Shown here: positions 1 to 64,000 of the stretch, piece by piece | Position numbering within the stretch: position 1 is the stretch's first letter | Layout of the letters: every line of letters starts with the position of its first letter | DNA from: an uncultured Angelakisella sp. | Lineage (GTDB): Bacteria; Bacillota; Clostridia; Oscillospirales; Ruminococcaceae | Direction of reading: 5' to 3' | DNA: 64,000 nt | Assembly (NCBI GenBank): GCA_934524965.1 | Contig: CAKSYU010000001.1 | Location: 84,181-148,180 of the forward strand | Translations under genes and position numbers: made by a program | Notes under the pieces: model-generated | What the model was told of the DNA's origin: nothing | What the model saw: only the letters and a program-made list of their open reading frames with translations | The model's database searches: none

Positions 1-546
1 ATCAATGGAGGCAACGATGGTATTGACCTGCGTAGCGTTACCGGTGCCGAATACCGCAAATACGCCGAAAATGGCAAACAGTACACCCAAGAATTTCCAC
101 TTCTTGCCCAGACCGTTCTGGATATAATACATAGGACCGCCGACCCAGTCGCCGTGCTTATTCTTCTGGCGGTAATGTACGGCAAGTGTGACCTCGCTGT
201 ACTTGGTCACCATGCCCAGCAATGCAGAGATCCACATCCAGAAAACCGCGCCGGGACCGCCGATGGCGATAGCGCCCGCCACACCGGCGATATTGCCGGT
301 GCCGACCGTTGCCGCCAATGCGGTACAGACCGCCTGGAACGGCGTTACCGCACCATGACCTGCCTCGGCGGAGCGGTGGAACAGCTTGCCGATGGTATTC
401 TGCCAGACCATGCCGAACTTACGGAACTGGAGAAAGCCGGTGCGGATACTGAGGTACAGACCCACGCCGAAGATGAGCGCCGTGGCGGGCAGACCCCACA
501 CGATGCCATTGACGGTAGAATTGATACTGCTGATGGTTTCAAGCAT
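1..546 (-). CDS. Sodium:alanine symporter (AGCS family), N-terminal part
   Basis: The gene runs off the left edge; 182 N-terminal residues are visible. The product is a membrane transporter that takes up alanine or glycine with sodium. The visible part has the family's early hydrophobic segments, the TVGTGNIAGVA stretch (about residues 80-90) followed by IGGPGA, and the HGDWVGGPMYYI loop (about 131-142), all characteristic of AlsT/DagA-type carriers. The ATG at 544-546 follows an AAGGAAG ribosome binding site. It lies just downstream of a T-box leader whose candidate specifier codon is GCU (alanine), which independently supports alanine as substrate. The C-terminal half is outside the window. 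Confidence 0.92.
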   Translation of the reverse strand, partial: MLETISSINSTVNGIVWGLPATALIFGVGLYLSIRTGFLQFRKFGMVWQNTIGKLFHRSAEAGHGAVTPFQAVCTALAATVGTGNIAGVAGAIAIGGPGAVFWMWISALLGMVTKYSEVTLAVHYRQKNKHGDWVGGPMYYIQNGLGKKWKFLGVLFAIFGVFAVFGTGNATQVNTIVASID

Positions 547-603
547 TTACGATACTTCCTTTCTCTACACAATTTTTTACGGGATTTGTGCGGGAAAGGG
601 TAT

Positions 604-889
604 AAAAAAACGCCCCCGCCCCTGCACTTCGGCATAAGGACGAAAGCGAAAAACGCCTGCGTGGTACCACCTTACTTCGCTCCGCCCTCGCAGGCGGAAG
701 CCTCGCGGGTGTCGTAGAACACCCTGCCGCTGTAATGGGCGGCGCCCAGCGCAGCCTACCGGAGAGATCTCTTTCGGTGCGCGGCTCTGGGAGAGCTTCA
801 CACAGTACCTCACCCGCGCCTCTCACCGTCCGGCAGCTCTCTTTGGGGGGCAGTTGTGTTACTAATTCCCTTCGTTGCTTTTTATTATG
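604..889 (-). promoter_or_regulatory. T-box riboswitch, candidate alanine specifier
   Basis: The minus-strand leader of the alanine symporter contains the T-box antiterminator core AAGGTGGTACCACG (rc of 661-674). Upstream is a Stem I-like region opening with AGAGAGCUGCC. Within it GUGAA-GCU-CUCCC places a GCU alanine codon (rc of 794-796) where the specifier is expected. The terminator stem pairs CGCUUUCGUCC (rc of 638-648) with GGGCGGGGGCG (rc of 611-621), using many G-U pairs, followed by seven U (604-610). Uncharged tRNA-Ala should favour antitermination and so raise alanine import. The specifier assignment is from local sequence only. Confidence 0.88.
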
Positions 890-895
890 TTGCAT

Positions 896-924
896 ATTTT
901 AGCGGATAACACCCGCGATGTCAA
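896..924 (-). promoter_or_regulatory. Promoter of the T-box/alanine symporter transcript
   Basis: On the minus strand TTGACA (rc of 919-924) and TAAAAT (rc of 896-901) are separated by 17 bases, a near-consensus housekeeping promoter directly upstream of the T-box leader. Confidence 0.8.
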
Positions 925-1067
925 CGGGTTTTATGCATTTTTTGTGATTTTCATAAATCGAAAATTCATTCCGGATAGCTTTTTGATAAAAAAGACGGCA
1001 AAGCCCCACAAAATATGAAAGTTTATCATCATTTCTCCTGCATGTCGCAGATTTTTTGACGGAACTA

Positions 1068-1096
1068 TTGCCAAAACTATACTTGCGTGGTATAAT
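1068..1096 (+). promoter_or_regulatory. Promoter of trxA
   Basis: TTGCCA (1068-1073), a 17-base spacer and a perfect TATAAT (1091-1096) precede the thioredoxin gene by about 40 bases. Confidence 0.8.
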
Positions 1097-1137
1097 ATAA
1101 GAAACTGAAATAAAGCCAAAAGAAAGGAAATCATAAT

Positions 1138-1464
1138 ATGTCTGCGAATATTACCGAGCTGCACGCTGATAATTTTGAGCGGGAGGTTGTAAACGCCGAT
1201 CTTCCCGTCTGCATTGACTTTTGGGCACCGTGGTGTGGGCCCTGCCGCATGCTCTCCCCTGTGCTGGACGAGCTTGCCGCAGAGGAGACCGGCATTAAGT
1301 TCTGCAAGGTAAACGTTGATGAGGAGCCGGGACTTGCCGCCCAGTTCGGCGTCAATACCATTCCCACCCTGCTGTTCAGCAAAAACGGCGCCCTCACCGG
1401 CCGCACGGTGGGCTTCCGCCCCAAAGCGGAGCTGCAAAAGCTGATCGACGAGATCAAGGGCTGA
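1138..1464 (+). CDS. trxA: Thioredoxin
   Basis: A 108-residue cytoplasmic thiol-disulfide oxidoreductase of normal family length. The active site WCGPC has its cysteines at residues 33 and 36. The conserved cis-proline occurs in NTIPTLL (P76), and FWAPWC and the buried aspartate in CIDFW fit bacterial TrxA. It keeps ribonucleotide reductase, methionine sulfoxide reductase and other proteins reduced, using thioredoxin reductase, which is not in this window. The ATG follows AGAAAGGAA. It is monocistronic, with its own near-consensus promoter, and is followed by a repeat element rather than a gene. Confidence 0.97.
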   Translation: MSANITELHADNFEREVVNADLPVCIDFWAPWCGPCRMLSPVLDELAAEETGIKFCKVNVDEEPGLAAQFGVNTIPTLLFSKNGALTGRTVGFRPKAELQKLIDEIKG

Positions 1465-1495
1465 TACAGCAGTATCTGTACCAAAGCAACCAAAA

Positions 1496-1800
1496 AGGTT
1501 TTTGGTCAAGCCTTTTTCAAAAGGCTTGGCGATGCCGTCAGGCGAGAAGAAGCTAAGTCTAAACAGAGCTATTTTCACCTGCTCGGTGAAAGGAAAATTA
1601 GCAGAACCCGCAAGTAAGGGGGAACCCTCTCTTGCAGGGTTCCCCCTCTTTGCAAAACGATCCGCCGGATCATTTTGCAAATTCAACCCCTTTCGGAGCG
1701 CCCTCCGGTATAGAAGATTTCGCGCTCTGCGGAGCGCGACCAAAGACGCCGTCTTTGGAAACTGCCACCCTTTTGAAAAAGGGTGGATCGAAAATTTTTA
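1496..1800. repeat. Multi-hairpin intergenic repeat, copy 1
   Basis: This about 300-bp non-coding element is built from consecutive inverted repeats and is closely related to 5259-5525. Its blocks include TTCACC/GGTGAA, AGGGGGAACCC/GGGTTCCCCCT, a TTTGCAAAACGATCC/GGATCATTTTGCAAA block, CGCGCT/AGCGCG, CCAAAGAC/GTCTTTGG and CCACCCTTTT/AAAAGGGTGG. The left end (1496-1529) resembles the reverse complement of the right end of copy 2, giving MITE-like termini. Several stems differ from copy 2 by compensating changes. No coding signal was seen. Confidence 0.8.
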
Positions 1801-1815
1801 TTGAGCAGCAAACCA

Positions 1816-1849
1816 CCCCCGACCACAGCGGTCGGGGGCGTTGTTTTTC
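1816..1849 (+). terminator. Hairpin between trxA and plsC
   Basis: The stem CCCCCGACC (1816-1824) / GGTCGGGGG (1830-1838) is followed on the plus strand by CGTTGTTTTT. It sits just beyond the stop of plsC on the other strand, so it may serve both directions. Confidence 0.55.
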
Positions 1850-2707
1850 TTATTCGGCTTTCTCCGCGGGCGGCTCCGCATACTGGTGCGGGGTGCCGCT
1901 GCCGGGATAGGTCTTTATCAGCTCATTATACATCAGCGGCCATACATGCTCGCTTACATCGCGGGTGCCGCGGTGCTCACTGTCATAGGGCAGCACCTCC
2001 AGCACCTTCAGGTTCACCGTTGTGGGCTGCCACGGGAAGTTCTTCAGGATCTTCTCGGTGTTCTCAATGGTACACACCACAATGGGCACCTTCGCCTTCT
2101 GCGCGATCTTAAAGGCTCCGTTGCGGAACGGCAGCAGCGGCTCCTCAGTCTTGTTGGTCTGCCCCTCTGGGTAAATGCCCATCGAGACCACATTCTCGTC
2201 CAGCAGCTCCACCGCCTCGTTAATGGTCTTTACCGCCGCGCGGTTATCCTCGCGGTCCAGCGGCAGGCAGAAGCACATGTGCATCAGCTTATTGACGATC
2301 GGGATCTTGAAATTCTCCTTTTTAGAGATAAAGGCAAGGGTAAATTCCGAAAGCTCCGCCATCGTCAGCACGGGGTCAAAGATGGTGCGGTGGTTGCTCA
2401 CCAGCAAAAAGCGGGTATCCCGCGGGATCTTCTCCCGTCCGGTCACATTCACCCGCACCCGCAGCAGGAACATGCCCACCTCCACAATGTTGGTCATCAG
2501 CCAGTGGTAAAAGCGGGTGCGCCGGTCGGCGGGACGGTCGATGCGGATAAAGACCGAAAGCAGCGCCACCAGCAGCAGAAAGATGATGATGCAGCCCAGC
2601 GTGTATCCCACCGCCAGCAGAATGCCGAGGAGGATCCCGAAGCCGTGCAGCATACAGGTATAAATCGCCAAGCCGATGCCCAGCAGAATGATGATCGTGA
2701 GGATCAA
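1850..2707 (-). CDS. plsC: 1-acyl-sn-glycerol-3-phosphate acyltransferase (PlsC-like)
   Basis: A 285-residue membrane enzyme that acylates lysophosphatidic acid to phosphatidic acid in phospholipid synthesis. Two hydrophobic segments occupy about residues 1-55. The catalytic NHX4D motif is present as NHRTIFD (H106, D111), and the acyl-acceptor motif as YPEGQT (179-184). The most likely start is TTG at 2705-2707, preceded by AGAGGGAG about six bases upstream; no ATG is better placed. A promoter lies at 2780-2807. The specific acceptor cannot be fixed from sequence; other lysophospholipid acyltransferases share these motifs. Confidence 0.9.
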   Translation of the reverse strand: MILTIIILLGIGLAIYTCMLHGFGILLGILLAVGYTLGCIIIFLLLVALLSVFIRIDRPADRRTRFYHWLMTNIVEVGMFLLRVRVNVTGREKIPRDTRFLLVSNHRTIFDPVLTMAELSEFTLAFISKKENFKIPIVNKLMHMCFCLPLDREDNRAAVKTINEAVELLDENVVSMGIYPEGQTNKTEEPLLPFRNGAFKIAQKAKVPIVVCTIENTEKILKNFPWQPTTVNLKVLEVLPYDSEHRGTRDVSEHVWPLMYNELIKTYPGSGTPHQYAEPPAEKAE

Positions 2708-2779
2708 GAGAACTCCCTCTCTTTCGGGTCAATAATATTGCGAAGTCTACGCAAACTTTAAGATTTATTTAATACATCT

Positions 2780-2807
2780 ATTCTAACGAAAAGTTTTTGT
2801 TTTGCAA
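2780..2807 (-). promoter_or_regulatory. Promoter of plsC
   Basis: On the minus strand TTGCAA (rc of 2802-2807), a 16-base spacer and TAGAAT (rc of 2780-2785). Confidence 0.6.
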
Positions 2808-2847
2808 GCCTTAAAATCGTTAAAATTTCGTAAACGATACCCCACTC

Positions 2848-2876
2848 TTGCATTTTGTCCCAAGCAGCGATATACT
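2848..2876 (+). promoter_or_regulatory. Promoter of yedF
   Basis: TTGCAT (2848-2853), 17 bases, TATACT (2871-2876), about 65 bases upstream of the yedF start codon. Confidence 0.7.
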
Positions 2877-2939
2877 AAGGGCAGAATATCCTATCCAGTC
2901 CAACCAACCAAACAAATCTTTTTTACAGGAGGTACTGTT

Positions 2940-3539
2940 ATGAATCATATCGATGCCAAAGGCAAGGCTTGTCCCATGCCCGTTATGATGGCAAAAAAGG
3001 AAATGGATACCGGCTGCGAGGCGCTTTCCATCACCGTGGATAACGCCATCGCCGTGCAGAACCTGACCCGTCTGGCGGAGAGCCAGGGCTTTTCCGCCGA
3101 GACCGCCGAGGAAGGCGGCTGCTTCACCGTCACCATGCACCGCACCGGCGCCCCCGCGCAGGAGATGCCCGAGGAGCTGCTGAGCTGCTCCGTTCCCGCT
3201 GCTTCCGATTATGTGGTATTTGCCGGTCGTGATGTAGTGGGAGAGGGCGACCCGGAGCTGGGTCATTCCCTCATCAAGATGTTCTTCTACACCCTCAGCG
3301 AAAAGCCCGACCTGCCCTCCGCCATCTGCTTTATGAATAATGGCGTCCGCCTTGTCACCGAAAACGAGCAGACCATCGAGCACCTCAAGGTGCTGGAGCA
3401 GAAGGGCGTCAAGCTCATCGTCTGCGGCACCTGCCTCAATTTCTACGGTCTTACCGAAAAGCTGCAGTGCGGCACCATCGGCAATATGTACGATATCGTC
3501 GAGACCATGACCAAGGCTGGCAAGGTCATCACCGTCTGA
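2940..3539 (+). CDS. yedF: Sulfurtransferase-like selenium metabolism protein YedF
   Basis: This 199-residue cytoplasmic protein has two domains. Residues 1 to about 70 form a TusA/SirA-like fold with the signature CPMP (C11), where the cysteine would carry a persulfide or selenosulfide. The C-terminal half (about 80-199) is DsrE-like, with CGTCLNFYGL near residues 162-171 offering two further cysteines. This two-domain arrangement is typical of YedF, which in other anaerobes occurs with selenium-trafficking genes. No selD or selA is visible here. The start is the ATG at 2940, after ACAGGAGGTACTGTT, rather than an in-frame start farther upstream. A strong terminator follows. Confidence 0.88.
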   Translation: MNHIDAKGKACPMPVMMAKKEMDTGCEALSITVDNAIAVQNLTRLAESQGFSAETAEEGGCFTVTMHRTGAPAQEMPEELLSCSVPAASDYVVFAGRDVVGEGDPELGHSLIKMFFYTLSEKPDLPSAICFMNNGVRLVTENEQTIEHLKVLEQKGVKLIVCGTCLNFYGLTEKLQCGTIGNMYDIVETMTKAGKVITV

Positions 3540-3565
3540 TATCGCCGAAAAACAAATGGCACTTT

Positions 3566-3597
3566 GCTCCTCCGGCTGCCGCCGGAGGAGCTTTTTG
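3566..3597 (+). terminator. Rho-independent terminator of yedF
   Basis: A perfect 11-bp stem GCTCCTCCGGC / GCCGGAGGAGC (3566-3591) with a TGCC loop, followed by TTTTT. Confidence 0.9.
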
Positions 3598-3720
3598 CGG
3601 TCTCTGCCCGTCGCAGGCACCGCGCCCGCAGGGCGTTCCGGCTGCGCCGGAACCTGCGCGCCTTCGGCGCGCCGAGGCGGGCTTCGCCCGCCTGCCCTGC
3701 GGGCGCCCTCCCCTCTCCGC
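3598..3720. other. GC-rich hairpin cluster
   Basis: Non-coding. It contains several short inverted repeats such as GGCGCGCC-like and CGGGCTTCGCCCG stems closed by TTCG-type loops. Similar clusters occur at 48330-48425, 53640-53735 and 62000-62075. Confidence 0.5.
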
Positions 3721-3788
3721 ATATGCCGTCACATTTTACAAAACTGTAAACAATATACACCACTTCGGTCGGTTTGTGGCAAGGCATC

Positions 3789-3817
3789 TTGATTTCGTCC
3801 CCGCGCCCCGCTATACT
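3789..3817 (+). promoter_or_regulatory. Promoter of the PAP2 gene
   Basis: TTGATT (3789-3794), a 17-base spacer, TATACT (3812-3817). Confidence 0.7.
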
Positions 3818-3914
3818 ATACCCATTGGGGAATTACTATAAGCTAATATTCATTTTTCTATGTTTCCCTGTTGTCTCCAATTTCAAATTATCTTTTTTCC
3901 GAGGTCAAAACCCT

Positions 3915-4592
3915 ATGATGACAAAGCTGAAAGATTTTTTGCATAAGCGTCCCTCCGCGTGGTACATGCTGTATATTCCGGTGTACCTGCTGCTGTTCTT
4001 CCTCGTGGAGCAGCTGGTGCCCTCCACCTGTGATTACTGGGTCAGCTATCTGCCGCTGGACGACCTGATCCCATTCTGTGAATACTTTGTGGTATTCTAC
4101 TGTATGTGGTATCCGCTGCTCATCGCCACTGCCATCTATCTGTTTGCCAATGATGACCGCAGCTTTAGGCTGTACGGGCTTTTTATCATCATCGCCTTTA
4201 CCGGTACCCTGCTGTTCTGCCTCATCTTCCCCAATGGGCAAAATCTCCGTCCCGCCGCATTCAGTGATCCCAACTTTTTCACCTGGCTGGTCGGTCGGTT
4301 ATACAGCGCCGATACCAATACCAATGTCATTCCCAGCATGCATGTGCTGGGCTGTATGGCAGCCGTTTTTGGGCTGTTCCGCTGCCGCAGCACCCCTCGC
4401 TGGGCAAAAATCAGCGTAATTATTCTCACGCTGCTCATCAATGCCTCCACGGTTTTCATCAAGCAGCACAGTATCCTCGATGTCATCATCGCGCTGATCG
4501 TCAGCGTCATTCTGTACTTTGTGGTGTTCGTCTGGCTGGATAAATACATCAAGCCCACCCCGCTTCCCCTGCCAGAGGACGCTAAATCCTGA
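3915..4592 (+). CDS. PAP2-superfamily membrane phosphatase
   Basis: A 225-residue integral membrane protein with about six hydrophobic segments. The phosphatase motifs are recognisable: IPSMH in place of PSGH about two thirds of the way along, then FIKQHSILDV, matching the final H-x3-D part of the superfamily signature. Such proteins dephosphorylate lipid phosphates such as phosphatidic acid or polyprenyl diphosphate at the membrane; inositol phosphosphingolipid synthase-like members also exist. It is monocistronic. The ATG at 3915 has GAGG ten bases upstream; an ATG immediately follows and could be used instead. Substrate unknown. Confidence 0.85.
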   Translation: MMTKLKDFLHKRPSAWYMLYIPVYLLLFFLVEQLVPSTCDYWVSYLPLDDLIPFCEYFVVFYCMWYPLLIATAIYLFANDDRSFRLYGLFIIIAFTGTLLFCLIFPNGQNLRPAAFSDPNFFTWLVGRLYSADTNTNVIPSMHVLGCMAAVFGLFRCRSTPRWAKISVIILTLLINASTVFIKQHSILDVIIALIVSVILYFVVFVWLDKYIKPTPLPLPEDAKS

Positions 4593-4611
4593 AACAGCCA
4601 AAATAGCAGCA

Positions 4612-4647
4612 AGCTCCCCCGACCGTCACGGTCAGGGGAGCTTTTTT
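4612..4647 (+). terminator. Terminator of the PAP2 gene
   Basis: The stem GCTCCCCCGACC / GGTCAGGGGAGC with a GTCAC loop is followed by TTTTTT. It abuts the stop codon of the convergent acetyltransferase gene. Confidence 0.88.
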
Positions 4648-5140
4648 ATGGTTTCTCGGTCTTGTGGTACGCCAGCCGTTCACTGCCGTCCGCCAGGTAA
4701 ATGATGCCGCACTGCCGGAAGCCGTTTTTCTCAAGGCAGCCCTGCATCGGCAGGTTGATGCGGTGGGTATCGGCACGCAGGTTCCGGTGCTGCTGCCAGC
4801 ACCATTCCAGGCAGAAGCTGCATACCCCGCCGCGGTGCGCCGCCACCCCCAGCCGGTGGATCACGCCGTAGGGCGCGTCATTCAGCCACGCCCCATCGTA
4901 AATTTGCCGGTAGGTCGGCTCCTCCCCCACCGTAAAGCAGAAGACCGCCAGCGGCGTGCCGTCCTCGTCGCAGCACAGGTAGCTCCGCCCCGCCGCAATG
5001 TCCTCCGTCACCAGCACACGGCTGGGGTATCCCCCGCCCCACTGTTGGTCATTGCCGTTCTGCCGCATATAGCCGCGCGCGTGGGCATACAGCACCATCA
5101 CCGCGTCCAGATCCGCCATTTCGGTCGCTCTTATCCGCAT
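4646..5140 (-). CDS. GNAT-family N-acetyltransferase
   Basis: A 164-residue cytoplasmic protein of usual GNAT length. The N-terminus MRIRATEMADLDAVMVLYAHAR is the typical first helix region. The acetyl-CoA-binding motif A region is recognisable as IHRLGVAAHRGGV (about residues 94-106), followed by the final beta segment with EKNGF (about 136-140). It would transfer an acetyl group from acetyl-CoA to an amine, but the substrate cannot be read from sequence. It is convergent with the PAP2 gene and has its own promoter at 5175-5203. Confidence 0.88.
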   Translation of the reverse strand: MRIRATEMADLDAVMVLYAHARGYMRQNGNDQQWGGGYPSRVLVTEDIAAGRSYLCCDEDGTPLAVFCFTVGEEPTYRQIYDGAWLNDAPYGVIHRLGVAAHRGGVCSFCLEWCWQQHRNLRADTHRINLPMQGCLEKNGFRQCGIIYLADGSERLAYHKTEKP

Positions 5141-5174
5141 CGCTCCCCGCCCCTTTCACATTCTGATGATGGGG

Positions 5175-5203
5175 ATTATACCACAGCCGCCCTGCCGCCG
5201 CAA
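5175..5203 (-). promoter_or_regulatory. Promoter of the GNAT gene
   Basis: On the minus strand TTGCGG (rc of 5198-5203), 17 bases, TATAAT (rc of 5175-5180). Confidence 0.7.
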
Positions 5204-5258
5204 GTAGCAGGAGCAGTGCACTGTCCCTTGGCAAATCGTGTTCTCCCTCCCTCGCACA

Positions 5259-5525
5259 GCCGTCAGGCGACCACAAACTAAGCCGTCAGCAAGTAATTCC
5301 CTCCTGCTCGGAGGGAGAATAATTAAGAGTAAACCGTAAGTAAGGGGGAACCCTCTCTTGCAGGGCTCCCCCTCTTTGCAAAACGATCCACCGGATCATT
5401 TTGCAAATTCACCGCCCTTCGGAGCGCCCTCCGGTCTAAAGAATTTCGCTTGCTGCGGCAAGCGACCAAGGCTCCGCCTTTGGAAACCGCAAGCCTTTTG
5501 GAAAAGGCTTGACCGAAAACTTTTG
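5259..5525. repeat. Multi-hairpin intergenic repeat, copy 2
   Basis: Same orientation and block order as 1534-1800, starting at GCCGTCAGGCG. Blocks with near-identical sequence alternate with stems that changed on both arms: CCTCC/GGAGG replaces TTCACC/GGTGAA, GCTTGC/GCAAGC replaces CGCGCT/AGCGCG, and CAAGCC/GGCTTG replaces CCACCC/GGGTGG. No gene was seen between 5141 and 5660. Confidence 0.8.
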
Positions 5526-5532
5526 CATTCGT

Positions 5533-5630
5533 TTTCACCCATGTTTTTCTAATATTGTAAATTTTTTGTAAAACTTTGTGCGAATTCAACACTTTCACTG
5601 CAAATTTCCCTCGTTTTGTCCGTATTGGTG
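5533..5630 (-). repeat. Partial copy of the 230-bp dispersed repeat
   Basis: The reverse complement matches the last about 100 bases of the repeats at 51358-51590 and 63551-63780, including AATACGGACRAAACGAGGG and GTGTTGAATTCGCACAAAG. It ends just before the ribosome binding site of the phage-like cassette. Confidence 0.8.
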
Positions 5631-5660
5631 GGAGATGTTCTCCCAGAAAGGAGTGACAAG

Positions 5661-5978
5661 ATGAGTACGATATGGGGAACCCCCATCACCATCGGAACCG
5701 GCGGGCACTGGCGCGCGCTGCCGGTCACCCTGCCTGCGGCGGATTGGCAGGGCAGTCAGGCGCCGTTTTGCTGTACTCTCGCGCTCGCGGGCGTAACGGG
5801 CACCAGTGTGCAGATCCTCGCGCCCGCGCAGGAGATCACCGCCGACCTGCTTTTTGAGCTGCAGGAGGCAAACATTCAGGAGGGTGGGCAGGCAGCGGGG
5901 CAGCTGACTCTGCTTGCCTACGGCAAAAAGCCGGAAAACGACCTGCCCCTGCGGGCACTGCTGTGGGAGGAGGACTAA
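5661..5978 (+). CDS. Small phage appendage-like protein
   Basis: A 105-residue protein without signal peptide or membrane segment. MSTIWGTPITIGTGG, the ITADLLFELQEANI segment and the closing QLTLLAYGKKPENDLPLRAL pattern resemble the short beta-sandwich proteins found beside tail-fibre genes in prophages of gut Clostridia; this is from memory of that family's look, not a search. The ATG follows GAAAGGAGTGACAAG. Its stop overlaps the next ATG (TAATG), so the two genes are translationally coupled. It is the first gene of a four-gene plus-strand cassette ending at 10005. Confidence 0.6.
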   Translation: MSTIWGTPITIGTGGHWRALPVTLPAADWQGSQAPFCCTLALAGVTGTSVQILAPAQEITADLLFELQEANIQEGGQAAGQLTLLAYGKKPENDLPLRALLWEED

Positions 5979-6793
5979 TGCCGACGATTCTTTTGCTGGA
6001 GGGGGCGGGCGGCAGGCACGCACTGCACCGCTACCGCAGCTTGCTTTCCGCGGGGGCATGGGCGACGGCTGCGCTGCTGCTGGCACAGGCTGCCCCCGCC
6101 TGCCGGCTGGACGCGCAGGGCACCACCCTGCTGCCAAAAAGCAAAGCAGAAGCCGAAGCCACAGCGGTGAAGCAGCCCACCGCCGCCGGTAGACTATCGA
6201 CAGTCCAAAACGCTGACCCCGACAACACTTTGGCGAGGAGCGGCAAAGCCGCCGGAACCGTGCCGCTTAGCGGCAAAGCCGAAGCCGAAAACAATGCGGC
6301 AGAACCGGCGGAGCACCGACGAGTCATGGCGATCCCTGCCCTGCTGCCGGGCTATGGGGCCGGAGGACAGCCGACCGGCAAGGCGAAAGCCCTGCCGCTG
6401 GGCGGCACAGCGGCGAAAAATGCCGCAGAAAGCGCTTTGCTGGGGGTGACTGGAATACTGCCGTCTATTACCGAGAGAGCCGCCACAGCGCAGTGTGGTA
6501 GCCGTGGGACAGTTTTTGGCGGAACTGTCGGCAGCATGGTCGGCAAAAATGCCGCAAAAAGCAGCGAGACAGCCGAAGCGGCAGTCTGTCAGCCAGTGGA
6601 GGGAAAAGCCGCCCTGCCGCTGCGAAAGACCGATGCCGCCGGACTAAAGGCAACGGCAGAGATTACGGTGCTGAGCCTTGCTGGATTGTCTTTGGTGCCG
6701 GAGTGGGAATATCCGGTACAGCAGGGCAGCAAGCTATATATCCCACAGGGATACTCCATTTCTCGAGACGGCGACAAGCTGGAGCTTGCATAG
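5978..6793 (+). CDS. Alanine-rich hypothetical protein with phage-like C-terminus
   Basis: A 271-residue protein of unknown function. The start overlaps the upstream stop as TAATG. Residues about 45-215 are low-complexity, rich in A, G and K, with repeated GKAEAE/GKAAG/GKAKA units; the matching DNA carries repeated GGCAAAGCCGAAGCC-like motifs. The C-terminal 35 residues are of different character (VPEWEYPVQQGSKLYIPQGY) and look like a short structural domain seen in phage baseplate or fibre proteins (tentative). There is no signal peptide with a convincing cleavage site. The middle may be an expanded or eroded region. Confidence 0.5.
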   Translation: MPTILLLEGAGGRHALHRYRSLLSAGAWATAALLLAQAAPACRLDAQGTTLLPKSKAEAEATAVKQPTAAGRLSTVQNADPDNTLARSGKAAGTVPLSGKAEAENNAAEPAEHRRVMAIPALLPGYGAGGQPTGKAKALPLGGTAAKNAAESALLGVTGILPSITERAATAQCGSRGTVFGGTVGSMVGKNAAKSSETAEAAVCQPVEGKAALPLRKTDAAGLKATAEITVLSLAGLSLVPEWEYPVQQGSKLYIPQGYSISRDGDKLELA

Positions 6794-7174
6794 CAGACTG
6801 AACAGGAGTTTACCACACCGCAAAAGCGAAGCCAATTGCCCGTTTGCCATGGTTTGGCACCGAAACTGCCGGGCAACGATCTATCCCAACGAATAGTCCA
6901 CTTGCCAAAGCGGTGAAAAGACGGAACATGCCGCACAGCGAACGACAAAACCAACCGACCTCTTGCCATGGTCAAGCGCCGAAGCCGGCAATGAAATGGT
7001 GTTTGCCGCTAAGCCTATGAGGAAAGACAAGACGATCTGGCTGCCTGCCGGTGGTCAGATGGGGAAACACAAGGAGGGGAAATGACATAAAAAGCAATAT
7101 ATTCACCAACAGACGAACCGGAAAGACAAACCGCCGAAAAAACAGGATCAACAGCAGAAAGGAGGTGAACGGAA
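6794..7174 (+). other. Gap with degenerate repeats inside the phage-like cassette
   Basis: No convincing gene. Two related segments (about 6835-6880 and 6961-6995) share TTGCCATGGT, a CCGAAR core and GGCAA, echoing the repeated DNA of the gene before. It ends in the strong AGAAAGGAGGTGAACGGAA ribosome binding site of the next gene. It could be eroded coding sequence. Confidence 0.4.
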
Positions 7175-9448
7175 ATGACAGATATTTTTCTCAGGGACCA
7201 AAACGGTGAAAAGCAGAAGTACTCCGGTATAAAAAGCGTGAGCTTTGATGGGAACGACGGTCAGAAGGAGACCTTTCTCCAACCGGAGCTGCAGGAAAAA
7301 ACGATCTCGATCCGCCAAAACGGCACAGTCACTGTACCACCGGACGAGGGATTTGACGGCATTTCGGCGGTAAAGGTAAAAACAAGTGTCCCGCCGACCA
7401 TGCAGGAATACCGCTTTTTGACCCCCTCCCGTCCACCGCAGAAAAGCGACTGGGCAGAGGGCGCCGCGAGCTATCCGCTGTTCTATTCCTCTGCAAATGA
7501 TACCGGCGGTGTTCTGAACGGGCTGATGGGCGCCGTCGGTTTTGCGGACGGGCAGCCCCCTGTTGTCAATATCATAAACCTCGGCGGTTCTGTTCTGACC
7601 GGTATCCCCGCTGACGCACACTTCTTTTTCTCGTGGCAGGAGCTGAACGCCGCCCAGCTGGCAGACTATCGGTTCGGCGCGATATCCTACACCTTTGCCG
7701 ATACCGCTGTGCTTCCGGTCGGCTGGTCTTACCCTGTGGCGGCAGAGACAGGCGAGATCTCCTCGTTTATTTTGATAGACACTTCTGCCGCAAAACTGCA
7801 GATCGGTTCCGACGCCTATGACAGCGAGCAGTTCAACGACTATTTCTACGAGCTTTTTACGCTGGCGGATATCGAGGATAAAGCCGTTTCTGTCACACAG
7901 AACGGTACAACTACCATCAGGGCGGATCATGCCGCTCTTGGTATCCATCAGGTCGAGCTGACCGTGGATATCGCGGCGGAGGAAAAGACCGTAGCGCTAA
8001 GCATGGCGGACGGCGACCAGGAGGTAACGCCTGCAGACGGAGAGTTCTTATCCAAAGTCACCGTGGAAAAGCCCTCCGCTTTGACCGCGGAGAACATAAA
8101 AGCCGGCGTGAACATCGGCGGCGTGGAAGGGACCTACCTTGGCAGCGGCGGCAGTGGTGTGCAGCCGGACTGGACACAGAATGATGCCACAGCAGCGGAC
8201 TATGTAAAGAACCGCCCGGGCGGCTATTACGGAGCCGAGCTTGCGGCTGTTGCGATCAGCTTTGACGGTGATACGACCGGAAAAAGCACGGTAAACATAA
8301 ACGGGACGCCCTATGTTAAAATCTCCGACGAAACGGTGACCTGTAAGGAGCAATTGGTTGGCGGAACAGTCACCGCCATAGTCAGCGGAACCGAAAGAAC
8401 CGTAACCGTCGATGCGGATACCGTTGCCGCGGAGGTGAACGAATACCCGACCTTGATCGATTTCGGCTCGCTTATATTCTTTGTGAAGGAAGACTTTACG
8501 GAGCAGATCGATGCCGAAACATCGATCACCTTAACGAAAGGCACATGGGCAATGTATGTGGAGGGTTCTATTCAGATACTGAGCATCACAATCCCCGCAT
8601 ACCGACCCATTTATCGCTTCAGCAGGGACTTTATCCCCTACGCCACGCCGAACTGGGAACAGAACGACCCCGATGCCGAAAGCTATATCAAAAACAGACC
8701 CGGCGGGTACTATTTCAGCAACGGTCTGCCGTCACAAACCTTTGAATACGACGGAAATAAAGAGGAAAAAACGACAAATTCCAACCGTATCCTGATAGAT
8801 TCCACCGTCGGCACAAAATCGGGGGCGCTGCTTTACCAGCAGTTCATCGGCGCTGCCATCACGATAAACAGCAACGGTGAATTATCGACGGGGAAACTGC
8901 ATATGTCCAGTTTTTATGGCTCCTCCGTGTTCTTTGAAAGCGATGGTACCTTTTCGCAGTCGATCCTGTGGGACGCCGACGGCATCTGGTTCAAGGATAC
9001 GCGCGACGCCGACGGAAACGGAACATATGTTACCAGGCTGGTACTGAACAGCAGCGGGAACTTTGCCCAGCTTCCGGAAGCCTACCTGACCGATGAAGTG
9101 GTCAAGGTAAAAAACACATGGGACAGCTCGCGGTTGACGGAACAGCAAAAGCGGTTTACCTCTGACAGCATCGGCGCTGTCTCATTCTACGGCGGCTACA
9201 CCCACACCAGCGAGCAGCAAAAAACTGCCCGAAACAGTATTGAGGCACCCAGCGGTATGGGAAAAGCCCTGTGTACTATCCCGACCGACGGGTACTATAC
9301 GACGGAGGAGCGGCAAACGCTGCGGAATTACCTCTTTGTACCGGAGGGAGACCGGAATTCCGTGATACTGTATTCCCCGACCAACAAAAAGTTCAAAATA
9401 ACAGTCGACCACGACGGCAACATTGCAGCGACTGAAGTAACCGAATAA
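7175..9448 (+). CDS. Phage tail-fibre-like structural protein
   Basis: A 757-residue protein without signal peptide. It contains modules common in tail-fibre or baseplate-distal proteins of gut Clostridia phages. The SIRQNGTVTVPPDEGFDGISAVKV and SVTQNGTTTIRADHAALGIHQVEL units (about residues 45-68 and 235-260) are two copies of one pattern. ENIKAGVNIGGVEGTYLG lies near 308-325. Two copies of PDW/PNW-xQND-x-A-xx-Y-x-KNRPGGYY occur near 335 and 495. The C-terminal third carries SDSIGAVSFYGGYTHT and a receptor-binding-like beta-rich tail. The role in the host is unknown: prophage remnant or exapted appendage. Confidence 0.7.
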   Translation: MTDIFLRDQNGEKQKYSGIKSVSFDGNDGQKETFLQPELQEKTISIRQNGTVTVPPDEGFDGISAVKVKTSVPPTMQEYRFLTPSRPPQKSDWAEGAASYPLFYSSANDTGGVLNGLMGAVGFADGQPPVVNIINLGGSVLTGIPADAHFFFSWQELNAAQLADYRFGAISYTFADTAVLPVGWSYPVAAETGEISSFILIDTSAAKLQIGSDAYDSEQFNDYFYELFTLADIEDKAVSVTQNGTTTIRADHAALGIHQVELTVDIAAEEKTVALSMADGDQEVTPADGEFLSKVTVEKPSALTAENIKAGVNIGGVEGTYLGSGGSGVQPDWTQNDATAADYVKNRPGGYYGAELAAVAISFDGDTTGKSTVNINGTPYVKISDETVTCKEQLVGGTVTAIVSGTERTVTVDADTVAAEVNEYPTLIDFGSLIFFVKEDFTEQIDAETSITLTKGTWAMYVEGSIQILSITIPAYRPIYRFSRDFIPYATPNWEQNDPDAESYIKNRPGGYYFSNGLPSQTFEYDGNKEEKTTNSNRILIDSTVGTKSGALLYQQFIGAAITINSNGELSTGKLHMSSFYGSSVFFESDGTFSQSILWDADGIWFKDTRDADGNGTYVTRLVLNSSGNFAQLPEAYLTDEVVKVKNTWDSSRLTEQQKRFTSDSIGAVSFYGGYTHTSEQQKTARNSIEAPSGMGKALCTIPTDGYYTTEERQTLRNYLFVPEGDRNSVILYSPTNKKFKITVDHDGNIAATEVTE

Positions 9449-9462
9449 CAGGAGGAAAAAAC

Positions 9463-10005
9463 ATGCTTAAAAAAGAAATCACCAACGCTATTCTGGACGC
9501 TATGTTCGGCAGACGCTCCTCTTTGGGCTATACCAACAGCGGCAGCAGCACCATGACCAGGATCATTGACGGCACCGGCGGCATTTATCTGGGGCTTTCC
9601 ACCACCACGCCCGTCATCAGCGAAAGCGGCATCACCGGCTTTACCGAGCCGACCGACAGCGAGTACAAGCGTGTGCTGGTGGGCGGCGGCGACCTTGCCC
9701 GCAGCCTGTGGTACATGAACGCCGCACAGGGCGGCATCATCAAAAACGGCAAGCAGATCCTGTTCCCAGCCGCGAAAAAAGCGGCGGACGGCGGCACCGG
9801 CTACGGTACCATCACCCACTTCGGCATTTTCGAGAGTGCCACCGGCGGCGATCCCGTCTATGTCGGTCATTTAAGCGAGGTGCAGGACGGCGCCATCACC
9901 GAGACCAGCATCACCGTGGCGGCGGGCGAGGTGCCTGTATTCTACAAGAATACCCTGATCCTTGGGCTTGATGTGACCGAGCAGGACATTATCACCGCGG
10001 GCTAA
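9463..10005 (+). CDS. Phage tail/appendage-like protein
   Basis: A 180-residue protein starting 14 bases after the fibre gene, with an ACAGGAGGAAAAAAC ribosome binding site. The pattern IYLGLSTTTPV, then FTEPTDSEYKRVLV, then GYGTITHFGIFESATGGDPVYVGHL is that of a widespread phage structural family usually encoded next to tail fibres. No membrane segment. It closes the plus-strand cassette and is convergent with the 35-kb surface locus, from which it is separated by a terminator hairpin at 10035-10078. Confidence 0.7.
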   Translation: MLKKEITNAILDAMFGRRSSLGYTNSGSSTMTRIIDGTGGIYLGLSTTTPVISESGITGFTEPTDSEYKRVLVGGGDLARSLWYMNAAQGGIIKNGKQILFPAAKKAADGGTGYGTITHFGIFESATGGDPVYVGHLSEVQDGAITETSITVAAGEVPVFYKNTLILGLDVTEQDIITAG

Positions 10006-10034
10006 ACATCTTTCGCTCCCCCAAGGAGCGCAGC

Positions 10035-10078
10035 AAAAAGCCGCACGGCATCGTCTTTCTGATGGTGCTGTGCGGCTG
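10035..10078 (-). terminator. Terminator at the end of the 17-gene surface locus
   Basis: On the minus strand a long stem AGCCGCACAGCACCATC / CGATGCCGTGCGGCT is followed by TTTTT. It lies between the convergent cassette and the last gene of the locus. Confidence 0.85.
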
Positions 10079-10091
10079 GTGTATTCGGTAT

Positions 10092-11369
10092 TCAGCTGCC
10101 GATGGTGGGAAGTTCCACTGTGGTTTCCGCTGCCGGAAGCGGCTGGCGGTAGTTGACGAGGAACGGGACATAAAGCGGGAAGCTCTCGGTGCCGTTCAGG
10201 TCAATAACAAGGCGGTACAGCCCTGCCGGGGCTTTGCTTTCGGCGTTGGTGAGGGTGAGGGCGTTTTCTTTCGTCGCGGCGGTAAAGCCCTCGATGACGG
10301 GGATCTCGGTCGTGCCGTCCGTAGGGGCAGTCAACAAGATGGTCTGCCACTGAAGGACTTTGACCTTGATATCCTTCCCGATGTCGTCTTTGGCGTCCTG
10401 CTCGACCGCGGCATAGCGCTGGACGGAGTAGGAGAAGCCGGTCTTGGCGGCGACGGTGAGCGGGTTGGTATCACTGACAGAATATTTGCCGCCGGTGACG
10501 GTGAGAAGCGGAGCGACGGTGACTGCCGAGGCGCTATCCTTGGTCTGGACGATGAAAACGGCGCGCAGGGTAATGTAGGGCACGGCGCTGCCCTCCTCGA
10601 TGCTGCTGTTGCTGTCCCCGGCGGGGGTGATGGGATCGGACGGCGTGGTGGGGGGCGTATCGCCCTCACCGCTGTCACCGTCTCCGCTGTTATTGCCGCT
10701 TTCGTCCTCGCCCTCCGCAGCTGTAACAGAGTCGGCGGTCTCTGCCGACTGGGCGGCGGGGGTATTCTCGGTCCCGGCGGTTTCGTCGGTATTATCTCCG
10801 GTATTATCTCCGGAGTTATCCCCTGTATTATCATCGGGGTTATCGGGATTTTCGGGGTCGGTGGTATCCTCCTTGGCGCCGGTGATCTTCACATCGGCGG
10901 CTTCAAAAACCTCGATGGAGACGGTGTAGGTACCGGCTGCCAGCGTCCAATTGACCGTGTGGGTCTGGGTGTATGTGCTGACAGTACCGCTGACGACGGG
11001 ATCGGTGACGGTTTGAGCCGGATCTTCGCTTTTAGAGGGGTTCAAGATGAACACCTCATCTGCGGAGGAACCAAGTGCGGTGGTAGAGGTGATGCGAATG
11101 ACCTTGGCATCGCTGCCGTCATTGGTGAAGGTGAACGGCAGGGTGTTGCCGGCAGGCGCGGTGACAAGGAACGCCGCGCCATCGGAGGTGAGGAAATTGC
11201 CTGCATCAGTCTGCCCTACTTCGACGGTGAGGGAGCGGTTTTCGGCTGTGTATGTAGTAACAAGCTGTTCGCTGTTGAGATAGCGCGCCAAGGCGGGCGA
11301 AGTGCCGAGGTACGCGCTGACCAGGAACAGCATGGCTGCCGCCATTGCCGCCCATTTTGTTTTTTTCAC
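10092..11369 (-). CDS. Exported two-domain protein with acidic linker (surface locus)
   Basis: A 425-residue exported protein of unknown function. The N-terminus MKKTKWAAMAAAMLFLVSAYLGTSPALARYL is a signal peptide, with ALA before RYL a possible cleavage site. It is followed by a beta-rich domain (about 35-155), an acidic D/N/G/T linker with repeated DNTGDNSGDNTGD units (about 165-255), and a second beta-rich domain (about 260-425) ending in LPTIGS. The R-Y-L after the hydrophobic core resembles the GRYTS of the next gene and the TasA/camelysin type of leader. It is the last gene of the run. Probably an accessory matrix or fibre component (inference). Confidence 0.72.
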   Translation of the reverse strand: MKKTKWAAMAAAMLFLVSAYLGTSPALARYLNSEQLVTTYTAENRSLTVEVGQTDAGNFLTSDGAAFLVTAPAGNTLPFTFTNDGSDAKVIRITSTTALGSSADEVFILNPSKSEDPAQTVTDPVVSGTVSTYTQTHTVNWTLAAGTYTVSIEVFEAADVKITGAKEDTTDPENPDNPDDNTGDNSGDNTGDNTDETAGTENTPAAQSAETADSVTAAEGEDESGNNSGDGDSGEGDTPPTTPSDPITPAGDSNSSIEEGSAVPYITLRAVFIVQTKDSASAVTVAPLLTVTGGKYSVSDTNPLTVAAKTGFSYSVQRYAAVEQDAKDDIGKDIKVKVLQWQTILLTAPTDGTTEIPVIEGFTAATKENALTLTNAESKAPAGLYRLVIDLNGTESFPLYVPFLVNYRQPLPAAETTVELPTIGS

Positions 11370-11405
11370 GGGGCGTACCTCCTTTCGCCTTGGTTTGCCT
11401 GTGTG

Positions 11406-12014
11406 TTATTTGCCGACGACCGGAACAAGCTGAAGCTCCACCGTGCTGAGAACGCTTTCGCCGGTGATGATAAGGGTAAATTCCTGCTTTTTGCTTTCTA
11501 CGCCCTCCATGCTCCAGATGATCTCATCGCCGAGGGGATCTTCCTCATTTTCCTGCGCGGGGTGGAAGGTGTAGACCCAGCCGGCGCCCATCTGGTTCCA
11601 AAGCTCGGTGCCCTCGAGGATCGCTTCCGGCGTGCCGCCGTAGATCTCATCGCCGCTGGAGATGGTAACGCCGTTGGACATTTCGCTGCCGCGGCTGACC
11701 AATACCCTCAGAACATATTCGACCGTTTCCGCATTGACTTTTTTCTGACCGTCGGTATTGCTGACGGTAAACCGAAGCTGGGAATATTCTTTATTCGTTT
11801 CCCAGTCGCCCAAAAGGTTGGCAGGCAAGTTCTGCGCTTCGCCGGCGGCAGTGGAAAGATAAAGGTGGCTCATCTGGCGTGCCTGTAGGGTGGCTGCCGC
11901 ATTTGCCGTAGAAGTGTACCTGCCCATGGTGACGCCGATGCCCGCCACAAGGGTAATGGTGAGGATCAAGCCTGAGATGAGTGCCCACAGGCTGATGTGC
12001 ATTTTCTTTTCCAT
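11406..12014 (-). CDS. Small exported protein, SipW-substrate-like
   Basis: A 202-residue protein with a hydrophobic leader (about residues 7-30) ending VTMGRYTSTANAAATLQ. The glycine-arginine-tyrosine-threonine pattern after the core resembles leaders processed by SipW-type signal peptidases. The rest is a beta-rich extracellular domain with no cysteine. The ATG follows a GGAGAGA ribosome binding site, and the gene lies 18 bases after the stop of the beta-helix gene. By position and size it could be a minor pilin or TasA-like subunit; homology was not tested. Confidence 0.7.
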   Translation of the reverse strand: MEKKMHISLWALISGLILTITLVAGIGVTMGRYTSTANAAATLQARQMSHLYLSTAAGEAQNLPANLLGDWETNKEYSQLRFTVSNTDGQKKVNAETVEYVLRVLVSRGSEMSNGVTISSGDEIYGGTPEAILEGTELWNQMGAGWVYTFHPAQENEEDPLGDEIIWSMEGVESKKQEFTLIITGESVLSTVELQLVPVVGK

Positions 12015-12032
12015 CTGTGTTTTCTCTCCTGA

Positions 12033-14042
12033 TCAGCTGCCGCTTTGGGCGTCTTTGGTCGTGATGACGGTGTAGAAGCCGTCATCGTTTAGCTTGCTTT
12101 GGAAAAGGGCATTGGCAAGATAGTCCTTTACGTTGCTGCTGTAGGTACCGCCGCTGACGGCGATGCGCGCCTTGCGGGTATTGGTATCCTTTTCATCGTG
12201 GTACAGCAGGAGCGCTTTCTGCTTCACAGCGGTGATTTTGGTATTTTCGCCCGTGATATAGACGGCAATATTATCACGCTCGTAGCCCGCTTCCAGATAG
12301 ACCGCGGCGCCCGTATCGGTAAAGCCGTTTTTATTGAACGTCCCTGCCAGCGCCGCTTCCGCGTTGCCGGTAACAACACAGTTATCCAGATAGACCGAGC
12401 CGCCCTTGACGGCGATGCCGGTGCTGCCGCTCAATACGGTGTTTTCCGCCTTCAGGGTACTGTTATCCTGCGGGTGATAGATCGCCGCCGCCTTGCCGGT
12501 GACGGTGCAGCGCCGGAGCTGGATCTCGGTGCCGGCATTGACCTTTTCGCCAAAGCCGGAAATGCCGATATAATTGGGGGCTTTGATGGTGGTATCCTCC
12601 ATGACGCAGCGGGTCTTCTGCGCCGTGGTAGTCCCATTGCCCAGCACCATAACAGCAGGCTGGTTTGTGGAAGAACCGGTGAGCGTGCTGCCGGTGATAT
12701 ATACGGTGGAATCGGGATCGGTGGACTTGCCGTATTCATCGGTGATGTAAACGGCGACACCGGTATTCTCCACCCGAACATTGCTGAGGGTGAGCTGACC
12801 GTTGAGCGAGGCAAAGGCGATATCGCCGGCATCGCCCGATGCCTTGACGGTACCATTGAGGACGGTAAGCTGCGCACCGCTGTTGACACGGAGCATGATG
12901 CCCGCATTGGCTGCCGTAAGGGTGTTGCCGCCCAAATCGAGCGTGATGGGCTGTTGTTTATTGCTGAACTGGATATTCTCTGCCAGCTGCAGATCGCCTT
13001 GCAGCCGGATATAACCGCCCGCTTCCGATTTGAGGGCAGCGACCAGATCATCGGAGTTATTGACCTCCGTTGCCTCAATATTGGCGGTCTCGCCGGTGAT
13101 GGTGATTTTAAGGTCATTGAAAGACGCGCCGTTTTTGCCCTGCTCGGTATCCCACACATTGGCTGCCGCTATTTCCTGTTTGGTGAGCAGGCGAATGGCG
13201 GTGTAGTAGCCAAGGGCAGTTTGGTTATCGTTATCCACGATATAATACTTGGTTTGGTTGACAGGGTCTGTTACGGTATTTCTTTCTGAGAAATTGTTGA
13301 GGTAGCCATCAGTTTCCGAGAGTTCCAGCAAGAACCTTTCAAAATGCTCACCATCAACGGTGGCAAGGTTACCATTCCCATCAAAGGTGGCTTTGTCGTA
13401 ATCGTAAACGATGGGGCGGAGGTACTCCATTTCCACCACGCTGCCATCTGACGCCGGTGTGCTGCTGACACGGACATAATATCCTAAAAGGTCATAGACC
13501 CATTCCCAGTAGATGGGGGTATCGACGGAACAGAAATCATCGGACATGGTAAGCTGCCCCATGCTGAGAACGGTGTAGGGCGCTGCCGTGCCGTTGGTGA
13601 GGTAACGGCGGGCGACAGTCTCCTTTTTGCTTTCGTTTTCTACCGTGTAGGGGGTCTCGGTGTAGAAATAGACGCGCTTTTTCAGGTCACGATCCATATT
13701 CTCTTTGGAGACACCAACATAGATATTGAGCGGGCTTTCGCTGGTATTTTTGTAAGAGACCGGCAGGATCCCGCGCGCGCCAGGCTGAGCGATGACGCTG
13801 CTGCCATCGGTGGAAAGGTCGCCGGCGTTCAGCTCCCACTTTTCCGCCTGAAAGGTGAGAGAGCCGGCTTCCAGCACATTGCTGTACCAAGCCGTGGACA
13901 TGGCAAATAACAGCACTACCGTGACCAGTATTGCTGTAACTGCCAGACCTGCCTGCTTGTAGACCCTTGTCTTCATTTCGGAGACGACATGATCCCTGCT
14001 ATTCTGCTGTTGTTCTTCACGATCCCGCTTAAACACCGGCAT
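12033..14042 (-). CDS. Membrane-anchored beta-helix surface protein
   Basis: A 669-residue protein. A basic, polar N-terminus (about 1-30) precedes one hydrophobic segment (about 31-52) ending in STAWYSNV, a variant of the TYAWF leader seen in neighbours. Residues about 330-630 have the repeating short-strand pattern of a right-handed parallel beta-helix: LDLGGNTLTAAN, LTVLNGTVKAS, LTLSNVRVENTG, VYITGSTLTGSS, LRRCTVTGKAAAIYH, VYLDNCVVTGNAEAAL. Such folds are found in polysaccharide-binding proteins or adhesins; no lyase active site is evident. The start overlaps the upstream signal peptidase gene by 14 bases. Confidence 0.75.
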   Translation of the reverse strand: MPVFKRDREEQQQNSRDHVVSEMKTRVYKQAGLAVTAILVTVVLLFAMSTAWYSNVLEAGSLTFQAEKWELNAGDLSTDGSSVIAQPGARGILPVSYKNTSESPLNIYVGVSKENMDRDLKKRVYFYTETPYTVENESKKETVARRYLTNGTAAPYTVLSMGQLTMSDDFCSVDTPIYWEWVYDLLGYYVRVSSTPASDGSVVEMEYLRPIVYDYDKATFDGNGNLATVDGEHFERFLLELSETDGYLNNFSERNTVTDPVNQTKYYIVDNDNQTALGYYTAIRLLTKQEIAAANVWDTEQGKNGASFNDLKITITGETANIEATEVNNSDDLVAALKSEAGGYIRLQGDLQLAENIQFSNKQQPITLDLGGNTLTAANAGIMLRVNSGAQLTVLNGTVKASGDAGDIAFASLNGQLTLSNVRVENTGVAVYITDEYGKSTDPDSTVYITGSTLTGSSTNQPAVMVLGNGTTTAQKTRCVMEDTTIKAPNYIGISGFGEKVNAGTEIQLRRCTVTGKAAAIYHPQDNSTLKAENTVLSGSTGIAVKGGSVYLDNCVVTGNAEAALAGTFNKNGFTDTGAAVYLEAGYERDNIAVYITGENTKITAVKQKALLLYHDEKDTNTRKARIAVSGGTYSSNVKDYLANALFQSKLNDDGFYTVITTKDAQSGS

Positions 14043-14781
14043 TATGCTTTAATTCCTCCGTTAGTTCCGCTTTTACCTTTTCGGTGATCTCCCTGATCTC
14101 TTCTTCGGTGAGCAGGGGCTGGGCGGCTTCCTCCGCCGCCTGTTCCTCCTCCAGCTCCGCCAGTGCTTTGGCAAGCTCTGTCCGGATCCCCTTTACGCTA
14201 TCCCGCAGCACGATGCCGCAGATGAGCAGAACGGGCAGGACAATGCAAGCCAGAAAACCGATTTTACCGGTGAGCCAAGAAATGAACACGGCAAATGAAC
14301 TCCCTTCCCTGCTGTGCCACACTACTTTGCCAATGAGGTTTGCCGCGGTGATATACTGCGTATCAGAGACGGGGTTGTTGTCGCCCCGTGTCTCCAGAAG
14401 CGGGCTGCCATCGGCATCCTGCCGGATAGCGACCACACGGTGAGTGATTGCCCAATCTCTGGTCTGCGAATTGCGGGAACGGTAGCAGATGATATCGCCC
14501 ACCGCGATGTCCTCGATGGGAGTCTGCCGCGAAAGCAGCAGGGAATTGACCTGCAGGGTCGGCTCCATACTGCCGGTCATGACACGGAACATACTGTACC
14601 CGCCGACGGTGACATACCCCTTGGAAAGCACCTGTGTGACTGTATAGATGCAGAAGATGAGCGCCGCCGCCAGCAGCACCGCTACGGCACGGCTGACGAT
14701 TTTCTGCTTTTTGCCCACTACGGGCGCTTCGGCTTCGGCGTTCTGCTCTTCCGCTTTGATTTCCAGATTATTTTCTTCCAT
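14029..14781 (-). CDS. Signal peptidase I, SipW/ER type, with C-terminal acidic helix
   Basis: A 250-residue membrane protease. TM1 is at about 30-52 and a hydrophobic hairpin at about 160-188. The catalytic serine is S71 in GSMEPT. Instead of the lysine of ordinary bacterial LepB it has histidine H114 in ITHRVV, with acidic residues in TRGDNNPVSD (D134, D140), the arrangement of SipW and eukaryotic SEC11. SipW enzymes process TasA-type fibre proteins, matching the TYAWF/GRYTS leaders around it. The cytoplasmic tail (about 195-250) is an acidic helix rich in E, A and K. It is encoded between a WLEGQD protein and a beta-helix protein. Confidence 0.9.
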   Translation of the reverse strand: MEENNLEIKAEEQNAEAEAPVVGKKQKIVSRAVAVLLAAALIFCIYTVTQVLSKGYVTVGGYSMFRVMTGSMEPTLQVNSLLLSRQTPIEDIAVGDIICYRSRNSQTRDWAITHRVVAIRQDADGSPLLETRGDNNPVSDTQYITAANLIGKVVWHSREGSSFAVFISWLTGKIGFLACIVLPVLLICGIVLRDSVKGIRTELAKALAELEEEQAAEEAAQPLLTEEEIREITEKVKAELTEELKHNAGV

Positions 14782-14784
14782 GTG

Positions 14785-16155
14785 TTAACTGTTCGCTCCT
14801 GCGAGTTGGAGATTGACCGCGAAGCGCAAGTTCTCCGCGGCGCCGGTGCAATCGGCGTCCTGCCCCTCCAGCCAGATGAAAACTCTGATCCGCTGAGGGA
14901 CATTGCGCTGCAACCGGACGATGACGGCATCTTCGGTAGCGCCTGCGGTCTTATACTTTTCCAGATCCGCACCGGCGATGGAACGGGTCTCCTGCGCCAG
15001 ACCGGTGGAAAGCTCTACGCTTTTGGCGAAGAACCGTCCCTTTTGAACCAGGAAGGAATACTGCCCCTGAAGATAGGTGGAGTAGAAATATCCGGCTGCG
15101 GTTTCTTCGTCCATGGCGGCAGCTTTTCCGCCTGCCTGCAGGAGCGCCTTTTGCAGCTGATAATCCAGCAGGCGGGTACCGCCGCTATCCCGCAGCCATT
15201 GGCTGCTTTTCTGCACCGTAAGACGGTCGAAAACCGACTGCTCCTTTTGGTTCAGGTATGTATCCAATCCAATGGGATAGGTAGCAATATAATCGCCGTC
15301 CTGCCCCGACTGCGGGTGGCTGTCAGCATTGGGCTCATAAATGGTGAAGCTGTTGCTGCCGATACCGCTTTGGGTGCTGCTGCCGTCCTTTTCGGCATAG
15401 ATCCCGCGCAGACTTTTGTACTCTGCGGTGCTGCCGCCCTCGGAAAATGCCGTTTGCAGCGCTTCATTATCGGTGATGGGCAGTTCATTGACCAGAAAGC
15501 CGACCCGTGCCGATGCTTCGACCGTCGAGCTGTTTTCATTCAGCGCAAAATTACCCTCCGCGTCCTTTTGGATATCCGGCAGAGAGATGACATAGCTGCC
15601 GGTATTGTCATCGCCTGTACCGGTAGCGACGCGAAGATCGCAATCGCCGGAAGGTGACATGACCCAAAGATCAAAGTAGGCGTAATGGCCCATCTGTTCA
15701 CCCGTTTCGGCAGCCTCTGTGAGATTGGCATATTGCAATGTGGTATCCATGGTAAACCTGCCGACCGGCATAATGGTACCGACCATGGCGCTGCCAAGCT
15801 GCACCTCCCGATCGGCGGAGGTGTAATAGTTGGGTAGGAACCAGTGAACGCCATCTACGGTAGAAACCGGTGCGAGCCCTTTCAGTTCCTTCAGATACTG
15901 ATACTGCCCGCTGGTGGAAAGATTGAGGTTCTCCGAAAACGGTGCGGGGTAATGGATCGTCGTTCCGTTGACCTCTTTGGTCATATCCTCGGCGACCTTG
16001 ATGGTATTATCACCGGCAACCGTGACCCGCAGTCCCTCCAGCACGGGGCTGGAGGACATGGTGAGCCACGCATAGGTGGAGGTGACCGCAACGGTAAGTG
16101 TCATCACGACCATGAGCGCCAACGCGGTGAGCTTCAAAATGTGATTTTTCTTCAC
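14785..16155 (-). CDS. WLEGQD-family exported surface protein
   Basis: A 456-residue exported protein. A hydrophobic leader (about 7-27) ends in STYAWLTMSS, the leader motif shared with other proteins of the locus. A long, mostly beta extracellular region contains YEPNADSH near residue 273, and close to the C-terminus RIRVFIWLEGQDADCT. The protein of 29710-30708 carries YEPNCDRH and RIRLYVWLEGQDIDCT at corresponding places, so the two are paralogues of different length. The gene is three bases upstream of a SipW-type peptidase gene, its likely processing enzyme. Function unknown; fibre or matrix subunit is the working guess. Confidence 0.75.
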   Translation of the reverse strand: MKKNHILKLTALALMVVMTLTVAVTSTYAWLTMSSSPVLEGLRVTVAGDNTIKVAEDMTKEVNGTTIHYPAPFSENLNLSTSGQYQYLKELKGLAPVSTVDGVHWFLPNYYTSADREVQLGSAMVGTIMPVGRFTMDTTLQYANLTEAAETGEQMGHYAYFDLWVMSPSGDCDLRVATGTGDDNTGSYVISLPDIQKDAEGNFALNENSSTVEASARVGFLVNELPITDNEALQTAFSEGGSTAEYKSLRGIYAEKDGSSTQSGIGSNSFTIYEPNADSHPQSGQDGDYIATYPIGLDTYLNQKEQSVFDRLTVQKSSQWLRDSGGTRLLDYQLQKALLQAGGKAAAMDEETAAGYFYSTYLQGQYSFLVQKGRFFAKSVELSTGLAQETRSIAGADLEKYKTAGATEDAVIVRLQRNVPQRIRVFIWLEGQDADCTGAAENLRFAVNLQLAGANS

Positions 16156-16197
16156 GCTGCCGTCCGCCTCCTCTCCTATAAGTATAATTCTATGTTT

Positions 16198-18051
16198 TTA
16201 TTCCTGCTTGTTTTTGGACTTGCGGGTCTCCTCCAGCATTTCCTGCATGACCTGCAGGCGGAGGGCATCTTCATCGATGGCGTCGTCCTCCCCCTGCGGG
16301 GTGGCGTACTTCGCTTTGTTCCTCGCCAGCTTATTGAGGGTGATCATAATAAGGGCGACGATGAGCACGACCAGTGCCACCGCAATGGCAACATAAACGG
16401 TAAACTGGCTGCCGGTAATGCCCCAGCGGGAGCTGCGACCGGTGACCTGATACTGCTTACCGCTGGAATCGGTAAGGGTGTAATCAGCGCCGTAAGACCC
16501 GCTGAGGCTATCGGGAATGATCGCCTGACGAGGATCGATGCCGCGGGAGTTGATTCCAACATAGTATTTCGTTCTGGCATCGACATTCGCGAGGGAAAAC
16601 CACGCGATTCCATTATCATCAACAAGGGTGGTCTGCAGCGCCTCGTCCTCCTGATACAGAGTGGCATACTGACGCTTGGCATCGGGAACACGGATCCCCA
16701 CCGTGGCATTAAAATCGGTACTGCCGGCAAAGTCCACCTGGTACAGCTTATCGCTTTCGATATCCGGTTTGTCCTTGCCCTCCGCATCGGAAACGGTATA
16801 GTCCAGATCATATTCCTTTTGGGAGAAATCCTTTTTGGTATTGCTGCCCTGCTCCAGCTGCCATGTGCTGCCGCTGGCGGTGGTGATGGTCGTATCGACA
16901 TCTTTTTCCGCCAGCTTGGAAAGATCCTCACCGGAGACGGTGGAGCCGGACAGCTTGACATCGACCTTTACTACGGTCTCATCATTCTTTTTGGCGTTAT
17001 CCACCTTTTCTCCCAGCTCGTTCCAGCCCTCGGAATTGCTGACTGTGCCGGAAATGACCGTCGTGGTACTGGAGCCGATGGAGATCTCGTCCTCCTCGCC
17101 CGCCGCGGAAACATCTTCCAGTGTGCTGTCCTTGCCGTTTATCTTGATATCAAGATCGGTGGTGGTTTTCTCGGTCAGGTTGGAATTTCCGGTATCGGTG
17201 ACGGTGGTGCTTTCCGCGGAATTTCCGGGGATATCCCACCGCGAATTGCTGCCGGAGGACGGCATTTCCCCGGTGGGGCGCACCGCGGTATCCGTGCCGC
17301 TTCCCTGCGGAGGAGTCACATCGGCGGTGCCGTCATAATAGATGGTCTGCAAGTTTTTACAGTCGCGGAAGGAATCCTCGCCGGTGGAGGTGACGGTCTG
17401 CGGCAACGAGACCTCCGTAAGGGAGGTGCAGCCGTAGAAAGTCCAATCCGGCAGGGCAGTCAGCGAGCCATTTACCTCGGCACGGATAAGCGAGGTGCAG
17501 TAGCCAAACGCCACCAGCCCCAGCTCCTCCAGCGAGGAGGGAACCACCACCGAGGTAAGCCCCGTGCAGCGGTAGAAGGCAAAGCTGCCGATGGAGCGAA
17601 GCCCCGCGGGCAGGGTGATGCTGCCCAGCTTCTCACAGTTTTCAAAGGCGGCTTCGCCGATGGAAAGCAGCGCGGGCGGCAGGGCAATGCTGCCCAGCGC
17701 AGAGCAATCCTTGAAGGCGGCGGTGCCGATGGCGGTCACGCTATCCGGCAGGCGCACCGCGGTAAGGGCGGTACAGCCGTAGAAGGCAAGATCGCCGATG
17801 GCGGTAACGCCGCTGCCCACAATAACGGTGGTGATGCTGCCCGCACTGCCGTACCATGGCGGCATGCTGTTATCCGTGTAGGAGGGCAGGGCGCCGGTGC
17901 CGGTAATGCGCAGCACGCCGCCGGAGAGCTGCCACTGCAGCCCCTGCCCGCAGCTGCCCGACTGGGCAGCCGCGGCGGGGGTACACAGCAGTGCCGCAGC
18001 CAGCAGCAGTGCTATGGCAATGCATAATAAACGATGGTGTTTTCTGCGCAT
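16198..18051 (-). CDS. BspA-type leucine-rich repeat protein, membrane-anchored
   Basis: A 617-residue cell-surface protein. A signal peptide (1 to about 28, ending AAAA) is followed by about seven LRR_5/BspA repeats (about 60-245) of the form IGxxAFxxCxxLxxIxLPxxLxxIG. A low-complexity serine/threonine region leads into a beta-rich region (about 280-540). One transmembrane helix (about 547-570) is followed by a cytoplasmic tail rich in K and E. BspA-type repeats in gut and oral bacteria usually mediate adhesion to host or bacterial surfaces. Here it is the only member of the locus with a clear binding-repeat domain, so it may provide adhesion for the structure (inference). Confidence 0.88.
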   Translation of the reverse strand: MRRKHHRLLCIAIALLLAAALLCTPAAAAQSGSCGQGLQWQLSGGVLRITGTGALPSYTDNSMPPWYGSAGSITTVIVGSGVTAIGDLAFYGCTALTAVRLPDSVTAIGTAAFKDCSALGSIALPPALLSIGEAAFENCEKLGSITLPAGLRSIGSFAFYRCTGLTSVVVPSSLEELGLVAFGYCTSLIRAEVNGSLTALPDWTFYGCTSLTEVSLPQTVTSTGEDSFRDCKNLQTIYYDGTADVTPPQGSGTDTAVRPTGEMPSSGSNSRWDIPGNSAESTTVTDTGNSNLTEKTTTDLDIKINGKDSTLEDVSAAGEEDEISIGSSTTTVISGTVSNSEGWNELGEKVDNAKKNDETVVKVDVKLSGSTVSGEDLSKLAEKDVDTTITTASGSTWQLEQGSNTKKDFSQKEYDLDYTVSDAEGKDKPDIESDKLYQVDFAGSTDFNATVGIRVPDAKRQYATLYQEDEALQTTLVDDNGIAWFSLANVDARTKYYVGINSRGIDPRQAIIPDSLSGSYGADYTLTDSSGKQYQVTGRSSRWGITGSQFTVYVAIAVALVVLIVALIMITLNKLARNKAKYATPQGEDDAIDEDALRLQVMQEMLEETRKSKNKQE

Positions 18052-18076
18052 AGCTGCGCCTCCTTATTGGGGGATA

Positions 18077-21000
18077 TTAGCTGCCTTTGGCGGTAAGTTT
18101 TATTTCACCAGTGGTAGCTGTAACTTTAATCGTATATGTGCAGTACTTATATTTTGTGTACCAGTTGACAGTTCTGGTGTCCTCTTTATTTTTTGTTATT
18201 GTTACACCGCTACCTGTCAATGTTGGACCAGAATACCAACTGCCTGCGGATGCATTCTCAATATACACAGTCATTGTGTCGCCCGGCACAAGATAAATCT
18301 TATTGGAAGAACTAATCTTTGTCGCATTATGGTCACTGCCTTGGTGCACATTGCACTTGGATATGTTAAATACAATGTACGGCTTTGTTGTGGCAGAGCC
18401 GCTGAACCGGAGGGTCTTATTGAGATCGGACGAGCTGACCGTGTAGGTGTAGGTATTGCCGGACTGTGTAAAGCTGCCGGCATCCGTGCCTGTCAGCTTC
18501 AAGTCGTAGCAGGGACCGTAGGTCGCCTCGTCATACGCCAGTGTTACCTCCAGCTTATCACCGGGCTTGACCACCGCGCCAGAGCTGAGCTTACCGCTGT
18601 CGCCCGACACCGTTATGGTACAGTTTGTTGCACCAAACTCGATGGTCGGGTACTTATCGGCGGTACCTTTCAGCGTGACATCCGCCTTGGGCATGGTAAA
18701 GGTGTAGGTGGCGCCGCTCTGCTGCCAATCGGCAACACCGGCGGGCGCCGCTACCGCGGGGTTCAGGTGGGTGGCGGCATTGCCTACCCCCACCGTTACC
18801 GTCACCGTGGTGCCGGGCTGTACCCGGATATCGGACTTGACGGAGAACGCTGTGCCATTGTAGTGCTTGCCGCCGGCGGTGATGACCGTGCCGCTGTTCT
18901 CGATGGTGAGCATCGGCGCTTCGGTGGCGCTTACCGTAAGCGGCAGCGTCTCGCCCGAAACGGAGGGCATAACAAAGGTGTAGGTAGCCGTTCGGTCATT
19001 TTCCACCGGGGTTTCTTTCCATGCGGTCACGCCCGCAGGCAGTGCCATGCGCGGGGCATAGTAGCCGGGCTCCGCCGCCAGTGTGATCTGTACCGTATTG
19101 CCCGGCTTGACGCCCAGTGCAAAGACTACCTTGCCGTTTTCCACATTGCGGCTCGGCGTTACATCCAGATTGCTGCTGAGCACCTTTGTAACGCTTACCG
19201 CGTTGCTGGTAAAGCTCATAGTCGGGTAGCCATCGGCGGTGCCCACAATGGTCAGGTCTTTATCCGGCATGGTGTAGCTGTACTGTTTGGTAAAGTCGCT
19301 GCCGCCGGAAAGCTCGGTCGCATCCGCGGGGGCGGTAAGCTGGGGATTTACGCCGCCGACCGCATTGATGGTGATGGTAAGCCCATGACCCGGAATGACA
19401 TAGCCGCCGTTCGCCACGGTGCGGTTCTCGGTGGTATCGGTCACCTGGAAATCCACAACGCCCGCGGAGTTATCCCATGTCACCTGCCGCATCTGCTGCA
19501 CGGTGGGGGCTTGCAGCGTTACATCCTCCTCCGGCATGGTGAAGGTGTACACTGCCGTGTAGTCCCCTGCCGACCGCTGCTGCCAGCCGCTTACCGCCGC
19601 GTTCATGCGCGGCTGGTACCAGCCGGTAAGGGCATTGGCGGTGACGGTGACGGTCTCGCCGGGCTTCACCAGATCGGTGCCGTCGATGGATCTATTGCCC
19701 ACCGCGGCGGTCACTTTGCTCTTATTCAGTTCGCTTATCACCGTAAGCCGCGGATAAGCCTTGACCGTGGGGGTCAGCGTTACATTGTCGAAGTCCATCC
19801 GGCAGGTGTAGATCGCCGTATTTTCATCCGAGCCGACCAGCTGCCACTGCATACGGTCCGCATTGGCGGGGGTCTCCATACCGGGGGCGTGGTAACGCAC
19901 ATCATCGGTCACCGTTACCGTAACGCGCAGGGCGGTGCCGCCGGGCACCTGACTGTAAGCGCCAAGCGCCGTGCCGTCCTCTTTCTCCACCTTGATGGAG
20001 ACGCCCGGCACATCCTGCGTGATGTTGAGCCACGGATCGAGGTGGTTGGTCTGGCTGATGGTAACGGGTTCCGCCAGCGTGCGGGTATAGGTCACGCCGC
20101 CCACGGTGCTGGTGACTTCCTTGATGTTCTTGACACCAAGGTTGGTAAAGATCTTGGCATTGTAAACGAAATTATCCGTATAATTACCCCATAGATGCTC
20201 TTCGTATATCTCCTCCACGGTGCGCAGGCTCGCTTCCGCGTCGCTCACGGTACCGATCTCCACCCATGTCAGGGTGCCATCGGTAAGGCTTACCGCCGTA
20301 CCCAGGTTGAGGTTCAGGGCAATGCCATCACCGGAATTTGCCGCCGAAAGCTGTACCTTGGGCGCAGTGTAATTGGCAAACTTGGCAGAACTGAAGAACA
20401 CATCATCGCGTCCCGTGCACTTACCGGGGTTTTCTTCCGCAATATATGCCTTGTACTGCATGTAAACTACCGCATAATGATCGCCGTAGTTATTGGTGCC
20501 TTTCAGTACGGCGTTGCCTGCATCTTCCGTCTTATAGTGGCGGCTTTGGTCTGTGATCGTGGTAAAGGTCACTTCACCCTCGGGGCTTACACCCTTGACG
20601 GTGATCTCCGGCTGGACGGAATACACGCTGATGGGCTGCAGGTTGGCGGTCGTGGTTTCACCGTTCCATGTAAAGCTGACGGTGCCGGTGTAGGTGCCTG
20701 CCAACAGCTGCTGGCTGCCGGTGCTGGCATAGCCGGTGCCGCTGGCGCCCAGCGTGCCGCTTACCGCGGTAAGGGCATTATTGCCCTGCCATGTGTAGCC
20801 GCCGTATTCTTCATTATTGCCGGTGTGCCGCAGGCTGTAGGTCACTGCATCGGCACTGATGGCAACATAGTTTACCGGCTTGCCATTCGCGGTAAGAGTA
20901 GGTGTAACAGTAATGCCCAGCGGGTAGCTGCCAAGGAACTTGCCATTTACCGCGCCGTTGGTATCCTTACCAAAGGTGCCGGTATTGGTGATCTGCAGCT

Positions 21001-24000
21001 TGCCAAGGTTTGCCGCGGTGGGTCCCGCCGAGGTAACGGTGTACTTCTCGGGGACGACCTCATTGGTGGCGTGGGTGTATTCCTTGCCGTTGATGTTGAG
21101 CTTAACTGTGTACTCGCCGACATACTGCAGCACCTGCGCCGCGCTGGCTGCATTGGGCACCCAGCTGCCATTGCTGTTTTCCAGCGTAATGGTCTTTGTA
21201 AGTATATCGCCGGGATAGCCGCTTACCTTGTAGCCGTAGTTTTCGGCAGTATTGGGTCGATAGGTAAGGGTGATGTACATATTGTCGCTGCCGGTCGCGG
21301 GGATCAGGCGGCCGTAGGCATCGGTCAGCCGGACAGAGATGCCCAGTTCACTGATCGGGTGCTCGGTCATAAAGGCAGTTGTGCTGCTGCCCAAAGCCGA
21401 CTTAGCGGTCGACATATTCACCACAACATGGTTGGAAACGGTGGTATCCAACCGGGAGAAATCGAGGTTTTCGTGCGCTGTGAAGCCTGCTTCCTGTTTC
21501 TCCTTGTACTGCTGTGCTGCCGTCGAAGTACCCAGCCAGATAAGCTGAGCCTGTGCATCGTAGAAGTTGCCATTCTTGTAGCAGTTCCACAGCTTCAAGC
21601 ACACCAGCGACCAGGTACCGTCGATCTCGGTGGTGGTAACGCCGTTTTCGGTCTTTGTGTAGGTGGGCAGCTTGATATTCCACTTATTCTCGCCCGCCGC
21701 AATAATATAACCGTTCACAGCTTCCGTGCTGTTGGGGTCCTTCACATTAACGACAAAGTAATCCTTCGCGATGTCGTTATACAGCACCGCCTGAATATCG
21801 CTGGCGGTATTCTGGATCCCTATCGGTCCAAGGATCGCATCGGTGCTGTTGGGAATAAACTGGATATTCTCCTCGCCGTGCCAAGTGCTCTGCGAGCTTT
21901 GGATATAGATGGGAGGATCGGGGCTGATGAGGGTGAATACCGGCGCTTCCGTTGCGCGCCTCAGGGTATTCCCGCCCATACTGATGTTGCTGAAGCTGTA
22001 ACGCCCCGCCATGGTCATAACGATGTTTGCCTCGTAGTAGCCGGCATCGTTCCATGCGGCATCGAATGCGCGTGTACCTGCAACAGAACCATTGGTGTAG
22101 GTCAGGGTAACGCCCTCTACGCCCTCGATCGGATCATTGGAGTCATCGGTGACCCTGAAGTAGAGCTTGCTGGAATAGCTCCTACCGGTTTCAAAGCCGG
22201 CGTTGTTGTTTTCATCAAAGCCGGTCTTGCTCATGATGCGGATCGCTGCCTTGAGACCGAGGTGCAGCTCCAGCTTCTTCTGCATTCCGCTGGGAACAGC
22301 CTGGTACTTGCCGTCCACGATCACATAGGAAAGGGTATAATCGCCGGAGCCGGTAAACGAAGCCGTGCCCTTCCACCTACCGGTAGAGGTCTCCCGGCTG
22401 GTGGAAACGCTGATCGGTCTGCCGTCGCTGCGCTCAAAGATCGCGGTGACCTTGTCGGGATTCTCATTTGCGTTGGTCGCGCTGATCGTGATGCTGATCG
22501 GCTCCTGATGGCTGCTTTCGGTGGAATATACCGTGCGTTCATTGACTACGTTGTTCCACTCCACACCGGTAATGCTGAAGCCCTTGACAATGACCGTCAG
22601 CGGGGTGGTCAGCGCGTAGTCGACGCCGTCCAGCTGGACATAGCGCAGATGGTAGGTGCCGGGCGCGGTAAAGCCATAGCTGCCCTCCCAGCCTGTCCTG
22701 GTGCCGCCGGTGTCGTTTGTCTTGTTAAAGTTAATTAGACCTTCGCGGGAGCCCTGCGTACTGGTGATCTCACGGACGAAGAACGCCTTTACCGTACTCG
22801 GTGTCGCGCCGTCGACCGTCAGATTGACCTTGACAGACTTCTCCGCGTCTGTGAAGAAGTCAAACTTGGTCTTGCCGACAATTTCCGCCGTGACCTTGCG
22901 CTCGGCGGTCAGCAGGCGGTTATCGCCGCTGGTCTTCAGGTTGACAGAGGAACCAAACTGGATATTGAGCTGACCCTGGATCTCTGCCGAGGAAAGCACC
23001 ATGGTGTTATCCAGACCGGTACCGTCCAGATAGACAATGGCGGTGATCCGCTGCGGGTTATCCATGGTAAGCTGCGAAATGGCAAGACCGGTCTGTTCCT
23101 TTTCGGTCTCGTCCTTGTAAGTATAGGTAAGCCCCAGACCGCTGCCTTCATCAATAGTCAGCGGTACGGTGATGCGGCCGTTCTGGGCATAGTACTGCCC
23201 CTCCTCGGTATCCATGGAGGCAGTCGCCAGCAGGGTGCCGCCTGCATCTACAAAGGCGACCTTCATCTGCTTGAGCAGCGCCAGAGAACGCGCCACATCG
23301 GCGGGGTTATCGGCATAGTAAATATAGCAGCTGCCGCCGCCCTGTGTCGTGCTGTCAGTGGTCAGGTTGGTATTTCCGGTAGAACCCCAGATTCGGTTGA
23401 CGCCATCATAGCTGAGGATCTCGCCGGTGGCGCTGTCTGCCACCAGCGCACCCTCCAGTTTCAGCAGCGTTTCCTCGGCATTGGTACGCACCCAGAAATC
23501 CATTGCCATGCCGTAGGTGTCCTGCGCATTTTTATCCGCCGATTCAAATTTTGATGTATCGACGCTAAAATCAGCAGCGGCGGTGCTGAGACCGGTAGCA
23601 CCGGTACACAGGTGACCGGTGATATTTACATTCATTATGCTTGTTTTTACACTTATTGCCGCTGCATTCTCAGAAACTTTTTTCGACTTGGGCAACCGGT
23701 CTGTATCTTCGATACCATACTGCTCGAAGCGTGCCAAAAGCCCTTCGTCAAATTGTGCAAGACAATCTCCCCCAAGTGCCATGGACACCAGCTTAGACTT
23801 ATCATTCATCAGGTCTTTTGCCGGCGTTCCGTCTATCTTTGCCGTATTCGGCTGGCAAAGATCATATAATGGATCAGTAACATCATCGGAGGTTACTTTT
23901 TCGCCATTGGTCGCTCTATCCCGCAGCTCTGTAAGTTTTTTAATGTTTGTTTCAGCTTTTTTATAGTCAATAACAAAGTCCTTAAGACCCGTGATCATAA

Positions 24001-24973
24001 TAGCATCAAGAGGATCTGTGGAACCTGCCGCGACCGTGCGGCTGCTGTTATACTTCTCAGGGTTTTTGTACAGCTCTTCCGCGGTGATTGCCGCATAGGT
24101 TGTCTGTCCGCTGCTTTTCACGAACATATACTGCTGCAGATTTGCCAGCGATGCCTGTGCCTCCAGCAGCAGCTTCATGGTATCGTAAAGTGCCTGATAG
24201 GTTGCCAGCATGCTATCGATATCCGATGTTTTAAGTTCAAGCGGAGAGGTTGCGCCGTTCGGCGCATATTTGGTAGTATTGACTTTCGCCTGTAGGAAAG
24301 TATTCATACCGGTACCCAAACCGGCAATCGTCTTTTTGAAAACACGGTTATAGTAATCCGCTACCTTGCCGTAGGCGGTCTGTACTTCGTTGTACTTCTG
24401 GATAAACTCCTGATTGGAAGCATCGGAAGTGGCGACGGTATAAGAAGCAATGGCGCGCACGCCATATTTATTATTCGCCACAAAGGATTTGGTGGTCTTA
24501 TCCCACTTAAAGAAAGAATACTGGCTGTTCAGCTCCGTTACACGGCCATCGGTGCCGTATGTTGCACCCTGCAGCGGATTGGTTCGCAGCGCACCGGTAT
24601 TCAGCTTTGCCGGACGCAGGGCGAGCTTGTCAATACCGTAATAAGAGGAGTCGCTGAGATTGATCAGATTGCCCCACTGCAAATTGGAGCCGTTGATATC
24701 AAGCTCGCGCTTGACACCCTCATCAATATCAAATTCCTCCGGCTGGGTACCCTCATCATTGGAAAGGGCGATCTCCAGGTTGCCGTTTGCCGCCATGGTA
24801 GTCGCAATACTGGAAACTTCCGGCGCGCGGGAAATGGTGATCCACGCGTAGGTGGCGGTGACCGCCACGCTAAGCGCCAGCACCAGCATAATAAGCGCTG
24901 CTGCCACCTTTTCCTTCATATTGGGCAAAAGCTCCTGATAGGATTCAATTCTCTGTCTGGTCTCGTTGGTCAT
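18077..24973 (-). CDS. Giant fibre-subunit-like surface protein with C-terminal tandem repeats
   Basis: A 2298-residue protein. The start is the ATG at 24971-24973, preceded by AAAGGAGGGGCAAAAG; a longer frame upstream lacks a site. The leader (about 20-45) contains TYAWITISRAPEV. The first about 700 residues match the subunits at 33226 and 30774: ANGNLEIAL, QWGNLINL, TYGTDGRVTELN, YGVRAIA, a DFWVRTNAEETLL block and VYLDGTGLDNTMV. The rest is tandem extracellular repeats. The last about 650 residues show an 80-90 residue unit ending in the YTFTMPxxDVTL pattern, as in divergent InlB B-type repeats. Probably a long stalk or tip protein carrying the subunit core. Confidence 0.85.
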   Translation of the reverse strand: MTNETRQRIESYQELLPNMKEKVAAALIMLVLALSVAVTATYAWITISRAPEVSSIATTMAANGNLEIALSNDEGTQPEEFDIDEGVKRELDINGSNLQWGNLINLSDSSYYGIDKLALRPAKLNTGALRTNPLQGATYGTDGRVTELNSQYSFFKWDKTTKSFVANNKYGVRAIASYTVATSDASNQEFIQKYNEVQTAYGKVADYYNRVFKKTIAGLGTGMNTFLQAKVNTTKYAPNGATSPLELKTSDIDSMLATYQALYDTMKLLLEAQASLANLQQYMFVKSSGQTTYAAITAEELYKNPEKYNSSRTVAAGSTDPLDAIMITGLKDFVIDYKKAETNIKKLTELRDRATNGEKVTSDDVTDPLYDLCQPNTAKIDGTPAKDLMNDKSKLVSMALGGDCLAQFDEGLLARFEQYGIEDTDRLPKSKKVSENAAAISVKTSIMNVNITGHLCTGATGLSTAAADFSVDTSKFESADKNAQDTYGMAMDFWVRTNAEETLLKLEGALVADSATGEILSYDGVNRIWGSTGNTNLTTDSTTQGGGSCYIYYADNPADVARSLALLKQMKVAFVDAGGTLLATASMDTEEGQYYAQNGRITVPLTIDEGSGLGLTYTYKDETEKEQTGLAISQLTMDNPQRITAIVYLDGTGLDNTMVLSSAEIQGQLNIQFGSSVNLKTSGDNRLLTAERKVTAEIVGKTKFDFFTDAEKSVKVNLTVDGATPSTVKAFFVREITSTQGSREGLINFNKTNDTGGTRTGWEGSYGFTAPGTYHLRYVQLDGVDYALTTPLTVIVKGFSITGVEWNNVVNERTVYSTESSHQEPISITISATNANENPDKVTAIFERSDGRPISVSTSRETSTGRWKGTASFTGSGDYTLSYVIVDGKYQAVPSGMQKKLELHLGLKAAIRIMSKTGFDENNNAGFETGRSYSSKLYFRVTDDSNDPIEGVEGVTLTYTNGSVAGTRAFDAAWNDAGYYEANIVMTMAGRYSFSNISMGGNTLRRATEAPVFTLISPDPPIYIQSSQSTWHGEENIQFIPNSTDAILGPIGIQNTASDIQAVLYNDIAKDYFVVNVKDPNSTEAVNGYIIAAGENKWNIKLPTYTKTENGVTTTEIDGTWSLVCLKLWNCYKNGNFYDAQAQLIWLGTSTAAQQYKEKQEAGFTAHENLDFSRLDTTVSNHVVVNMSTAKSALGSSTTAFMTEHPISELGISVRLTDAYGRLIPATGSDNMYITLTYRPNTAENYGYKVSGYPGDILTKTITLENSNGSWVPNAASAAQVLQYVGEYTVKLNINGKEYTHATNEVVPEKYTVTSAGPTAANLGKLQITNTGTFGKDTNGAVNGKFLGSYPLGITVTPTLTANGKPVNYVAISADAVTYSLRHTGNNEEYGGYTWQGNNALTAVSGTLGASGTGYASTGSQQLLAGTYTGTVSFTWNGETTTANLQPISVYSVQPEITVKGVSPEGEVTFTTITDQSRHYKTEDAGNAVLKGTNNYGDHYAVVYMQYKAYIAEENPGKCTGRDDVFFSSAKFANYTAPKVQLSAANSGDGIALNLNLGTAVSLTDGTLTWVEIGTVSDAEASLRTVEEIYEEHLWGNYTDNFVYNAKIFTNLGVKNIKEVTSTVGGVTYTRTLAEPVTISQTNHLDPWLNITQDVPGVSIKVEKEDGTALGAYSQVPGGTALRVTVTVTDDVRYHAPGMETPANADRMQWQLVGSDENTAIYTCRMDFDNVTLTPTVKAYPRLTVISELNKSKVTAAVGNRSIDGTDLVKPGETVTVTANALTGWYQPRMNAAVSGWQQRSAGDYTAVYTFTMPEEDVTLQAPTVQQMRQVTWDNSAGVVDFQVTDTTENRTVANGGYVIPGHGLTITINAVGGVNPQLTAPADATELSGGSDFTKQYSYTMPDKDLTIVGTADGYPTMSFTSNAVSVTKVLSSNLDVTPSRNVENGKVVFALGVKPGNTVQITLAAEPGYYAPRMALPAGVTAWKETPVENDRTATYTFVMPSVSGETLPLTVSATEAPMLTIENSGTVITAGGKHYNGTAFSVKSDIRVQPGTTVTVTVGVGNAATHLNPAVAAPAGVADWQQSGATYTFTMPKADVTLKGTADKYPTIEFGATNCTITVSGDSGKLSSGAVVKPGDKLEVTLAYDEATYGPCYDLKLTGTDAGSFTQSGNTYTYTVSSSDLNKTLRFSGSATTKPYIVFNISKCNVHQGSDHNATKISSSNKIYLVPGDTMTVYIENASAGSWYSGPTLTGSGVTITKNKEDTRTVNWYTKYKYCTYTIKVTATTGEIKLTAKGS

Positions 24974-25101
24974 CTTTTGCCCCTCCTTTCCCGTTTGGTA
25001 TCCTGTGCCGAAGAAGTATTCATCGCAGCCCACTGCACGGCTGTACTGCCGCATTCAGCGGCTATCCACATTTTTTTCCTCACCGTGCAGTCCCCCTCCC
25101 T

Positions 25102-26928
25102 TTATACCTTGTTTTTCTGTTTCAAACGGGCTATGCGCGCCCGTTCGCGTTCTTCCTGTTCTCTCTGTGCGGTCTCTATCTGCTGGCGGCGCAGCTCCTG
25201 CTGGTGCTGCAGCTGCCCGTGGGCGAATTCCAGCTCCGCCAGTACCGGTGCCAGCACAATGAGCGCCTGCTGCCGCTGCTCCTCTGCCAGTCGGGCGGCC
25301 TCCTCTGCCTGCTGCTGACGCAGGCGTTCTTCCGCCTCCTGCTTTTCCCGCAGGGCTTTCTGCTCTGCCAACAGCTTTTCGCGCTCCTGGCGCTCCTTTT
25401 CCTCCCTGCGGCGGATACGGGCGCGCTCCTGTTCCTCTTTCTTGCGCTGGGCGGCTTCCTCCAGCAGTCTTACGGCATCGGCATAGTCCTGCTCCTCGGC
25501 GGCACGCTTCCGCAGGGCTTCTTCCTCCACTTCGCGCTTTTGCAGCTGTTCGGGGAGGTCATTCTCGAAACGATCCAGCTCGGATTTAAGCAGCTTGCTC
25601 CAGCGGCGCTTTTCTGCCTCATACTGCATCTGCTCCATGCGCTTCTGGCGTTCTGCCGCTTCCTGTTCGGCACGGCGGCGCTCCGCCTCGGCTTCGCGCT
25701 CGGCGCGGCGACGCTCGGCTTCCGCTTTCTTTTCGGCTGCCAGCCGCGCCTTTTCCTCTTTGCGCTTTTTCTCCTGCTCCTCTACCAGCCGCAGGCGCTC
25801 CGCCTTCTCCTCGCGCATCAGCTGTTCCTTGGTCAGCTCCTCGATGAGCACCTTGCGGATCTCGACATCGGGAAGATCGTAGTCCTCCGTCAGCTCCTCC
25901 ACGATCTGCTTGATGAACTTCGGCTTCAGCGTCCTGCGGCGTTCCTTGGGCTCTACCGGAACGGTCCGGTCCTCCTCGTCCTCCAGATAGCCCTTGAGAA
26001 TGAGGTAATTGAAGAGAATGTTATGGTAAATATCCTGCTGGAACCGTTCGTTGATCTCCGGGCTTTGCTCCACCACACGAATGGTGTAGCCGATGTCATC
26101 GTATTTCCGCAGGAATTCAAATAGGCTGAGGATCACACGGTAATCCTTGTTTTTCTTCAGTACATTCGTTTTATTGACAGTCCCCTTGATACGTTCCAGC
26201 TTGCTCATCTGCTGGGCAAAAGCACTGTTCATATACACGCTGAGGATACGGTAAATACGGGAGATACGGGAGAAGGTATCGCCGTTTTTCGCGTCGGTCT
26301 CCAGCGCGCTGTCGATCTCCTTGATGTGCAGGAACATATCCATATGGACATGCTCGGTGGCACTGTCCATATCGGACTTCACCTTCAGCTTGGCGCCGAA
26401 CTCATCGCTCATTGCCTCGAACAGAGCGTCGTGGCGTATTTTTACAAAGTGGTAAGCGAATTCCATGGTGGTGAACACCAGCCGGTTTTCGTACAGTCCC
26501 CACGATTCCTCGCGGTAGCGCTGCATCAGCCTGCCCGGGTGAACCTCATTCCGCTCCTCGTCAAAGGAATCCACCAAGCCGGAGTGCTGCGCCAAATGGC
26601 GAACCGTCTCTGCGCCGGATTTTTTGGCGTTTGCCACATTGACGATCAGATCCTCCTCCTTGAGGACATTTCGCGGGGAGGCAATGATCTTCTGGAAAGC
26701 ATCAAGGGATTCCTCAATGGCGTCTACCCATGTCAGGTCGACCGTTTTGACCAGCTTGCGGTTGGAAAACTGAAATTCGTTCTGGGCGCGGGAGACGGCG
26801 TCCATAAAGAATTCGTAAAATTCCGTGCTGCCGATCGCCCGCGTTACACCACGGACGAACTTGGTGTAAATGGGGTCGATAAGCGCGCTTTTTTTGCGCT
26901 TATTCTGTCCTTTTGCTTCCTGTGCCAA
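25102..26928 (-). CDS. DUF2357-like protein with long C-terminal coiled coil
   Basis: A 608-residue protein with no signal peptide or membrane segment, hence cytoplasmic. Start is TTG at 26926-26928, seven bases after AAAGGAGGTG. Residues about 20-340 include RYREESWGLYENRLVFTTMEF (about 137-157), which resembles the YDTxENRFV signature of DUF2357/McrC-like partners of McrB ATPases. No PD-(D/E)XK nuclease motif could be identified by eye. From about 385 to the end it is a charged K/R/E/A coiled coil with QQ-rich stretches. It immediately follows the McrB-like ATPase gene. I infer an effector or adaptor of that ATPase, not a restriction enzyme. Confidence 0.7.
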   Translation of the reverse strand: MAQEAKGQNKRKKSALIDPIYTKFVRGVTRAIGSTEFYEFFMDAVSRAQNEFQFSNRKLVKTVDLTWVDAIEESLDAFQKIIASPRNVLKEEDLIVNVANAKKSGAETVRHLAQHSGLVDSFDEERNEVHPGRLMQRYREESWGLYENRLVFTTMEFAYHFVKIRHDALFEAMSDEFGAKLKVKSDMDSATEHVHMDMFLHIKEIDSALETDAKNGDTFSRISRIYRILSVYMNSAFAQQMSKLERIKGTVNKTNVLKKNKDYRVILSLFEFLRKYDDIGYTIRVVEQSPEINERFQQDIYHNILFNYLILKGYLEDEEDRTVPVEPKERRRTLKPKFIKQIVEELTEDYDLPDVEIRKVLIEELTKEQLMREEKAERLRLVEEQEKKRKEEKARLAAEKKAEAERRRAEREAEAERRRAEQEAAERQKRMEQMQYEAEKRRWSKLLKSELDRFENDLPEQLQKREVEEEALRKRAAEEQDYADAVRLLEEAAQRKKEEQERARIRRREEKERQEREKLLAEQKALREKQEAEERLRQQQAEEAARLAEEQRQQALIVLAPVLAELEFAHGQLQHQQELRRQQIETAQREQEERERARIARLKQKNKV

Positions 26929-26974
26929 GGGGCAGCACCTCCTTTCGCTTTACTTTTTTGCCACGCTTTTCTGC

Positions 26975-28552
26975 TTAGTTGCTCCGCTTCAGGTACTCTA
27001 CATAGTCCTTGCACAGCGGCATCTGGTTCTTGCCAAAGACCTTATCCAGATAGCTGTTGAACTTGGTCAGCTCGTCCTTCATAAAGCTGAGGGACAGCGA
27101 CTCGAACTTACGCAGAACCTTTTTGGAGACGATAAAATCGACAGCCTGTATTTCGGTGCCGCCGCAGGCGATGTAGCAGGGGACGAAATCGCTGACCTGC
27201 TTCATGATACGGTTACCGAAAGCAAGCCGGAAATTCTTGATGAGATAGTCGTTGAGGATATCCAGCTTATCCAGCATCTGCTGAGTAATGGGGTACTGCT
27301 CCCGTGCCTTTTCAAAAAGCTGCTCCAAATGATCGGTAGTAATGTAAATCGGGTCTGCCGGCTCACACTCAAACGGATCGGCGCGGCTGTCCAAATCGAT
27401 GGGAATGGCACGGTCGTACACCTTATCCGCCACCGCAAAGGTGGAGTCATCGTTGTTGATGGTGCCGACAAACCAGATATTATCTGGGATCTGCACGGTG
27501 CCGCCGTTGATGAGGCAGGGGTCGTTATCCCACACAGCGGTGACAATATCGACCTTCCATTCCTCCTTACGGGGAAGCTCCAAAATGGAGAGCATCTCGG
27601 CGAAGTAATACTCCACGCGCGCTATGTTCATCTCGTCCAAAATAATGAGATGCGGATCGCGGTAATAGTTCGCCTCATACACGGCACGCAGGAAGTCCGT
27701 CTCGGTGTATTTCTTGGTAAACTCGTTGTAATAGCCGTACAGCTCGGTACGCTCGCGCCATGCGGGCTGCACCGATACAACGGTGGAATCGTTTTGAACG
27801 AATTTACCGAAGGCGTAGGGCAGCGAGGTTTTACCGGTACCGGAAATACCCTGCAGAATAATGATGCGTGCCGTACCCATCGAGGCGATGAAGTATTCCA
27901 TCATGCTGAGGTCGTAGTAAAGCCCCAGCTGGGAAGCGGCATAACGGCGGAACTGGTCGCAAATATCCGCCAAGGTGATATCGTCATTGTAGATGGGCGG
28001 GTGGTACTCGGTCTTATAGAAATTATCCACCGAGGTAAGCCGGAAGAAGCGGCTCTCCGCCGGATCGACAGGCGGCGAGGTGATGGTATTTCGGTTGGAG
28101 GTGGGGACATATTCCCCGCTTTCCTCTCCCTCCTCGCCTGCCGCGGCTTCCGCTTCCAGCTGCTCCTGCGGCACACCCAGTTCCGCCACCTTCATTTGCA
28201 GCAGGCGGTCCTTTTCGTAGTTGGCGCGCAGCAGATCCCGCTGGAGATTGCGTACCTGCTTGACGACTTCATCGTACTTTTTCACCGGCACACGGAAGCG
28301 GAACAGCTTCCGGAGCAGCTTGACAAGGAATATGACGATGATGACCGCGACAGCGACCAGAACCAGCTCTGTAATGACCAGCATGATCCACTCCCCCGTG
28401 GAAAAGCTGCCGCTGGTCTCACGGATCAGCTTTAGCCGCATGGGGAAGTTGAACAGGTAGTTGACAAAGTTGAAAAAGGACGCGAATATATCCAGAAAAG
28501 CGCGGAACACCCGTCCGACGTCCTGATAAAAGTACCTCAAAAAGTTGTCCAT
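26975..28552 (-). CDS. Membrane-anchored McrB-like AAA+ ATPase
   Basis: A 525-residue protein. The amphipathic N-terminus precedes a transmembrane helix (about 55-80) and a coiled coil (about 90-140). A AAA+ domain follows: Walker A GISGTGKTS (about 235-243), Walker B LIILDEMN (302-309), sensor 1 GTINNDDS (363-370) and VYDRA (about 379-383) as arginine-finger region. DEMNIARVEYYFAEMLSILE and the whole core match the McrB/MoxR side of AAA+ proteins. Typical McrB proteins are soluble and carry a DNA-binding N-terminus; here that is replaced by a membrane anchor. Its partner is probably the next gene. A role in assembling, secreting or disassembling the surface structure is inferred. Confidence 0.85.
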   Translation of the reverse strand: MDNFLRYFYQDVGRVFRAFLDIFASFFNFVNYLFNFPMRLKLIRETSGSFSTGEWIMLVITELVLVAVAVIIVIFLVKLLRKLFRFRVPVKKYDEVVKQVRNLQRDLLRANYEKDRLLQMKVAELGVPQEQLEAEAAAGEEGEESGEYVPTSNRNTITSPPVDPAESRFFRLTSVDNFYKTEYHPPIYNDDITLADICDQFRRYAASQLGLYYDLSMMEYFIASMGTARIIILQGISGTGKTSLPYAFGKFVQNDSTVVSVQPAWRERTELYGYYNEFTKKYTETDFLRAVYEANYYRDPHLIILDEMNIARVEYYFAEMLSILELPRKEEWKVDIVTAVWDNDPCLINGGTVQIPDNIWFVGTINNDDSTFAVADKVYDRAIPIDLDSRADPFECEPADPIYITTDHLEQLFEKAREQYPITQQMLDKLDILNDYLIKNFRLAFGNRIMKQVSDFVPCYIACGGTEIQAVDFIVSKKVLRKFESLSLSFMKDELTKFNSYLDKVFGKNQMPLCKDYVEYLKRSN

Positions 28553-28616
28553 TTCTTACCTCTGCTCCTGCCCTTTTTAGGACATTGATGATGCCGCGGG
28601 GCGGCTGCGGGAAATA

Positions 28617-29642
28617 TCAGCCCTCGGCTTCGGTCTCCTCTTTGGCTTTGGCGGCAGCCTCCGCTTCCATTTCCGCCTTGATCTTGGCACGGATCTCCGC
28701 TTCCATAGCGGCACGTGCTTCCTCCTCTGCCTTGGCTTTTGCTTCCGCTTCGGCTTTTGCCTTGGCTTCCGCCTCCATCTCGGCACGCAGGCGTGCTTCC
28801 ATTTCCTCGGGGGTCTCCTTAGTCTCCTCGGCAGGGGTCTCCTCCTGTGCGGGAGCGGAAGCCGCCAGCAGCTCGGCGCGCAGCTTCTCACGCAGTTCGT
28901 TTTCCATACGCTTGCGCTCTGCCTGACGGTTCTCCTCCAGCTTGCGCTTTTCGTCCTCTACCAGATCCTCGTTCTTGCCGCGCTCCTTCTCATAGATCAG
29001 CTTGTTCTTCACGCTCTGGTACTCAAACAGCACACGGAAGAACTGGATAAGGTGATACAGGAAGAAGATAGCAACCGGAATGACCACAACAATGAGGAAG
29101 CCGGTGCTGGTCTGCAGATAATCAAACAGCTTGCCCAGTCCCGCAATCTTCATGCCGTTGTACTGACCGACGATCTCGGATTCATGGACGGTCAGCGAGT
29201 CTTCGATGGTGTTGTTATCACCCTTGGTCTGGAAGATAAGATAGCCGCCGCCATCGTAAATTTCGGTAATTCTATGGGTATTCAGCACACGCTCGCCGTC
29301 GATGACCGTCCAGTAGGTGATGATGTCACCGATCTGCAGCTCACTGGTGTCCTTTACGGCGGTATCAAAGATCAGATCGCCGGGCTTCATGGTCGGGTAC
29401 ATAGATTCTGTCTGAATAGACATGATGCGCAGCCCGAAAATGCTGGGAACGCCGTTGCCGCTGGTGCTGACATAGCTGGTGTAGGTGCAGATCGCCGCCA
29501 GAATGATAGCGATGACCAGCACGATGTTGATAATGGTATTAGCTACGCGCTTGCCCTTTTTGGGCTGCACCTCAATATCCTCCGTCTGCTGGGCAGCGTC
29601 GGCTTTCGGCTCCTTCTCTTTTTTTGTCCACTTTTTTTGCAT
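28617..29642 (-). CDS. Signal peptidase I, SipW/ER type, with long coiled-coil tail
   Basis: A 341-residue membrane protease. A basic N-terminus precedes TM1 (about 33-56). The catalytic serine is S80 in QTESMYPTM, histidine H123 in NTHRIT replaces the usual lysine, and the acidic pair lies in TKGDNNTIED (D142, D148). A second membrane segment (about 178-200) leads into a cytoplasmic tail (about 205-341) of K/E/A heptad-like repeats, far longer than in known SipW. The gene is flanked by a WLEGQD exported protein and the AAA+ ATPase. It is the likely processing enzyme for the TYAWF-leader proteins; the tail may dock the cytoplasmic coiled-coil protein or the ATPase (inference). Confidence 0.9.
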   Translation of the reverse strand: MQKKWTKKEKEPKADAAQQTEDIEVQPKKGKRVANTIINIVLVIAIILAAICTYTSYVSTSGNGVPSIFGLRIMSIQTESMYPTMKPGDLIFDTAVKDTSELQIGDIITYWTVIDGERVLNTHRITEIYDGGGYLIFQTKGDNNTIEDSLTVHESEIVGQYNGMKIAGLGKLFDYLQTSTGFLIVVVIPVAIFFLYHLIQFFRVLFEYQSVKNKLIYEKERGKNEDLVEDEKRKLEENRQAERKRMENELREKLRAELLAASAPAQEETPAEETKETPEEMEARLRAEMEAEAKAKAEAEAKAKAEEEARAAMEAEIRAKIKAEMEAEAAAKAKEETEAEG

Positions 29643-29709
29643 GGGTACTCTCCCTCCATCGTTTGCGTCTTTATTTTGATAACAGACGGTTCCTCAAGCC
29701 CGTCCTGTT

Positions 29710-30708
29710 CTATCCGGGAATATCCTGCAGACCGGTCTGTCCGCTGTATTCGGTGGTGAACTGAACATTAGCCAGGATCTGCGCTTCTTTTACAATATTC
29801 GTGCAGTCGATATCCTGTCCCTCCAGCCACACATAAAGCCGGATACGGTACATCTCTCCCGCGCGTATACTGAAAAGCCTTGTGCTTGTGGTAAACTTCC
29901 CCAACGATTTAATGGTAACATCTCGCTGCACCGGATACGCCTCCGACCATGTGGAGGCGGACTGCAGGATCAGCCGGTCGCTCAGCGTCTTGGTGCCGTC
30001 TATGCTGGGGGTCTCCACATAGCCGCTCGGTTCCTTTTCCAGGTGCCGGTCACAATTCGGCTCGTAGATATAAAATACCGAGGTGCCGTTATCGGTCCCG
30101 TTGGCAGGGTCTATCTTAGTGATGCGAAAGCCCAGCCGCACAGCCGTTTCCGCCCCGTTGCCGCCATCGTAGTGCAGAATGGTCTGCCCGTCCCACACCG
30201 GCGTACCGATCACGAAAGTCCCCGCGCCGTTCTGCCCCTCGTTCACCTCCACGGCGTCCGCCAGCGAGACATTGCAGCTCTCATCGGTGCGGGCAAAGAA
30301 GGTGCCTACCACATAGTAGCCCTCTATATCGGAGCGGTTGGCGTTGTTTTCATCGGTAAGCGCACGGTACTGCTCGGTCATGCGCCCGTCGTTCCCGTAA
30401 ATAATGGTCATAAAGCTCTGCTGCTTTTCCGACCATGTCACGGGCTTCAGCGGGGCGGTATCCTTGTTTACCAGATCGGGGAAATTGATCTGCTGTCCCC
30501 AGCCTTCATCGGGGGCATCATACGCCGCTGCAAGCTGCAGTCCCGTGCCGGAATTGATATAGACCGCCATCTCACGCACGGAGGGCGTGCGGCTGATGGA
30601 AAACCATGTATAACTGGCGACCACCAGCAGCGACAGCAGCGCTATCAGAATGCATATGTACACCACCGTGCGCATTTTTTGTTGTTTGTTGTTTATGATG
30701 GCATTCAA
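29710..30708 (-). CDS. WLEGQD-family exported surface protein (short paralogue)
   Basis: A 332-residue exported protein. The probable start is TTG at 30706-30708, after AAAGGGATAAG; an internal ATG at codon 12 is an alternative that would still keep the leader. The hydrophobic leader (about 13-35) ends in SYTWFSISRTPSV, a TYAWF variant. The extracellular part contains NDGRMTEQYR, YEPNCDRH and, near the C-terminus, RIRLYVWLEGQDIDCT with a lone cysteine. It is paralogous to the 456-residue protein at 14785-16155 and lies directly upstream of the long-tailed signal peptidase. Function unknown; minor subunit or cap is possible. Confidence 0.75.
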   Translation of the reverse strand: MNAIINNKQQKMRTVVYICILIALLSLLVVASYTWFSISRTPSVREMAVYINSGTGLQLAAAYDAPDEGWGQQINFPDLVNKDTAPLKPVTWSEKQQSFMTIIYGNDGRMTEQYRALTDENNANRSDIEGYYVVGTFFARTDESCNVSLADAVEVNEGQNGAGTFVIGTPVWDGQTILHYDGGNGAETAVRLGFRITKIDPANGTDNGTSVFYIYEPNCDRHLEKEPSGYVETPSIDGTKTLSDRLILQSASTWSEAYPVQRDVTIKSLGKFTTSTRLFSIRAGEMYRIRLYVWLEGQDIDCTNIVKEAQILANVQFTTEYSGQTGLQDIPG

Positions 30709-30773
30709 AAGCGCTTATCCCTTTCTGCCCCGCGCGGGGCGGTCTATTCATGCCAAATGACTGCCTGTAAAAA

Positions 30774-32969
30774 TCAGCCGCCGGAGGTATTATTGTTCTT
30801 GCCGTCCTTCAGCGCTGTATTCTGCGCGGGCATAAGCTGCGCGCTGCTGCTGAACTGCAGGTTCAGGGTGCCGGTCATGGATTGCAGCGCGGAAGCCGCC
30901 ACCATGGAGTTATTCACCACGCTGCCGTCCAGATAAACCAGCGCGGTAACAATCATCGGCGTATCGGCTTCCAGCGCGGTAATGGCGGTCGAGGTGATCT
31001 TATTGCCGATGGTAATACCGCCGGTTTGATGGGTCGTTCCATCTGCGTTGGGTTTCGTTGTCATGGAGAATTCATACAGGTACAGCTTGGCGGTCACGGT
31101 ATTGGTGCCGTCCTCTGCGGTTTTGAACTCTACTGTGCCTGTTGCGGGGAGGTTATTATACTCCGCCTTGGAGATAATATCCGACTTCTGATAAGTCGTC
31201 GCGGTCTCCGAGGGGAAGGCATTCAGATAGGCGAAATTATCGTCAGTCTGATCCTTTAACTGAGTATAGTTATTCTTCCCCAACGTGGTATCCAGCTTGG
31301 CAAGCTTCAGCACATTCTGGCTCTTATCCATAAAGACCACGCGCACGCCATTCATCAGCTTCACCATCTTGGTGGCGGAAAGTCCCGCTTCCGTCTTAAA
31401 GGTCATGTAGCTGCCGCCGCCCTGCAGGGCTTCGTTCTGGGAGCTGCCATCATTGTAGATCCGGTTTGCCGGATCGGTTTGCAGCTGCAGGCTGCTGTTG
31501 GTAGCATTGGTACGGAACGCCAGATCAATGGCATAGCCGTAGTAATCGGTGATGGCGCTGCTGCCCGTTGCCTCAATCAGCTCCTGCGCTGACAGCTTGT
31601 TGCTGCACGCGGTAAGGATCGGCGGGTTGTAGGTAGTCTTAGTCTCCATGCCGACATCTACATCTTTCAAGGAATTTCCTCCAACAGTCACCTCTTTGAC
31701 TGTGACCGTTGCCGTGTAGTCGCCCACAAAGTCCGCAATCTCACTCAGCAAGCCGCTGCCGCTGGGTACGGTAATGTTCAAGCCTCCCTGAACCAGTTTC
31801 ACTGCTGCATCGAAGTTGATTGAGCCGTCTGAGTTCTTCAGTTCCGCTTTCAATTCAGTGACATTTTTGCCGCCAAGGGTCATCTTATCTATATTCACCA
31901 AAGGGGTGATAATGCCGGAAATTTCAGACCATGTATAGGTTCTGTTCTGGTTTATAAATGTATCGCACTTCTCAGTTGCATCTTTCACCAATTTTTTTGT
32001 ATTTTCCAGCTTGGTGATAAAACCGGAAATATCATATTCCGTCGTAATGGCGGGGTATTTCGCATCAAGTTCCGCCAGTGTCAGTGTGTTGATTTCCTCC
32101 AGCGCTGCCTGATAGGTTTCCGCAGTAATCCCGCTGGCTTTGGTGGTGATGTAACCGGCATAGACCTGCCGCATACCGTTTTCGATCTGGTCCACGGCAG
32201 CCTGCATATCCACCGCCAAGGCTTTGATATTCTCGATATCCTGCTTGGTGTAGCCGTCTTCCTTGCCTTGGAGCGCATAAGCCACCGCGATGCTTGCCAT
32301 ATTGCCGCCGTGGGTATTCAGGGCGGTGCTGGCGGCGCTGCGGGCACTGGTGGTAAAGTTGGAGATCTGCGTGCGGGCAGCGTTCATGCCCAGCTGGAAG
32401 GTGCTCATATTAGCGGCGGTGCCGATGGCGCGCACGCCGTAGCCCGTCTCATTAAAGGCTTTGTCCTCTGCCTTGTAGATGCTTGCCACAGCCTTTTCTT
32501 CCAGCTTTTTCACTCTGCCGTCCTCGCCATATACAGGGGTTTTCAGCAGGGTACCTAATATTGTATAGTCGTCGGTCCCTTCGATACCAGACTGTTTAAT
32601 ATTCAACCGCGAGGGCTGCAGGATAATATTGCTTAAGCCATAGGTGGCGCTTTCCAGATCCACCAGGTTGCCCCAAGTCAGGTTGGCTGTCACCGCGTTC
32701 TGCTCGGTAGTGGCGTTTTCATCAATATCGCCCATATCCAGCCGGCTCAGGTCTGTCCAGCTATCCTTATCCAGCAGGGCGATCTCCAGCGCACCGTTGG
32801 CGCCCACCTGCGTTTGAATGCCCTTGACCTCCGGTGCGGTGGACATCACAAACCACGCATAGGAGCTTGTCACCATCATAATGCCGCTTACCAGCAGCAT
32901 GGATAACGCGGAGTACAGCTTGCGCCGCATAGAGGCTCCGCTTCCCTGCGGCATTGTCATCTTCTTCAT
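30774..32969 (-). CDS. Fibre-subunit-like protein B (TYAWF-leader family)
   Basis: A 731-residue exported protein. The leader (about 14-37) ends SYAWFVMSTAPEVKG. It shares with the next upstream gene product, in the same order, GANGALEIALL, LTWGNLVDL, YGEDGRVKKL, a central helical region (about 170-340), YGYAIDLAFRTNATNSSL, MTFKTE, VRVVFMD, LVYLDGSVVNNSMV, and a closing LNLQFSSSAQLMPAQNTALKDG. It is therefore a paralogue of the 702-residue protein and of the N-terminal part of the 2298-residue protein. No sortase signal is present. Most likely a structural subunit processed by the SipW-type peptidases. ATG with GGAGGAAGAAC upstream. Confidence 0.82.
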   Translation of the reverse strand: MKKMTMPQGSGASMRRKLYSALSMLLVSGIMMVTSSYAWFVMSTAPEVKGIQTQVGANGALEIALLDKDSWTDLSRLDMGDIDENATTEQNAVTANLTWGNLVDLESATYGLSNIILQPSRLNIKQSGIEGTDDYTILGTLLKTPVYGEDGRVKKLEEKAVASIYKAEDKAFNETGYGVRAIGTAANMSTFQLGMNAARTQISNFTTSARSAASTALNTHGGNMASIAVAYALQGKEDGYTKQDIENIKALAVDMQAAVDQIENGMRQVYAGYITTKASGITAETYQAALEEINTLTLAELDAKYPAITTEYDISGFITKLENTKKLVKDATEKCDTFINQNRTYTWSEISGIITPLVNIDKMTLGGKNVTELKAELKNSDGSINFDAAVKLVQGGLNITVPSGSGLLSEIADFVGDYTATVTVKEVTVGGNSLKDVDVGMETKTTYNPPILTACSNKLSAQELIEATGSSAITDYYGYAIDLAFRTNATNSSLQLQTDPANRIYNDGSSQNEALQGGGSYMTFKTEAGLSATKMVKLMNGVRVVFMDKSQNVLKLAKLDTTLGKNNYTQLKDQTDDNFAYLNAFPSETATTYQKSDIISKAEYNNLPATGTVEFKTAEDGTNTVTAKLYLYEFSMTTKPNADGTTHQTGGITIGNKITSTAITALEADTPMIVTALVYLDGSVVNNSMVAASALQSMTGTLNLQFSSSAQLMPAQNTALKDGKNNNTSGG

Positions 32970-33225
32970 GTTCTTCCTCCGTCACTTGTCACATTTTTAT
33001 ATTGCCCGTGGTTCACACCAGGGAGCGCCCTTTGCCGCTGCCGCCCATGCCGCGGCGGTAAAGGCCGCCCCCCGGTAAAACGGCTGTCCCCCAATTCCGT
33101 TCCATTGGGTGCCGTGCCGTTTTTCCCGGAGCACGATAGTCTGCCCCCCGCAGCCGCCCATGGGGCGGGGTTGCCCCCGCCCCCACAGACATGCCATAGG
33201 GTGCGTATTTTTGCTTTACCAAGGA
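32970..33225 (-). other. Structured intercistronic region between two subunit genes
   Basis: The largest internal gap of the locus (256 bp) holds no gene. It contains nested GC-rich inverted repeats. One outer stem is CCCGGTAAAACGGC (33075-33088 area) / GCCGTGCCGTTTTTCCCGG enclosing CCCAATTCC/TTGGG; another is GGGCGGGG/CCCCGCCCC near 33163-33187. It could stabilise or partly terminate the upstream message. Confidence 0.5.
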
Positions 33226-35334
33226 TCAGTTGTTGGTGCCGTTTTTCAGTGCGCTGTTCTCCATGGGCTTCAGCTCAGCACTGCTCTTGAACTGCAGGTT
33301 CAGAGAACCGGTAACAGACTTCTCGGCGTTGGCAACCATGCCGTTATCCACCATATCGCCATCCAGGTAAACCAGTACGGAAATTCTGGTGGCGGTGTTC
33401 TGCTGCAGCGCCATCAGCTTGTCGACATCAGCAGTTCTTGCGGTCAGGGTCATTACGCCATTCGCATCAACGGTCGCATCCATCAGTGCCAGCTTGCCGG
33501 TGGTCTTGCCATCAGCACTGGAGATACCGGTCAGCTGAGCGATACCATAAATGGTGCCGCTCTCGGGATCAAAGAATACCACACGGATCGCGGTCATCAG
33601 CTTGGCAACCTGTGCGTCTTGCAGAATGGGGGTAGTGCCGTTCATAACAGACTTAAAGGTCATGGTGCTGCCCGCGCCCATGGTTGCGGTATTCGAAGCA
33701 TCGGTGTAAACACGCTGTACGCCGTCGCTCGCCAGCAGCAAGTTGCTGTCGGTCGCGTTGGTGCGTACCGCCAAATCGATGATGTAGCCATAGGTATCGG
33801 TAATATATGTAACAACACCAGTGGTATTAGTGTTTGCCGTAATACCGCCGATAAGATCAGTTACCGCATTGGTTTTGGTCGAGCTGGTCTTCATGGTAAC
33901 TGTTGCATTTTCCAGGGTCAACTGATCGGTATTAATATTGACGTCATTCCTTATCGCCGAATAATTGCCGGTAACATCGGCAATACCGACAAACAGACCA
34001 CTGTCGTCCTGCATATCAATAATCGCGTTGGTCGCTACACCAGCCTTAGCCAGCTTTACTGCATCAACACTAACTTTGTTATTCGTGGTATCCCACTTCC
34101 AAACAGTACCGTCGTAGTTGCCGGTCGCATCTGCAGGATTGGGCTTGTTCAGGCTCAAACCGTTCAGCTTTACCTTAGTGGTATCTACCAGGCACTTCAC
34201 GGCATCGGCGTATTCCTCGTTAGTCACATGGCCTCTTGCCGTGGTAACAGCAGCTCTCATGGCGGTCAATTTGTCAACTGCGCCGGTGAAAGCAGTAGCT
34301 TCTGTCGGAGCCGCGACCCCTTTACCTTCCAGTACAGTTTTGATCTGGGTATAAGTACCGTTGGCTACGGTAACAGCAGGCGTACCATTTGCTTCATCTG
34401 CTGCGACTGCCTCCAGCTTCATCGCCGCTTCATAGTCGGCAGCGCCCAGCTTGTTAGCGGCATAGGCACGCAGCACATCGCCGTATGCCAGATCGATCTT
34501 ATCCAAACCGGCATCAATGCCGTCCAGCAGGTTGGTGATTGCGGTTTTCTGAGTTTCATTAAGCACGTAATTATTTCCAGTAGCCAAACCCAGAACAGCA
34601 TTAAACAGGTTCTGCATATTGGTTTCCAGGCTTGCCTGAACAAGGTTCTTGGCAGCATTCAGGTTGCTGGTATAGGCAGCCTTAGAAGCTCTCAGACCCT
34701 TCTCCTGCGCGCTCATGTTGCCGCTCTCGCCTACCGCACGCACGCCGTAGGTATTCTCGGTACCAGCCACAAAGCCCTGACCACCTTCGGCAAGCTTCGC
34801 CGAGAACAGAGTGGTGCCGGTAATATCCTTTACACGACCGTCATTGCCATAGGTGGGGGTCAGCAGGGGGCTGGTAAGAACCAGTTTGGTAAGATTCGTA
34901 TTACCATCGGCTTTTTCATTGTTCAGCCGTGCGGGCATCAGCTGGATCTTATCCAGACCATAGAAGTTGTTGGAGTTGTCAGCTTTGTAGCTCAGATCCA
35001 CCAGGTTACCCCAAGTAAGGTTCGACTTACCAAGATTGTTCGTTGCCGCGGAAGAATCGCCTACCGCAGAGGTGATCTTATCAAGGTTCTTAAAGGTATT
35101 GCTGTTCTCATCGGTACCGCTGGTCAGCAGCGCCATTTCCAGGTTGCCGTTGGCGCCTACGCTGGTGCTGATACCCTTTACCTCCGGCGCCGTAGAAAGC
35201 GTGAACCACGCATAGGTGGAGGAAACCAGCATAATGCTGGAAACCAGCAGCATGGAGATGGCAGCCATCAGCTTATTACGGAGACCGAAAGGCATCAGAA
35301 CTTTTTTCTTCTTTTTGTCTTTTTGGTTTTCCAT
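33226..35334 (-). CDS. Fibre-subunit-like protein A (TYAWF-leader family)
   Basis: A 702-residue exported protein. A lysine-rich start is followed by a hydrophobic leader (about 18-42) ending STYAWFTLSTAPEVKG. The shared core blocks are GANGNLEMALL, LTWGNLVDL, PTYGNDGRVKD, YGVRAVG, a central helical region (about 205-350), YGYIIDLAVRTNATDSNL, MTFKS, IRVVFFD, LVYLDGDMVDNGMV and SLNLQFKSSAELKPMENSALKNG. It has no cysteine visible in the core and no cell-wall anchor. The gene has a good AAAGGAGTAAGAG site, an AT-rich region before it and a hairpin region after it, so it may be the most abundant product of the locus (inference). Confidence 0.82.
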   Translation of the reverse strand: MENQKDKKKKKVLMPFGLRNKLMAAISMLLVSSIMLVSSTYAWFTLSTAPEVKGISTSVGANGNLEMALLTSGTDENSNTFKNLDKITSAVGDSSAATNNLGKSNLTWGNLVDLSYKADNSNNFYGLDKIQLMPARLNNEKADGNTNLTKLVLTSPLLTPTYGNDGRVKDITGTTLFSAKLAEGGQGFVAGTENTYGVRAVGESGNMSAQEKGLRASKAAYTSNLNAAKNLVQASLETNMQNLFNAVLGLATGNNYVLNETQKTAITNLLDGIDAGLDKIDLAYGDVLRAYAANKLGAADYEAAMKLEAVAADEANGTPAVTVANGTYTQIKTVLEGKGVAAPTEATAFTGAVDKLTAMRAAVTTARGHVTNEEYADAVKCLVDTTKVKLNGLSLNKPNPADATGNYDGTVWKWDTTNNKVSVDAVKLAKAGVATNAIIDMQDDSGLFVGIADVTGNYSAIRNDVNINTDQLTLENATVTMKTSSTKTNAVTDLIGGITANTNTTGVVTYITDTYGYIIDLAVRTNATDSNLLLASDGVQRVYTDASNTATMGAGSTMTFKSVMNGTTPILQDAQVAKLMTAIRVVFFDPESGTIYGIAQLTGISSADGKTTGKLALMDATVDANGVMTLTARTADVDKLMALQQNTATRISVLVYLDGDMVDNGMVANAEKSVTGSLNLQFKSSAELKPMENSALKNGTNN

Positions 35335-35481
35335 TCTCTCTTACTCCTTTCGAGAATTTGGATATATTTGGCGGAATAGCCCTCCGTCGGGGGTTTTTAT
35401 ATCAATTACGGCGGCGGCAGCATGGAACGGCATCTTCCGCTTCCGCAATATAATATACATTTTGTAATATTTTGTCGTATT
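35335..35481 (-). promoter_or_regulatory. AT-rich leader, possible internal promoter of subunit A
   Basis: Between two genes of the locus a 35-bp AT-rich block (35446-35480) contains TATATT and TATTAT on the minus strand but no good -35 box. It leaves a leader of about 100 bases with a C/G-rich hairpin near 35380-35395. Offered as a possible internal promoter only. Confidence 0.35.
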
Positions 35482-36621
35482 TTACAGCCAGTCCAGCCCG
35501 GAGAACAGCCCGCCCTTTTTCTCGGGCTCGCCCGTCAGCCGGAAGCTCATTTCCACACCCATATGCGCCCCGATCAATTCATCGGTCGCCTGCGGGTCGT
35601 CGCCCTCCAGCCACAGCACCACGGTGTATTTATGTACCTCCATGGGGTCTACGCCGTTCTGCCCGCCGCTGGTAATGCGCAGGTCGCTCTCGTACTTATC
35701 GGGAATGACCCGCCAGTAGGTAACGCCGCCCACCTGCTTTACTATCTCAAACTGGTCGCTTTCCGGCGCCAGCTCCCGCAGATTTAGGTCGGGGTAGCCG
35801 CGGGTGTTATCGCCCTGCGCGGGCAGCGCCTCCGCCTGACCGCTTGCGGCAGCCTTGGCATAAAAGCGCATGTGCCCGTCCTCAAAGACCATTGCCCACA
35901 CCGCGCCGGAGGCTTTCAGCGTCTCGCGGGTGATATCCAGCGTCCACTGGTAGTCTACAGTGCTTTCGCCCTCATTGCGAATGTAGAAGGTGTAGGCAAA
36001 GTACACATCGTTGTGCTCGCCGTCTATCTCGTCCAGATCCAGCGGCAGCTGACTGATGGAAACACAGGGTACATCTACCGCGGGGTTGGCAAAAAGCTGG
36101 GTGGTGGGGTTCTCAAACCCGACGGTCTCCGAAAGGGTAAAGCCCTCGCGGAACATCTCGTCGGACATATTGATGGTAAAATGCCCGCGCATCTTCTGCA
36201 CCAGCGAAAACAGCAGCAGCACCAGCAGGAACGCCAGCAGCGCGCCCAGCAGGGCAGCCAGCCAGTGTCGTCCCAGCCACAGCAGCAGTGCCGGACGGTG
36301 TTTATCAAAGTACAGCCCCAGGCTGGAAGCCGTCAGCTCAAATTCCTTTTTGCTGCGGATTCCGCGGGCACGCATCTCCTTCCGGAGCTTTTTGCGCCCT
36401 GCCTTTATCGCCTGCACCTCGTCCTCGGAGAGCACCACGCCCGCGCGGGTCTTCTTTATCAGGCGTTTCTGCTTTCTTTCGGCGCCGGTTATCTTCGCCT
36501 CTTTTGGCTTGGGTTCTTTTTGGTTGGATTTGGGAGGCTCCGGCTGGCTTTCTGCCTTTGCCGCTTCCTCTTGCATCTGCTGTTTTATCTCCTCAGGGAG
36601 CTTATCATAAGGGGACGGCAC
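35482..36621 (-). CDS. Single-pass membrane protein with extracellular WLEGDD domain
   Basis: A 379-residue protein. The start is GTG at 36619-36621, after GAAAGGAGGGTTCCG. The N-terminal about 110 residues are cytoplasmic, rich in K, R, E and P, with GVVLSEDEVQAIKAGRKK. One transmembrane helix (about 119-144) precedes a beta-rich extracellular domain (about 150-379). Near its end is KYTVVLWLEGDDPQATDE, equivalent to the WLEGQD motif of the two exported paralogues, which suggests the same fold in membrane-anchored form. There is no cleavable leader. It may be a basal or anchoring component facing both the cytoplasmic machinery and the fibre (inference). Confidence 0.75.
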   Translation of the reverse strand: MPSPYDKLPEEIKQQMQEEAAKAESQPEPPKSNQKEPKPKEAKITGAERKQKRLIKKTRAGVVLSEDEVQAIKAGRKKLRKEMRARGIRSKKEFELTASSLGLYFDKHRPALLLWLGRHWLAALLGALLAFLLVLLLFSLVQKMRGHFTINMSDEMFREGFTLSETVGFENPTTQLFANPAVDVPCVSISQLPLDLDEIDGEHNDVYFAYTFYIRNEGESTVDYQWTLDITRETLKASGAVWAMVFEDGHMRFYAKAAASGQAEALPAQGDNTRGYPDLNLRELAPESDQFEIVKQVGGVTYWRVIPDKYESDLRITSGGQNGVDPMEVHKYTVVLWLEGDDPQATDELIGAHMGVEMSFRLTGEPEKKGGLFSGLDWL

Positions 36622-36654
36622 CGGAACCCTCCTTTCGCAGTGTTTTTATGATGC

Positions 36655-38115
36655 TTACACCCGTTCCCGCAGCAGGCTGTCACGGATCATCTCGTCCTCC
36701 TCCACGGCAATGCCATTGATGTTGCCAGAGAACATGGTGACCCCCGCAGCCGAAAGCCACGCAGTCTGTTCGGTGCTGTTCACGCCCTTTGCCAGCAGGG
36801 TAATGCCCTCGGCAGCAAAGCAGCGGATCCTGTCATGCTGCATCTGCTCGGTGGGGAGATCCCCCGCCAGACGCACCATGCTGATTCCCAGCTCCTTTAC
36901 CTTTGCCAGCAGCTTGTCCGTGGGGTGGCAGTCCTCCGCCACCAGCGTCAAGCCGTTGCGCAGGTAACGCACCAGCGTTTCGGCAACGCCCTTGCCCGCC
37001 GTCAGAATCAGCTCCTCCGGTACGGTCAGCATCAGCTTGCCGCGCTCGATGGGCTGGTCATCAAAAAGCTGCTCCAGTGCCTTCATGCGGCTGCCCTGCC
37101 GGTAAAAGTCGCCCAGCACCGGCAGAATCACGCCGTTTAAGTGCAGCGTGCAGTTCTGGATCCGCAGCAGCGCGTCCGCTGCCTCATACATCAGGTACAT
37201 GGTTACATCGGCGGTCAGCTCGGTGCGGCGCAGCGCCTCCTCGGTCTCGGCAAGGGTCTGCAATGCCTCGGAATCCTGCACCAGCCCGCTGAACCACGGC
37301 TCAGCATCGTAGGCAAGCACCCGACCCTCGGCATCGACCACCGGGCGGTAGCGCAGCCCCATCGGTCTTTCCTTGCGTTTCACCACCAGCGGAATGGTCT
37401 TGGGCACCGTTAAGGTGTAATGAATGAATTTGTTATAAACGCCGCGGCAGCGGTCACGGGCGTCGTTCAGCACCCGTATCAGCTCCGGACTAAAAGCGGT
37501 ATTCTCCTGCCCGCGCAGCCGGTCATACGCCTCGCTGAAGGGATCCTCGGATTTGGTCTCGGCGGAAAGCCTGTCCAGCTCCTTTGCCAGTCCGACGATC
37601 TGCGCGATGGGGCTGATCTCATTGCCCTTTCTGCCATCGGGGTAGCCGCTCCCGTCCCAGCGCTCCATGTGCTGCTGGCAGGATTCGCGGATCATCAGCC
37701 ACGGGATATTCTCGGTCTCCAGTTCAGCGCCATCCGGACGGTTTCTGTCACGGCGCTTCAGGGTCATTTCCTGCAGCGATGCCACCAGTTGTCTGCCGTC
37801 GGTGGTGTACTTGCGGTAGACTGCCAGTTCCTCCTCGGTAAAGTCCTTCTGCAGGATCTGATACTCCGGCGGCACCAGCGCCTTGCCCAGCTGATGATAC
37901 ATGCCGCATTTGTAGGCAAGGTCGGTATATTCGCCGGTGATCTGCTCCCGTCCCTCGGGTGTATCATGGCAGAAAGAATTGGCGCACGCCTGCACAAACA
38001 GCGCCTGCGTGTAGGCGGCAACACGGACGGATTGCTTGCGCACCTCCGGCGTCAGCCCGCGGAACGCTTCGTCCCAGGATTCATATTCTTTTCGCTTCCA
38101 AGTCTGCTGATCCAC
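36655..38115 (-). CDS. Degenerate HD-GYP plus EAL-like signalling protein
   Basis: A 486-residue cytoplasmic protein. The start chosen is GTG at 38113-38115, after AAGGAGAAAAAAGC. The N-terminal half resembles HD-GYP: YHQLGKALVP (about 73-82) stands where HDxGK is expected, so the metal-binding aspartate is replaced. HMERWDGSGYPDG (about 149-161) retains the GYP motif. The C-terminal half resembles EAL: RYRPVVDAEGRVLAYDAEPWFSG, where EAL reads DAE, and TLLAKGVNSTEQTAWLSAAGVTMFSGNING, the equivalent of AEGVET...GYxxG. Both sites look catalytically impaired, suggesting a cyclic-dinucleotide receptor or scaffold rather than an enzyme. It is embedded in the surface locus. Confidence 0.8.
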   Translation of the reverse strand: MDQQTWKRKEYESWDEAFRGLTPEVRKQSVRVAAYTQALFVQACANSFCHDTPEGREQITGEYTDLAYKCGMYHQLGKALVPPEYQILQKDFTEEELAVYRKYTTDGRQLVASLQEMTLKRRDRNRPDGAELETENIPWLMIRESCQQHMERWDGSGYPDGRKGNEISPIAQIVGLAKELDRLSAETKSEDPFSEAYDRLRGQENTAFSPELIRVLNDARDRCRGVYNKFIHYTLTVPKTIPLVVKRKERPMGLRYRPVVDAEGRVLAYDAEPWFSGLVQDSEALQTLAETEEALRRTELTADVTMYLMYEAADALLRIQNCTLHLNGVILPVLGDFYRQGSRMKALEQLFDDQPIERGKLMLTVPEELILTAGKGVAETLVRYLRNGLTLVAEDCHPTDKLLAKVKELGISMVRLAGDLPTEQMQHDRIRCFAAEGITLLAKGVNSTEQTAWLSAAGVTMFSGNINGIAVEEDEMIRDSLLRERV

Positions 38116-38231
38116 GCTTTTTTCTCCTTGTCGCAATAGCCGCCGCTACCCCAACGGCAGAATTTACCGTTGGGGCTGGCAGAGCTATCGTTTATGTCAG
38201 ATATTTACTAATCTTGGGGAAAGAACGAGCC

Positions 38232-39293
38232 TTACTCATCGTCACTGATCTGGTAATCCACCAGGGGGGTGTTATCTTTCTTGTTCCCCTTGCGGCGCTT
38301 GCCCAGCATAATGGCAACAATGGCAAGAATGACATTCACACCCAGGCTGACGAAGAACAGAATGGGCCATACATGGTGAATGGAGATGTTGCAGTATTCG
38401 CCCTCATATACGGCGTTGGCTTCACGCAGCTTCTCCAGCTCCTCATTCAGCTGGCTGATGATGCTGTTGATAAGTGCAGCACCGTCATTGACCGCCTGCT
38501 GGTCGTTGCTGGTCAGGAGACCCACGCCGTCCTTCAGCGCGTCTGCCAGCTTCATCCACAGGCTGCCCAGCTCCTCGCTGTCACCCAGCTTCTTGGCGGC
38601 GGCGATCGCCTCCTCCAGCAGGGTGTAGTCCATCTCCTTCAGCCCCTCAATGGCTTCCTTCAGTGCCTTGGCGCCGGCATCTACCGCGTCCTGGCTCTTG
38701 CTGTAGCGCAGGTTCAGTGCCTTACCATAGGCTTCCTCTACTACGCTCCAGGTGTCATTGGTGTACTTGCTGCCGTCCAGCTCCTGCTTTTCCTTGATCC
38801 ACTTATTCAGCTCGGAATAGTCGATCTTCACCGCAGGCTCGGTGGGCTGGGTGGGCTGGTCAGGCTGGTCGGGGGTGGGGTCGGGAGTCACACCGCCGCT
38901 GACAACAGTCACGGTCTCAGTGTAGCTGCTGGGGCTGATATCAGTACCATCTACCGAATAGTAATACGAAATGGAAACTGTAATGCTGTCGCCAACTTTT
39001 GCACTGGAAGAAGCGGAAACATCAACAGAAATCCAGAAGGTTGTCGGCTCAGCACTGTAACCAACGGAACCGCTGCTGGTGCCGCCTGATACAGAAGCAG
39101 AACCAACCGAAAGGCTGGAAGAACCGCTTCCATCATAGCTGTCAATCTGAACACCGCATACATCGGAAACGCTAAAGGAAACGCTGGTGGAACCGCCCGG
39201 AGTAACAGTGACTGCCATTGCCGTGACGCTGAGCAGCGAGATCATCAGAACCGCAAGCAGAACGCCCAGCAGAATTTTACTCTTTTTCATCAT
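38232..39293 (-). CDS. Membrane-anchored Ig-like/FIVAR surface protein
   Basis: A 353-residue protein. A signal peptide (1 to about 27, ending AMA) is followed by a beta-sandwich-like domain (about 28-135) starting VTVTPGGSTSVSFSV and rich in S, T and V, a proline/threonine linker (PDPTPDQPDQPTQPTEP), and a helical FIVAR-like region (about 155-290: KYTNDTWSVVEEAYGKAL, DAVDAGAKALKEAIEGL). One transmembrane helix (about 307-331) and a basic then acidic tail follow. It is encoded right after the dockerin protein, so the Ig-like domain may be its docking partner; cohesin similarity is not evident by eye. Two adjacent ATGs follow GAGGTGAT; the second has better spacing. Confidence 0.8.
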   Translation of the reverse strand: MMKKSKILLGVLLAVLMISLLSVTAMAVTVTPGGSTSVSFSVSDVCGVQIDSYDGSGSSSLSVGSASVSGGTSSGSVGYSAEPTTFWISVDVSASSSAKVGDSITVSISYYYSVDGTDISPSSYTETVTVVSGGVTPDPTPDQPDQPTQPTEPAVKIDYSELNKWIKEKQELDGSKYTNDTWSVVEEAYGKALNLRYSKSQDAVDAGAKALKEAIEGLKEMDYTLLEEAIAAAKKLGDSEELGSLWMKLADALKDGVGLLTSNDQQAVNDGAALINSIISQLNEELEKLREANAVYEGEYCNISIHHVWPILFFVSLGVNVILAIVAIMLGKRRKGNKKDNTPLVDYQISDDE

Positions 39294-39307
39294 ATCACCT
39301 CATTCAA

Positions 39308-42300
39308 TTATCGCACCATGGAACTATATTCGTCCCATTTGCCATCGATCCAGTTGTTGATCTTCTGCGCAATCCGAACTGCATCGTTGACCATGATTTT
39401 GCCATCTTGGCTTGCATCTGCCGCCATGGTCTGTGCGCCTTCTTCCAAAGGCACTTTCTGCTGTTCGTCCACCTGCAAAGACTTAACAATCAGCACGATA
39501 TCATTGACCATGACAACGCCATCGCCGCTCACATCGCCCAGAATGATAACGGTATAAACAACCTCCTCGGAGGTTCCGTTATCGGTGACTGCCTTGGCAG
39601 TTACCACGCAGCCGTTGCAAATACGCATTGCGTTCTTGAACTCTTTCAGCTTGCTGAATGTCAGCTGAACATCATCGGCGGTCGCGTTCTCCGGGTGATA
39701 ATTGATAATGGCACGGAACTGCGCCTCGGTAATGCCGTCGGGGCAGGTATCCAGAATGATGTACTTGTTCTCGGTATCGACCTTGGCGCCCTTTACAATG
39801 GTGCCGTCCTTGGTCACGGTCGGGTCGCTGAGGGTCGGAACCTGGTTCTCACCCACCAGCTTCAGGTTCAGGTGCACGGTCACACGGGATTTATAGGTCT
39901 TGGAAAGATCGTAAACGCCGTACTCGCCGGTCTCATATGCGCCGATCTTCTTGCTGCTGCCCGTAATATCCGCATAGCCCAGCGCACGGTACAGCAGGGT
40001 CAGAATTGCGTGATAGGTGTTTTCCAGAGTAATTTCATTGCCCAGCTTCGCGGTATCCACACCCTTGCCTGCCAGCAGCTCCAGCACCTTATCAAAGTCA
40101 ACATTTGCCTTCTTCAGTGCCGCTACCGCATCGGCGGTGGTCAGCGCATCAATGGCTTCCTTGATGGGCTTGGTCTGCTTGGTCTCGGTGTAGGTCTTCA
40201 GCGCCTCCACAAACTTGGTCTGGGTCTCGCCGGTGGTGCCGTAAGCCAGCACGGAAGCCATTACCGCAATGTACTCGGGCTTCTCGCTCATATCCATGCT
40301 GACGTCCAGGTTCGCCTTGCCGTCCACTTTCAGCTTGCCGTCGGTGTAGGTCACGTCCAGTCCGGAAACGGAAGCGTCGTTCACGGTCGCGATCTCACCC
40401 AGCTCCTTGGAAGCGTCCGCCAGGTTCTTCTTGGCTTCGGCATCGCCGCCCACCTTAATGGTCAGGGTGCGGGTATCATACTCCGCCTCGGGGGCAATAT
40501 TGAACTGAATGTAATCGCCCTCGGCGTTGTAGCTGACGGTGGGGTGCCACGCGCCGGTCATCAGGTCCATGGTAAGGATCGTACCGGCTTCGATCTTGCC
40601 AGAAAGGTCGGTAAAGTCGGAAAGGTCAGCCAGTACCTTATTCACCAGACCCTCAATGCCGGTGGCGCTCCAGTCAATGTCGACCAGCTCGTTGACAAGA
40701 TACGCCTTCAGCGCGTCCTTGTTATCCTTGTACGCCTTTACAAGGTCTTCCTTGTCAATGGCGTAGATGCTGTACTCGGTGCCGCTGTAGTTTACCTTCA
40801 TACCGGCACTGGTATAGAAGTTCATCAGCAGATCGTCGGCAAGATCAAGCGCCAGCGTCTTCACGGCGGGCTTCTTCGCCTGCAGCGCTTCCGCCTTCAG
40901 CGTCACGGTGATATTGCCGTTTTCGTCCTCTGCCAGTGTGTAGAACTCATTGCTTACCTTGCCGTTCTCTGCCACATAGCCCTGCTTCAGCATGCCGCTC
41001 ACATCGCCGGTGTAGGTACCCGCGGTAAGCACTGCGCTGCCGGAAACGGTGCCGTTCACCTTACCGGTATTGTTCAGGGTGCTGTCCAGTACGGTCACGG
41101 TGTCATTGGCGGTAATGCCGCCCTCAATGGTCTTGCCGTTCAGGTCAAGGAAGGTGCGCGCGTTGACCGTCAGGCTGTCGGCAACGTCCTTCAGCAGGAT
41201 CGCCACAGTCTTGGCACCGGTGGTCTTCAGGCTCTCGGAAAGATCCTTAGTGTAAACTACCTTATTCGCGCCCTCGGCAGTCGGGTCGATCACAATGGCT
41301 TCGTACTCGTTCTGCTCCACATTGTTCAGCGTCATGCTGATATTCAGCTCCAGCTTATCGCCGGGTGCCAGAATATCTCTGATGGTCTGCTTCACATCTG
41401 CGTCAATGTTAAAGGCGTCCAGCGCGTCCTTGGAATAGGTCGCAATCTTGGCGGAATAGGTGCCGCCGTTGCTCTGCTTATCGGTGATCTCTACCTTATC
41501 GCCCAGCAGATAGTTGATATATCCGCGCAGGGAACGATAGGTGCTGTTATACTGCGCCAGGTTGGAGTTTCCTCCGAACTGGTCTACGGTATTATCCACA
41601 GTGGTCAGGGTCACACGCTCATCGGCAAACAGCGGACGAGCCATATCCAGTGCGTAATCGACCAGCTCGGCGGTCTCAATGCTGGTCACATCGCTCAGCT
41701 CCGCCTTATCCAGCGCCAGCATCGCGGTAAGCGCTACCTGATAGGCACGGTCGGGCAGGGTGCCGCTCAGCGCCAGCGTGCCGTCCTCGGTAAACGCCGC
41801 GTCGACATGCTTCTGCGCACTCTCAATGTTATCATAGGCTTTCTTCAGCTTATCGGGGCTGGTACCGTTGCTTTCCATCGTGATGTACAGCGGAACGGTG
41901 GTTTCTCCGTCCTCGGTACCCAGCGTAATGGTGGACTGAAGCAGCTTGCCGCCCAGCAGGCTGTTTCTGCTCACATTGCTGTCCACAATGACCGTCTCGC
42001 CGTCCAGCGTCATCTCATTGATGGTGCCGTCGGGATTGATCGCGCTCTGGACACCCTCAAGGCTCGCGCCGCTGGCGGAAAGCATATTGATCATTCCGCT
42101 GGGGTAAACCTTGCCGTCCACAAAGAAGTTGCTGTCAGCCAGTTTGATCTCGTTCACCTTACAGTCGGCGCTGATCAGGTAGGAACCGATATTGCTCAGT
42201 ACCTTGGGGTCAAGGCGGCTGCTGATGGACAGTCTCAGCACCACGGAGGAGATCTCACCATTCTGCTCCAGCGCGATGAGATCCATCTGGTCGCTGTTCA

Positions 42301-45300
42301 GCTTGGCATTCAGACCCTTGAAGAACGCACGCAGGCTCTCCTCCTGAACATTTACCTTTGTGCGGGTGATGGTCAGCTCACCATTTACAAACAGGCTCTT
42401 CACCTGCTCCGCGCTAAAGTGGTAGTTGGAGTTTTCGCCCTGAACACCGACCTTCGCGCTGTCGATGTCATAGTCATAGCGGTAGCCCTCCTCGGGCGCC
42501 GCCAGCGTGATGCTCGGGCTCTTGATGGTAAAGGTCTGGTCGTTCTCACCGTCAATATGTACGGTAAAGGTCTTTGCCTCGTAGGTCACTTCCTCTACCT
42601 TCTGGGTATCCAGTACAGTGCCGGCGGTCAGGGTCAGACCGTTTACCGGCGCATAGAAATCATCGCTGATATTCTTCGCGGCGGCGTCGGTATCCGCTTT
42701 CAGTTCTTTCCACAGGTTGTCACGCAGCGTATTCAGGTCAATGATATCGGCTGCGGTCAGCTCGTGGCTCTTTTCGTAGGTCTTGGTGCCGGTCTTGGTC
42801 ATGCCCTCCGCCGTCACCTTTACGGTCACAACGACCATATTGGGCGCCGCGGCGGTCAGTGTGGCGGTCAGTGTCAGGGCGGGGGCAGAGGTATAGCTGC
42901 CGGTATTGCCTGCCAGCGCCTTTACGGCGGCAACAAACTGGATCATATCAGCGGCGGCGCCGTTGGTGCGGATCGCGGAATTGATCTCGGTCGGCAGCGC
43001 ATCTACCGCTTCGTTGATCTTCTGGATCGCGTCATCGATCTTGTCTGCATAGTCCGCGCCGCTCTTGCCGTCTACCTCAATATCGGAAAGCGCGTCCTTG
43101 AAGTTGGGGTCGGCGGAAATGGTCATCAGATAGCCGCGCAGCTTTTCCGCCTCGGTACGGATGACCTTATACTGCTCGTTCTGGTATAGATATGCCAGAC
43201 CGCTCAGCTCGGTGCCGTTCATGTACTCGGTCACATAGTTATACAACTTCAGGTTATCGCCGTTGTAGCAGTTGTTGATGACATTGTCGATCGCCTGCAT
43301 GGCGTCGGTGCCCAGCTTATCGGGGGTGCCGTCCTGCTCGTCGCCCTCCATCATTGTTCTTACCAGCTTCATGTTGGTCTTGTTCAGGGTCTTCAGCTGG
43401 TCCTCTACATCGGTAAATTTCTTCATCGCCGCTTCGTGGCTCGTTGCCTCGGTCAGCAGCGTCTTGGGCAGGTTCATCATCGCCAGCACTTCGCTGCCGG
43501 TCATCGGCTCGTCACCGAAGGTCAGCACATATTCCACCTGCACGCTCTCAAAGGCAGTGGTATTCAGTGTCGCGGTCTCGCCGTTAAAGGAAGCGGTCGC
43601 CGCCGCGCTGCCGTTCAGAACGGCTTTCGCGGTCACGGGCTTCCAGCTCAGCCCCGCGTACTTCGCGCTGTACTCCTTGGCGGTCACCGTGGTGGTACCG
43701 TTCGCGTTCAGCGTCAGGCTTACCAGGTTATCGCTGTTCTCCGGCACGCGTACTCTTACAATGGTATCGTTGGGGGTCAGAATAGCGCTATTCAGCACAT
43801 TCTTCTCCTCGGCGGTCAGTCCGGCGGCAGCCTTCGCGGTCAGCTCGCCCAGACCATACCCCGTGCGGGTCTTATCCATCTCTCTGGTAAAGACGGTATC
43901 GCCCACCACGCGGTACACGGTACCCTCGTCATAGGTCTCCTCACCCAGCTTATACTGGTAGGACTGCCCCTCGGCGGCGCACACAGGCAGGGTCACACGG
44001 TAGCCGTAGGGCACCGTGTGGACGCCCTCGCCGTCGCCCAGCGAATAGCTCACATTCTTTGGGGTATAGCTTACTACATAGGTCACATCACCGGTCAGCG
44101 TCTCGCCGAAGTCGGTCACGGTGCGGTTGTAGTGTGCGGTGCCCACATCGAAGACCTTCCATGTCTCCAGCACTTCCGCCTCGTTCACCTTGGCGGCAAT
44201 CGCTGCCTCTACCTCCGCCTTTGTGGTGCCGCTGCGCAGCGTCACCTTCCACTCGGAGGGATAATTGAGCGTAGTCAGCACATCGCTGTCAATGGTTTTG
44301 GCGGTAATGACCTTCGCTTCATATTTCACCGTTACATTAAAGCGGTTCACATTGGCGCTCACAGTGGTATTCAGCGTTCTTACCGCCTTCTCCACGGTGA
44401 TGTCGCTGCCATGCAGGCTGCTCTGCCCGTTTGCGGCAAAGGCAAGCGTCTCCAGCGCGCTGTAGTCAGCGTCCGCCAAATCGGTTCTTGCCACGGTCTG
44501 GTTCAGCACCAGCCACTCGTCCTCTACCGCAGGCTGGATCTTGGTGCACACGGTGCCCAGGTACTCGGTCGCCTTCTGGATCGTCTTCGCCTTGGTAAGC
44601 GTATCCTCGTCTATCTCGGCGCCGCTCTCGCTCAGGCTTATCACAGTAGAAGCCACGCCGTACAGCGTGCCGGTATCCTTATTGGAGAGCGCGGAAATAT
44701 CGCTGTAATACTGCGCGGCAACTTCCTTCATTACGCTGCCGTCGTTCAGCAGATACTTCATTTTTCCGGTGCTGTACTTGCCCAACTCCACATTGATATC
44801 CAAAGAGCCGTTGTTCTTATCGATCTGCGCCTTCAGGTCATCGATGGCATTGGCGGTCGCAGAGCCTTCTCTGACTCGGAGGGTCGTTGTATTCGTGCCG
44901 AACTTGAACTGCGCGCCATTCATTCTAAAGTCATACAGCGCGTCAAAATACTGTTCCAGCAGCGTCGCAGCGCCGGATTCATGGTCCAGTGTCTCGATAT
45001 TGGAAAGTCCCTTCGCCAGCATATAGGGGATATTCAGCAGCAGGGACTGGGTCGCCTCGTCGAGCTCCACCGTCGCCGTATAGTCCACCTCTACGCTGTA
45101 GGTATTGCCGACATAGGCAAAAGACCCCGTATAACCGGAGCTTCCCTTTGTCAGCGCTACCGCCTCAGCAGCGGAACCGTCCTCCGGCACAATACGCGCA
45201 CCGGTCGGTTCCCATGTATAGCCGTCTTTGGCAATACTCTTCGCGGTAACGGTCTTCGCCGTCTCATCTACCGCGATCAGATCATCGCCCTCCGACGGTG

Positions 45301-45541
45301 CGGTGTAGGTCACGCTGCCGCCGGTCAGATAACCGGACTTCAGCACAGCCTGCTCCGCTGCGGTCAATTTGGCACTGTAGGCGTCTGCCACCAGCTCGCC
45401 CGCTGTTACCGTTTGCTTGTTGCCGGCAGGCACTTCTGTGTCGACCGCCGCGGCGAAACAGTTAACGGAACTGCTGAGAACCGTTACTACCGCCAGCAGC
45501 ATCGCCAAAAAGCGCTTGGATGCCGGTACATTCCCCTTCAT
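39308..45541 (-). CDS. Giant secreted protein with C-terminal dockerin
   Basis: A 2077-residue secreted protein, first gene of the surface locus. A signal peptide (1 to about 31, ending CFAAA) is followed by a beta-rich module (from about 57: LTAAEQAVLKSGYLTGG...) that recurs from about 573 (LTAEEKNVLNSAILTP...), each with a helical tail. Many further beta-rich regions without recognisable enzyme motifs follow. The C-terminus (about 2000-2065) is a type I dockerin: two calcium-loop repeats, GDVSGDGVVMVNDIVLIVKSL and ADASQDGKIMVNDAVRIAQKI. Dockerins bind cohesins, classically in cellulosomes. There is no TYAWF leader, so ordinary Sec export is expected. Probably a scaffold or surface-exposed fibre head (inference). 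Confidence 0.85.
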   Translation of the reverse strand: MKGNVPASKRFLAMLLAVVTVLSSSVNCFAAAVDTEVPAGNKQTVTAGELVADAYSAKLTAAEQAVLKSGYLTGGSVTYTAPSEGDDLIAVDETAKTVTAKSIAKDGYTWEPTGARIVPEDGSAAEAVALTKGSSGYTGSFAYVGNTYSVEVDYTATVELDEATQSLLLNIPYMLAKGLSNIETLDHESGAATLLEQYFDALYDFRMNGAQFKFGTNTTTLRVREGSATANAIDDLKAQIDKNNGSLDINVELGKYSTGKMKYLLNDGSVMKEVAAQYYSDISALSNKDTGTLYGVASTVISLSESGAEIDEDTLTKAKTIQKATEYLGTVCTKIQPAVEDEWLVLNQTVARTDLADADYSALETLAFAANGQSSLHGSDITVEKAVRTLNTTVSANVNRFNVTVKYEAKVITAKTIDSDVLTTLNYPSEWKVTLRSGTTKAEVEAAIAAKVNEAEVLETWKVFDVGTAHYNRTVTDFGETLTGDVTYVVSYTPKNVSYSLGDGEGVHTVPYGYRVTLPVCAAEGQSYQYKLGEETYDEGTVYRVVGDTVFTREMDKTRTGYGLGELTAKAAAGLTAEEKNVLNSAILTPNDTIVRVRVPENSDNLVSLTLNANGTTTVTAKEYSAKYAGLSWKPVTAKAVLNGSAAATASFNGETATLNTTAFESVQVEYVLTFGDEPMTGSEVLAMMNLPKTLLTEATSHEAAMKKFTDVEDQLKTLNKTNMKLVRTMMEGDEQDGTPDKLGTDAMQAIDNVINNCYNGDNLKLYNYVTEYMNGTELSGLAYLYQNEQYKVIRTEAEKLRGYLMTISADPNFKDALSDIEVDGKSGADYADKIDDAIQKINEAVDALPTEINSAIRTNGAAADMIQFVAAVKALAGNTGSYTSAPALTLTATLTAAAPNMVVVTVKVTAEGMTKTGTKTYEKSHELTAADIIDLNTLRDNLWKELKADTDAAAKNISDDFYAPVNGLTLTAGTVLDTQKVEEVTYEAKTFTVHIDGENDQTFTIKSPSITLAAPEEGYRYDYDIDSAKVGVQGENSNYHFSAEQVKSLFVNGELTITRTKVNVQEESLRAFFKGLNAKLNSDQMDLIALEQNGEISSVVLRLSISSRLDPKVLSNIGSYLISADCKVNEIKLADSNFFVDGKVYPSGMINMLSASGASLEGVQSAINPDGTINEMTLDGETVIVDSNVSRNSLLGGKLLQSTITLGTEDGETTVPLYITMESNGTSPDKLKKAYDNIESAQKHVDAAFTEDGTLALSGTLPDRAYQVALTAMLALDKAELSDVTSIETAELVDYALDMARPLFADERVTLTTVDNTVDQFGGNSNLAQYNSTYRSLRGYINYLLGDKVEITDKQSNGGTYSAKIATYSKDALDAFNIDADVKQTIRDILAPGDKLELNISMTLNNVEQNEYEAIVIDPTAEGANKVVYTKDLSESLKTTGAKTVAILLKDVADSLTVNARTFLDLNGKTIEGGITANDTVTVLDSTLNNTGKVNGTVSGSAVLTAGTYTGDVSGMLKQGYVAENGKVSNEFYTLAEDENGNITVTLKAEALQAKKPAVKTLALDLADDLLMNFYTSAGMKVNYSGTEYSIYAIDKEDLVKAYKDNKDALKAYLVNELVDIDWSATGIEGLVNKVLADLSDFTDLSGKIEAGTILTMDLMTGAWHPTVSYNAEGDYIQFNIAPEAEYDTRTLTIKVGGDAEAKKNLADASKELGEIATVNDASVSGLDVTYTDGKLKVDGKANLDVSMDMSEKPEYIAVMASVLAYGTTGETQTKFVEALKTYTETKQTKPIKEAIDALTTADAVAALKKANVDFDKVLELLAGKGVDTAKLGNEITLENTYHAILTLLYRALGYADITGSSKKIGAYETGEYGVYDLSKTYKSRVTVHLNLKLVGENQVPTLSDPTVTKDGTIVKGAKVDTENKYIILDTCPDGITEAQFRAIINYHPENATADDVQLTFSKLKEFKNAMRICNGCVVTAKAVTDNGTSEEVVYTVIILGDVSGDGVVMVNDIVLIVKSLQVDEQQKVPLEEGAQTMAADASQDGKIMVNDAVRIAQKINNWIDGKWDEYSSMVR

Positions 45542-45681
45542 ACTACCTCACTCCATTCTTAAAAAATCCTTGCAAAGAATATGTGTCCGGTGTCAACGCT
45601 CCGGCACGGGATACCCTTGGACAAGCTGTTCGTTTCTCCATGCTTTTCATGAAGCACCTCTCGAAACAAACACTCCTCCAA

Positions 45682-45717
45682 TAGTACGCATCTTTACTAT
45701 AGTGCATATCTTTACTA
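45682..45717 (-). promoter_or_regulatory. Tandem 18-bp operator-like repeats at the locus promoter
   Basis: Two adjacent 18-bp units, TAGTACGCATCTTTACTA (45682-45699) and TAGTGCATATCTTTACTA (45700-45717), each bounded by TAGT/ACTA inverted ends. They lie just downstream of a possible -10 box, where a repressor would overlap the transcription start. The regulator is not identified. Confidence 0.55.
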
Positions 45718-45723
45718 CTGTAG

Positions 45724-45750
45724 TTTATAACATCAACCCTTGGATTGCAA
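45724..45750 (-). promoter_or_regulatory. Possible promoter of the surface locus
   Basis: On the minus strand TTGCAA (rc of 45745-45750) and TATAAA (rc of 45724-45729) with a short 15-base spacer, about 180 bases before the first gene. The short spacer suggests a weak or regulated promoter. Confidence 0.45.
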
Positions 45751-45946
45751 CCTTTTTCTGCATGTTTTCGTTCCAAATCCATTCGCATTTTTCTTGCAAT
45801 TTATGTGTTTATTACAAACTTTTGGCTAAAACTGTGAGGTGGGTATCTTCCGTCAGGATACCGCTTTCTGCCCATCCCCTCCAGTATATGCGCCTTGTCC
45901 CGCCAAAAGAAAAGGATCGCTGCCTCTCGGACAACGATCCCATGTT

Positions 45947-45980
45947 ATTCTATACTACCGTACGACTACCGTACGGTTGT
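45947..45980 (-). promoter_or_regulatory. 11-bp direct repeats next to a -10-like box
   Basis: CTACCGTACGA and CTACCGTACGG are adjacent direct repeats (45956-45977), one helical turn apart. On the minus strand they sit just upstream of TAGAAT (rc of 45947-45952), where no -35 box is present. This is a possible activator-dependent second promoter for the surface locus; weak evidence. Confidence 0.35.
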
Positions 45981-46002
45981 ACCTTCGCTTGACAAGAGCA
46001 CA

Positions 46003-46195
46003 TGCGGTTTTTGCGGGCAGAACTGCCACGCAAAAACTCCGAAGGACTTTTCGGCGAGGGAAAATCAGATGATGACAAGGAAGAGAGCCGCAGAGAGCCG
46101 CAGGAATACTTTGTGTATTTCAAGGCTCGATGACGCAGTCAGCGCTGACTTTCACCGCTGAAAAGCGTGTTTTCCCTTGCCAAGCGAAGGTATTC
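46003..46195. ncRNA. Candidate structured element upstream of the surface locus
   Basis: Non-coding. A hairpin near 46008-46043 pairs GGTTTTTGCG-GGCAG with CTGCC-ACGCAAAAACTCC. A second, about 150 bp long, is closed by GGCGAGGGAAAA (46041-46055 area) and TTTTCCCTTGCC (46171-46183 area). It lies just past the stop of the minus-strand MFS gene. Strand and nature are uncertain. The remainder of 45542-46195 holds only the promoter elements listed. Confidence 0.35.
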
Positions 46196-47401
46196 TCATA
46201 CCGTTTCGTTCCTGCCGGCTCTCTGCCCCGCCAGCAGCGCCACCACGCTGGTAAAAAGGATGTATCCCAAACTGATATTCCAGTTGGGGGTCAGGTCATG
46301 CAGCCAGCCCACCACTAGGGGACCCGTCGCCGCCAGCGCGTACCCCATCGACTGCGCAAAGCCGGAAAGCCGCGCCGCGTCCACCGCGTTTTTGGCACGG
46401 AAGCCCATCAGCGCCAGCCCCATGCTGAACGCACAGCCGTTGGCAAGCCCCAGAATAATGGTCGCCGTCACCTGCGCTGCCGCGGCGGTAGAGGACATCA
46501 GCGTAACAATGCCGATGATATTCAAGATAGAACCGACCAGCAGCCACCCGCGCTGATCCCGACGTTTGCCCGCCAGCGTCGGCACCACCAGCGAGGGCGC
46601 CAGGCTCACCACCTGGTACAGCGAGGTCACAACGCCCGCCGTGCCGCTTGCCATACCGGCGGATTGCAGTATGGTGGGCAGCCAGCCGATGACCGCGTAA
46701 AAAATCAGCGAGTTGACGCCGAAGTACAGCATCACACACCATGCCAGCCCGCTTTTCCAGATGAGCTTTTCTTTCATCACCGTATCAGGCGTGTCGGGTG
46801 TTTCAGCCGTTTCGGTCGGTGCCGTCACGCCCAGCCGCAGCGCGGCGTTTTTCCGCCAAATAACTATCGTAATGATGACCGCGATGCCCCACACCAGCAA
46901 AGCCCCGCGCCAGCCCAGTCCCGCCTTGGCAAGCGGTACATTCAGTCCCAGCGCAATGGCGGCAGCCGCCACCATCGCCACGGTGAAGAATGCCGTGACC
47001 TGTCCCACACGGGTGGGGTATTCCGCCTTGACCACCGCGGGCAGCAGCACATTGCCCAGCGCGGTGCCGATGCCGACGATGGCGGTACCGAGGAACAGCC
47101 CCGCCACTCCGGCAACGCTGCGCAGCACGGTGCCCAGCAGGATCAGCAGTAGCCCGATCAGAATGGTGCGTCCCTCCCCCCAGCGGCGACCTAAGCCCCC
47201 CGCCAGCGAGCTGATCGCGGCAAAGGCAAGCAGCGGCAGCGTGGTCAAAAGACCGGAGGCGCTGCCGGAAAGTCCCATGCTCTCGGTGATCTCCGGCAGC
47301 AGCGGACCCACGCCGGTAATGATAATGCGCAGGCAGAATGCCACCAGTATGATGCTCAGCATCATGGTACGGTCGGTGCGGGGGGTAGTGTCGGCTTTCA
47401 T
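46196..47401 (-). CDS. MFS transporter, CynX/NimT-like
   Basis: A 401-residue integral membrane transporter with about twelve hydrophobic segments. The N-terminus carries CLRIIITGVGPLLPEI, then SGLLTTLPLLAFAAISSLAGGLGRRWG, typical of the CynX/NimT/YeaN branch (cyanate, 2-nitroimidazole or similar small solutes). A cytoplasmic loop of charged and proline/threonine residues (about 196-215) separates the two halves. The ATG follows GAGGGACCGTTT. It lies 31 bases downstream of the YihY-type gene, probably in the same transcript. The substrate cannot be assigned. Confidence 0.87.
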   Translation of the reverse strand: MKADTTPRTDRTMMLSIILVAFCLRIIITGVGPLLPEITESMGLSGSASGLLTTLPLLAFAAISSLAGGLGRRWGEGRTILIGLLLILLGTVLRSVAGVAGLFLGTAIVGIGTALGNVLLPAVVKAEYPTRVGQVTAFFTVAMVAAAAIALGLNVPLAKAGLGWRGALLVWGIAVIITIVIWRKNAALRLGVTAPTETAETPDTPDTVMKEKLIWKSGLAWCVMLYFGVNSLIFYAVIGWLPTILQSAGMASGTAGVVTSLYQVVSLAPSLVVPTLAGKRRDQRGWLLVGSILNIIGIVTLMSSTAAAAQVTATIILGLANGCAFSMGLALMGFRAKNAVDAARLSGFAQSMGYALAATGPLVVGWLHDLTPNWNISLGYILFTSVVALLAGQRAGRNETV

Positions 47402-47432
47402 AAACGGTCCCTCATCTCATTTTCTTTTTTTC

Positions 47433-48284
47433 TCATTTCTCTTTATCGCAGTGGTGCTGCCAGTACAGCAGGTTCACCAACCCGCCAATCAGTATGATGG
47501 TCCCCATCAGGTGCAGCCACAGCATCAGAATGATCAGCGATGCCAGCGAGCCGTACACCAGCGTGTACCGCGCCGAAGCACTGATCATCGTGGAAAAGAT
47601 GATGCTGACCACCAGAATGGCAAGCCCGCCGACCACCGCGCCCGGCAGTACCGGCAGCGCGGGTCGTCTCACCGGCGTAACGCTGCGGTACAGCAGCAGC
47701 AACAGCAGCATAATAATGCCGGTCAGCAGGATAAATCTCAGCCAGGTCCAGCTTGCCAGCACATCGCCCACATGGAACCATTGGTCCAAAAGGTCGATGA
47801 ACCAGTCGCCGGTCGCCACCACCACAACCGAAAGGTAAATCCCCACAAGAAATACCGCCGAGTACAAAAAGCTCATTGCCGTGTGCAGCAGTCCCTTGTA
47901 GCGCGGTTCCCCGTACAGGTCTCCCATTGTCACCATAATCGTCCCAAAAGCGCCAGATGCCGCCGTCAGCAGCAGAATAATCCCTGCCCACAGCATCGCC
48001 TGCGAGTAATTATCGTGGATATAGCCAAAAAAGGTGACCAAGGTTTCTGTCACCTGCCGTGGGATCACCTCACTGAGCAGCTCCAACAGCTCCTGTGTAT
48101 CAACACTGGTACGACCGATAATGCTGGCAACGCAGATGAGCAGCGGGAAAAAGCTCAGCATCAGGTAATAGGCGAATGCCGCCGCACTTCGTCCCATGCG
48201 CCGGCTGCCATACAGATCTATAATGTAAAAGACCTTTGTTAAAAACGGGCTTTTATCAATAATCTTCTGCAAAAATGACGGCAT
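47433..48284 (-). CDS. YihY/BrkB-family inner membrane protein
   Basis: A 283-residue integral membrane protein with six hydrophobic segments. The family signature AAAFAYYLMLSFFPLLICVASIIG is at about residues 34-57, with RRPALPVLPGAVVGGLAILVVSIIFS in the C-terminal half. The family was once annotated as ribonuclease BN in error; its members are membrane proteins of unknown transport role. The ATG follows AAAGGAGGGAGAACC. Probably first gene of a short transcript with the downstream MFS gene. Confidence 0.88.
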   Translation of the reverse strand: MPSFLQKIIDKSPFLTKVFYIIDLYGSRRMGRSAAAFAYYLMLSFFPLLICVASIIGRTSVDTQELLELLSEVIPRQVTETLVTFFGYIHDNYSQAMLWAGIILLLTAASGAFGTIMVTMGDLYGEPRYKGLLHTAMSFLYSAVFLVGIYLSVVVVATGDWFIDLLDQWFHVGDVLASWTWLRFILLTGIIMLLLLLLYRSVTPVRRPALPVLPGAVVGGLAILVVSIIFSTMISASARYTLVYGSLASLIILMLWLHLMGTIILIGGLVNLLYWQHHCDKEK

Positions 48285-48309
48285 GGTTCTCCCTCCTTTC
48301 TCCGGTTTT

Positions 48310-48428
48310 CCGCCCGCCGCAGGTCAAATCGCCGCCCCGCTCGTCGGGCTTCGCCCGACGCCCGCCCTTCGGGCGGGTACGGCGCCCCCGTGGGGGCGCC
48401 GCCGCGGGGCGGCTCCCCTGCGGTCAAT
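48310..48428. other. GC-rich hairpin cluster
   Basis: Several adjacent stems, including GTCGGGCTTCGCCCGAC, CGCCCTTCGGGCG and GGCGCCCCCGTGGGGGCGCC. Non-coding, between tatD and the YihY-type gene; it may act as a terminator for tatD although no long T-tract is present. Confidence 0.5.
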
Positions 48429-48429
48429 T

Positions 48430-49197
48430 TCACGCTATGCCAAACAGCCGCTTGGCGTTTCGGCAGGTCATCGCCGCTATCTCCTCTGCTGTCCCCCCGC
48501 GGATCTCCGCCAGCCGCTCCGCCACACGGGGCAGCATGCTGCTGTCACAGCGCTTGCCGCGATACGGCTCCGGCGCCATGTAGGGGCAGTCGGTCTCTAT
48601 CAGCAGCCGGTCGTCCGGCACCGCTGCCGCCGCCTGCGGCGCCTTGCGGGCATTCTTAAAGGTGACCGCACCGGTAAAGCCCATGTACATTCCCAGTGCC
48701 GCCGCCTCCCTTGCCATCTCCGCACTGCCGGAAAAGCAATGCAGCACCCCTTGGGGACGCAGCTCCCGCAGCACCTCTAATGTATCGGCGTGCGCCTCTC
48801 TATCATGGATAATGACCGGCAGCCCCAGCTCCTTTGCCAGCAGCACCTGCTGCCGGAACAGCTCCTGCTGCCGCTCTTTCGGCGGGTTTTCCGCCCAGTA
48901 ATAGTCCAGTCCGATCTCCCCGACGGCACGGCACTTGGGGTGTGTCGCCAGTTCCTTCAATTCCGTCAGCCAGTCCTCCGGGGCGTCCCCCGCCTGCTCC
49001 GGGTGGATCCCGGCGGCAAAGTACACAAAGTCATACCGCTCCGCCAACGTGCACGCTGCACGGCTTGTCGGCAGGTCGGCGCCTATCGTCATAATATATT
49101 CCACGCCCTCGCGGTGAATTCGCTCCAGTAGCTCGTCACGGTCTGCATCAAACCGCTCGTCGTCATAGTGGGCATGGGAATCAAATATCCCGTTCAT
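48430..49197 (-). CDS. tatD: TatD-family metal-dependent deoxyribonuclease
   Basis: A 255-residue cytoplasmic hydrolase. The start is the ATG at 49195-49197, with AAAGGAGAAGCC directly upstream; a longer frame is not supported. Metal ligands are visible: FDSHAHYDD near the N-terminus (HxH), GEIGLDYYW (E, about residue 91), IIHDREA (H, about 127), HCFSGS (H, about 152) and ETDCPY (D, about 205). TatD enzymes process 3' ends of DNA in repair. It is separated from metG by the metG terminator. This metG-tatD order is common in Firmicutes. Confidence 0.94.
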   Translation of the reverse strand: MNGIFDSHAHYDDERFDADRDELLERIHREGVEYIMTIGADLPTSRAACTLAERYDFVYFAAGIHPEQAGDAPEDWLTELKELATHPKCRAVGEIGLDYYWAENPPKERQQELFRQQVLLAKELGLPVIIHDREAHADTLEVLRELRPQGVLHCFSGSAEMAREAAALGMYMGFTGAVTFKNARKAPQAAAAVPDDRLLIETDCPYMAPEPYRGKRCDSSMLPRVAERLAEIRGGTAEEIAAMTCRNAKRLFGIA

Positions 49198-49210
49198 GGC
49201 TTCTCCTTTG

Positions 49211-49243
49211 GGAAAAAACGGGGCCGGCGGCAACGCTGTTGTC
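49211..49243 (-). terminator. Terminator of metG
   Basis: On the minus strand GGGGTCGG / CCGGCCCC enclose a 16-base loop and are followed by GTTTTTT, just before the tatD ribosome binding site. Confidence 0.75.
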
Positions 49244-49280
49244 CCGACCCCGCAATTTGTATCTTCTGTTCAAAGGTGCA

Positions 49281-51221
49281 TCAGCACAGCTTTGCACCGG
49301 CAGGAATCGCATCGTCCAGCATCAGCAGATGCAGGCTCTCCCCCTGCTCGGCAGAGATCAGCATGCCGTTGGATTCCCGTCCCATCATCTTGCGGGGCGC
49401 CAGATTGGTGCATGCCACCACCGTCTTGCCCACCAGCTCCTCGGGCTTATAGTATTTCGCGATGCCGGAAAGGATCTGACGGTTCTTGCCGGTGCCGTCG
49501 TTCAGGGTAAAGCATAGCAGCTTATCGCTCTTTTCCACCTTTTCGCACGCCAGCACCTTACAGACGGTCAGCTCCACCTTTTCAAAGTCGGGGAACGCGA
49601 TCTGCGCCTTGGCGGGAGCGGTCTCGGCAGGCTTTTCCTCCTTGGGGGCGGCGGCAGCCTCCAGCTCCGCCAGCTCCTTTTCCATATCAATGCGGGGGAA
49701 CAGTACCGCGCCCTTCTGCACCGTTACGGCAGCGTGCAGCCCGCCGAATCTTGCGGCGGAAGCCCAGTCCCGCTCGCCCTCACCGGCGCCGCACTGGTCA
49801 AGGATCTTCTCGGCGGAGGAGGGCATATAGGGCTTCAGCAGAATGCCCGCCAGCCGGATGCTCTCCAGCAGGTTATACATCACCGTGGCAAGGCGGGCGC
49901 GCTTGCTCTCGTCCTTTGCCAGCACCCACGGGGCGTTTTCATCAATGTATTTGTTGGCGCGGGAAACCAGACGGAAGATCTCCGCCAGTCCGTTCTGGAA
50001 GGCGAAAGCCTCCATCTGCTTCTCGTAGTTTTCCCGCAGCCCATTGCCGATGGCGACCAGCTCGTCATCGGCGGGGGAAGCCTCCCGCTCGGCAGGCAGC
50101 GTACCGCCAAAGTATTTCTCCACCATTGCCACGGTACGGCTTACCAAATTGCCCAGATCGTTGGCAAGATCGGTATTGATGGTGCTGATGAGCAGCTCGT
50201 TGCTGAATACACCGTCGGAGCCAAAGGGGAAGCTCCGCATCAGGAAGAAGCGGATCGCGTCCACACCGTAGCGTTGGCACAGCACCACAGGGTCTACCAC
50301 ATTGCCCTTGGATTTGCTCATCTTGCCGCCCTCCAGCAGCAGCCAGCCGTGACCGTAGACCCGCTTCGGCAGCGGCAGATCCATTGCCATCAGCATTGCC
50401 GGCCAGATGATGGAGTGGAACCGCACGATCTCCTTGCCGACAAAATGCACATCGGCAGGCCAGTATTTCTCTACATCGTGGTACTTGTCGTTTTTGTAGC
50501 CCAGCGCCGTCATGTAATTGAACAAAGCGTCCACCCAGACATACACCACATGCTTCGGGTCAAAATCCACCGGAACGCCCCAGGTAAAGCTGGTACGGGA
50601 AACGCACAGATCCTGCAAGCCCTGGTTGATAAACGCCTTCATCTCATTCACGCGGGAAGCCGGCGTCAGGAACTCAGGGTGCTCGTCATACAGCTTCAGC
50701 AGCCGGTCGGCATACTTGGAAAGCCGGAAGAAATAAGCCTCCTCCTCGGCGTCCACCACGGGTCTGCCGCAGTCGGGGCAGCAGCCGTCCTTCAGCTGGC
50801 TCTCGGTCCAGAAGCTCTCGCAGGGGGTGCAGTATTTGCCCTTGTAGGTGCCCTTGTAGATATCGCCGCGGTCATAAAGCTCCCGGAAGATCTTCTGGAT
50901 CGACTCCACATGGTAATCATCGGTGGTACGGATAAAGCGGTCGTAGCTGATATCCATCAGCTTCCACAGCGACTTGAAGCCGCCCTCGCCCTCCACGATC
51001 TTATCCACATACTGCTGCGGCGTCACACCGGCAGCCTTTGCCTTGTCCTCGATCTTCTGTCCGTGCTCATCGGCGCCGGTCAGGAACATGACATCGTAGC
51101 CCTGCAGCCGTTTGTAGCGTGCCATGCAGTCGGTGGCTACGGTGCAGTAGCTGTGCCCGATGTGCAGCTTATCCGAGGGATAGTAGATGGGTGTGGTGAT
51201 ATAAAACTTTTTCCGTTCCAT
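49281..51221 (-). CDS. metG: Methionyl-tRNA synthetase
   Basis: A 646-residue cytoplasmic enzyme charging tRNA-Met. The class I signature appears as HIGH in KLHIGHSYCT (about residues 19-28), and KMSKSKGN near 300. A zinc-knuckle segment CTPCESFW...CCPDCGRP lies near 130-150. The C-terminal about 110 residues (FEKVELTVCKVLACEKVEKSDKLLCF...) form the appended EMAP/Trbp111-type tRNA-binding domain. Length and domain order match the Firmicutes type. ATG preceded by AGGAGGTAACAAA. Confidence 0.97.
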   Translation of the reverse strand: MERKKFYITTPIYYPSDKLHIGHSYCTVATDCMARYKRLQGYDVMFLTGADEHGQKIEDKAKAAGVTPQQYVDKIVEGEGGFKSLWKLMDISYDRFIRTTDDYHVESIQKIFRELYDRGDIYKGTYKGKYCTPCESFWTESQLKDGCCPDCGRPVVDAEEEAYFFRLSKYADRLLKLYDEHPEFLTPASRVNEMKAFINQGLQDLCVSRTSFTWGVPVDFDPKHVVYVWVDALFNYMTALGYKNDKYHDVEKYWPADVHFVGKEIVRFHSIIWPAMLMAMDLPLPKRVYGHGWLLLEGGKMSKSKGNVVDPVVLCQRYGVDAIRFFLMRSFPFGSDGVFSNELLISTINTDLANDLGNLVSRTVAMVEKYFGGTLPAEREASPADDELVAIGNGLRENYEKQMEAFAFQNGLAEIFRLVSRANKYIDENAPWVLAKDESKRARLATVMYNLLESIRLAGILLKPYMPSSAEKILDQCGAGEGERDWASAARFGGLHAAVTVQKGAVLFPRIDMEKELAELEAAAAPKEEKPAETAPAKAQIAFPDFEKVELTVCKVLACEKVEKSDKLLCFTLNDGTGKNRQILSGIAKYYKPEELVGKTVVACTNLAPRKMMGRESNGMLISAEQGESLHLLMLDDAIPAGAKLC

Positions 51222-51267
51222 TTTGTTACCTCCTGCGCGAATGAGCGCATTTTTTCATTATCAGTAT

Positions 51268-51295
51268 ATTATACCACGCTTCCCCGCCAAAGCAA
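51268..51295 (-). promoter_or_regulatory. Promoter of metG
   Basis: On the minus strand TTGCTT (rc of 51290-51295), 16 bases, TATAAT (rc of 51268-51273). Confidence 0.65.
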
Positions 51296-51357
51296 AGGAT
51301 TTTTCTGACCGCGCGCGAAAAAACGCCGTGCGTGCATGCACAGGTGCGCGTGTGAAT

Positions 51358-51590
51358 GTATTCTGTTTTCAAGGTGCGGTTTAGCAAGCCCTCCATTTTT
51401 CGATGGGGCTTGAGTTTTGCGGCTGACCCTCGGTATCTTGTCGGGGGGCGGTCGCATTTTTCTTTTTATCGTTAACGATGAGAAGTCCTCTCACTAATAC
51501 GGACGAAACGAGGGAAATTTGCAGTGAAAGTGTTGAATTCGCACAAAGTTTCATAAAAAGTTTACAGGTTTGGGAAATGGTGGGAGATTT
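51358..51590 (+). repeat. 230-bp dispersed repeat, copy 1
   Basis: Matches 63551-63780 along its whole length with few differences (TTCTGTTTTCAAGGTGC, GACCCTCGGTATCTTGTC, ATGAGAAGTCCTCTCACTA, GTGTTGAATTCGCACAAAG). No credible gene lies in it. Confidence 0.88.
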
Positions 51591-51691
51591 GGGGGTATAA
51601 AAAAGCCCTCCCTGTGTAAGGGAGGCGTGGGACTTCGCGGGTCGCGGTGAGAGGGTGCGGGAGGTAGTTTTGCCGAGGACGAAGGAAGAAA

Positions 51692-51815
51692 GCTAAAAAG
51701 TATTAGTCCACTGCCCCCATAGTTCCCCTCCTCAGAGGAGGGGACAGGGGTGGTGGTTCGCCCTTCGCGCTCCAGCGCGCGGGCGATAAAAATGCCGCCG
51801 CAGGCTACCTTTGGA
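51692..51815 (+). repeat. Hairpin repeat C, copy 1
   Basis: Inverted relative to 57090-57205. The shared core is CCCCCATAGTTCCC, CCTC-GAGG stems, GACAGGGGTGGTGGTTCGCC and GGCGATAAAAATG. The short stem is CGCGCTCCAGCGCG here and CGTGCTCCAGCACG in the other copy. The stretch from 51816 to 52115 holds only further hairpins, such as TTGTTTTTCTGC/GCAGAAAAACAA at 51840-51868. Confidence 0.8.
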
Positions 51816-52115
51816 GCGCATCTGCGCGCAGTACGGATTTGTTTTTCTGCTGCCGCAGAAAAACAACATTCGTATCCAGCGCAGCCAAGCGTTGCGGGTC
51901 TTTAGGGCGGCAGCCCTAAAACGCTTTTGGGTACTTTTGGCGGGTCAAAAGTACCACCCCGCCGGTAGGCGGAGATACAGACCAAGCTATCATCAAAACT
52001 TTGTGACGCCGTTAGGCGAGATGGGACTAAGTCATAGAACAGGTCGCGGTGCGCGGGTGCGGGCGCTGATTTCGCCAAAAACAAAACCGCACCTCTCGGC
52101 ACGGCTTCGCTTTGC

Positions 52116-52709
52116 TTACTTTTTCTTTTTCCCATTCGGGTTTTTGGGGCGCTTTTTGCGGACGGAATAGCCAAAGGAGCCGATCTTTTTGCCCATGGCA
52201 AAGTATTCGCCGTGGGAGTATGCCATCAGCCCCGCTTTTTCCAAATGCAGCTTGCCTGCCTCGTCCAACAGCTTTTCCTCCACATCTACCGCAACGATCT
52301 CCGCCAGGAACATATCATGGCTGCCCAGCGGAATAATCTGTTTGACCTTACATTCCAGTGCCAGCGGGCTTTGGGCAATGACCGGCGCCGAGACGGTATT
52401 TGCCGGCTCCACCGTCAGCCCCGCGGCGGCAAGCTTATCCATCTCCCTGCCGGAGCGGACGCCGCAGAAATCGGTGGCGCGCGCCATGGCACCGCTGGTC
52501 AGGTTGATGACAAATTCGCCCGAATTCTTGATGATGTCGTAGGAATAGCGCTCCGGACGCACCGAGATATAGGTCATGGGGGGATCGCTGCAGGTAATGC
52601 CCGTCCAGGCGATGGTCAGGGCGTTGGGGTCTTCCACCGTGCCGCAGCTTACCAGGGCCGCGGGCACCGGCGCCAGCAGTGTGGAGCCTTTCCATTGCAG
52701 TTTACTCAT
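52116..52709 (-). CDS. Flavin reductase-like FMN-binding protein
   Basis: A 197-residue cytoplasmic protein. The start is the ATG at 52707-52709, after GGAAAGGAATTTGGCT. The sequence pattern ALTIAWTGITCSDPPMTYISVRPERYSYDIIKNSGEFVINL is the hallmark of the flavin-reductase-like split-barrel family binding FMN. The lysine-rich C-terminus (PKNPNGKKKK) is unusual. These proteins reduce flavin or use it as a cofactor; the electron acceptor is unknown. It lies 21 bases downstream of the TauE/SafE gene and is probably cotranscribed. Confidence 0.88.
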   Translation of the reverse strand: MSKLQWKGSTLLAPVPAALVSCGTVEDPNALTIAWTGITCSDPPMTYISVRPERYSYDIIKNSGEFVINLTSGAMARATDFCGVRSGREMDKLAAAGLTVEPANTVSAPVIAQSPLALECKVKQIIPLGSHDMFLAEIVAVDVEEKLLDEAGKLHLEKAGLMAYSHGEYFAMGKKIGSFGYSVRKKRPKNPNGKKKK

Positions 52710-52730
52710 AGCCAAATTCCTTTCCGGCGG

Positions 52731-53501
52731 TCAGCCCGCCACCATATCGCTTATCACCTTGATGAACAGCAGCACCAGCACCGCGATGATGACCGGACGC
52801 ACGATCTTGCTGCCGTTTTTCATCATCATACCGGAGCCGACCACATGCCCCAGCAGGCAGAAGCCGCCGGAGATGAGCCCCAGTATCACCAGCACCTGCC
52901 CTTTCGTCCAGAACAGAATGAGGCTGGTGGCGTTGGAGGAGAGATTGACAAGCTTGACAGTGCCGCTGGCACGCTCCAGCGACATTTTGCACAGTCCGGT
53001 GTACAGCATCAGCAAAAAGGTGCCGGTGCCGGGACCGTACAGCCCATCGTACACCCCGATCACAAGGGACAGCACCGCCGCCAAAATCAGCTGGCGGCTG
53101 CGGGACATGGTGCTTTGCGGCGCTTCCCCGGCGGGGGCAGGCTTGCGGCGCAGCACCACCACGGCGACCACCGGCAGGGTGGCAAGCAGCAGATAACGGA
53201 TATATTGCTGCGGAATAAGCAGGATAAGCCGCGCGCCGAGATTGGCGCCGAGGATTGCCATGACCATGCAGGGCAGCGCCGCCTGCCAATCCACATAGCC
53301 GTTTTTCAGGTAGCGGAGGGTGGAGGCGGAGGTGCCCATGGTGGCACTTAGTTTGTTGGTGGCGATGGCCTGGTAAGGCGGCAGCCCCGCCAGCAGATAG
53401 GCGGGCAGCGAGATGAGTCCGCCGCCGCCGGCGATGGAATCGACCACACCGGCAAGGAACACCAGCGGGCAGATGATAAGCAGTTCTTTCAGTTCAGGCA
53501 T
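52731..53501 (-). CDS. TauE/SafE-family anion exporter
   Basis: A 256-residue integral membrane protein with about eight hydrophobic segments. The family motif FLAGVVDSIAGGGGLISLPAYLLAGLPPYQAIATNKLS appears near the N-terminus, and its second-half counterpart YDGLYGPGTGTFLLMLY in the C-terminal half. The family exports sulfite, sulfoacetate or similar organic anions. The start is the ATG at 53499-53501, after AAAGAAGACCCCCT. Cotranscription with the flavin reductase-like gene is likely. Substrate inferred from family only. Confidence 0.9.
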   Translation of the reverse strand: MPELKELLIICPLVFLAGVVDSIAGGGGLISLPAYLLAGLPPYQAIATNKLSATMGTSASTLRYLKNGYVDWQAALPCMVMAILGANLGARLILLIPQQYIRYLLLATLPVVAVVVLRRKPAPAGEAPQSTMSRSRQLILAAVLSLVIGVYDGLYGPGTGTFLLMLYTGLCKMSLERASGTVKLVNLSSNATSLILFWTKGQVLVILGLISGGFCLLGHVVGSGMMMKNGSKIVRPVIIAVLVLLFIKVISDMVAG

Positions 53502-53535
53502 AGGGGGTCTTCTTTCCAAGTGGGATAATATTAAA

Positions 53536-53564
53536 GTTATACTATTCCCACCGCGAAAAGTCAA
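53536..53564 (-). promoter_or_regulatory. Promoter of the TauE/SafE and flavin reductase genes
   Basis: On the minus strand TTGACT (rc of 53559-53564), 17 bases, TATAAC (rc of 53536-53541). Confidence 0.75.
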
Positions 53565-53575
53565 GGGAAGCCGCC

Positions 53576-53603
53576 TTTACAAGCGGGGCAAAAATGGTAT
53601 AAT
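53576..53603 (+). promoter_or_regulatory. Promoter of nadE
   Basis: TTTACA (53576-53581), 16 bases, TATAAT (53598-53603). It leaves a leader of about 180 bases filled with GC-rich hairpins (53630-53735). Confidence 0.7.
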
Positions 53604-53789
53604 AGTTCCAGCAAAGCCCGCAGGGGACGCGGGCTGACGACCCGCAGGGTGAACCGCCCCTACGGGACGGTTCCGGCGGCTTCGCCGCCGCGCCGGCGCC
53701 CACGGCGCCGGCGACCCTGCGGGTCGTTCTCCCCCTTTCCTAAAATCTCTGCCAAGGAGGCGGCAGCCAAGGCTGCCGGTATCAATGCC

Positions 53790-55706
53790 ATGAAATACGG
53801 ATTTATCAAGGTCGCGGCGGCAAGCCCCGCTCTGCGGGTCGCCGACTGCCGCTATAACGCGGAACAAAGCGTTGCCGCCATGCAGAAAGCCGCTGCGGCG
53901 GGCGTTCATCTCTTGGTGCTGCCGGAGCTGGGGCTGACCGGCTATACCTGCGGTGATCTGCTGCTGCAGCCCGTTTTGCAGCAGGGGGCGCTGCACGCTT
54001 TGCAGACGCTCCTTGCCCTCAGCGCCGAGCTGCCGCTGACCACCGTGGCGGGGCTGCCGCTGGAGGTGGAAGGCAAGCTGTACAACTGCGCCGCTGTCCT
54101 GCACGGCGGGCAGATCCTTGGTGTGGTGCCCAAGACCCACCTGCCGAATTACGGCGAGTTCTACGAGGCACGCTGGTTCACCCCCGCCCCTGCCGAAACC
54201 AAAACCATTTCCCTGCTGGGGCAGCAGGTGCCCTTTGGTACCGACCTTCTGTTCTGCTGCCGGGAGCTGCCGGAATATCAGCTCGCCTTGGAGATCTGCG
54301 AGGACCTGTGGGTGGCGCTGCCGCCCAGTACCCGTCACGCCATGGCAGGTGCCACGGTCATTGCCAACTGCTCCGCCAGCGATGAGACCATCGGCAAGGC
54401 GGAATACCGCCGCATCCTCGTTGCCGGTCAAAGCGCCCGGCTGATGGCGAGCTACCTGTATGCCGATGCCGGACGGGGCGAATCCACCACCGATATGGTA
54501 TTTGCCGGTCACGACCTCATCGCGGAAAACGGCAAGCTGCTGGCGGAGACCGCCCTCTTTACCAATGATATGGTCATTTCCGAGATAGATGTTCACCGCC
54601 TGACCGCCGAGCGCCGCCGTACCACCACCTGGCAGGCGGCAAGGACGGCGGGCTACACCGTGATCCCGTTCTCGCTGCCGGTGAGCGTGACCGCCCTCAC
54701 CCGCTTTATCGATCCGCACCCCTTTGTTCCGGCGGACAGCGCCGAGCGGCGAGAGCGCTGCGAAGCGATCCTTGCCATGCAGGCGGAGGGACTGCGCCGC
54801 CGTCTGGAGCACATCGGCTGCCCCACCGCGGTGCTGGGCATTTCCGGCGGGCTGGATTCCACCTTGGCGCTGCTGGTGGCGGTGCGTGCGCTGGATCTTC
54901 TGGGGCGTCCCCGCACCGATATGGTCGCCGTGACGATGCCGGGCTTCGGCACCACGCAGCGCACCCGCTCCAATGCCGAGATCCTCTGCGAAAAGCTGGG
55001 CGTCACGCTGCGCACCGTTTCCATCGCCGCGGCGGTACGGCAGCACTTTGCCGATATCGGGCATGATGAAAGCGTGACCGACACCACCTATGAAAACGCG
55101 CAGGCGCGGGAACGCACCCAGGTGCTGATGGACATTGCCAACCAGCAAAACGGCATCGTGGTGGGCACCGGCGACCTTTCGGAGCTGGCGCTGGGCTGGG
55201 CGACCTACAACGGCGATCATATGTCGATGTACGGCGTCAACGGCTCGATCCCTAAGACTTTGGTGCGCTATCTGGTGCGGCACGCCGCCGATACCTGCGG
55301 CGACGAGGCGCTTGCCGCGGTGCTTTACGATATACTGGATACCCCCGTCAGCCCCGAGCTGCTGCCCGCCGAGGAGGACGGCAGCATCGCGCAGAAGACC
55401 GAGGATCTGGTAGGGCCCTACGAGCTGCACGATTTCTTCCTGTACCACTTTATCCGCTACGGCTGCCCGCCGGCAAAGATCCTGTATCTGGCGGAAGCTG
55501 CCTTTGACGGACGCTACGACCGTGCCACCATCATAAAATGGCTGCGTACCTTCTTCCGGCGGTTCTTCCAGCAGCAGTTCAAGCGCAGCTGCCTGCCGGA
55601 CGGTCCCAAGGTCGGCTCCGTGACCCTTTCTCCCCGCGGGGACTGGCGAATGCCCAGCGACGCTTCCGCCGCCCTGTGGCTGCGGGAGATAGAGGAACTG
55701 GAATAA
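53790..55706 (+). CDS. nadE: Glutamine-dependent NAD+ synthetase
   Basis: A 638-residue cytoplasmic enzyme making NAD+ from nicotinic acid adenine dinucleotide, glutamine and ATP. The N-terminal glutaminase (nitrilase fold) shows its triad in LVLPELGLTGYTCGDL (Glu), VVPKTHLPNYGEFYE (Lys) and LEICEDLW (Cys). The C-terminal synthetase has the ATP loop LGISGGLDSTLALL near residue 355 and TMPGFGTTQRT. Length matches the long bacterial form. The ATG at 53790 has no close ribosome binding site: AAGGAGG lies about 30 bases upstream, separated by the small hairpin GGCAGCC-AA-GGCTGCC. Confidence 0.95.
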   Translation: MKYGFIKVAAASPALRVADCRYNAEQSVAAMQKAAAAGVHLLVLPELGLTGYTCGDLLLQPVLQQGALHALQTLLALSAELPLTTVAGLPLEVEGKLYNCAAVLHGGQILGVVPKTHLPNYGEFYEARWFTPAPAETKTISLLGQQVPFGTDLLFCCRELPEYQLALEICEDLWVALPPSTRHAMAGATVIANCSASDETIGKAEYRRILVAGQSARLMASYLYADAGRGESTTDMVFAGHDLIAENGKLLAETALFTNDMVISEIDVHRLTAERRRTTTWQAARTAGYTVIPFSLPVSVTALTRFIDPHPFVPADSAERRERCEAILAMQAEGLRRRLEHIGCPTAVLGISGGLDSTLALLVAVRALDLLGRPRTDMVAVTMPGFGTTQRTRSNAEILCEKLGVTLRTVSIAAAVRQHFADIGHDESVTDTTYENAQARERTQVLMDIANQQNGIVVGTGDLSELALGWATYNGDHMSMYGVNGSIPKTLVRYLVRHAADTCGDEALAAVLYDILDTPVSPELLPAEEDGSIAQKTEDLVGPYELHDFFLYHFIRYGCPPAKILYLAEAAFDGRYDRATIIKWLRTFFRRFFQQQFKRSCLPDGPKVGSVTLSPRGDWRMPSDASAALWLREIEELE

Positions 55707-55735
55707 AACCCAAAGGTTCAAGAATAGAATAGATA

Positions 55736-55815
55736 TCCGGCGGCGGACGCGAAGCGGACGAGGGTTGCCCGACAGGGCGACCCGAGGGGGAGCGGAGCGT
55801 CCGCCGCCGGATTTG
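55736..55815 (+). terminator. Large hairpin after nadE
   Basis: ATCCGGCGGCGGACGC (from 55735) pairs with GCGTCCGCCGCCGGAT (ending 55812) around a loop of about 45 bases that has its own GGGTTGCCC / GGGCGACCC stem. The T-tract is poor (ATTTGG), so termination efficiency is uncertain. Confidence 0.6.
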
Positions 55816-55826
55816 GTACTCAAAAC

Positions 55827-55855
55827 TTGCAAAAATGACTATAATGTGATACAAT
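55827..55855 (+). promoter_or_regulatory. Promoter of the MgtC-like gene
   Basis: TTGCAA (55827-55832), 17 bases, TACAAT (55850-55855), just after the hairpin following nadE. Confidence 0.7.
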
Positions 55856-55901
55856 ATCATCTTAGATTTGAGACATTTTCCCCAAAGGAGGCTCCTTTTT
55901 T

Positions 55902-56618
55902 ATGACAGAACTCATCACCCGCATGAACGAGGCGATGCCATGGGGCTATCAGCTCGCGTTTTTGATCCGTGTGCTGGTGGCAACTCTTTGCGGCGGCGCC
56001 ATCGGCTTTGAGCGCACCAAGCGGCTGAAGGAAGCCGGTATCCGCACCCACTGTCTGGTGTGCTGCGCTTCCGCCCTTATCATGATCGTTTCCAAATACG
56101 CCTTTGCCGACCTCACTGCCGGCGGAGAATTCTTCTTCGGGGCGCGCGGCGCCGATCCGGCACGCATCGCGGCGCAGGTCGTCAGCGGCATCAGCTTCAT
56201 CGGTCTTGCCGTCATTTACCGCAACGGCAGCACCCTCAAGGGCCTGACCACCGCGGCGGGCATCTGGGCGACCGCCGGCATCGGGCTTGCCATCGGCGCG
56301 GGTATGTACCCCATCGGCATCGCCACTACCGTTATCATCATTCTCATGCAGACCGTCATGCACAAGTTCAATATCGGCAACGACGCCCTTGCCACCCGTG
56401 ATATCAACATCACCATGAAGGATACGCCGGAGCTGCGGGACGCCTTCCTTGCCGAGCTCCGCAAGATGGAGGTCTCGGTCATCGGCAGCCACATCACCCA
56501 CAACGGCGACGGCACCGTGAACTACGGCTTGACCATCAAGTTCAATCGGGAAATCAGCTTCGAGGAGATCCTCGCCTTTATGGACAGCCACCCCGATGTA
56601 CGGAATATTGCCATGTAA
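55902..56618 (+). CDS. MgtC/SapB-family membrane protein
   Basis: A 238-residue protein with four to five transmembrane segments in the first about 150 residues and a soluble C-terminal ACT-like domain (about 155-238). The signature LCGGAIGFERTKRLKEAGIRTHCLVCCASALIM is at about residues 30-62, and GISFIGLAVIYRNGSTLKGLTTAAGIWATAGIGLAIG at about 90-126. Members affect magnesium homeostasis or membrane potential, and their biochemical role is unsettled. The ATG follows AAAGGAGGCTCC. Confidence 0.92.
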   Translation: MTELITRMNEAMPWGYQLAFLIRVLVATLCGGAIGFERTKRLKEAGIRTHCLVCCASALIMIVSKYAFADLTAGGEFFFGARGADPARIAAQVVSGISFIGLAVIYRNGSTLKGLTTAAGIWATAGIGLAIGAGMYPIGIATTVIIILMQTVMHKFNIGNDALATRDINITMKDTPELRDAFLAELRKMEVSVIGSHITHNGDGTVNYGLTIKFNREISFEEILAFMDSHPDVRNIAM

Positions 56619-56628
56619 CAAAAATCCG

Positions 56629-56663
56629 CTTCCCCCGTCCGGTAAAGGGCGGGGGAGTTTTTT
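56629..56663 (+). terminator. Terminator of the MgtC-like gene
   Basis: The stem CTTCCCCCGTCC / GGGCGGGGGAG is followed by TTTTTT. Confidence 0.85.
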
Positions 56664-56689
56664 GACTGAGTTTTCTTTCGCCTGTCGGC

Positions 56690-57089
56690 GTCGCCAAGTT
56701 ATTAGATGGCTCAGTTTGTACGCCTATCCGGCGGGGACTTCCTTTTGCTCGTGCGCGTCGTCGCGGGCTACGCTCCATGTCGGGTCGCTATTCCCATGGA
56801 ATAGACAACCCTCCAACGCTCCGCCGCTCCTCCTTTCCCCAACGGGTCGTGCGACCCATCGGGGTCCCCTATTGCAAAACACGCTTGGGGGTACCCCGAG
56901 ACCCCACGCTCGTCGGGCGCAACCTCCGCTTCAATCGGGCAGACCCTCCGTTACACTACGGGCAGCCCTCTCCGCTGCGGTACGCCCTCCTCTCCCCACA
57001 AGGTCTTGCGACCTTGCGGGGACCCCATTAGCCCGCTCGGAACGGCTTTGCCGTCCCGAAGCGTGGGCTAAACGGTGCTTATAGGGTGT
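56690..57089. other. Hairpin-rich non-coding region
   Basis: About 400 bp without a credible gene. Consecutive inverted repeats include ATTCCCATGGAAT, GGGTCGTGCGACCC, CGCTTGGGGGTACCCCGAG, AAGGTCTTGCGACCTT and AACGGCTTTGCCGTT. The ends GTTATTAGATGG and GGGCTAAACGG are not recognised. It leads straight into repeat C, copy 2. Confidence 0.5.
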
Positions 57090-57205
57090 CTGCGACGCAT
57101 TTTTATCGCCTGCCGTGCTGGAGCACGGAATGGCGAACCACCACCCCTGTCCCCTCCTCAAAGGATGGGAACTATGGGGGTAGTAAGTGAATACTTTTAG
57201 ATTAG
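57090..57205 (-). repeat. Hairpin repeat C, copy 2
   Basis: Reverse complement of 51692-51815 with conserved core and a changed but still complementary stem (CGTGCTCCAGCACG). Confidence 0.8.
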
Positions 57206-57249
57206 TTCTTCCCTTATTTGGGGTTCATCATGCTTTTATCCAAAACCAA

Positions 57250-57286
57250 GCCCCCGCCTTAGCTGCACAGCCAAGACGGGGGGTTT
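57250..57286. terminator. Hairpin after hypB
   Basis: GCCCCCGCCTTAGCTG / CAGCCAAGACGGGGGG with a short loop. It is followed by TTTCGTTTTT on the plus strand and by CTTGGTTTTGG on the minus strand, so it is probably bidirectional and ends the oxidoreductase-hypA-hypB transcript. Confidence 0.65.
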
Positions 57287-57308
57287 CGTTTTTATCTGAT
57301 ATTTTGGT

Positions 57309-57974
57309 TTACGCCTGCCACTCGCGCACCTGACGACGCAGCCAGTCACACCAGGCGTCCACCCCTTCGCCCGTGCGGGCACAGATGGGGAAGATCTCCA
57401 GCTTCGGGTTGCGCATGCGGGCATACTCCGTCACCTTATCCATATCAAAATCGAAATACGGCAGCACATCGATCTTGTTGATGATAAGGGCGTCGCACAC
57501 GGTAAAGATCAGCGGGTATTTCAGCGGCTTATCGTGCCCCTCGGGGACGGAAAGGATCATGGCGTTTTTCACCGCGCCGGTATCAAATTCCGCCGGACAA
57601 ACCAGATTGCCCACATTCTCCAGCACCACAAGGTCCAGATCCTTTGTCCCGATCTCCCGAAGTCCCTGCTCGGTCATGCCGGCGTCCAGATGGCACATCC
57701 CGCCGGTATGCAGCTGAATGGAGCGCACACCGGCGCCCGCCATGGTGCGGGCGTCCACATCGCTGTCGATATCCGCCTCCATCACGCCGATGCTGAGGTC
57801 GTCCCGCAGCCGCTCCACCGTCCGCAGCAGGGTGGTGGTCTTGCCGCTGCCGGGGCTCGACATCAGGTTCAGCAGGAAGGTCTTATCCCCCTTCAGCTCC
57901 GTCCGCAGGCGGTCTGCCTCGCGGTCGTTGTTGGCAAAGATGCTTTCCTTCAGCTCTATCGTCTTAAATTCCAT
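57309..57974 (-). CDS. hypB: Hydrogenase nickel incorporation GTPase HypB
   Basis: A 221-residue cytoplasmic G-domain protein that helps load nickel into [NiFe] hydrogenases. Walker A is SSPGSGKTTTLL (about residues 39-50), the metal-binding switch region is HTGGMCHLDAGM (about 89-100, cysteine present), then DLVVLENVGNLVCP (about 113-126) and INKIDVLPYFDFD. The N-terminal CxxCGC motif and histidine-rich stretch of some HypB proteins are absent. Its ATG overlaps the hypA stop (TAATG). No hydrogenase structural gene is in the window. Confidence 0.94.
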   Translation of the reverse strand: MEFKTIELKESIFANNDREADRLRTELKGDKTFLLNLMSSPGSGKTTTLLRTVERLRDDLSIGVMEADIDSDVDARTMAGAGVRSIQLHTGGMCHLDAGMTEQGLREIGTKDLDLVVLENVGNLVCPAEFDTGAVKNAMILSVPEGHDKPLKYPLIFTVCDALIINKIDVLPYFDFDMDKVTEYARMRNPKLEIFPICARTGEGVDAWCDWLRRQVREWQA

Positions 57975-58318
57975 TATATCGCCTCTATTTCCTTTATGCT
58001 AATCTCGCTGCCCCGCAGCAGCCATGTTTTTTCGCTGCTGCAGTGCGGGCAAATGCGTCCGTGACGGACGGTGGGATAGTCCTCCCCGCAGCCCTCACAG
58101 TGGGTCACGGCGGGCAGCGTCTCTATTTTCAGGGCTGCCCCTTTCATCAGTTCCGTGCGGTTCACCGCCCAGTCCCAGCAGCTTATCAGCTCCTGCGGGA
58201 TAGCGCCGCTCACCTCGCCCAGCTCCAGCGTCACGCTGCCCACCTTGGAAAGTCCCTGTGTCTCAGCCACGCTTTCTATGGTGCGTATGGTGTGGAATAC
58301 GATCCCCAGCTCATGCAT
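57974..58318 (-). CDS. hypA: Hydrogenase nickel metallochaperone HypA
   Basis: A 114-residue cytoplasmic protein that delivers nickel with HypB. It has the N-terminal MHELGI (the nickel-binding MHE), and a zinc site from HCEGCGEDYP and ICPHCSS (two CxxC pairs). Normal family length. It overlaps the upstream oxidoreductase stop and the downstream hypB start by one base each, so the three genes are one translationally coupled unit. Confidence 0.95.
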   Translation of the reverse strand: MHELGIVFHTIRTIESVAETQGLSKVGSVTLELGEVSGAIPQELISCWDWAVNRTELMKGAALKIETLPAVTHCEGCGEDYPTVRHGRICPHCSSEKTWLLRGSEISIKEIEAI

Positions 58319-61119
58319 TATCCGTTCCTCTTTTCGGCTTTTTTGGCGCGGCTGATGCGTATTTTTCGCTTGATCATGTAAGGCAGGATCCCCTTCATCT
58401 TATCCTCCGCCGAGCGCATAGTGCTGCACTCCGGCAGGTCACGGTGCAGGTGAATGGCATCAAAGGCGCAGCGGGTGGTGCAGATGCCGCAGCCAATGCA
58501 CTTGTTGGGGTCTACCACGCTGGCACCGCAGCCAAGGCAGCGTGCTGTTTCGGCTTTCACCTGCTCCTCGGTAAAGGCAACGCGCCCATCACGGAAGGTC
58601 TTGCGCAGCGCCTCGTTGTAGCCGATGCGCTGACGGGGGGTATTATCATAGCTTGCCTCGTCCAGCAGCAGGTCATTCTTGTTCAGCTCTATGAATTCCC
58701 GCTTATCCCGTCCGATTGTCAGGGTGGCGTGCTGTACCCAGCGGTGCAGCGAGACCGCGCCCTGCTTGCCGGCGGCAATGGCATCAATGGCGAACTTCTG
58801 TCCGGTGTAGGCGTCGCCGCCCACAAAGATATCCGGCTCGGCGGTCTGATAGGTCACGGGATCCGCCTTGGCGGTGCCGTTGGGGTTCAGCTCCACGGCG
58901 GTACCGGTCAGCAGGTTCTGCCAGTCCACCTTCTGCCCGATGCAGTACAGCACCATCTCGCAGGGAACCTCCTCGGCCACGGCGTCATCAAAGGTCGGGG
59001 CAAAGCGACCCTCTGCATTACGGACGGAAAGGCACTTGCGGAAGCGGATTCCGCTGCATTTTCCGTTTTCGGAAAGGATCTCAGTCTGACCCCAGCCGGC
59101 ATGGATCTCTATGCCGTCCTCCTCGCACTCGGTGCGGTCCTCCGCGCCCATCGGCATGGCGTCATAGTCCTCCAAACAGTAAAGTGATACCTTCTCGGCG
59201 CCGCAGCGCAGGGCGGTTCTTGCAACATCGGCGCCGATGTTGCCGCCGCCGATGACGACCACACGACCGGAAAGGGACTTTTTGCCCTCGATATTCACTT
59301 CGCGCATCAGCTCGATGCCCGCCTTGACGCCCTCGGCGTCCTCGCCGGGCACGCCCAGCTTGCCGCCGCTTTGCAGACCCACCGCAACATAAAAGCCCTT
59401 GTAGCCCTGCTCGCGCAGCTCGGCGATTGTCACATCTTTACCGACCTCCACGCCGCAGCGAAGCTCAACGCCCAAAGCGCGCAGCACCTCTATTTCCGCC
59501 TCGATGATATCCTTCTCCAAACGGAACTCCGGAATGCCGTGCATCAGCATGCCGCCCATTCGGTTCTCTTTCTCAAAGACGGTGGGGCGGTAGCCCTTTT
59601 CCGCCAGATAGTAGGCGCAGGAAAGTCCGGCGGGACCGCCGCCGATAACGGCGATCTTCTCCTCAAACTCGCCGTCCACCTTAGGGATAACCTTTTCGGG
59701 GACAAAGCGGGTCTCGGCGTGCAGATCCTGCTCGGCAATAAAGCGCTTCACCTCATCGATAGCGACCGCCTGATCGACGGTGCCGCGGGTACAGGCGTCC
59801 TCGCACCGGCGGTTGCAGATGCGTCCGCAGACTGCGGGGAACGGGTTATCCCGCTTGATGAGCTGCAAAGCCTCGCGGTACTTGCCCTGCGCTGCCAGCT
59901 TCAGGTAGCCCTGCACGGCAATGTGGGCGGGGCAGGCGGTCTTGCAGGGGGCAGTGCCGGTCTCGTAGCAGTTCACACGGTTCTTATCACGGTAATCCAC
60001 TGCCCATTTTTCGGGACCCCACTCGTGGTCGTCGGGCAGCTCCTGTCGGGGATAGGTGATGGGGCCAAGCTGGGTACAGAGCTTCTGCCCCAGCTTGACG
60101 GCGCCCGCGGGGCAGCCCTCCACGCAGCGTCCGCACGCCACGCAGTTTTCGGTCTCCACCTTTGCCACATAGGCGCTGCGGGACATATTGGGGGTATTGA
60201 AAAGCTGGCTGGTGCGCAGGGCGTTGCAGATATTCACATTGCAGTTGCAGATGCCGAAAATCTTTTGCTCGCCGTCGATATTGGTGATCTGGTGGACGAA
60301 GCCGTTTTCCTCCGCACGGCGGAAGATCTCCAGCGCCTCCTCCTTGGTGATGTACTCGCCCCGCTGCGTCTCCACCACATAGTCCGCCATATCGCCCACG
60401 GCGATGCACCAGCTTTCTGGGTCGTCGCCGCAGCCCTCGCCCAGCTTTTGGCGGCTGGCGCGGCAGGAGCACATACTCTTGGCATATTTGCCCTCGTATT
60501 TCTCCAGCCAGTAGCTGATCTTCTCCAGCCCGATGGCTTCGTTTTCGCTTTCGATCGCTTTTTCCACCGGAATGACATGCATACCGATGCCGGAGCCGCC
60601 GGGGGGCACCATGGGGGTGATCTTTTCCAGCGGCAGGAAGGTCATGCGCTCAAAGAACGCCGTGACCTCAGGGTGTTCCTCTATCTGACTGTGCCGCATA
60701 TTCAGGAACTCGGCGCTGCCGGGCACGAACAACGGCAGGATCCAGCGCTTTTCGTGGTTCGGGTTCTTGCCGTCAAGGTTTTCCCAGTTATACTCAATAA
60801 TACCTGTCCACGCCATTTCGGTCAGCAGCTTTTCCAGCGGCTCCCGCTCCATTTTGGTCAGCTTCATCAGCTGCTCGGTGGTCTTGGGCTTGCGGACGCC
60901 CATCTTCAGCGCGACCTCCACCATTTCATCGGTCATCACGCTGGCAAGCCCCCAGTATTCAGGGTCATCTGCCGTCGCCTTCAGCCCGATGCGGTTGGTG
61001 ATCATGCTGCCCAGTTTTAACAGGTTTTCGCGAGGGTGCTCATCACGGGGGATCTGAAAGGACAGTTTGCTTTCGTCCAAGGGGAAATTGGTCGGCTTAC
61101 TACCGTTGATGTCGCTCAT
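58318..61119 (-). CDS. FAD-dependent NAD(P)H oxidoreductase with multiple Fe-S domains (GltD/NfnL-like)
   Basis: A 933-residue cytoplasmic protein; start ATG at 61117-61119 after AAAAGGAGATCAAGT. The N-terminal about 290 residues are an unassigned domain with CSCRASRQ and CNCNVNICN cysteines. A ferredoxin cluster CVACGRCVEGCP lies near 340-351, then the GltD-type Fe-S region CKTACPAH, VCGRICNRRCEDACTRG. The FAD site is AVIGGGPAGLSCAYYL and the NAD(P) site VVIGGGNIGADVAR. The C-terminal clusters CLGCGASVVDPNKCIGCGICTTRCAFDA follow. It probably moves electrons between NAD(P)H and ferredoxin or an unknown donor. Coupling with hypAB hints at hydrogen metabolism (inference). Confidence 0.88.
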   Translation of the reverse strand: MSDINGSKPTNFPLDESKLSFQIPRDEHPRENLLKLGSMITNRIGLKATADDPEYWGLASVMTDEMVEVALKMGVRKPKTTEQLMKLTKMEREPLEKLLTEMAWTGIIEYNWENLDGKNPNHEKRWILPLFVPGSAEFLNMRHSQIEEHPEVTAFFERMTFLPLEKITPMVPPGGSGIGMHVIPVEKAIESENEAIGLEKISYWLEKYEGKYAKSMCSCRASRQKLGEGCGDDPESWCIAVGDMADYVVETQRGEYITKEEALEIFRRAEENGFVHQITNIDGEQKIFGICNCNVNICNALRTSQLFNTPNMSRSAYVAKVETENCVACGRCVEGCPAGAVKLGQKLCTQLGPITYPRQELPDDHEWGPEKWAVDYRDKNRVNCYETGTAPCKTACPAHIAVQGYLKLAAQGKYREALQLIKRDNPFPAVCGRICNRRCEDACTRGTVDQAVAIDEVKRFIAEQDLHAETRFVPEKVIPKVDGEFEEKIAVIGGGPAGLSCAYYLAEKGYRPTVFEKENRMGGMLMHGIPEFRLEKDIIEAEIEVLRALGVELRCGVEVGKDVTIAELREQGYKGFYVAVGLQSGGKLGVPGEDAEGVKAGIELMREVNIEGKKSLSGRVVVIGGGNIGADVARTALRCGAEKVSLYCLEDYDAMPMGAEDRTECEEDGIEIHAGWGQTEILSENGKCSGIRFRKCLSVRNAEGRFAPTFDDAVAEEVPCEMVLYCIGQKVDWQNLLTGTAVELNPNGTAKADPVTYQTAEPDIFVGGDAYTGQKFAIDAIAAGKQGAVSLHRWVQHATLTIGRDKREFIELNKNDLLLDEASYDNTPRQRIGYNEALRKTFRDGRVAFTEEQVKAETARCLGCGASVVDPNKCIGCGICTTRCAFDAIHLHRDLPECSTMRSAEDKMKGILPYMIKRKIRISRAKKAEKRNG

Positions 61120-61185
61120 ACTTGATCTCCTTTTCTCTGCGGCGTGCCGCTTTTGGGGGAAACGGGCACCTTTTCGCCCAGCATG

Positions 61186-61214
61186 ATTATATTCTACCAG
61201 TTCCATGCATGAAA
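61186..61214 (-). promoter_or_regulatory. Promoter of the oxidoreductase-hypAB operon
   Basis: On the minus strand TTTCAT (rc of 61209-61214), 17 bases, TATAAT (rc of 61186-61191). Confidence 0.65.
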
Positions 61215-61219
61215 TGCTA

Positions 61220-61249
61220 TTGACCATTCCCCTAAAGCTATGCTAAAAT
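61220..61249 (+). promoter_or_regulatory. Promoter of the GntR regulator gene
   Basis: TTGACC (61220-61225), 18 bases, TAAAAT (61244-61249), back to back with the divergent promoter. Confidence 0.65.
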
Positions 61250-61261
61250 TATTTATGGTTC

Positions 61262-61272
61262 TGGTCTGACCA
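61262..61272 (+). promoter_or_regulatory. Candidate GntR/FCD operator
   Basis: The palindrome TGGTCTGACCA fits the TNGTNNNACNA consensus of FCD-type GntR regulators. It lies just downstream of the regulator's own promoter, as expected for autorepression. Confidence 0.6.
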
Positions 61273-61293
61273 AGAAGCAAGGAGGGTTTTTCC

Positions 61294-61989
61294 ATGCCGT
61301 TTCAAGAGATCTCCGCTCCCTCGCTGCGGGAGCTTTTTATCCAGCAGCTGGAGGGGCTGATTCTTTCCGGCGAGCTGTGCCCCGGCGACCGCCTGCCCAC
61401 CGAGCGGGAGCTTGCCGATGAAATGAAGATCAGCAAGACGGTGGTGCACGAGGGACTGCGGGAGCTGCACCGGCTGGGCTTTCTGCACATCGAGGCACGC
61501 AAGGGAGTCACGGTAGCGGATTACGCCCAGACCGGCAGCCTGGAAACGCTGATGGCGATTATGGGCTACCACGGCGGTCTACCCGATAAAAAGACCGCCT
61601 CCAGTATCCTTGACCTGCGCTACTACCTGGAAGCCCCTGCCCTGCGGCAGCTGGCGGCGCACCACACCGCCGGCGATATCGCTGCCCTGCGGGCTTTGCA
61701 GCAAAAGGCGGAGGAAGCCTCGCTGGGCGGCACCGTCCCCTTGGCGGAAGCGTTGCTGCGCTACCATCGGGGCGTCACCTTCCTCAGCGGCAATACCATC
61801 ACCCCGCTGCTGTTCAATGCCTTTGCCAAAGTCAATCTGGAATTCTGGTCGGACTATGTGGAGATGGAGGGCATCGCCCGCAGTCTGCAGACCCTTTCGC
61901 GGTTCACCGAGCTGGTCGCCGCCGGCGAGGGCGACACCGCCGCCGAGCTGCTGCGGACAGGGCTGGAGCGCTTTCGGGCGGAGCTGTAA
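61294..61989 (+). CDS. GntR-family transcriptional regulator, FadR/FCD subfamily
   Basis: A 231-residue DNA-binding regulator. The winged helix-turn-helix is at about residues 8-74, with GDRLPTERELADEMKISKTVVHEGLRELHRLGFLHIEARKG. The all-helical FCD effector domain (about 90-225) includes LDLRYYLEAPALRQLA and RYHRGVTFLSGN, a position where FCD proteins place metal/ligand-binding residues. Such regulators respond to small carboxylates. It is divergent from the oxidoreductase-hypAB operon, with a candidate operator between them, so it probably controls that operon and itself. ATG after AAGGAGGGTTTTTCC. Confidence 0.92.
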   Translation: MPFQEISAPSLRELFIQQLEGLILSGELCPGDRLPTERELADEMKISKTVVHEGLRELHRLGFLHIEARKGVTVADYAQTGSLETLMAIMGYHGGLPDKKTASSILDLRYYLEAPALRQLAAHHTAGDIAALRALQQKAEEASLGGTVPLAEALLRYHRGVTFLSGNTITPLLFNAFAKVNLEFWSDYVEMEGIARSLQTLSRFTELVAAGEGDTAAELLRTGLERFRAEL

Positions 61990-62091
61990 CGATACCCCAT
62001 TCGGGGCGCGCCGGCTCCGCTTTCCCTCGGGCTGACCCTGACGGGCAGCCCTCGCCGCTGCGCCGCCGCGCCCCTTACCACCGCAAAACGC

Positions 62092-62126
62092 AAAAAAGGA
62101 GCCTATCCCTCAGCGGAAAGGCTCCC
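62092..62126 (-). terminator. Terminator of metK
   Basis: On the minus strand GGAGCCTTTCCGCTGAGGGATAGGCTCC forms a stem-loop followed by TTTTTT. The stretch 61990-62090 contains GC-rich hairpins only. Confidence 0.85.
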
Positions 62127-62147
62127 TTTGTTTTGTTCTGTTTTGGC

Positions 62148-63341
<1,194 letters not shown>

Positions 63342-63426
63342 GCGTCTTTCCTCCATAATTCGGTTTTTCGCCGCCTTGCGGCGGCAGAATATCGGCAATA
63401 CTTGCCGAATACTTTGGGACTTCCCC

Positions 63427-63455
63427 ATTCTACACGATAGTGTGCCCCGTTTCAA
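63427..63455 (-). promoter_or_regulatory. Promoter of metK
   Basis: On the minus strand TTGAAA (rc of 63450-63455), 17 bases, TAGAAT (rc of 63427-63432). The palindrome CGGCAAGTATTGCCG (63391-63405) lies in the early leader. Confidence 0.75.
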
Positions 63456-63550
63456 GCACTTTTCCAAAAAAGCCTGCGGCATTTTGTGCTTTCTGTCCAA
63501 AATGGAAAACTCCTGCGCGCGCGGACACGCGCACAAGAGAAAGAGAGTCT

Positions 63551-63780
63551 TATTCTGTTTTCAAGGTGCAGTTTAGCAAGCCCCCAATTTCTCGATGGGG
63601 CTTGGGTTAGCGGCTGACCCTCGGTATCTTGTCGGGGACGGTCGCATTTTTCTATTTATCGTCAACGATGAGAAGTCCTCTCACTAATACGGACGAAAAC
63701 GGGGAAATTTGCAGTGAAAGTGTTGAATTCGCACAAAGTTTCATAAAAATTTTACGGGTTTGGGAAATGGTGGGAGGTTT
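63551..63780 (+). repeat. 230-bp dispersed repeat, copy 2
   Basis: Same orientation as 51358-51590 and nearly identical. As there, it is followed by AAAAAGCC with a CCTC/GAGG hairpin, an AAGCTAAAAA segment and an AGTATTAG...CTTAGTTCCCCTCC segment (to about 63940), so the repeated unit is a compound of about 400 bp. No gene is visible from 63342 to the window end. Confidence 0.88.
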
Positions 63781-64000
63781 TGTGCGCAAAAAGCCCCCTC
63801 GCCCTTTAGGGGAGGGGGTTGGGGGTGGGGTGCGGACTGGCGGCAGGCAGAAGCTAAAAACAGCAGCAAATACTTGCGGCATAGGGGGGCGACTGACTGC
63901 AAAGTATTAGCCCACCTGCGGCTTAGTTCCCCTCCTTTGAGGGGCAAGGAATTGGAGCGCCGCCGGTGGCGGAAACAGCGACAATTCCTTGGGGAGCGAC

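Follow-up and report, generated by a model that had tools for sequence, protein, structure and literature searches.

Locus organization and gene content

The locus analysed here raises the question of what is served by a run of genes that brings together exported proteins, signal peptidases, a membrane-anchored AAA+ NTPase and a c-di-GMP-type protein, and whether the same genes are found together elsewhere. In the window (the whole stretch of DNA analysed, 64,000 nucleotides), seventeen consecutive ORFs occupy the minus strand from 45541 to 10092 (Table 1), as the first-pass annotation had described, with short gaps or overlaps: read 5' to 3' from g1 to g17, the intergenic distances are 14, 95, 33, 147, 256, 65, 67, 64, 46, 47, 25, 42, 3, -14, 18 and 36 nt (range -14 to 256 nt). 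The domains read from the letters at that stage were recovered by profile searches, namely Dockerin_1 in g1 (25.7 bits; cut-off 22.9), HD_5 and EAL in g3, AAA_5 in g9, DUF2357 in g10 and BspA-type LRR in g12, and the HD-GYP of g3 does appear degenerate (HQLGK and HMERWDGSGYP). The match of g15 to a pectate-lyase-like adhesive domain (PF20585) reached 21.7 bits, under the cut-off of 24.3, and no cohesin was matched among the seventeen proteins, a dockerin being present in g1.

Scans of positions 26900-46300 returned 13 promoter matches (11.5 expected) and 25 terminator matches (20.2 expected). No Rfam family matched the window at gathering scores, therefore no known c-di-GMP riboswitch is present there; an Rfam scan of six relatives showed one fluoride riboswitch. 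Genes for methionyl-tRNA synthetase and TatD lie near the locus, so its place looks chromosomal.

Table 1. Genes of the locus, with the features on which each description is based
Gene	Position	Strand	Predicted product	Basis
g1	39308..45541	-	Secreted 2077-aa protein, C-terminal dockerin	Dockerin_1; hydrophobic N-terminal segment 11-29
g2	38232..39293	-	Exported protein, C-terminal TM anchor	Hydrophobic segments 7-25, 311-329
g3	36655..38136	-	Degenerate HD-GYP + EAL protein, c-di-GMP type	HD_5 56.8 bits, EAL 33.6 bits
g4	35482..36621	-	Membrane-anchored, apparently uncleaved subunit relative	TM-like 111-145
g5	33226..35334	-	TYAWF-leader exported subunit	TYAWF at residue 40
g6	30774..32969	-	SYAWF-leader exported subunit	SYAWF at residue 36
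g7 (T3)	29710..30708	-	SYTWF-leader subunit with WLEGxD motif	Alignment of relatives
g8	28617..29642	-	SipW-type signal peptidase, class upstream of ATPase	TIGR02228 94.2 bits
g9	26975..28552	-	Membrane-anchored McrB-like AAA+ NTPase, NxD motif	AAA_5; TM-like 59-77; McrB PDB chains
g10	25102..26928	-	DUF2357 (McrC N-terminal domain) and long coiled-coil-like tail	PF09823 29.9 bits
g11	18077..25054	-	2325-aa TYAWI-leader giant exported protein	TYAWI at residue 68
g12	16198..18051	-	BspA-type LRR protein, C-terminal TM anchor	LRR_5 191.4 bits; TM-like 554-572
g13 (T4)	14785..16155	-	TYAWL-leader subunit, g7 family	Family comparison
g14	14029..14781	-	SipW-type signal peptidase, class downstream of ATPase	TIGR02228 89.1 bits
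g15 (T5)	12033..14042	-	STAWY-leader exported protein	Weak pectate-lyase-like adhesive domain match
g16 (T6)	11406..12014	-	Small exported protein	Hydrophobic leader 12-30
g17 (T7)	10092..11369	-	Exported protein	Leader read by eye, missed by hydropathy scan

A membrane-anchored McrBC-type pair

The AAA+/DUF2357 pair, whose coupling to SipW peptidases and a dockerin scaffold had not been recognised in the first reading, is by its sequence features a McrBC-type pair (g9 and g10), and fits the CoCoPALM type as described in one paragraph of PMC11090510. Profile searches of the PDB matched g9 to McrB chains, and, counting the window copy (GTINNDD), 81 of 82 ATPase ORFs carry the NNDD motif. No DNA-binding (specificity) domain was detected on g9 in a Pfam scan; a TM-like segment followed by a basic stretch is found there instead. 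Eighty loci were fetched by way of the ATPase with 10 kb of flank on each side, so that distant genes are undercounted, and in 78 of these DUF2357 follows downstream in the same orientation as the ATPase; the remaining two run into a contig edge. Pfam matched DUF2357 alone in g10 and in its L142 relative, and DUF2357 with a signal peptidase in that of L047, with no nuclease domain in any of the three, and little space is left for one in two relatives of just 382 and 443 aa. In the PDB, the tail of the g10 family (profile positions about 370-612) hits TolA and other chains rich in coiled coil, and the N-terminal DUF2357 part gave nothing meaningful; PDB matches of the whole family arise through the coiled-coil-like tail. 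Fusion ORFs joining DUF2357 to SipW occur in 5 of the 78 loci (one confirmed with NCBIfam and Pfam), and in loci L142 and L143 membrane ATPases and DUF2357 genes are present with no SipW nearby. The places at which L093, L094 and the plasmid relatives join the tree rest on long branches, and the group labels were set by hand.

Such a pair could also be an anti-phage defence system within, or guarding, a surface operon, the surface proteins being receptors, decoys or effectors. This would agree with the match of g9 to the PADLOC candidate PDC-M26A (1.1e-44), which the plasmid ATPases of L101 and L102 match too, with plasmid relatives whose operons contain further AAA-domain genes and, in one case, a helicase-related gene, and with the predicted defence role of the published sister group CoCoNuT (PMC11090510). 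We consider it unlikely: a nuclease domain was not found in g10 by Pfam and two short relatives scarcely accommodate one, the setting looks chromosomal, the pair is tightly linked to SipW, g4 and T3, and a single-protein scan of viral contigs, reaching close relatives only, returned two pattern matches and no relative.

SipW-type peptidases and exported subunits

Both peptidases that had been called SipW-type, g8 and g14, exceed the TIGR02228 cut-off of 51.85; against the SipW model NF046067 they score 111.9 and 68.4 bits, respectively, both under its cut-off of 190. In g8 the Ser motif TESMYPT and the His motif NTHRI were read from the translation. SipW matches were found in 77 of the 80 ATPase loci, and the two classes keep their positions across loci (2 label changes, about 41.6 in shuffles). 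In L036, which has full flanks, the ATPase and DUF2357 are present and SipW was not found.

At least eight exported or anchored proteins had been proposed to share a TYAWF-like leader. The number exported is, if anything, higher, as about twelve of the seventeen proteins, beyond the peptidases and the ATPase, look exported or anchored when the translations are read by eye, but the leader is shared by only six: g5 (TYAWF), g6 (SYAWF), g7 (SYTWF), g11 (TYAWI), g13 (TYAWL) and g15 (STAWY). The leaders of g16 and g17 are of other kinds. One family comprises g5, g6 and g11, and g13 belongs to the family of g7. Matches to T3 were found in 57/80 loci (part of them to sister subunits), to T4 in 47/80, to T5 in 15/80, to T6 in 8/80 by phmmer and 19 by profile, and to g2 in 12/80; no relative of g17 was found in the 80 loci within 10 kb on each side of the ATPase. 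The core of g4 is homologous to that of T3 (hhalign 98.3%).

The subunits have the SipW-type leader in common with TasA/camelysin proteins, and a kinship of their cores had been suspected as well. For the main family only the leader was found to be shared: with leaders removed, the T3 core showed no similarity to TasA/camelysin (hhalign 0.4-0.5%). Against the TasA profile with its leaders kept, and then without them, g4 gave 67.6% (171 columns) and 1.3%, T5 96.2% (89 columns) and 8.7%, and T6 93.0% and 1.9%. For T5, T6 and a Lachnospiraceae subunit family the alignment extends 30-50 columns past the leader; judged from these profiles, a core common to subunits and TasA is unproven. The TasA/camelysin domain PF12389 had no match at E<=0.1 in a Pfam scan of the seventeen proteins, and PDB profile searches with T3 and g4 returned nothing meaningful.

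Recurrence of the block among Clostridia

The core of the gene set recurs in the 80 loci, with an order that varies by lineage. An HD-GYP/EAL gene lies at most 70 nt from g4 in 42 of 56 loci and is missing in the other 14, and two deep branches carry GGDEF-EAL, EAL, HD and PilZ genes. The dockerin giant g1, earlier named as a scaffold and only a putative part of the core, was matched in only 3/80 loci, and the LRR protein g12 in 4/80, both undercounted by the 10-kb flanks.

In 291 Clostridia genomes drawn irrespective of the ATPase, the latter was present in 15 (E<=1e-80). Ignoring kinship in the Fisher tests, DUF2357 was found in 14/15 of these and 1/276 others (p 9e-22), SipW in 13/15 and 60/276 (p 4e-7), and g4 (E<=1e-8) in 11/15 and 0/276 (p 5e-17; in G175 the matching stretch runs across 11 stops and was counted as given). 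The T3 subunit was found in 12/15 and 2/276. In G048 (L146) T3-like genes lie beside a divergent SipW-like gene with the ATPase pair absent. The T3 match in G221, read by eye, looks like a camelysin-like leader match. The co-occurrence of ATPase, DUF2357, SipW and TYAWF-leader genes as a block, for which a check had been proposed, holds in both collections; the block is general, which is a new result of this analysis. Cultured carriers are Ruminococcus albus, R. flavefaciens and Anaerosporobacter faecicola. In a phylum-wide sample searched at E<=1e-60, the ATPase was present in 0/298 apart from the centre.

These counts bear on two other readings. An ordinary SipW-TasA biofilm operon with the ATPase pair as an accidental neighbour would account for the shared leader kind, for the alignments that run past it and for the 60 genomes with SipW and no pair. 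Co-occurrence, gene order and the DUF2357-SipW fusion speak against it, and so does PF12389: of the SipW genomes chosen, 22 of 24 lacking the pair have a match, compared with none of six carrying it. This reading is very improbable because g4 and DUF2357 track the ATPase across the 291 genomes. Alternatively, the pair may perform quality control, extracting stalled SipW substrates or activating the peptidases instead of driving assembly. AAA+ proteins are often unfoldases, and the fusion places the regulator on the peptidase itself; set against this, g4, a membrane-anchored subunit relative, was seen only with the ATPase in the 291-genome sample, and SipW genomes with TasA/camelysin manage without the pair. 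We regard quality control as rather unlikely.

Proposed mechanism

The reading we somewhat favour is a surface fibre or coat, linked to c-di-GMP and processed by SipW, whose assembly involves a McrBC-type membrane NTPase; both the fibre, which the first-pass annotation had also proposed, and the motor role are inferred. The peptidases g8 and g14, given their families and the leader type, would cleave the TYAWF-type leaders that the exported subunits carry, and g4, homologous to those subunits, would probably be the base from which the structure starts. On the membrane's inner face, g9 and g10 may form a McrBC-type ring in which DUF2357 activates the NTPase, and NTP hydrolysis, apparently with no nuclease involved, could drive or gate subunit release and assembly into the fibre or coat. 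Proteins of c-di-GMP type such as g3, genetically linked to the block, may control the machine, and the giant, LRR and dockerin proteins could be lineage-specific tips or adhesins. More tentatively, it is possible that a nuclease-less, membrane-anchored McrBC-type motor powers surface-fibre machines that form a class of their own in Clostridia, equipped with a dedicated pair of SipW peptidases, a starter subunit bound to the membrane, c-di-GMP control and a main subunit family with no detectable TasA-like core.

Points against a fibre machine are the T3 cores with no similarity detected to TasA/camelysin or to a solved structure, the exceptions L036, G048 (L146), L142 and L143, the 14/56 loci lacking HD-GYP/EAL, and the non-Clostridia relatives, for which a candidate defence model gave matches. 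Were the mechanism correct, an NTPase of defence type would have been repurposed for surface building, linking restriction systems to cell-surface biogenesis.

Comparison with known systems

With McrBC Type IV restriction the locus shares a McrB-like NTPase and a DUF2357 partner; it differs in its N-terminal membrane anchor, its surface operon context and the lack of nuclease and DNA-binding domains detectable by Pfam. The PADLOC candidate PDC-M26 (plasmid operons L101-L103) is similar in its NTPase domain (35-38% identical) and in a DUF2357 gene adjoining the ATPase, Pfam-confirmed in two of the three. Unlike the present locus, the annotated neighbours in these operons include no signal peptidase, and a long N-terminal stretch, soluble and coiled-coil-like when read by eye, precedes the NTPase domain. 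The SipW-TasA operon (tapA-sipW-tasA; PMC9674648) resembles the locus in its SipW-type peptidase and xAWF leader kind and is described there without an NTPase pair; PF12389 has no match in the seventeen proteins and the main subunit family has no detected core similarity.

The closest likeness is to CoCoPALM, which a 2024 eLife paper (PMC11090510) names in a single paragraph; no follow-up was found in the literature searched. In that paragraph the NTPase is described as fused to an FtsB-like TM segment and coiled coil. Shared with the locus are the McrB-like NTPase with NxD motif and N-terminal TM segment, the McrC-like partner with coiled coil, and adjoining signal peptidase genes. Present here beyond the paragraph are the SipW class, TYAWF subunits, g4, c-di-GMP genes, the DUF2357-SipW fusion, two peptidase classes and dockerin/LRR additions. 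To a type named once in print, the generality of the block across Clostridia loci and genomes is added. With its recurring gene set, including a g4 that no sampled genome was seen to carry apart from the ATPase, the block opens the role of CoCoPALM to direct tests in isolates.

The 17-gene locus

The 17 consecutive minus-strand genes (g1 to g17) that the first-pass annotation read as a surface-structure locus were confirmed at their positions (see table); the spacing between neighbours is -14 to 256 nt. Pfam and NCBIfam searches bore out the dockerin, HD-GYP/EAL, AAA_5, DUF2357, BspA LRR and two SipW-type peptidase assignments within it. The site looks chromosomal, as genes for methionyl-tRNA synthetase and TatD are located nearby. 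Immediately past g17, a plus-strand gene encodes a protein with a podophage fibre gp80 domain (PF23140, 55.2 bits); this gene adjoins an ORF of 757 amino acids without a Pfam match.

Coordinates of the locus boundaries and adjoining ORFs
Feature	Position	Strand	Remark
g1	39308-45541	-	first gene of locus
g17	10092-11369	-	last gene of locus
gp80-domain gene	9463-10005	+	past locus end
757-aa ORF	7175-9448		

Conservation of the block

A scan of genome contigs with g9, the McrB-like ATPase, gave at least 558 relatives. The analysis used the 80 best loci, each with flanks of at most 10 kb per side (Anaerosporobacter faecicola, Ruminococcus albus and R. flavefaciens among them). Matching ORFs, counted per locus with related subunits cross-matching, were identified for g9 in 80, g10 (the DUF2357 partner) in 78, the SipW-type peptidases g8 and g14 in 77 each, g4 (a membrane-anchored subunit relative) in 71, g7 (subunit T3) in 57, g13 (T4) in 47, g5 in 33, g3 and g6 in 26 each, g11 in 23, g15 (T5) in 15, g2 in 12, g16 (T6) in 8, g12 in 4, g1 in 3 and g17 in none; the counts run too low for genes distant from the ATPase, as these lie past the end of many contigs or flanks. 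A strict g4, with a profile score above that of T3, is present in 63/80. The dockerin and LRR giants are candidate general parts of the machine.

The common order is (HD-GYP/EAL)-g4-T3-SipW-ATPase-DUF2357-(T4)-SipW-further exported proteins, varying by lineage. In each of the 78 loci having it, DUF2357 is downstream of the ATPase and shares its strand, at a gap of -11 to 840 nt (L054 has a SipW gene between the two); the two loci lacking it, L020 and L039, stop at a contig edge. SipW was not found in three of the 80 loci (L036, L048 and L076), L036 alone having full flanks.

Among 291 genomes drawn evenly across the Clostridia, g9 had matches at E<=1e-10 in 27; fifteen were at E<=1e-80 and the next only at 1e-29, a gap by which these 15 were taken as ATPase-positive. 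The proposed co-occurrence of ATPase, DUF2357, SipW and T3 genes as a block held across this sample: DUF2357 was identified in 14/15 ATPase genomes versus 1/276 others, SipW (TIGR02228 above cut-off) in 13/15 versus 60/276, T3 in 12/15 versus 2/276 and g4 in 11/15 versus 0/276, with SipW within 5 kb on the ATPase contig in 12 of the 15. One of these ATPases (G111) is truncated by a contig end; two others of the 15, G205 and G222, branch deeply and have no SipW close by. As for the T3 outliers, that of G221 seems to be a match to the leader of a camelysin-like protein. G048 (L146, 5510-8621) has genes for T3-like subunits along with giant ORFs and a SipW-like gene that is divergent, with no ATPase pair within the 13 kb read; this operon is of the same kind without the putative motor. 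In a phylum-wide sample, none of 298 genomes besides the centre matched g9 at E<=1e-60.

Of the 56 loci that have g4 with 1.3 kb or more of sequence upstream, 42 carry an HD-GYP or EAL gene within 70 nt of g4 and 14 lack one there. In the window's group the gene is mostly a degenerate HD-GYP with EAL, in Lachnospiraceae a motif-complete HD-GYP and in the Ruminococcus group EAL alone; of two deep branches, one (L144) has GGDEF-EAL and EAL genes in that place, the other (L145) PilZ and HD genes.

SipW peptidases

The SipW domain forms the C-terminal part of the DUF2357 ORF in 5/78 loci (L038, L046, L047, L071 and L080), all from Ruminococcus or Oscillospiraceae; the L047 fusion was checked individually. 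In a tree of 124 SipW domains, built by a quick method with 43/121 forks open, the 64 upstream of the ATPase separate from the 60 downstream or fused, with 2 position-label changes versus about 41.6 in shuffles. Two peptidase classes have therefore kept their places.

Subunits and their relation to TasA/camelysin

T3, T4 and g4 share homologous cores and a C-terminal WLEGxD motif. The leader in the T3 alignment is T/S-Y-A/T-W-F in most rows, with Trp in 70/70. PF12389 (TasA/camelysin) matched in 22/24 chosen SipW genomes without the ATPase (21 above cut-off) and in 0/6 with it. Two genomes, G291 and G174, have 12 and 13 matches, many in long open frames.

Of the suggested TasA/camelysin kinship, the leader type stood: PF12389 proteins of ATPase-free SipW genomes have leaders of the same xAWF type. 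The evidence on the cores was less clear. Against a TasA-type profile, the T3 alignment is confined to the leader (45 columns, 94.6%) and falls to 0.4-0.5% with leaders cut; those of g4 (67.6% over 171 columns), T5 (96.2% over 89), T6 (93.0% over 83) and a Lachnospiraceae subunit family (95.8% over 73) extend beyond it, and all drop to 1.3-8.7% once the TasA leader is removed. Kinship of the cores with TasA is therefore possible but unproven.

Beside the observed gene content, order, families, co-occurrence, fusion, leader type and anchor of the block, a mechanism may be proposed in which the SipW peptidases would cut the TYAWF leaders, g4 would serve as base, the NTPase as motor or gate, c-di-GMP would control the machine and the product would be a fibre.

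The ATPase pair and comparison with known systems

By sequence g9 resembles McrB, with a single TM-like segment (residues 59-77), and g10 carries DUF2357, the McrC N-terminal domain. An NNDD motif is conserved in 81/82 ATPase ORFs, the window's included. A protein search with g9 gave at least 8000 matches, the best 120 at 72-100% identity. Elsewhere, at L142 (2262-11603), a DUF2357 gene flanked by two membrane-anchored ATPases lies beside ribosomal protein genes and the gene for a membrane protein of 1383 aa that has a transglutaminase-like domain; SipW was not found in that stretch.

Plasmid relatives of the ATPase (Pseudanabaena, Polaromonas, Deinococcus) are located in operons with other AAA-domain genes. 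The plasmid operons L101, L102 and L103 encode an McrB-like ATPase, with a DUF2357 gene in two of three (Pfam) and, on reading, CxxC-rich C-termini. The candidate defence model PDC-M26A was matched by the L101 and L102 ATPases and likewise by g9 (L103 lay outside that scan). In the ATPase tree, a branch with support 100/69 sets the surface-type ATPases apart; G205 and G222 come next, and the plasmid rows lie beyond on long branches. The tree and the PDC-M26A matches fit a descent of the surface-type ATPases from a defence-type McrBC pair, the direction being not proven.

No paper on SipW together with DUF2357 was found in the literature searched, and a single review came up for SipW in Lachnospiraceae. 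Literature on McrB with DUF2357 leads to the CoCoNuT paper (PMC11090510); the name CoCoPALM occurs in it and its preprint, the eight other matches looking unrelated by title and bioRxiv outside the search. The 17-gene block is real, broad and worth work, but the kind whose description it fits is already named: CoCoPALM, the sister group of CoCoNuT.
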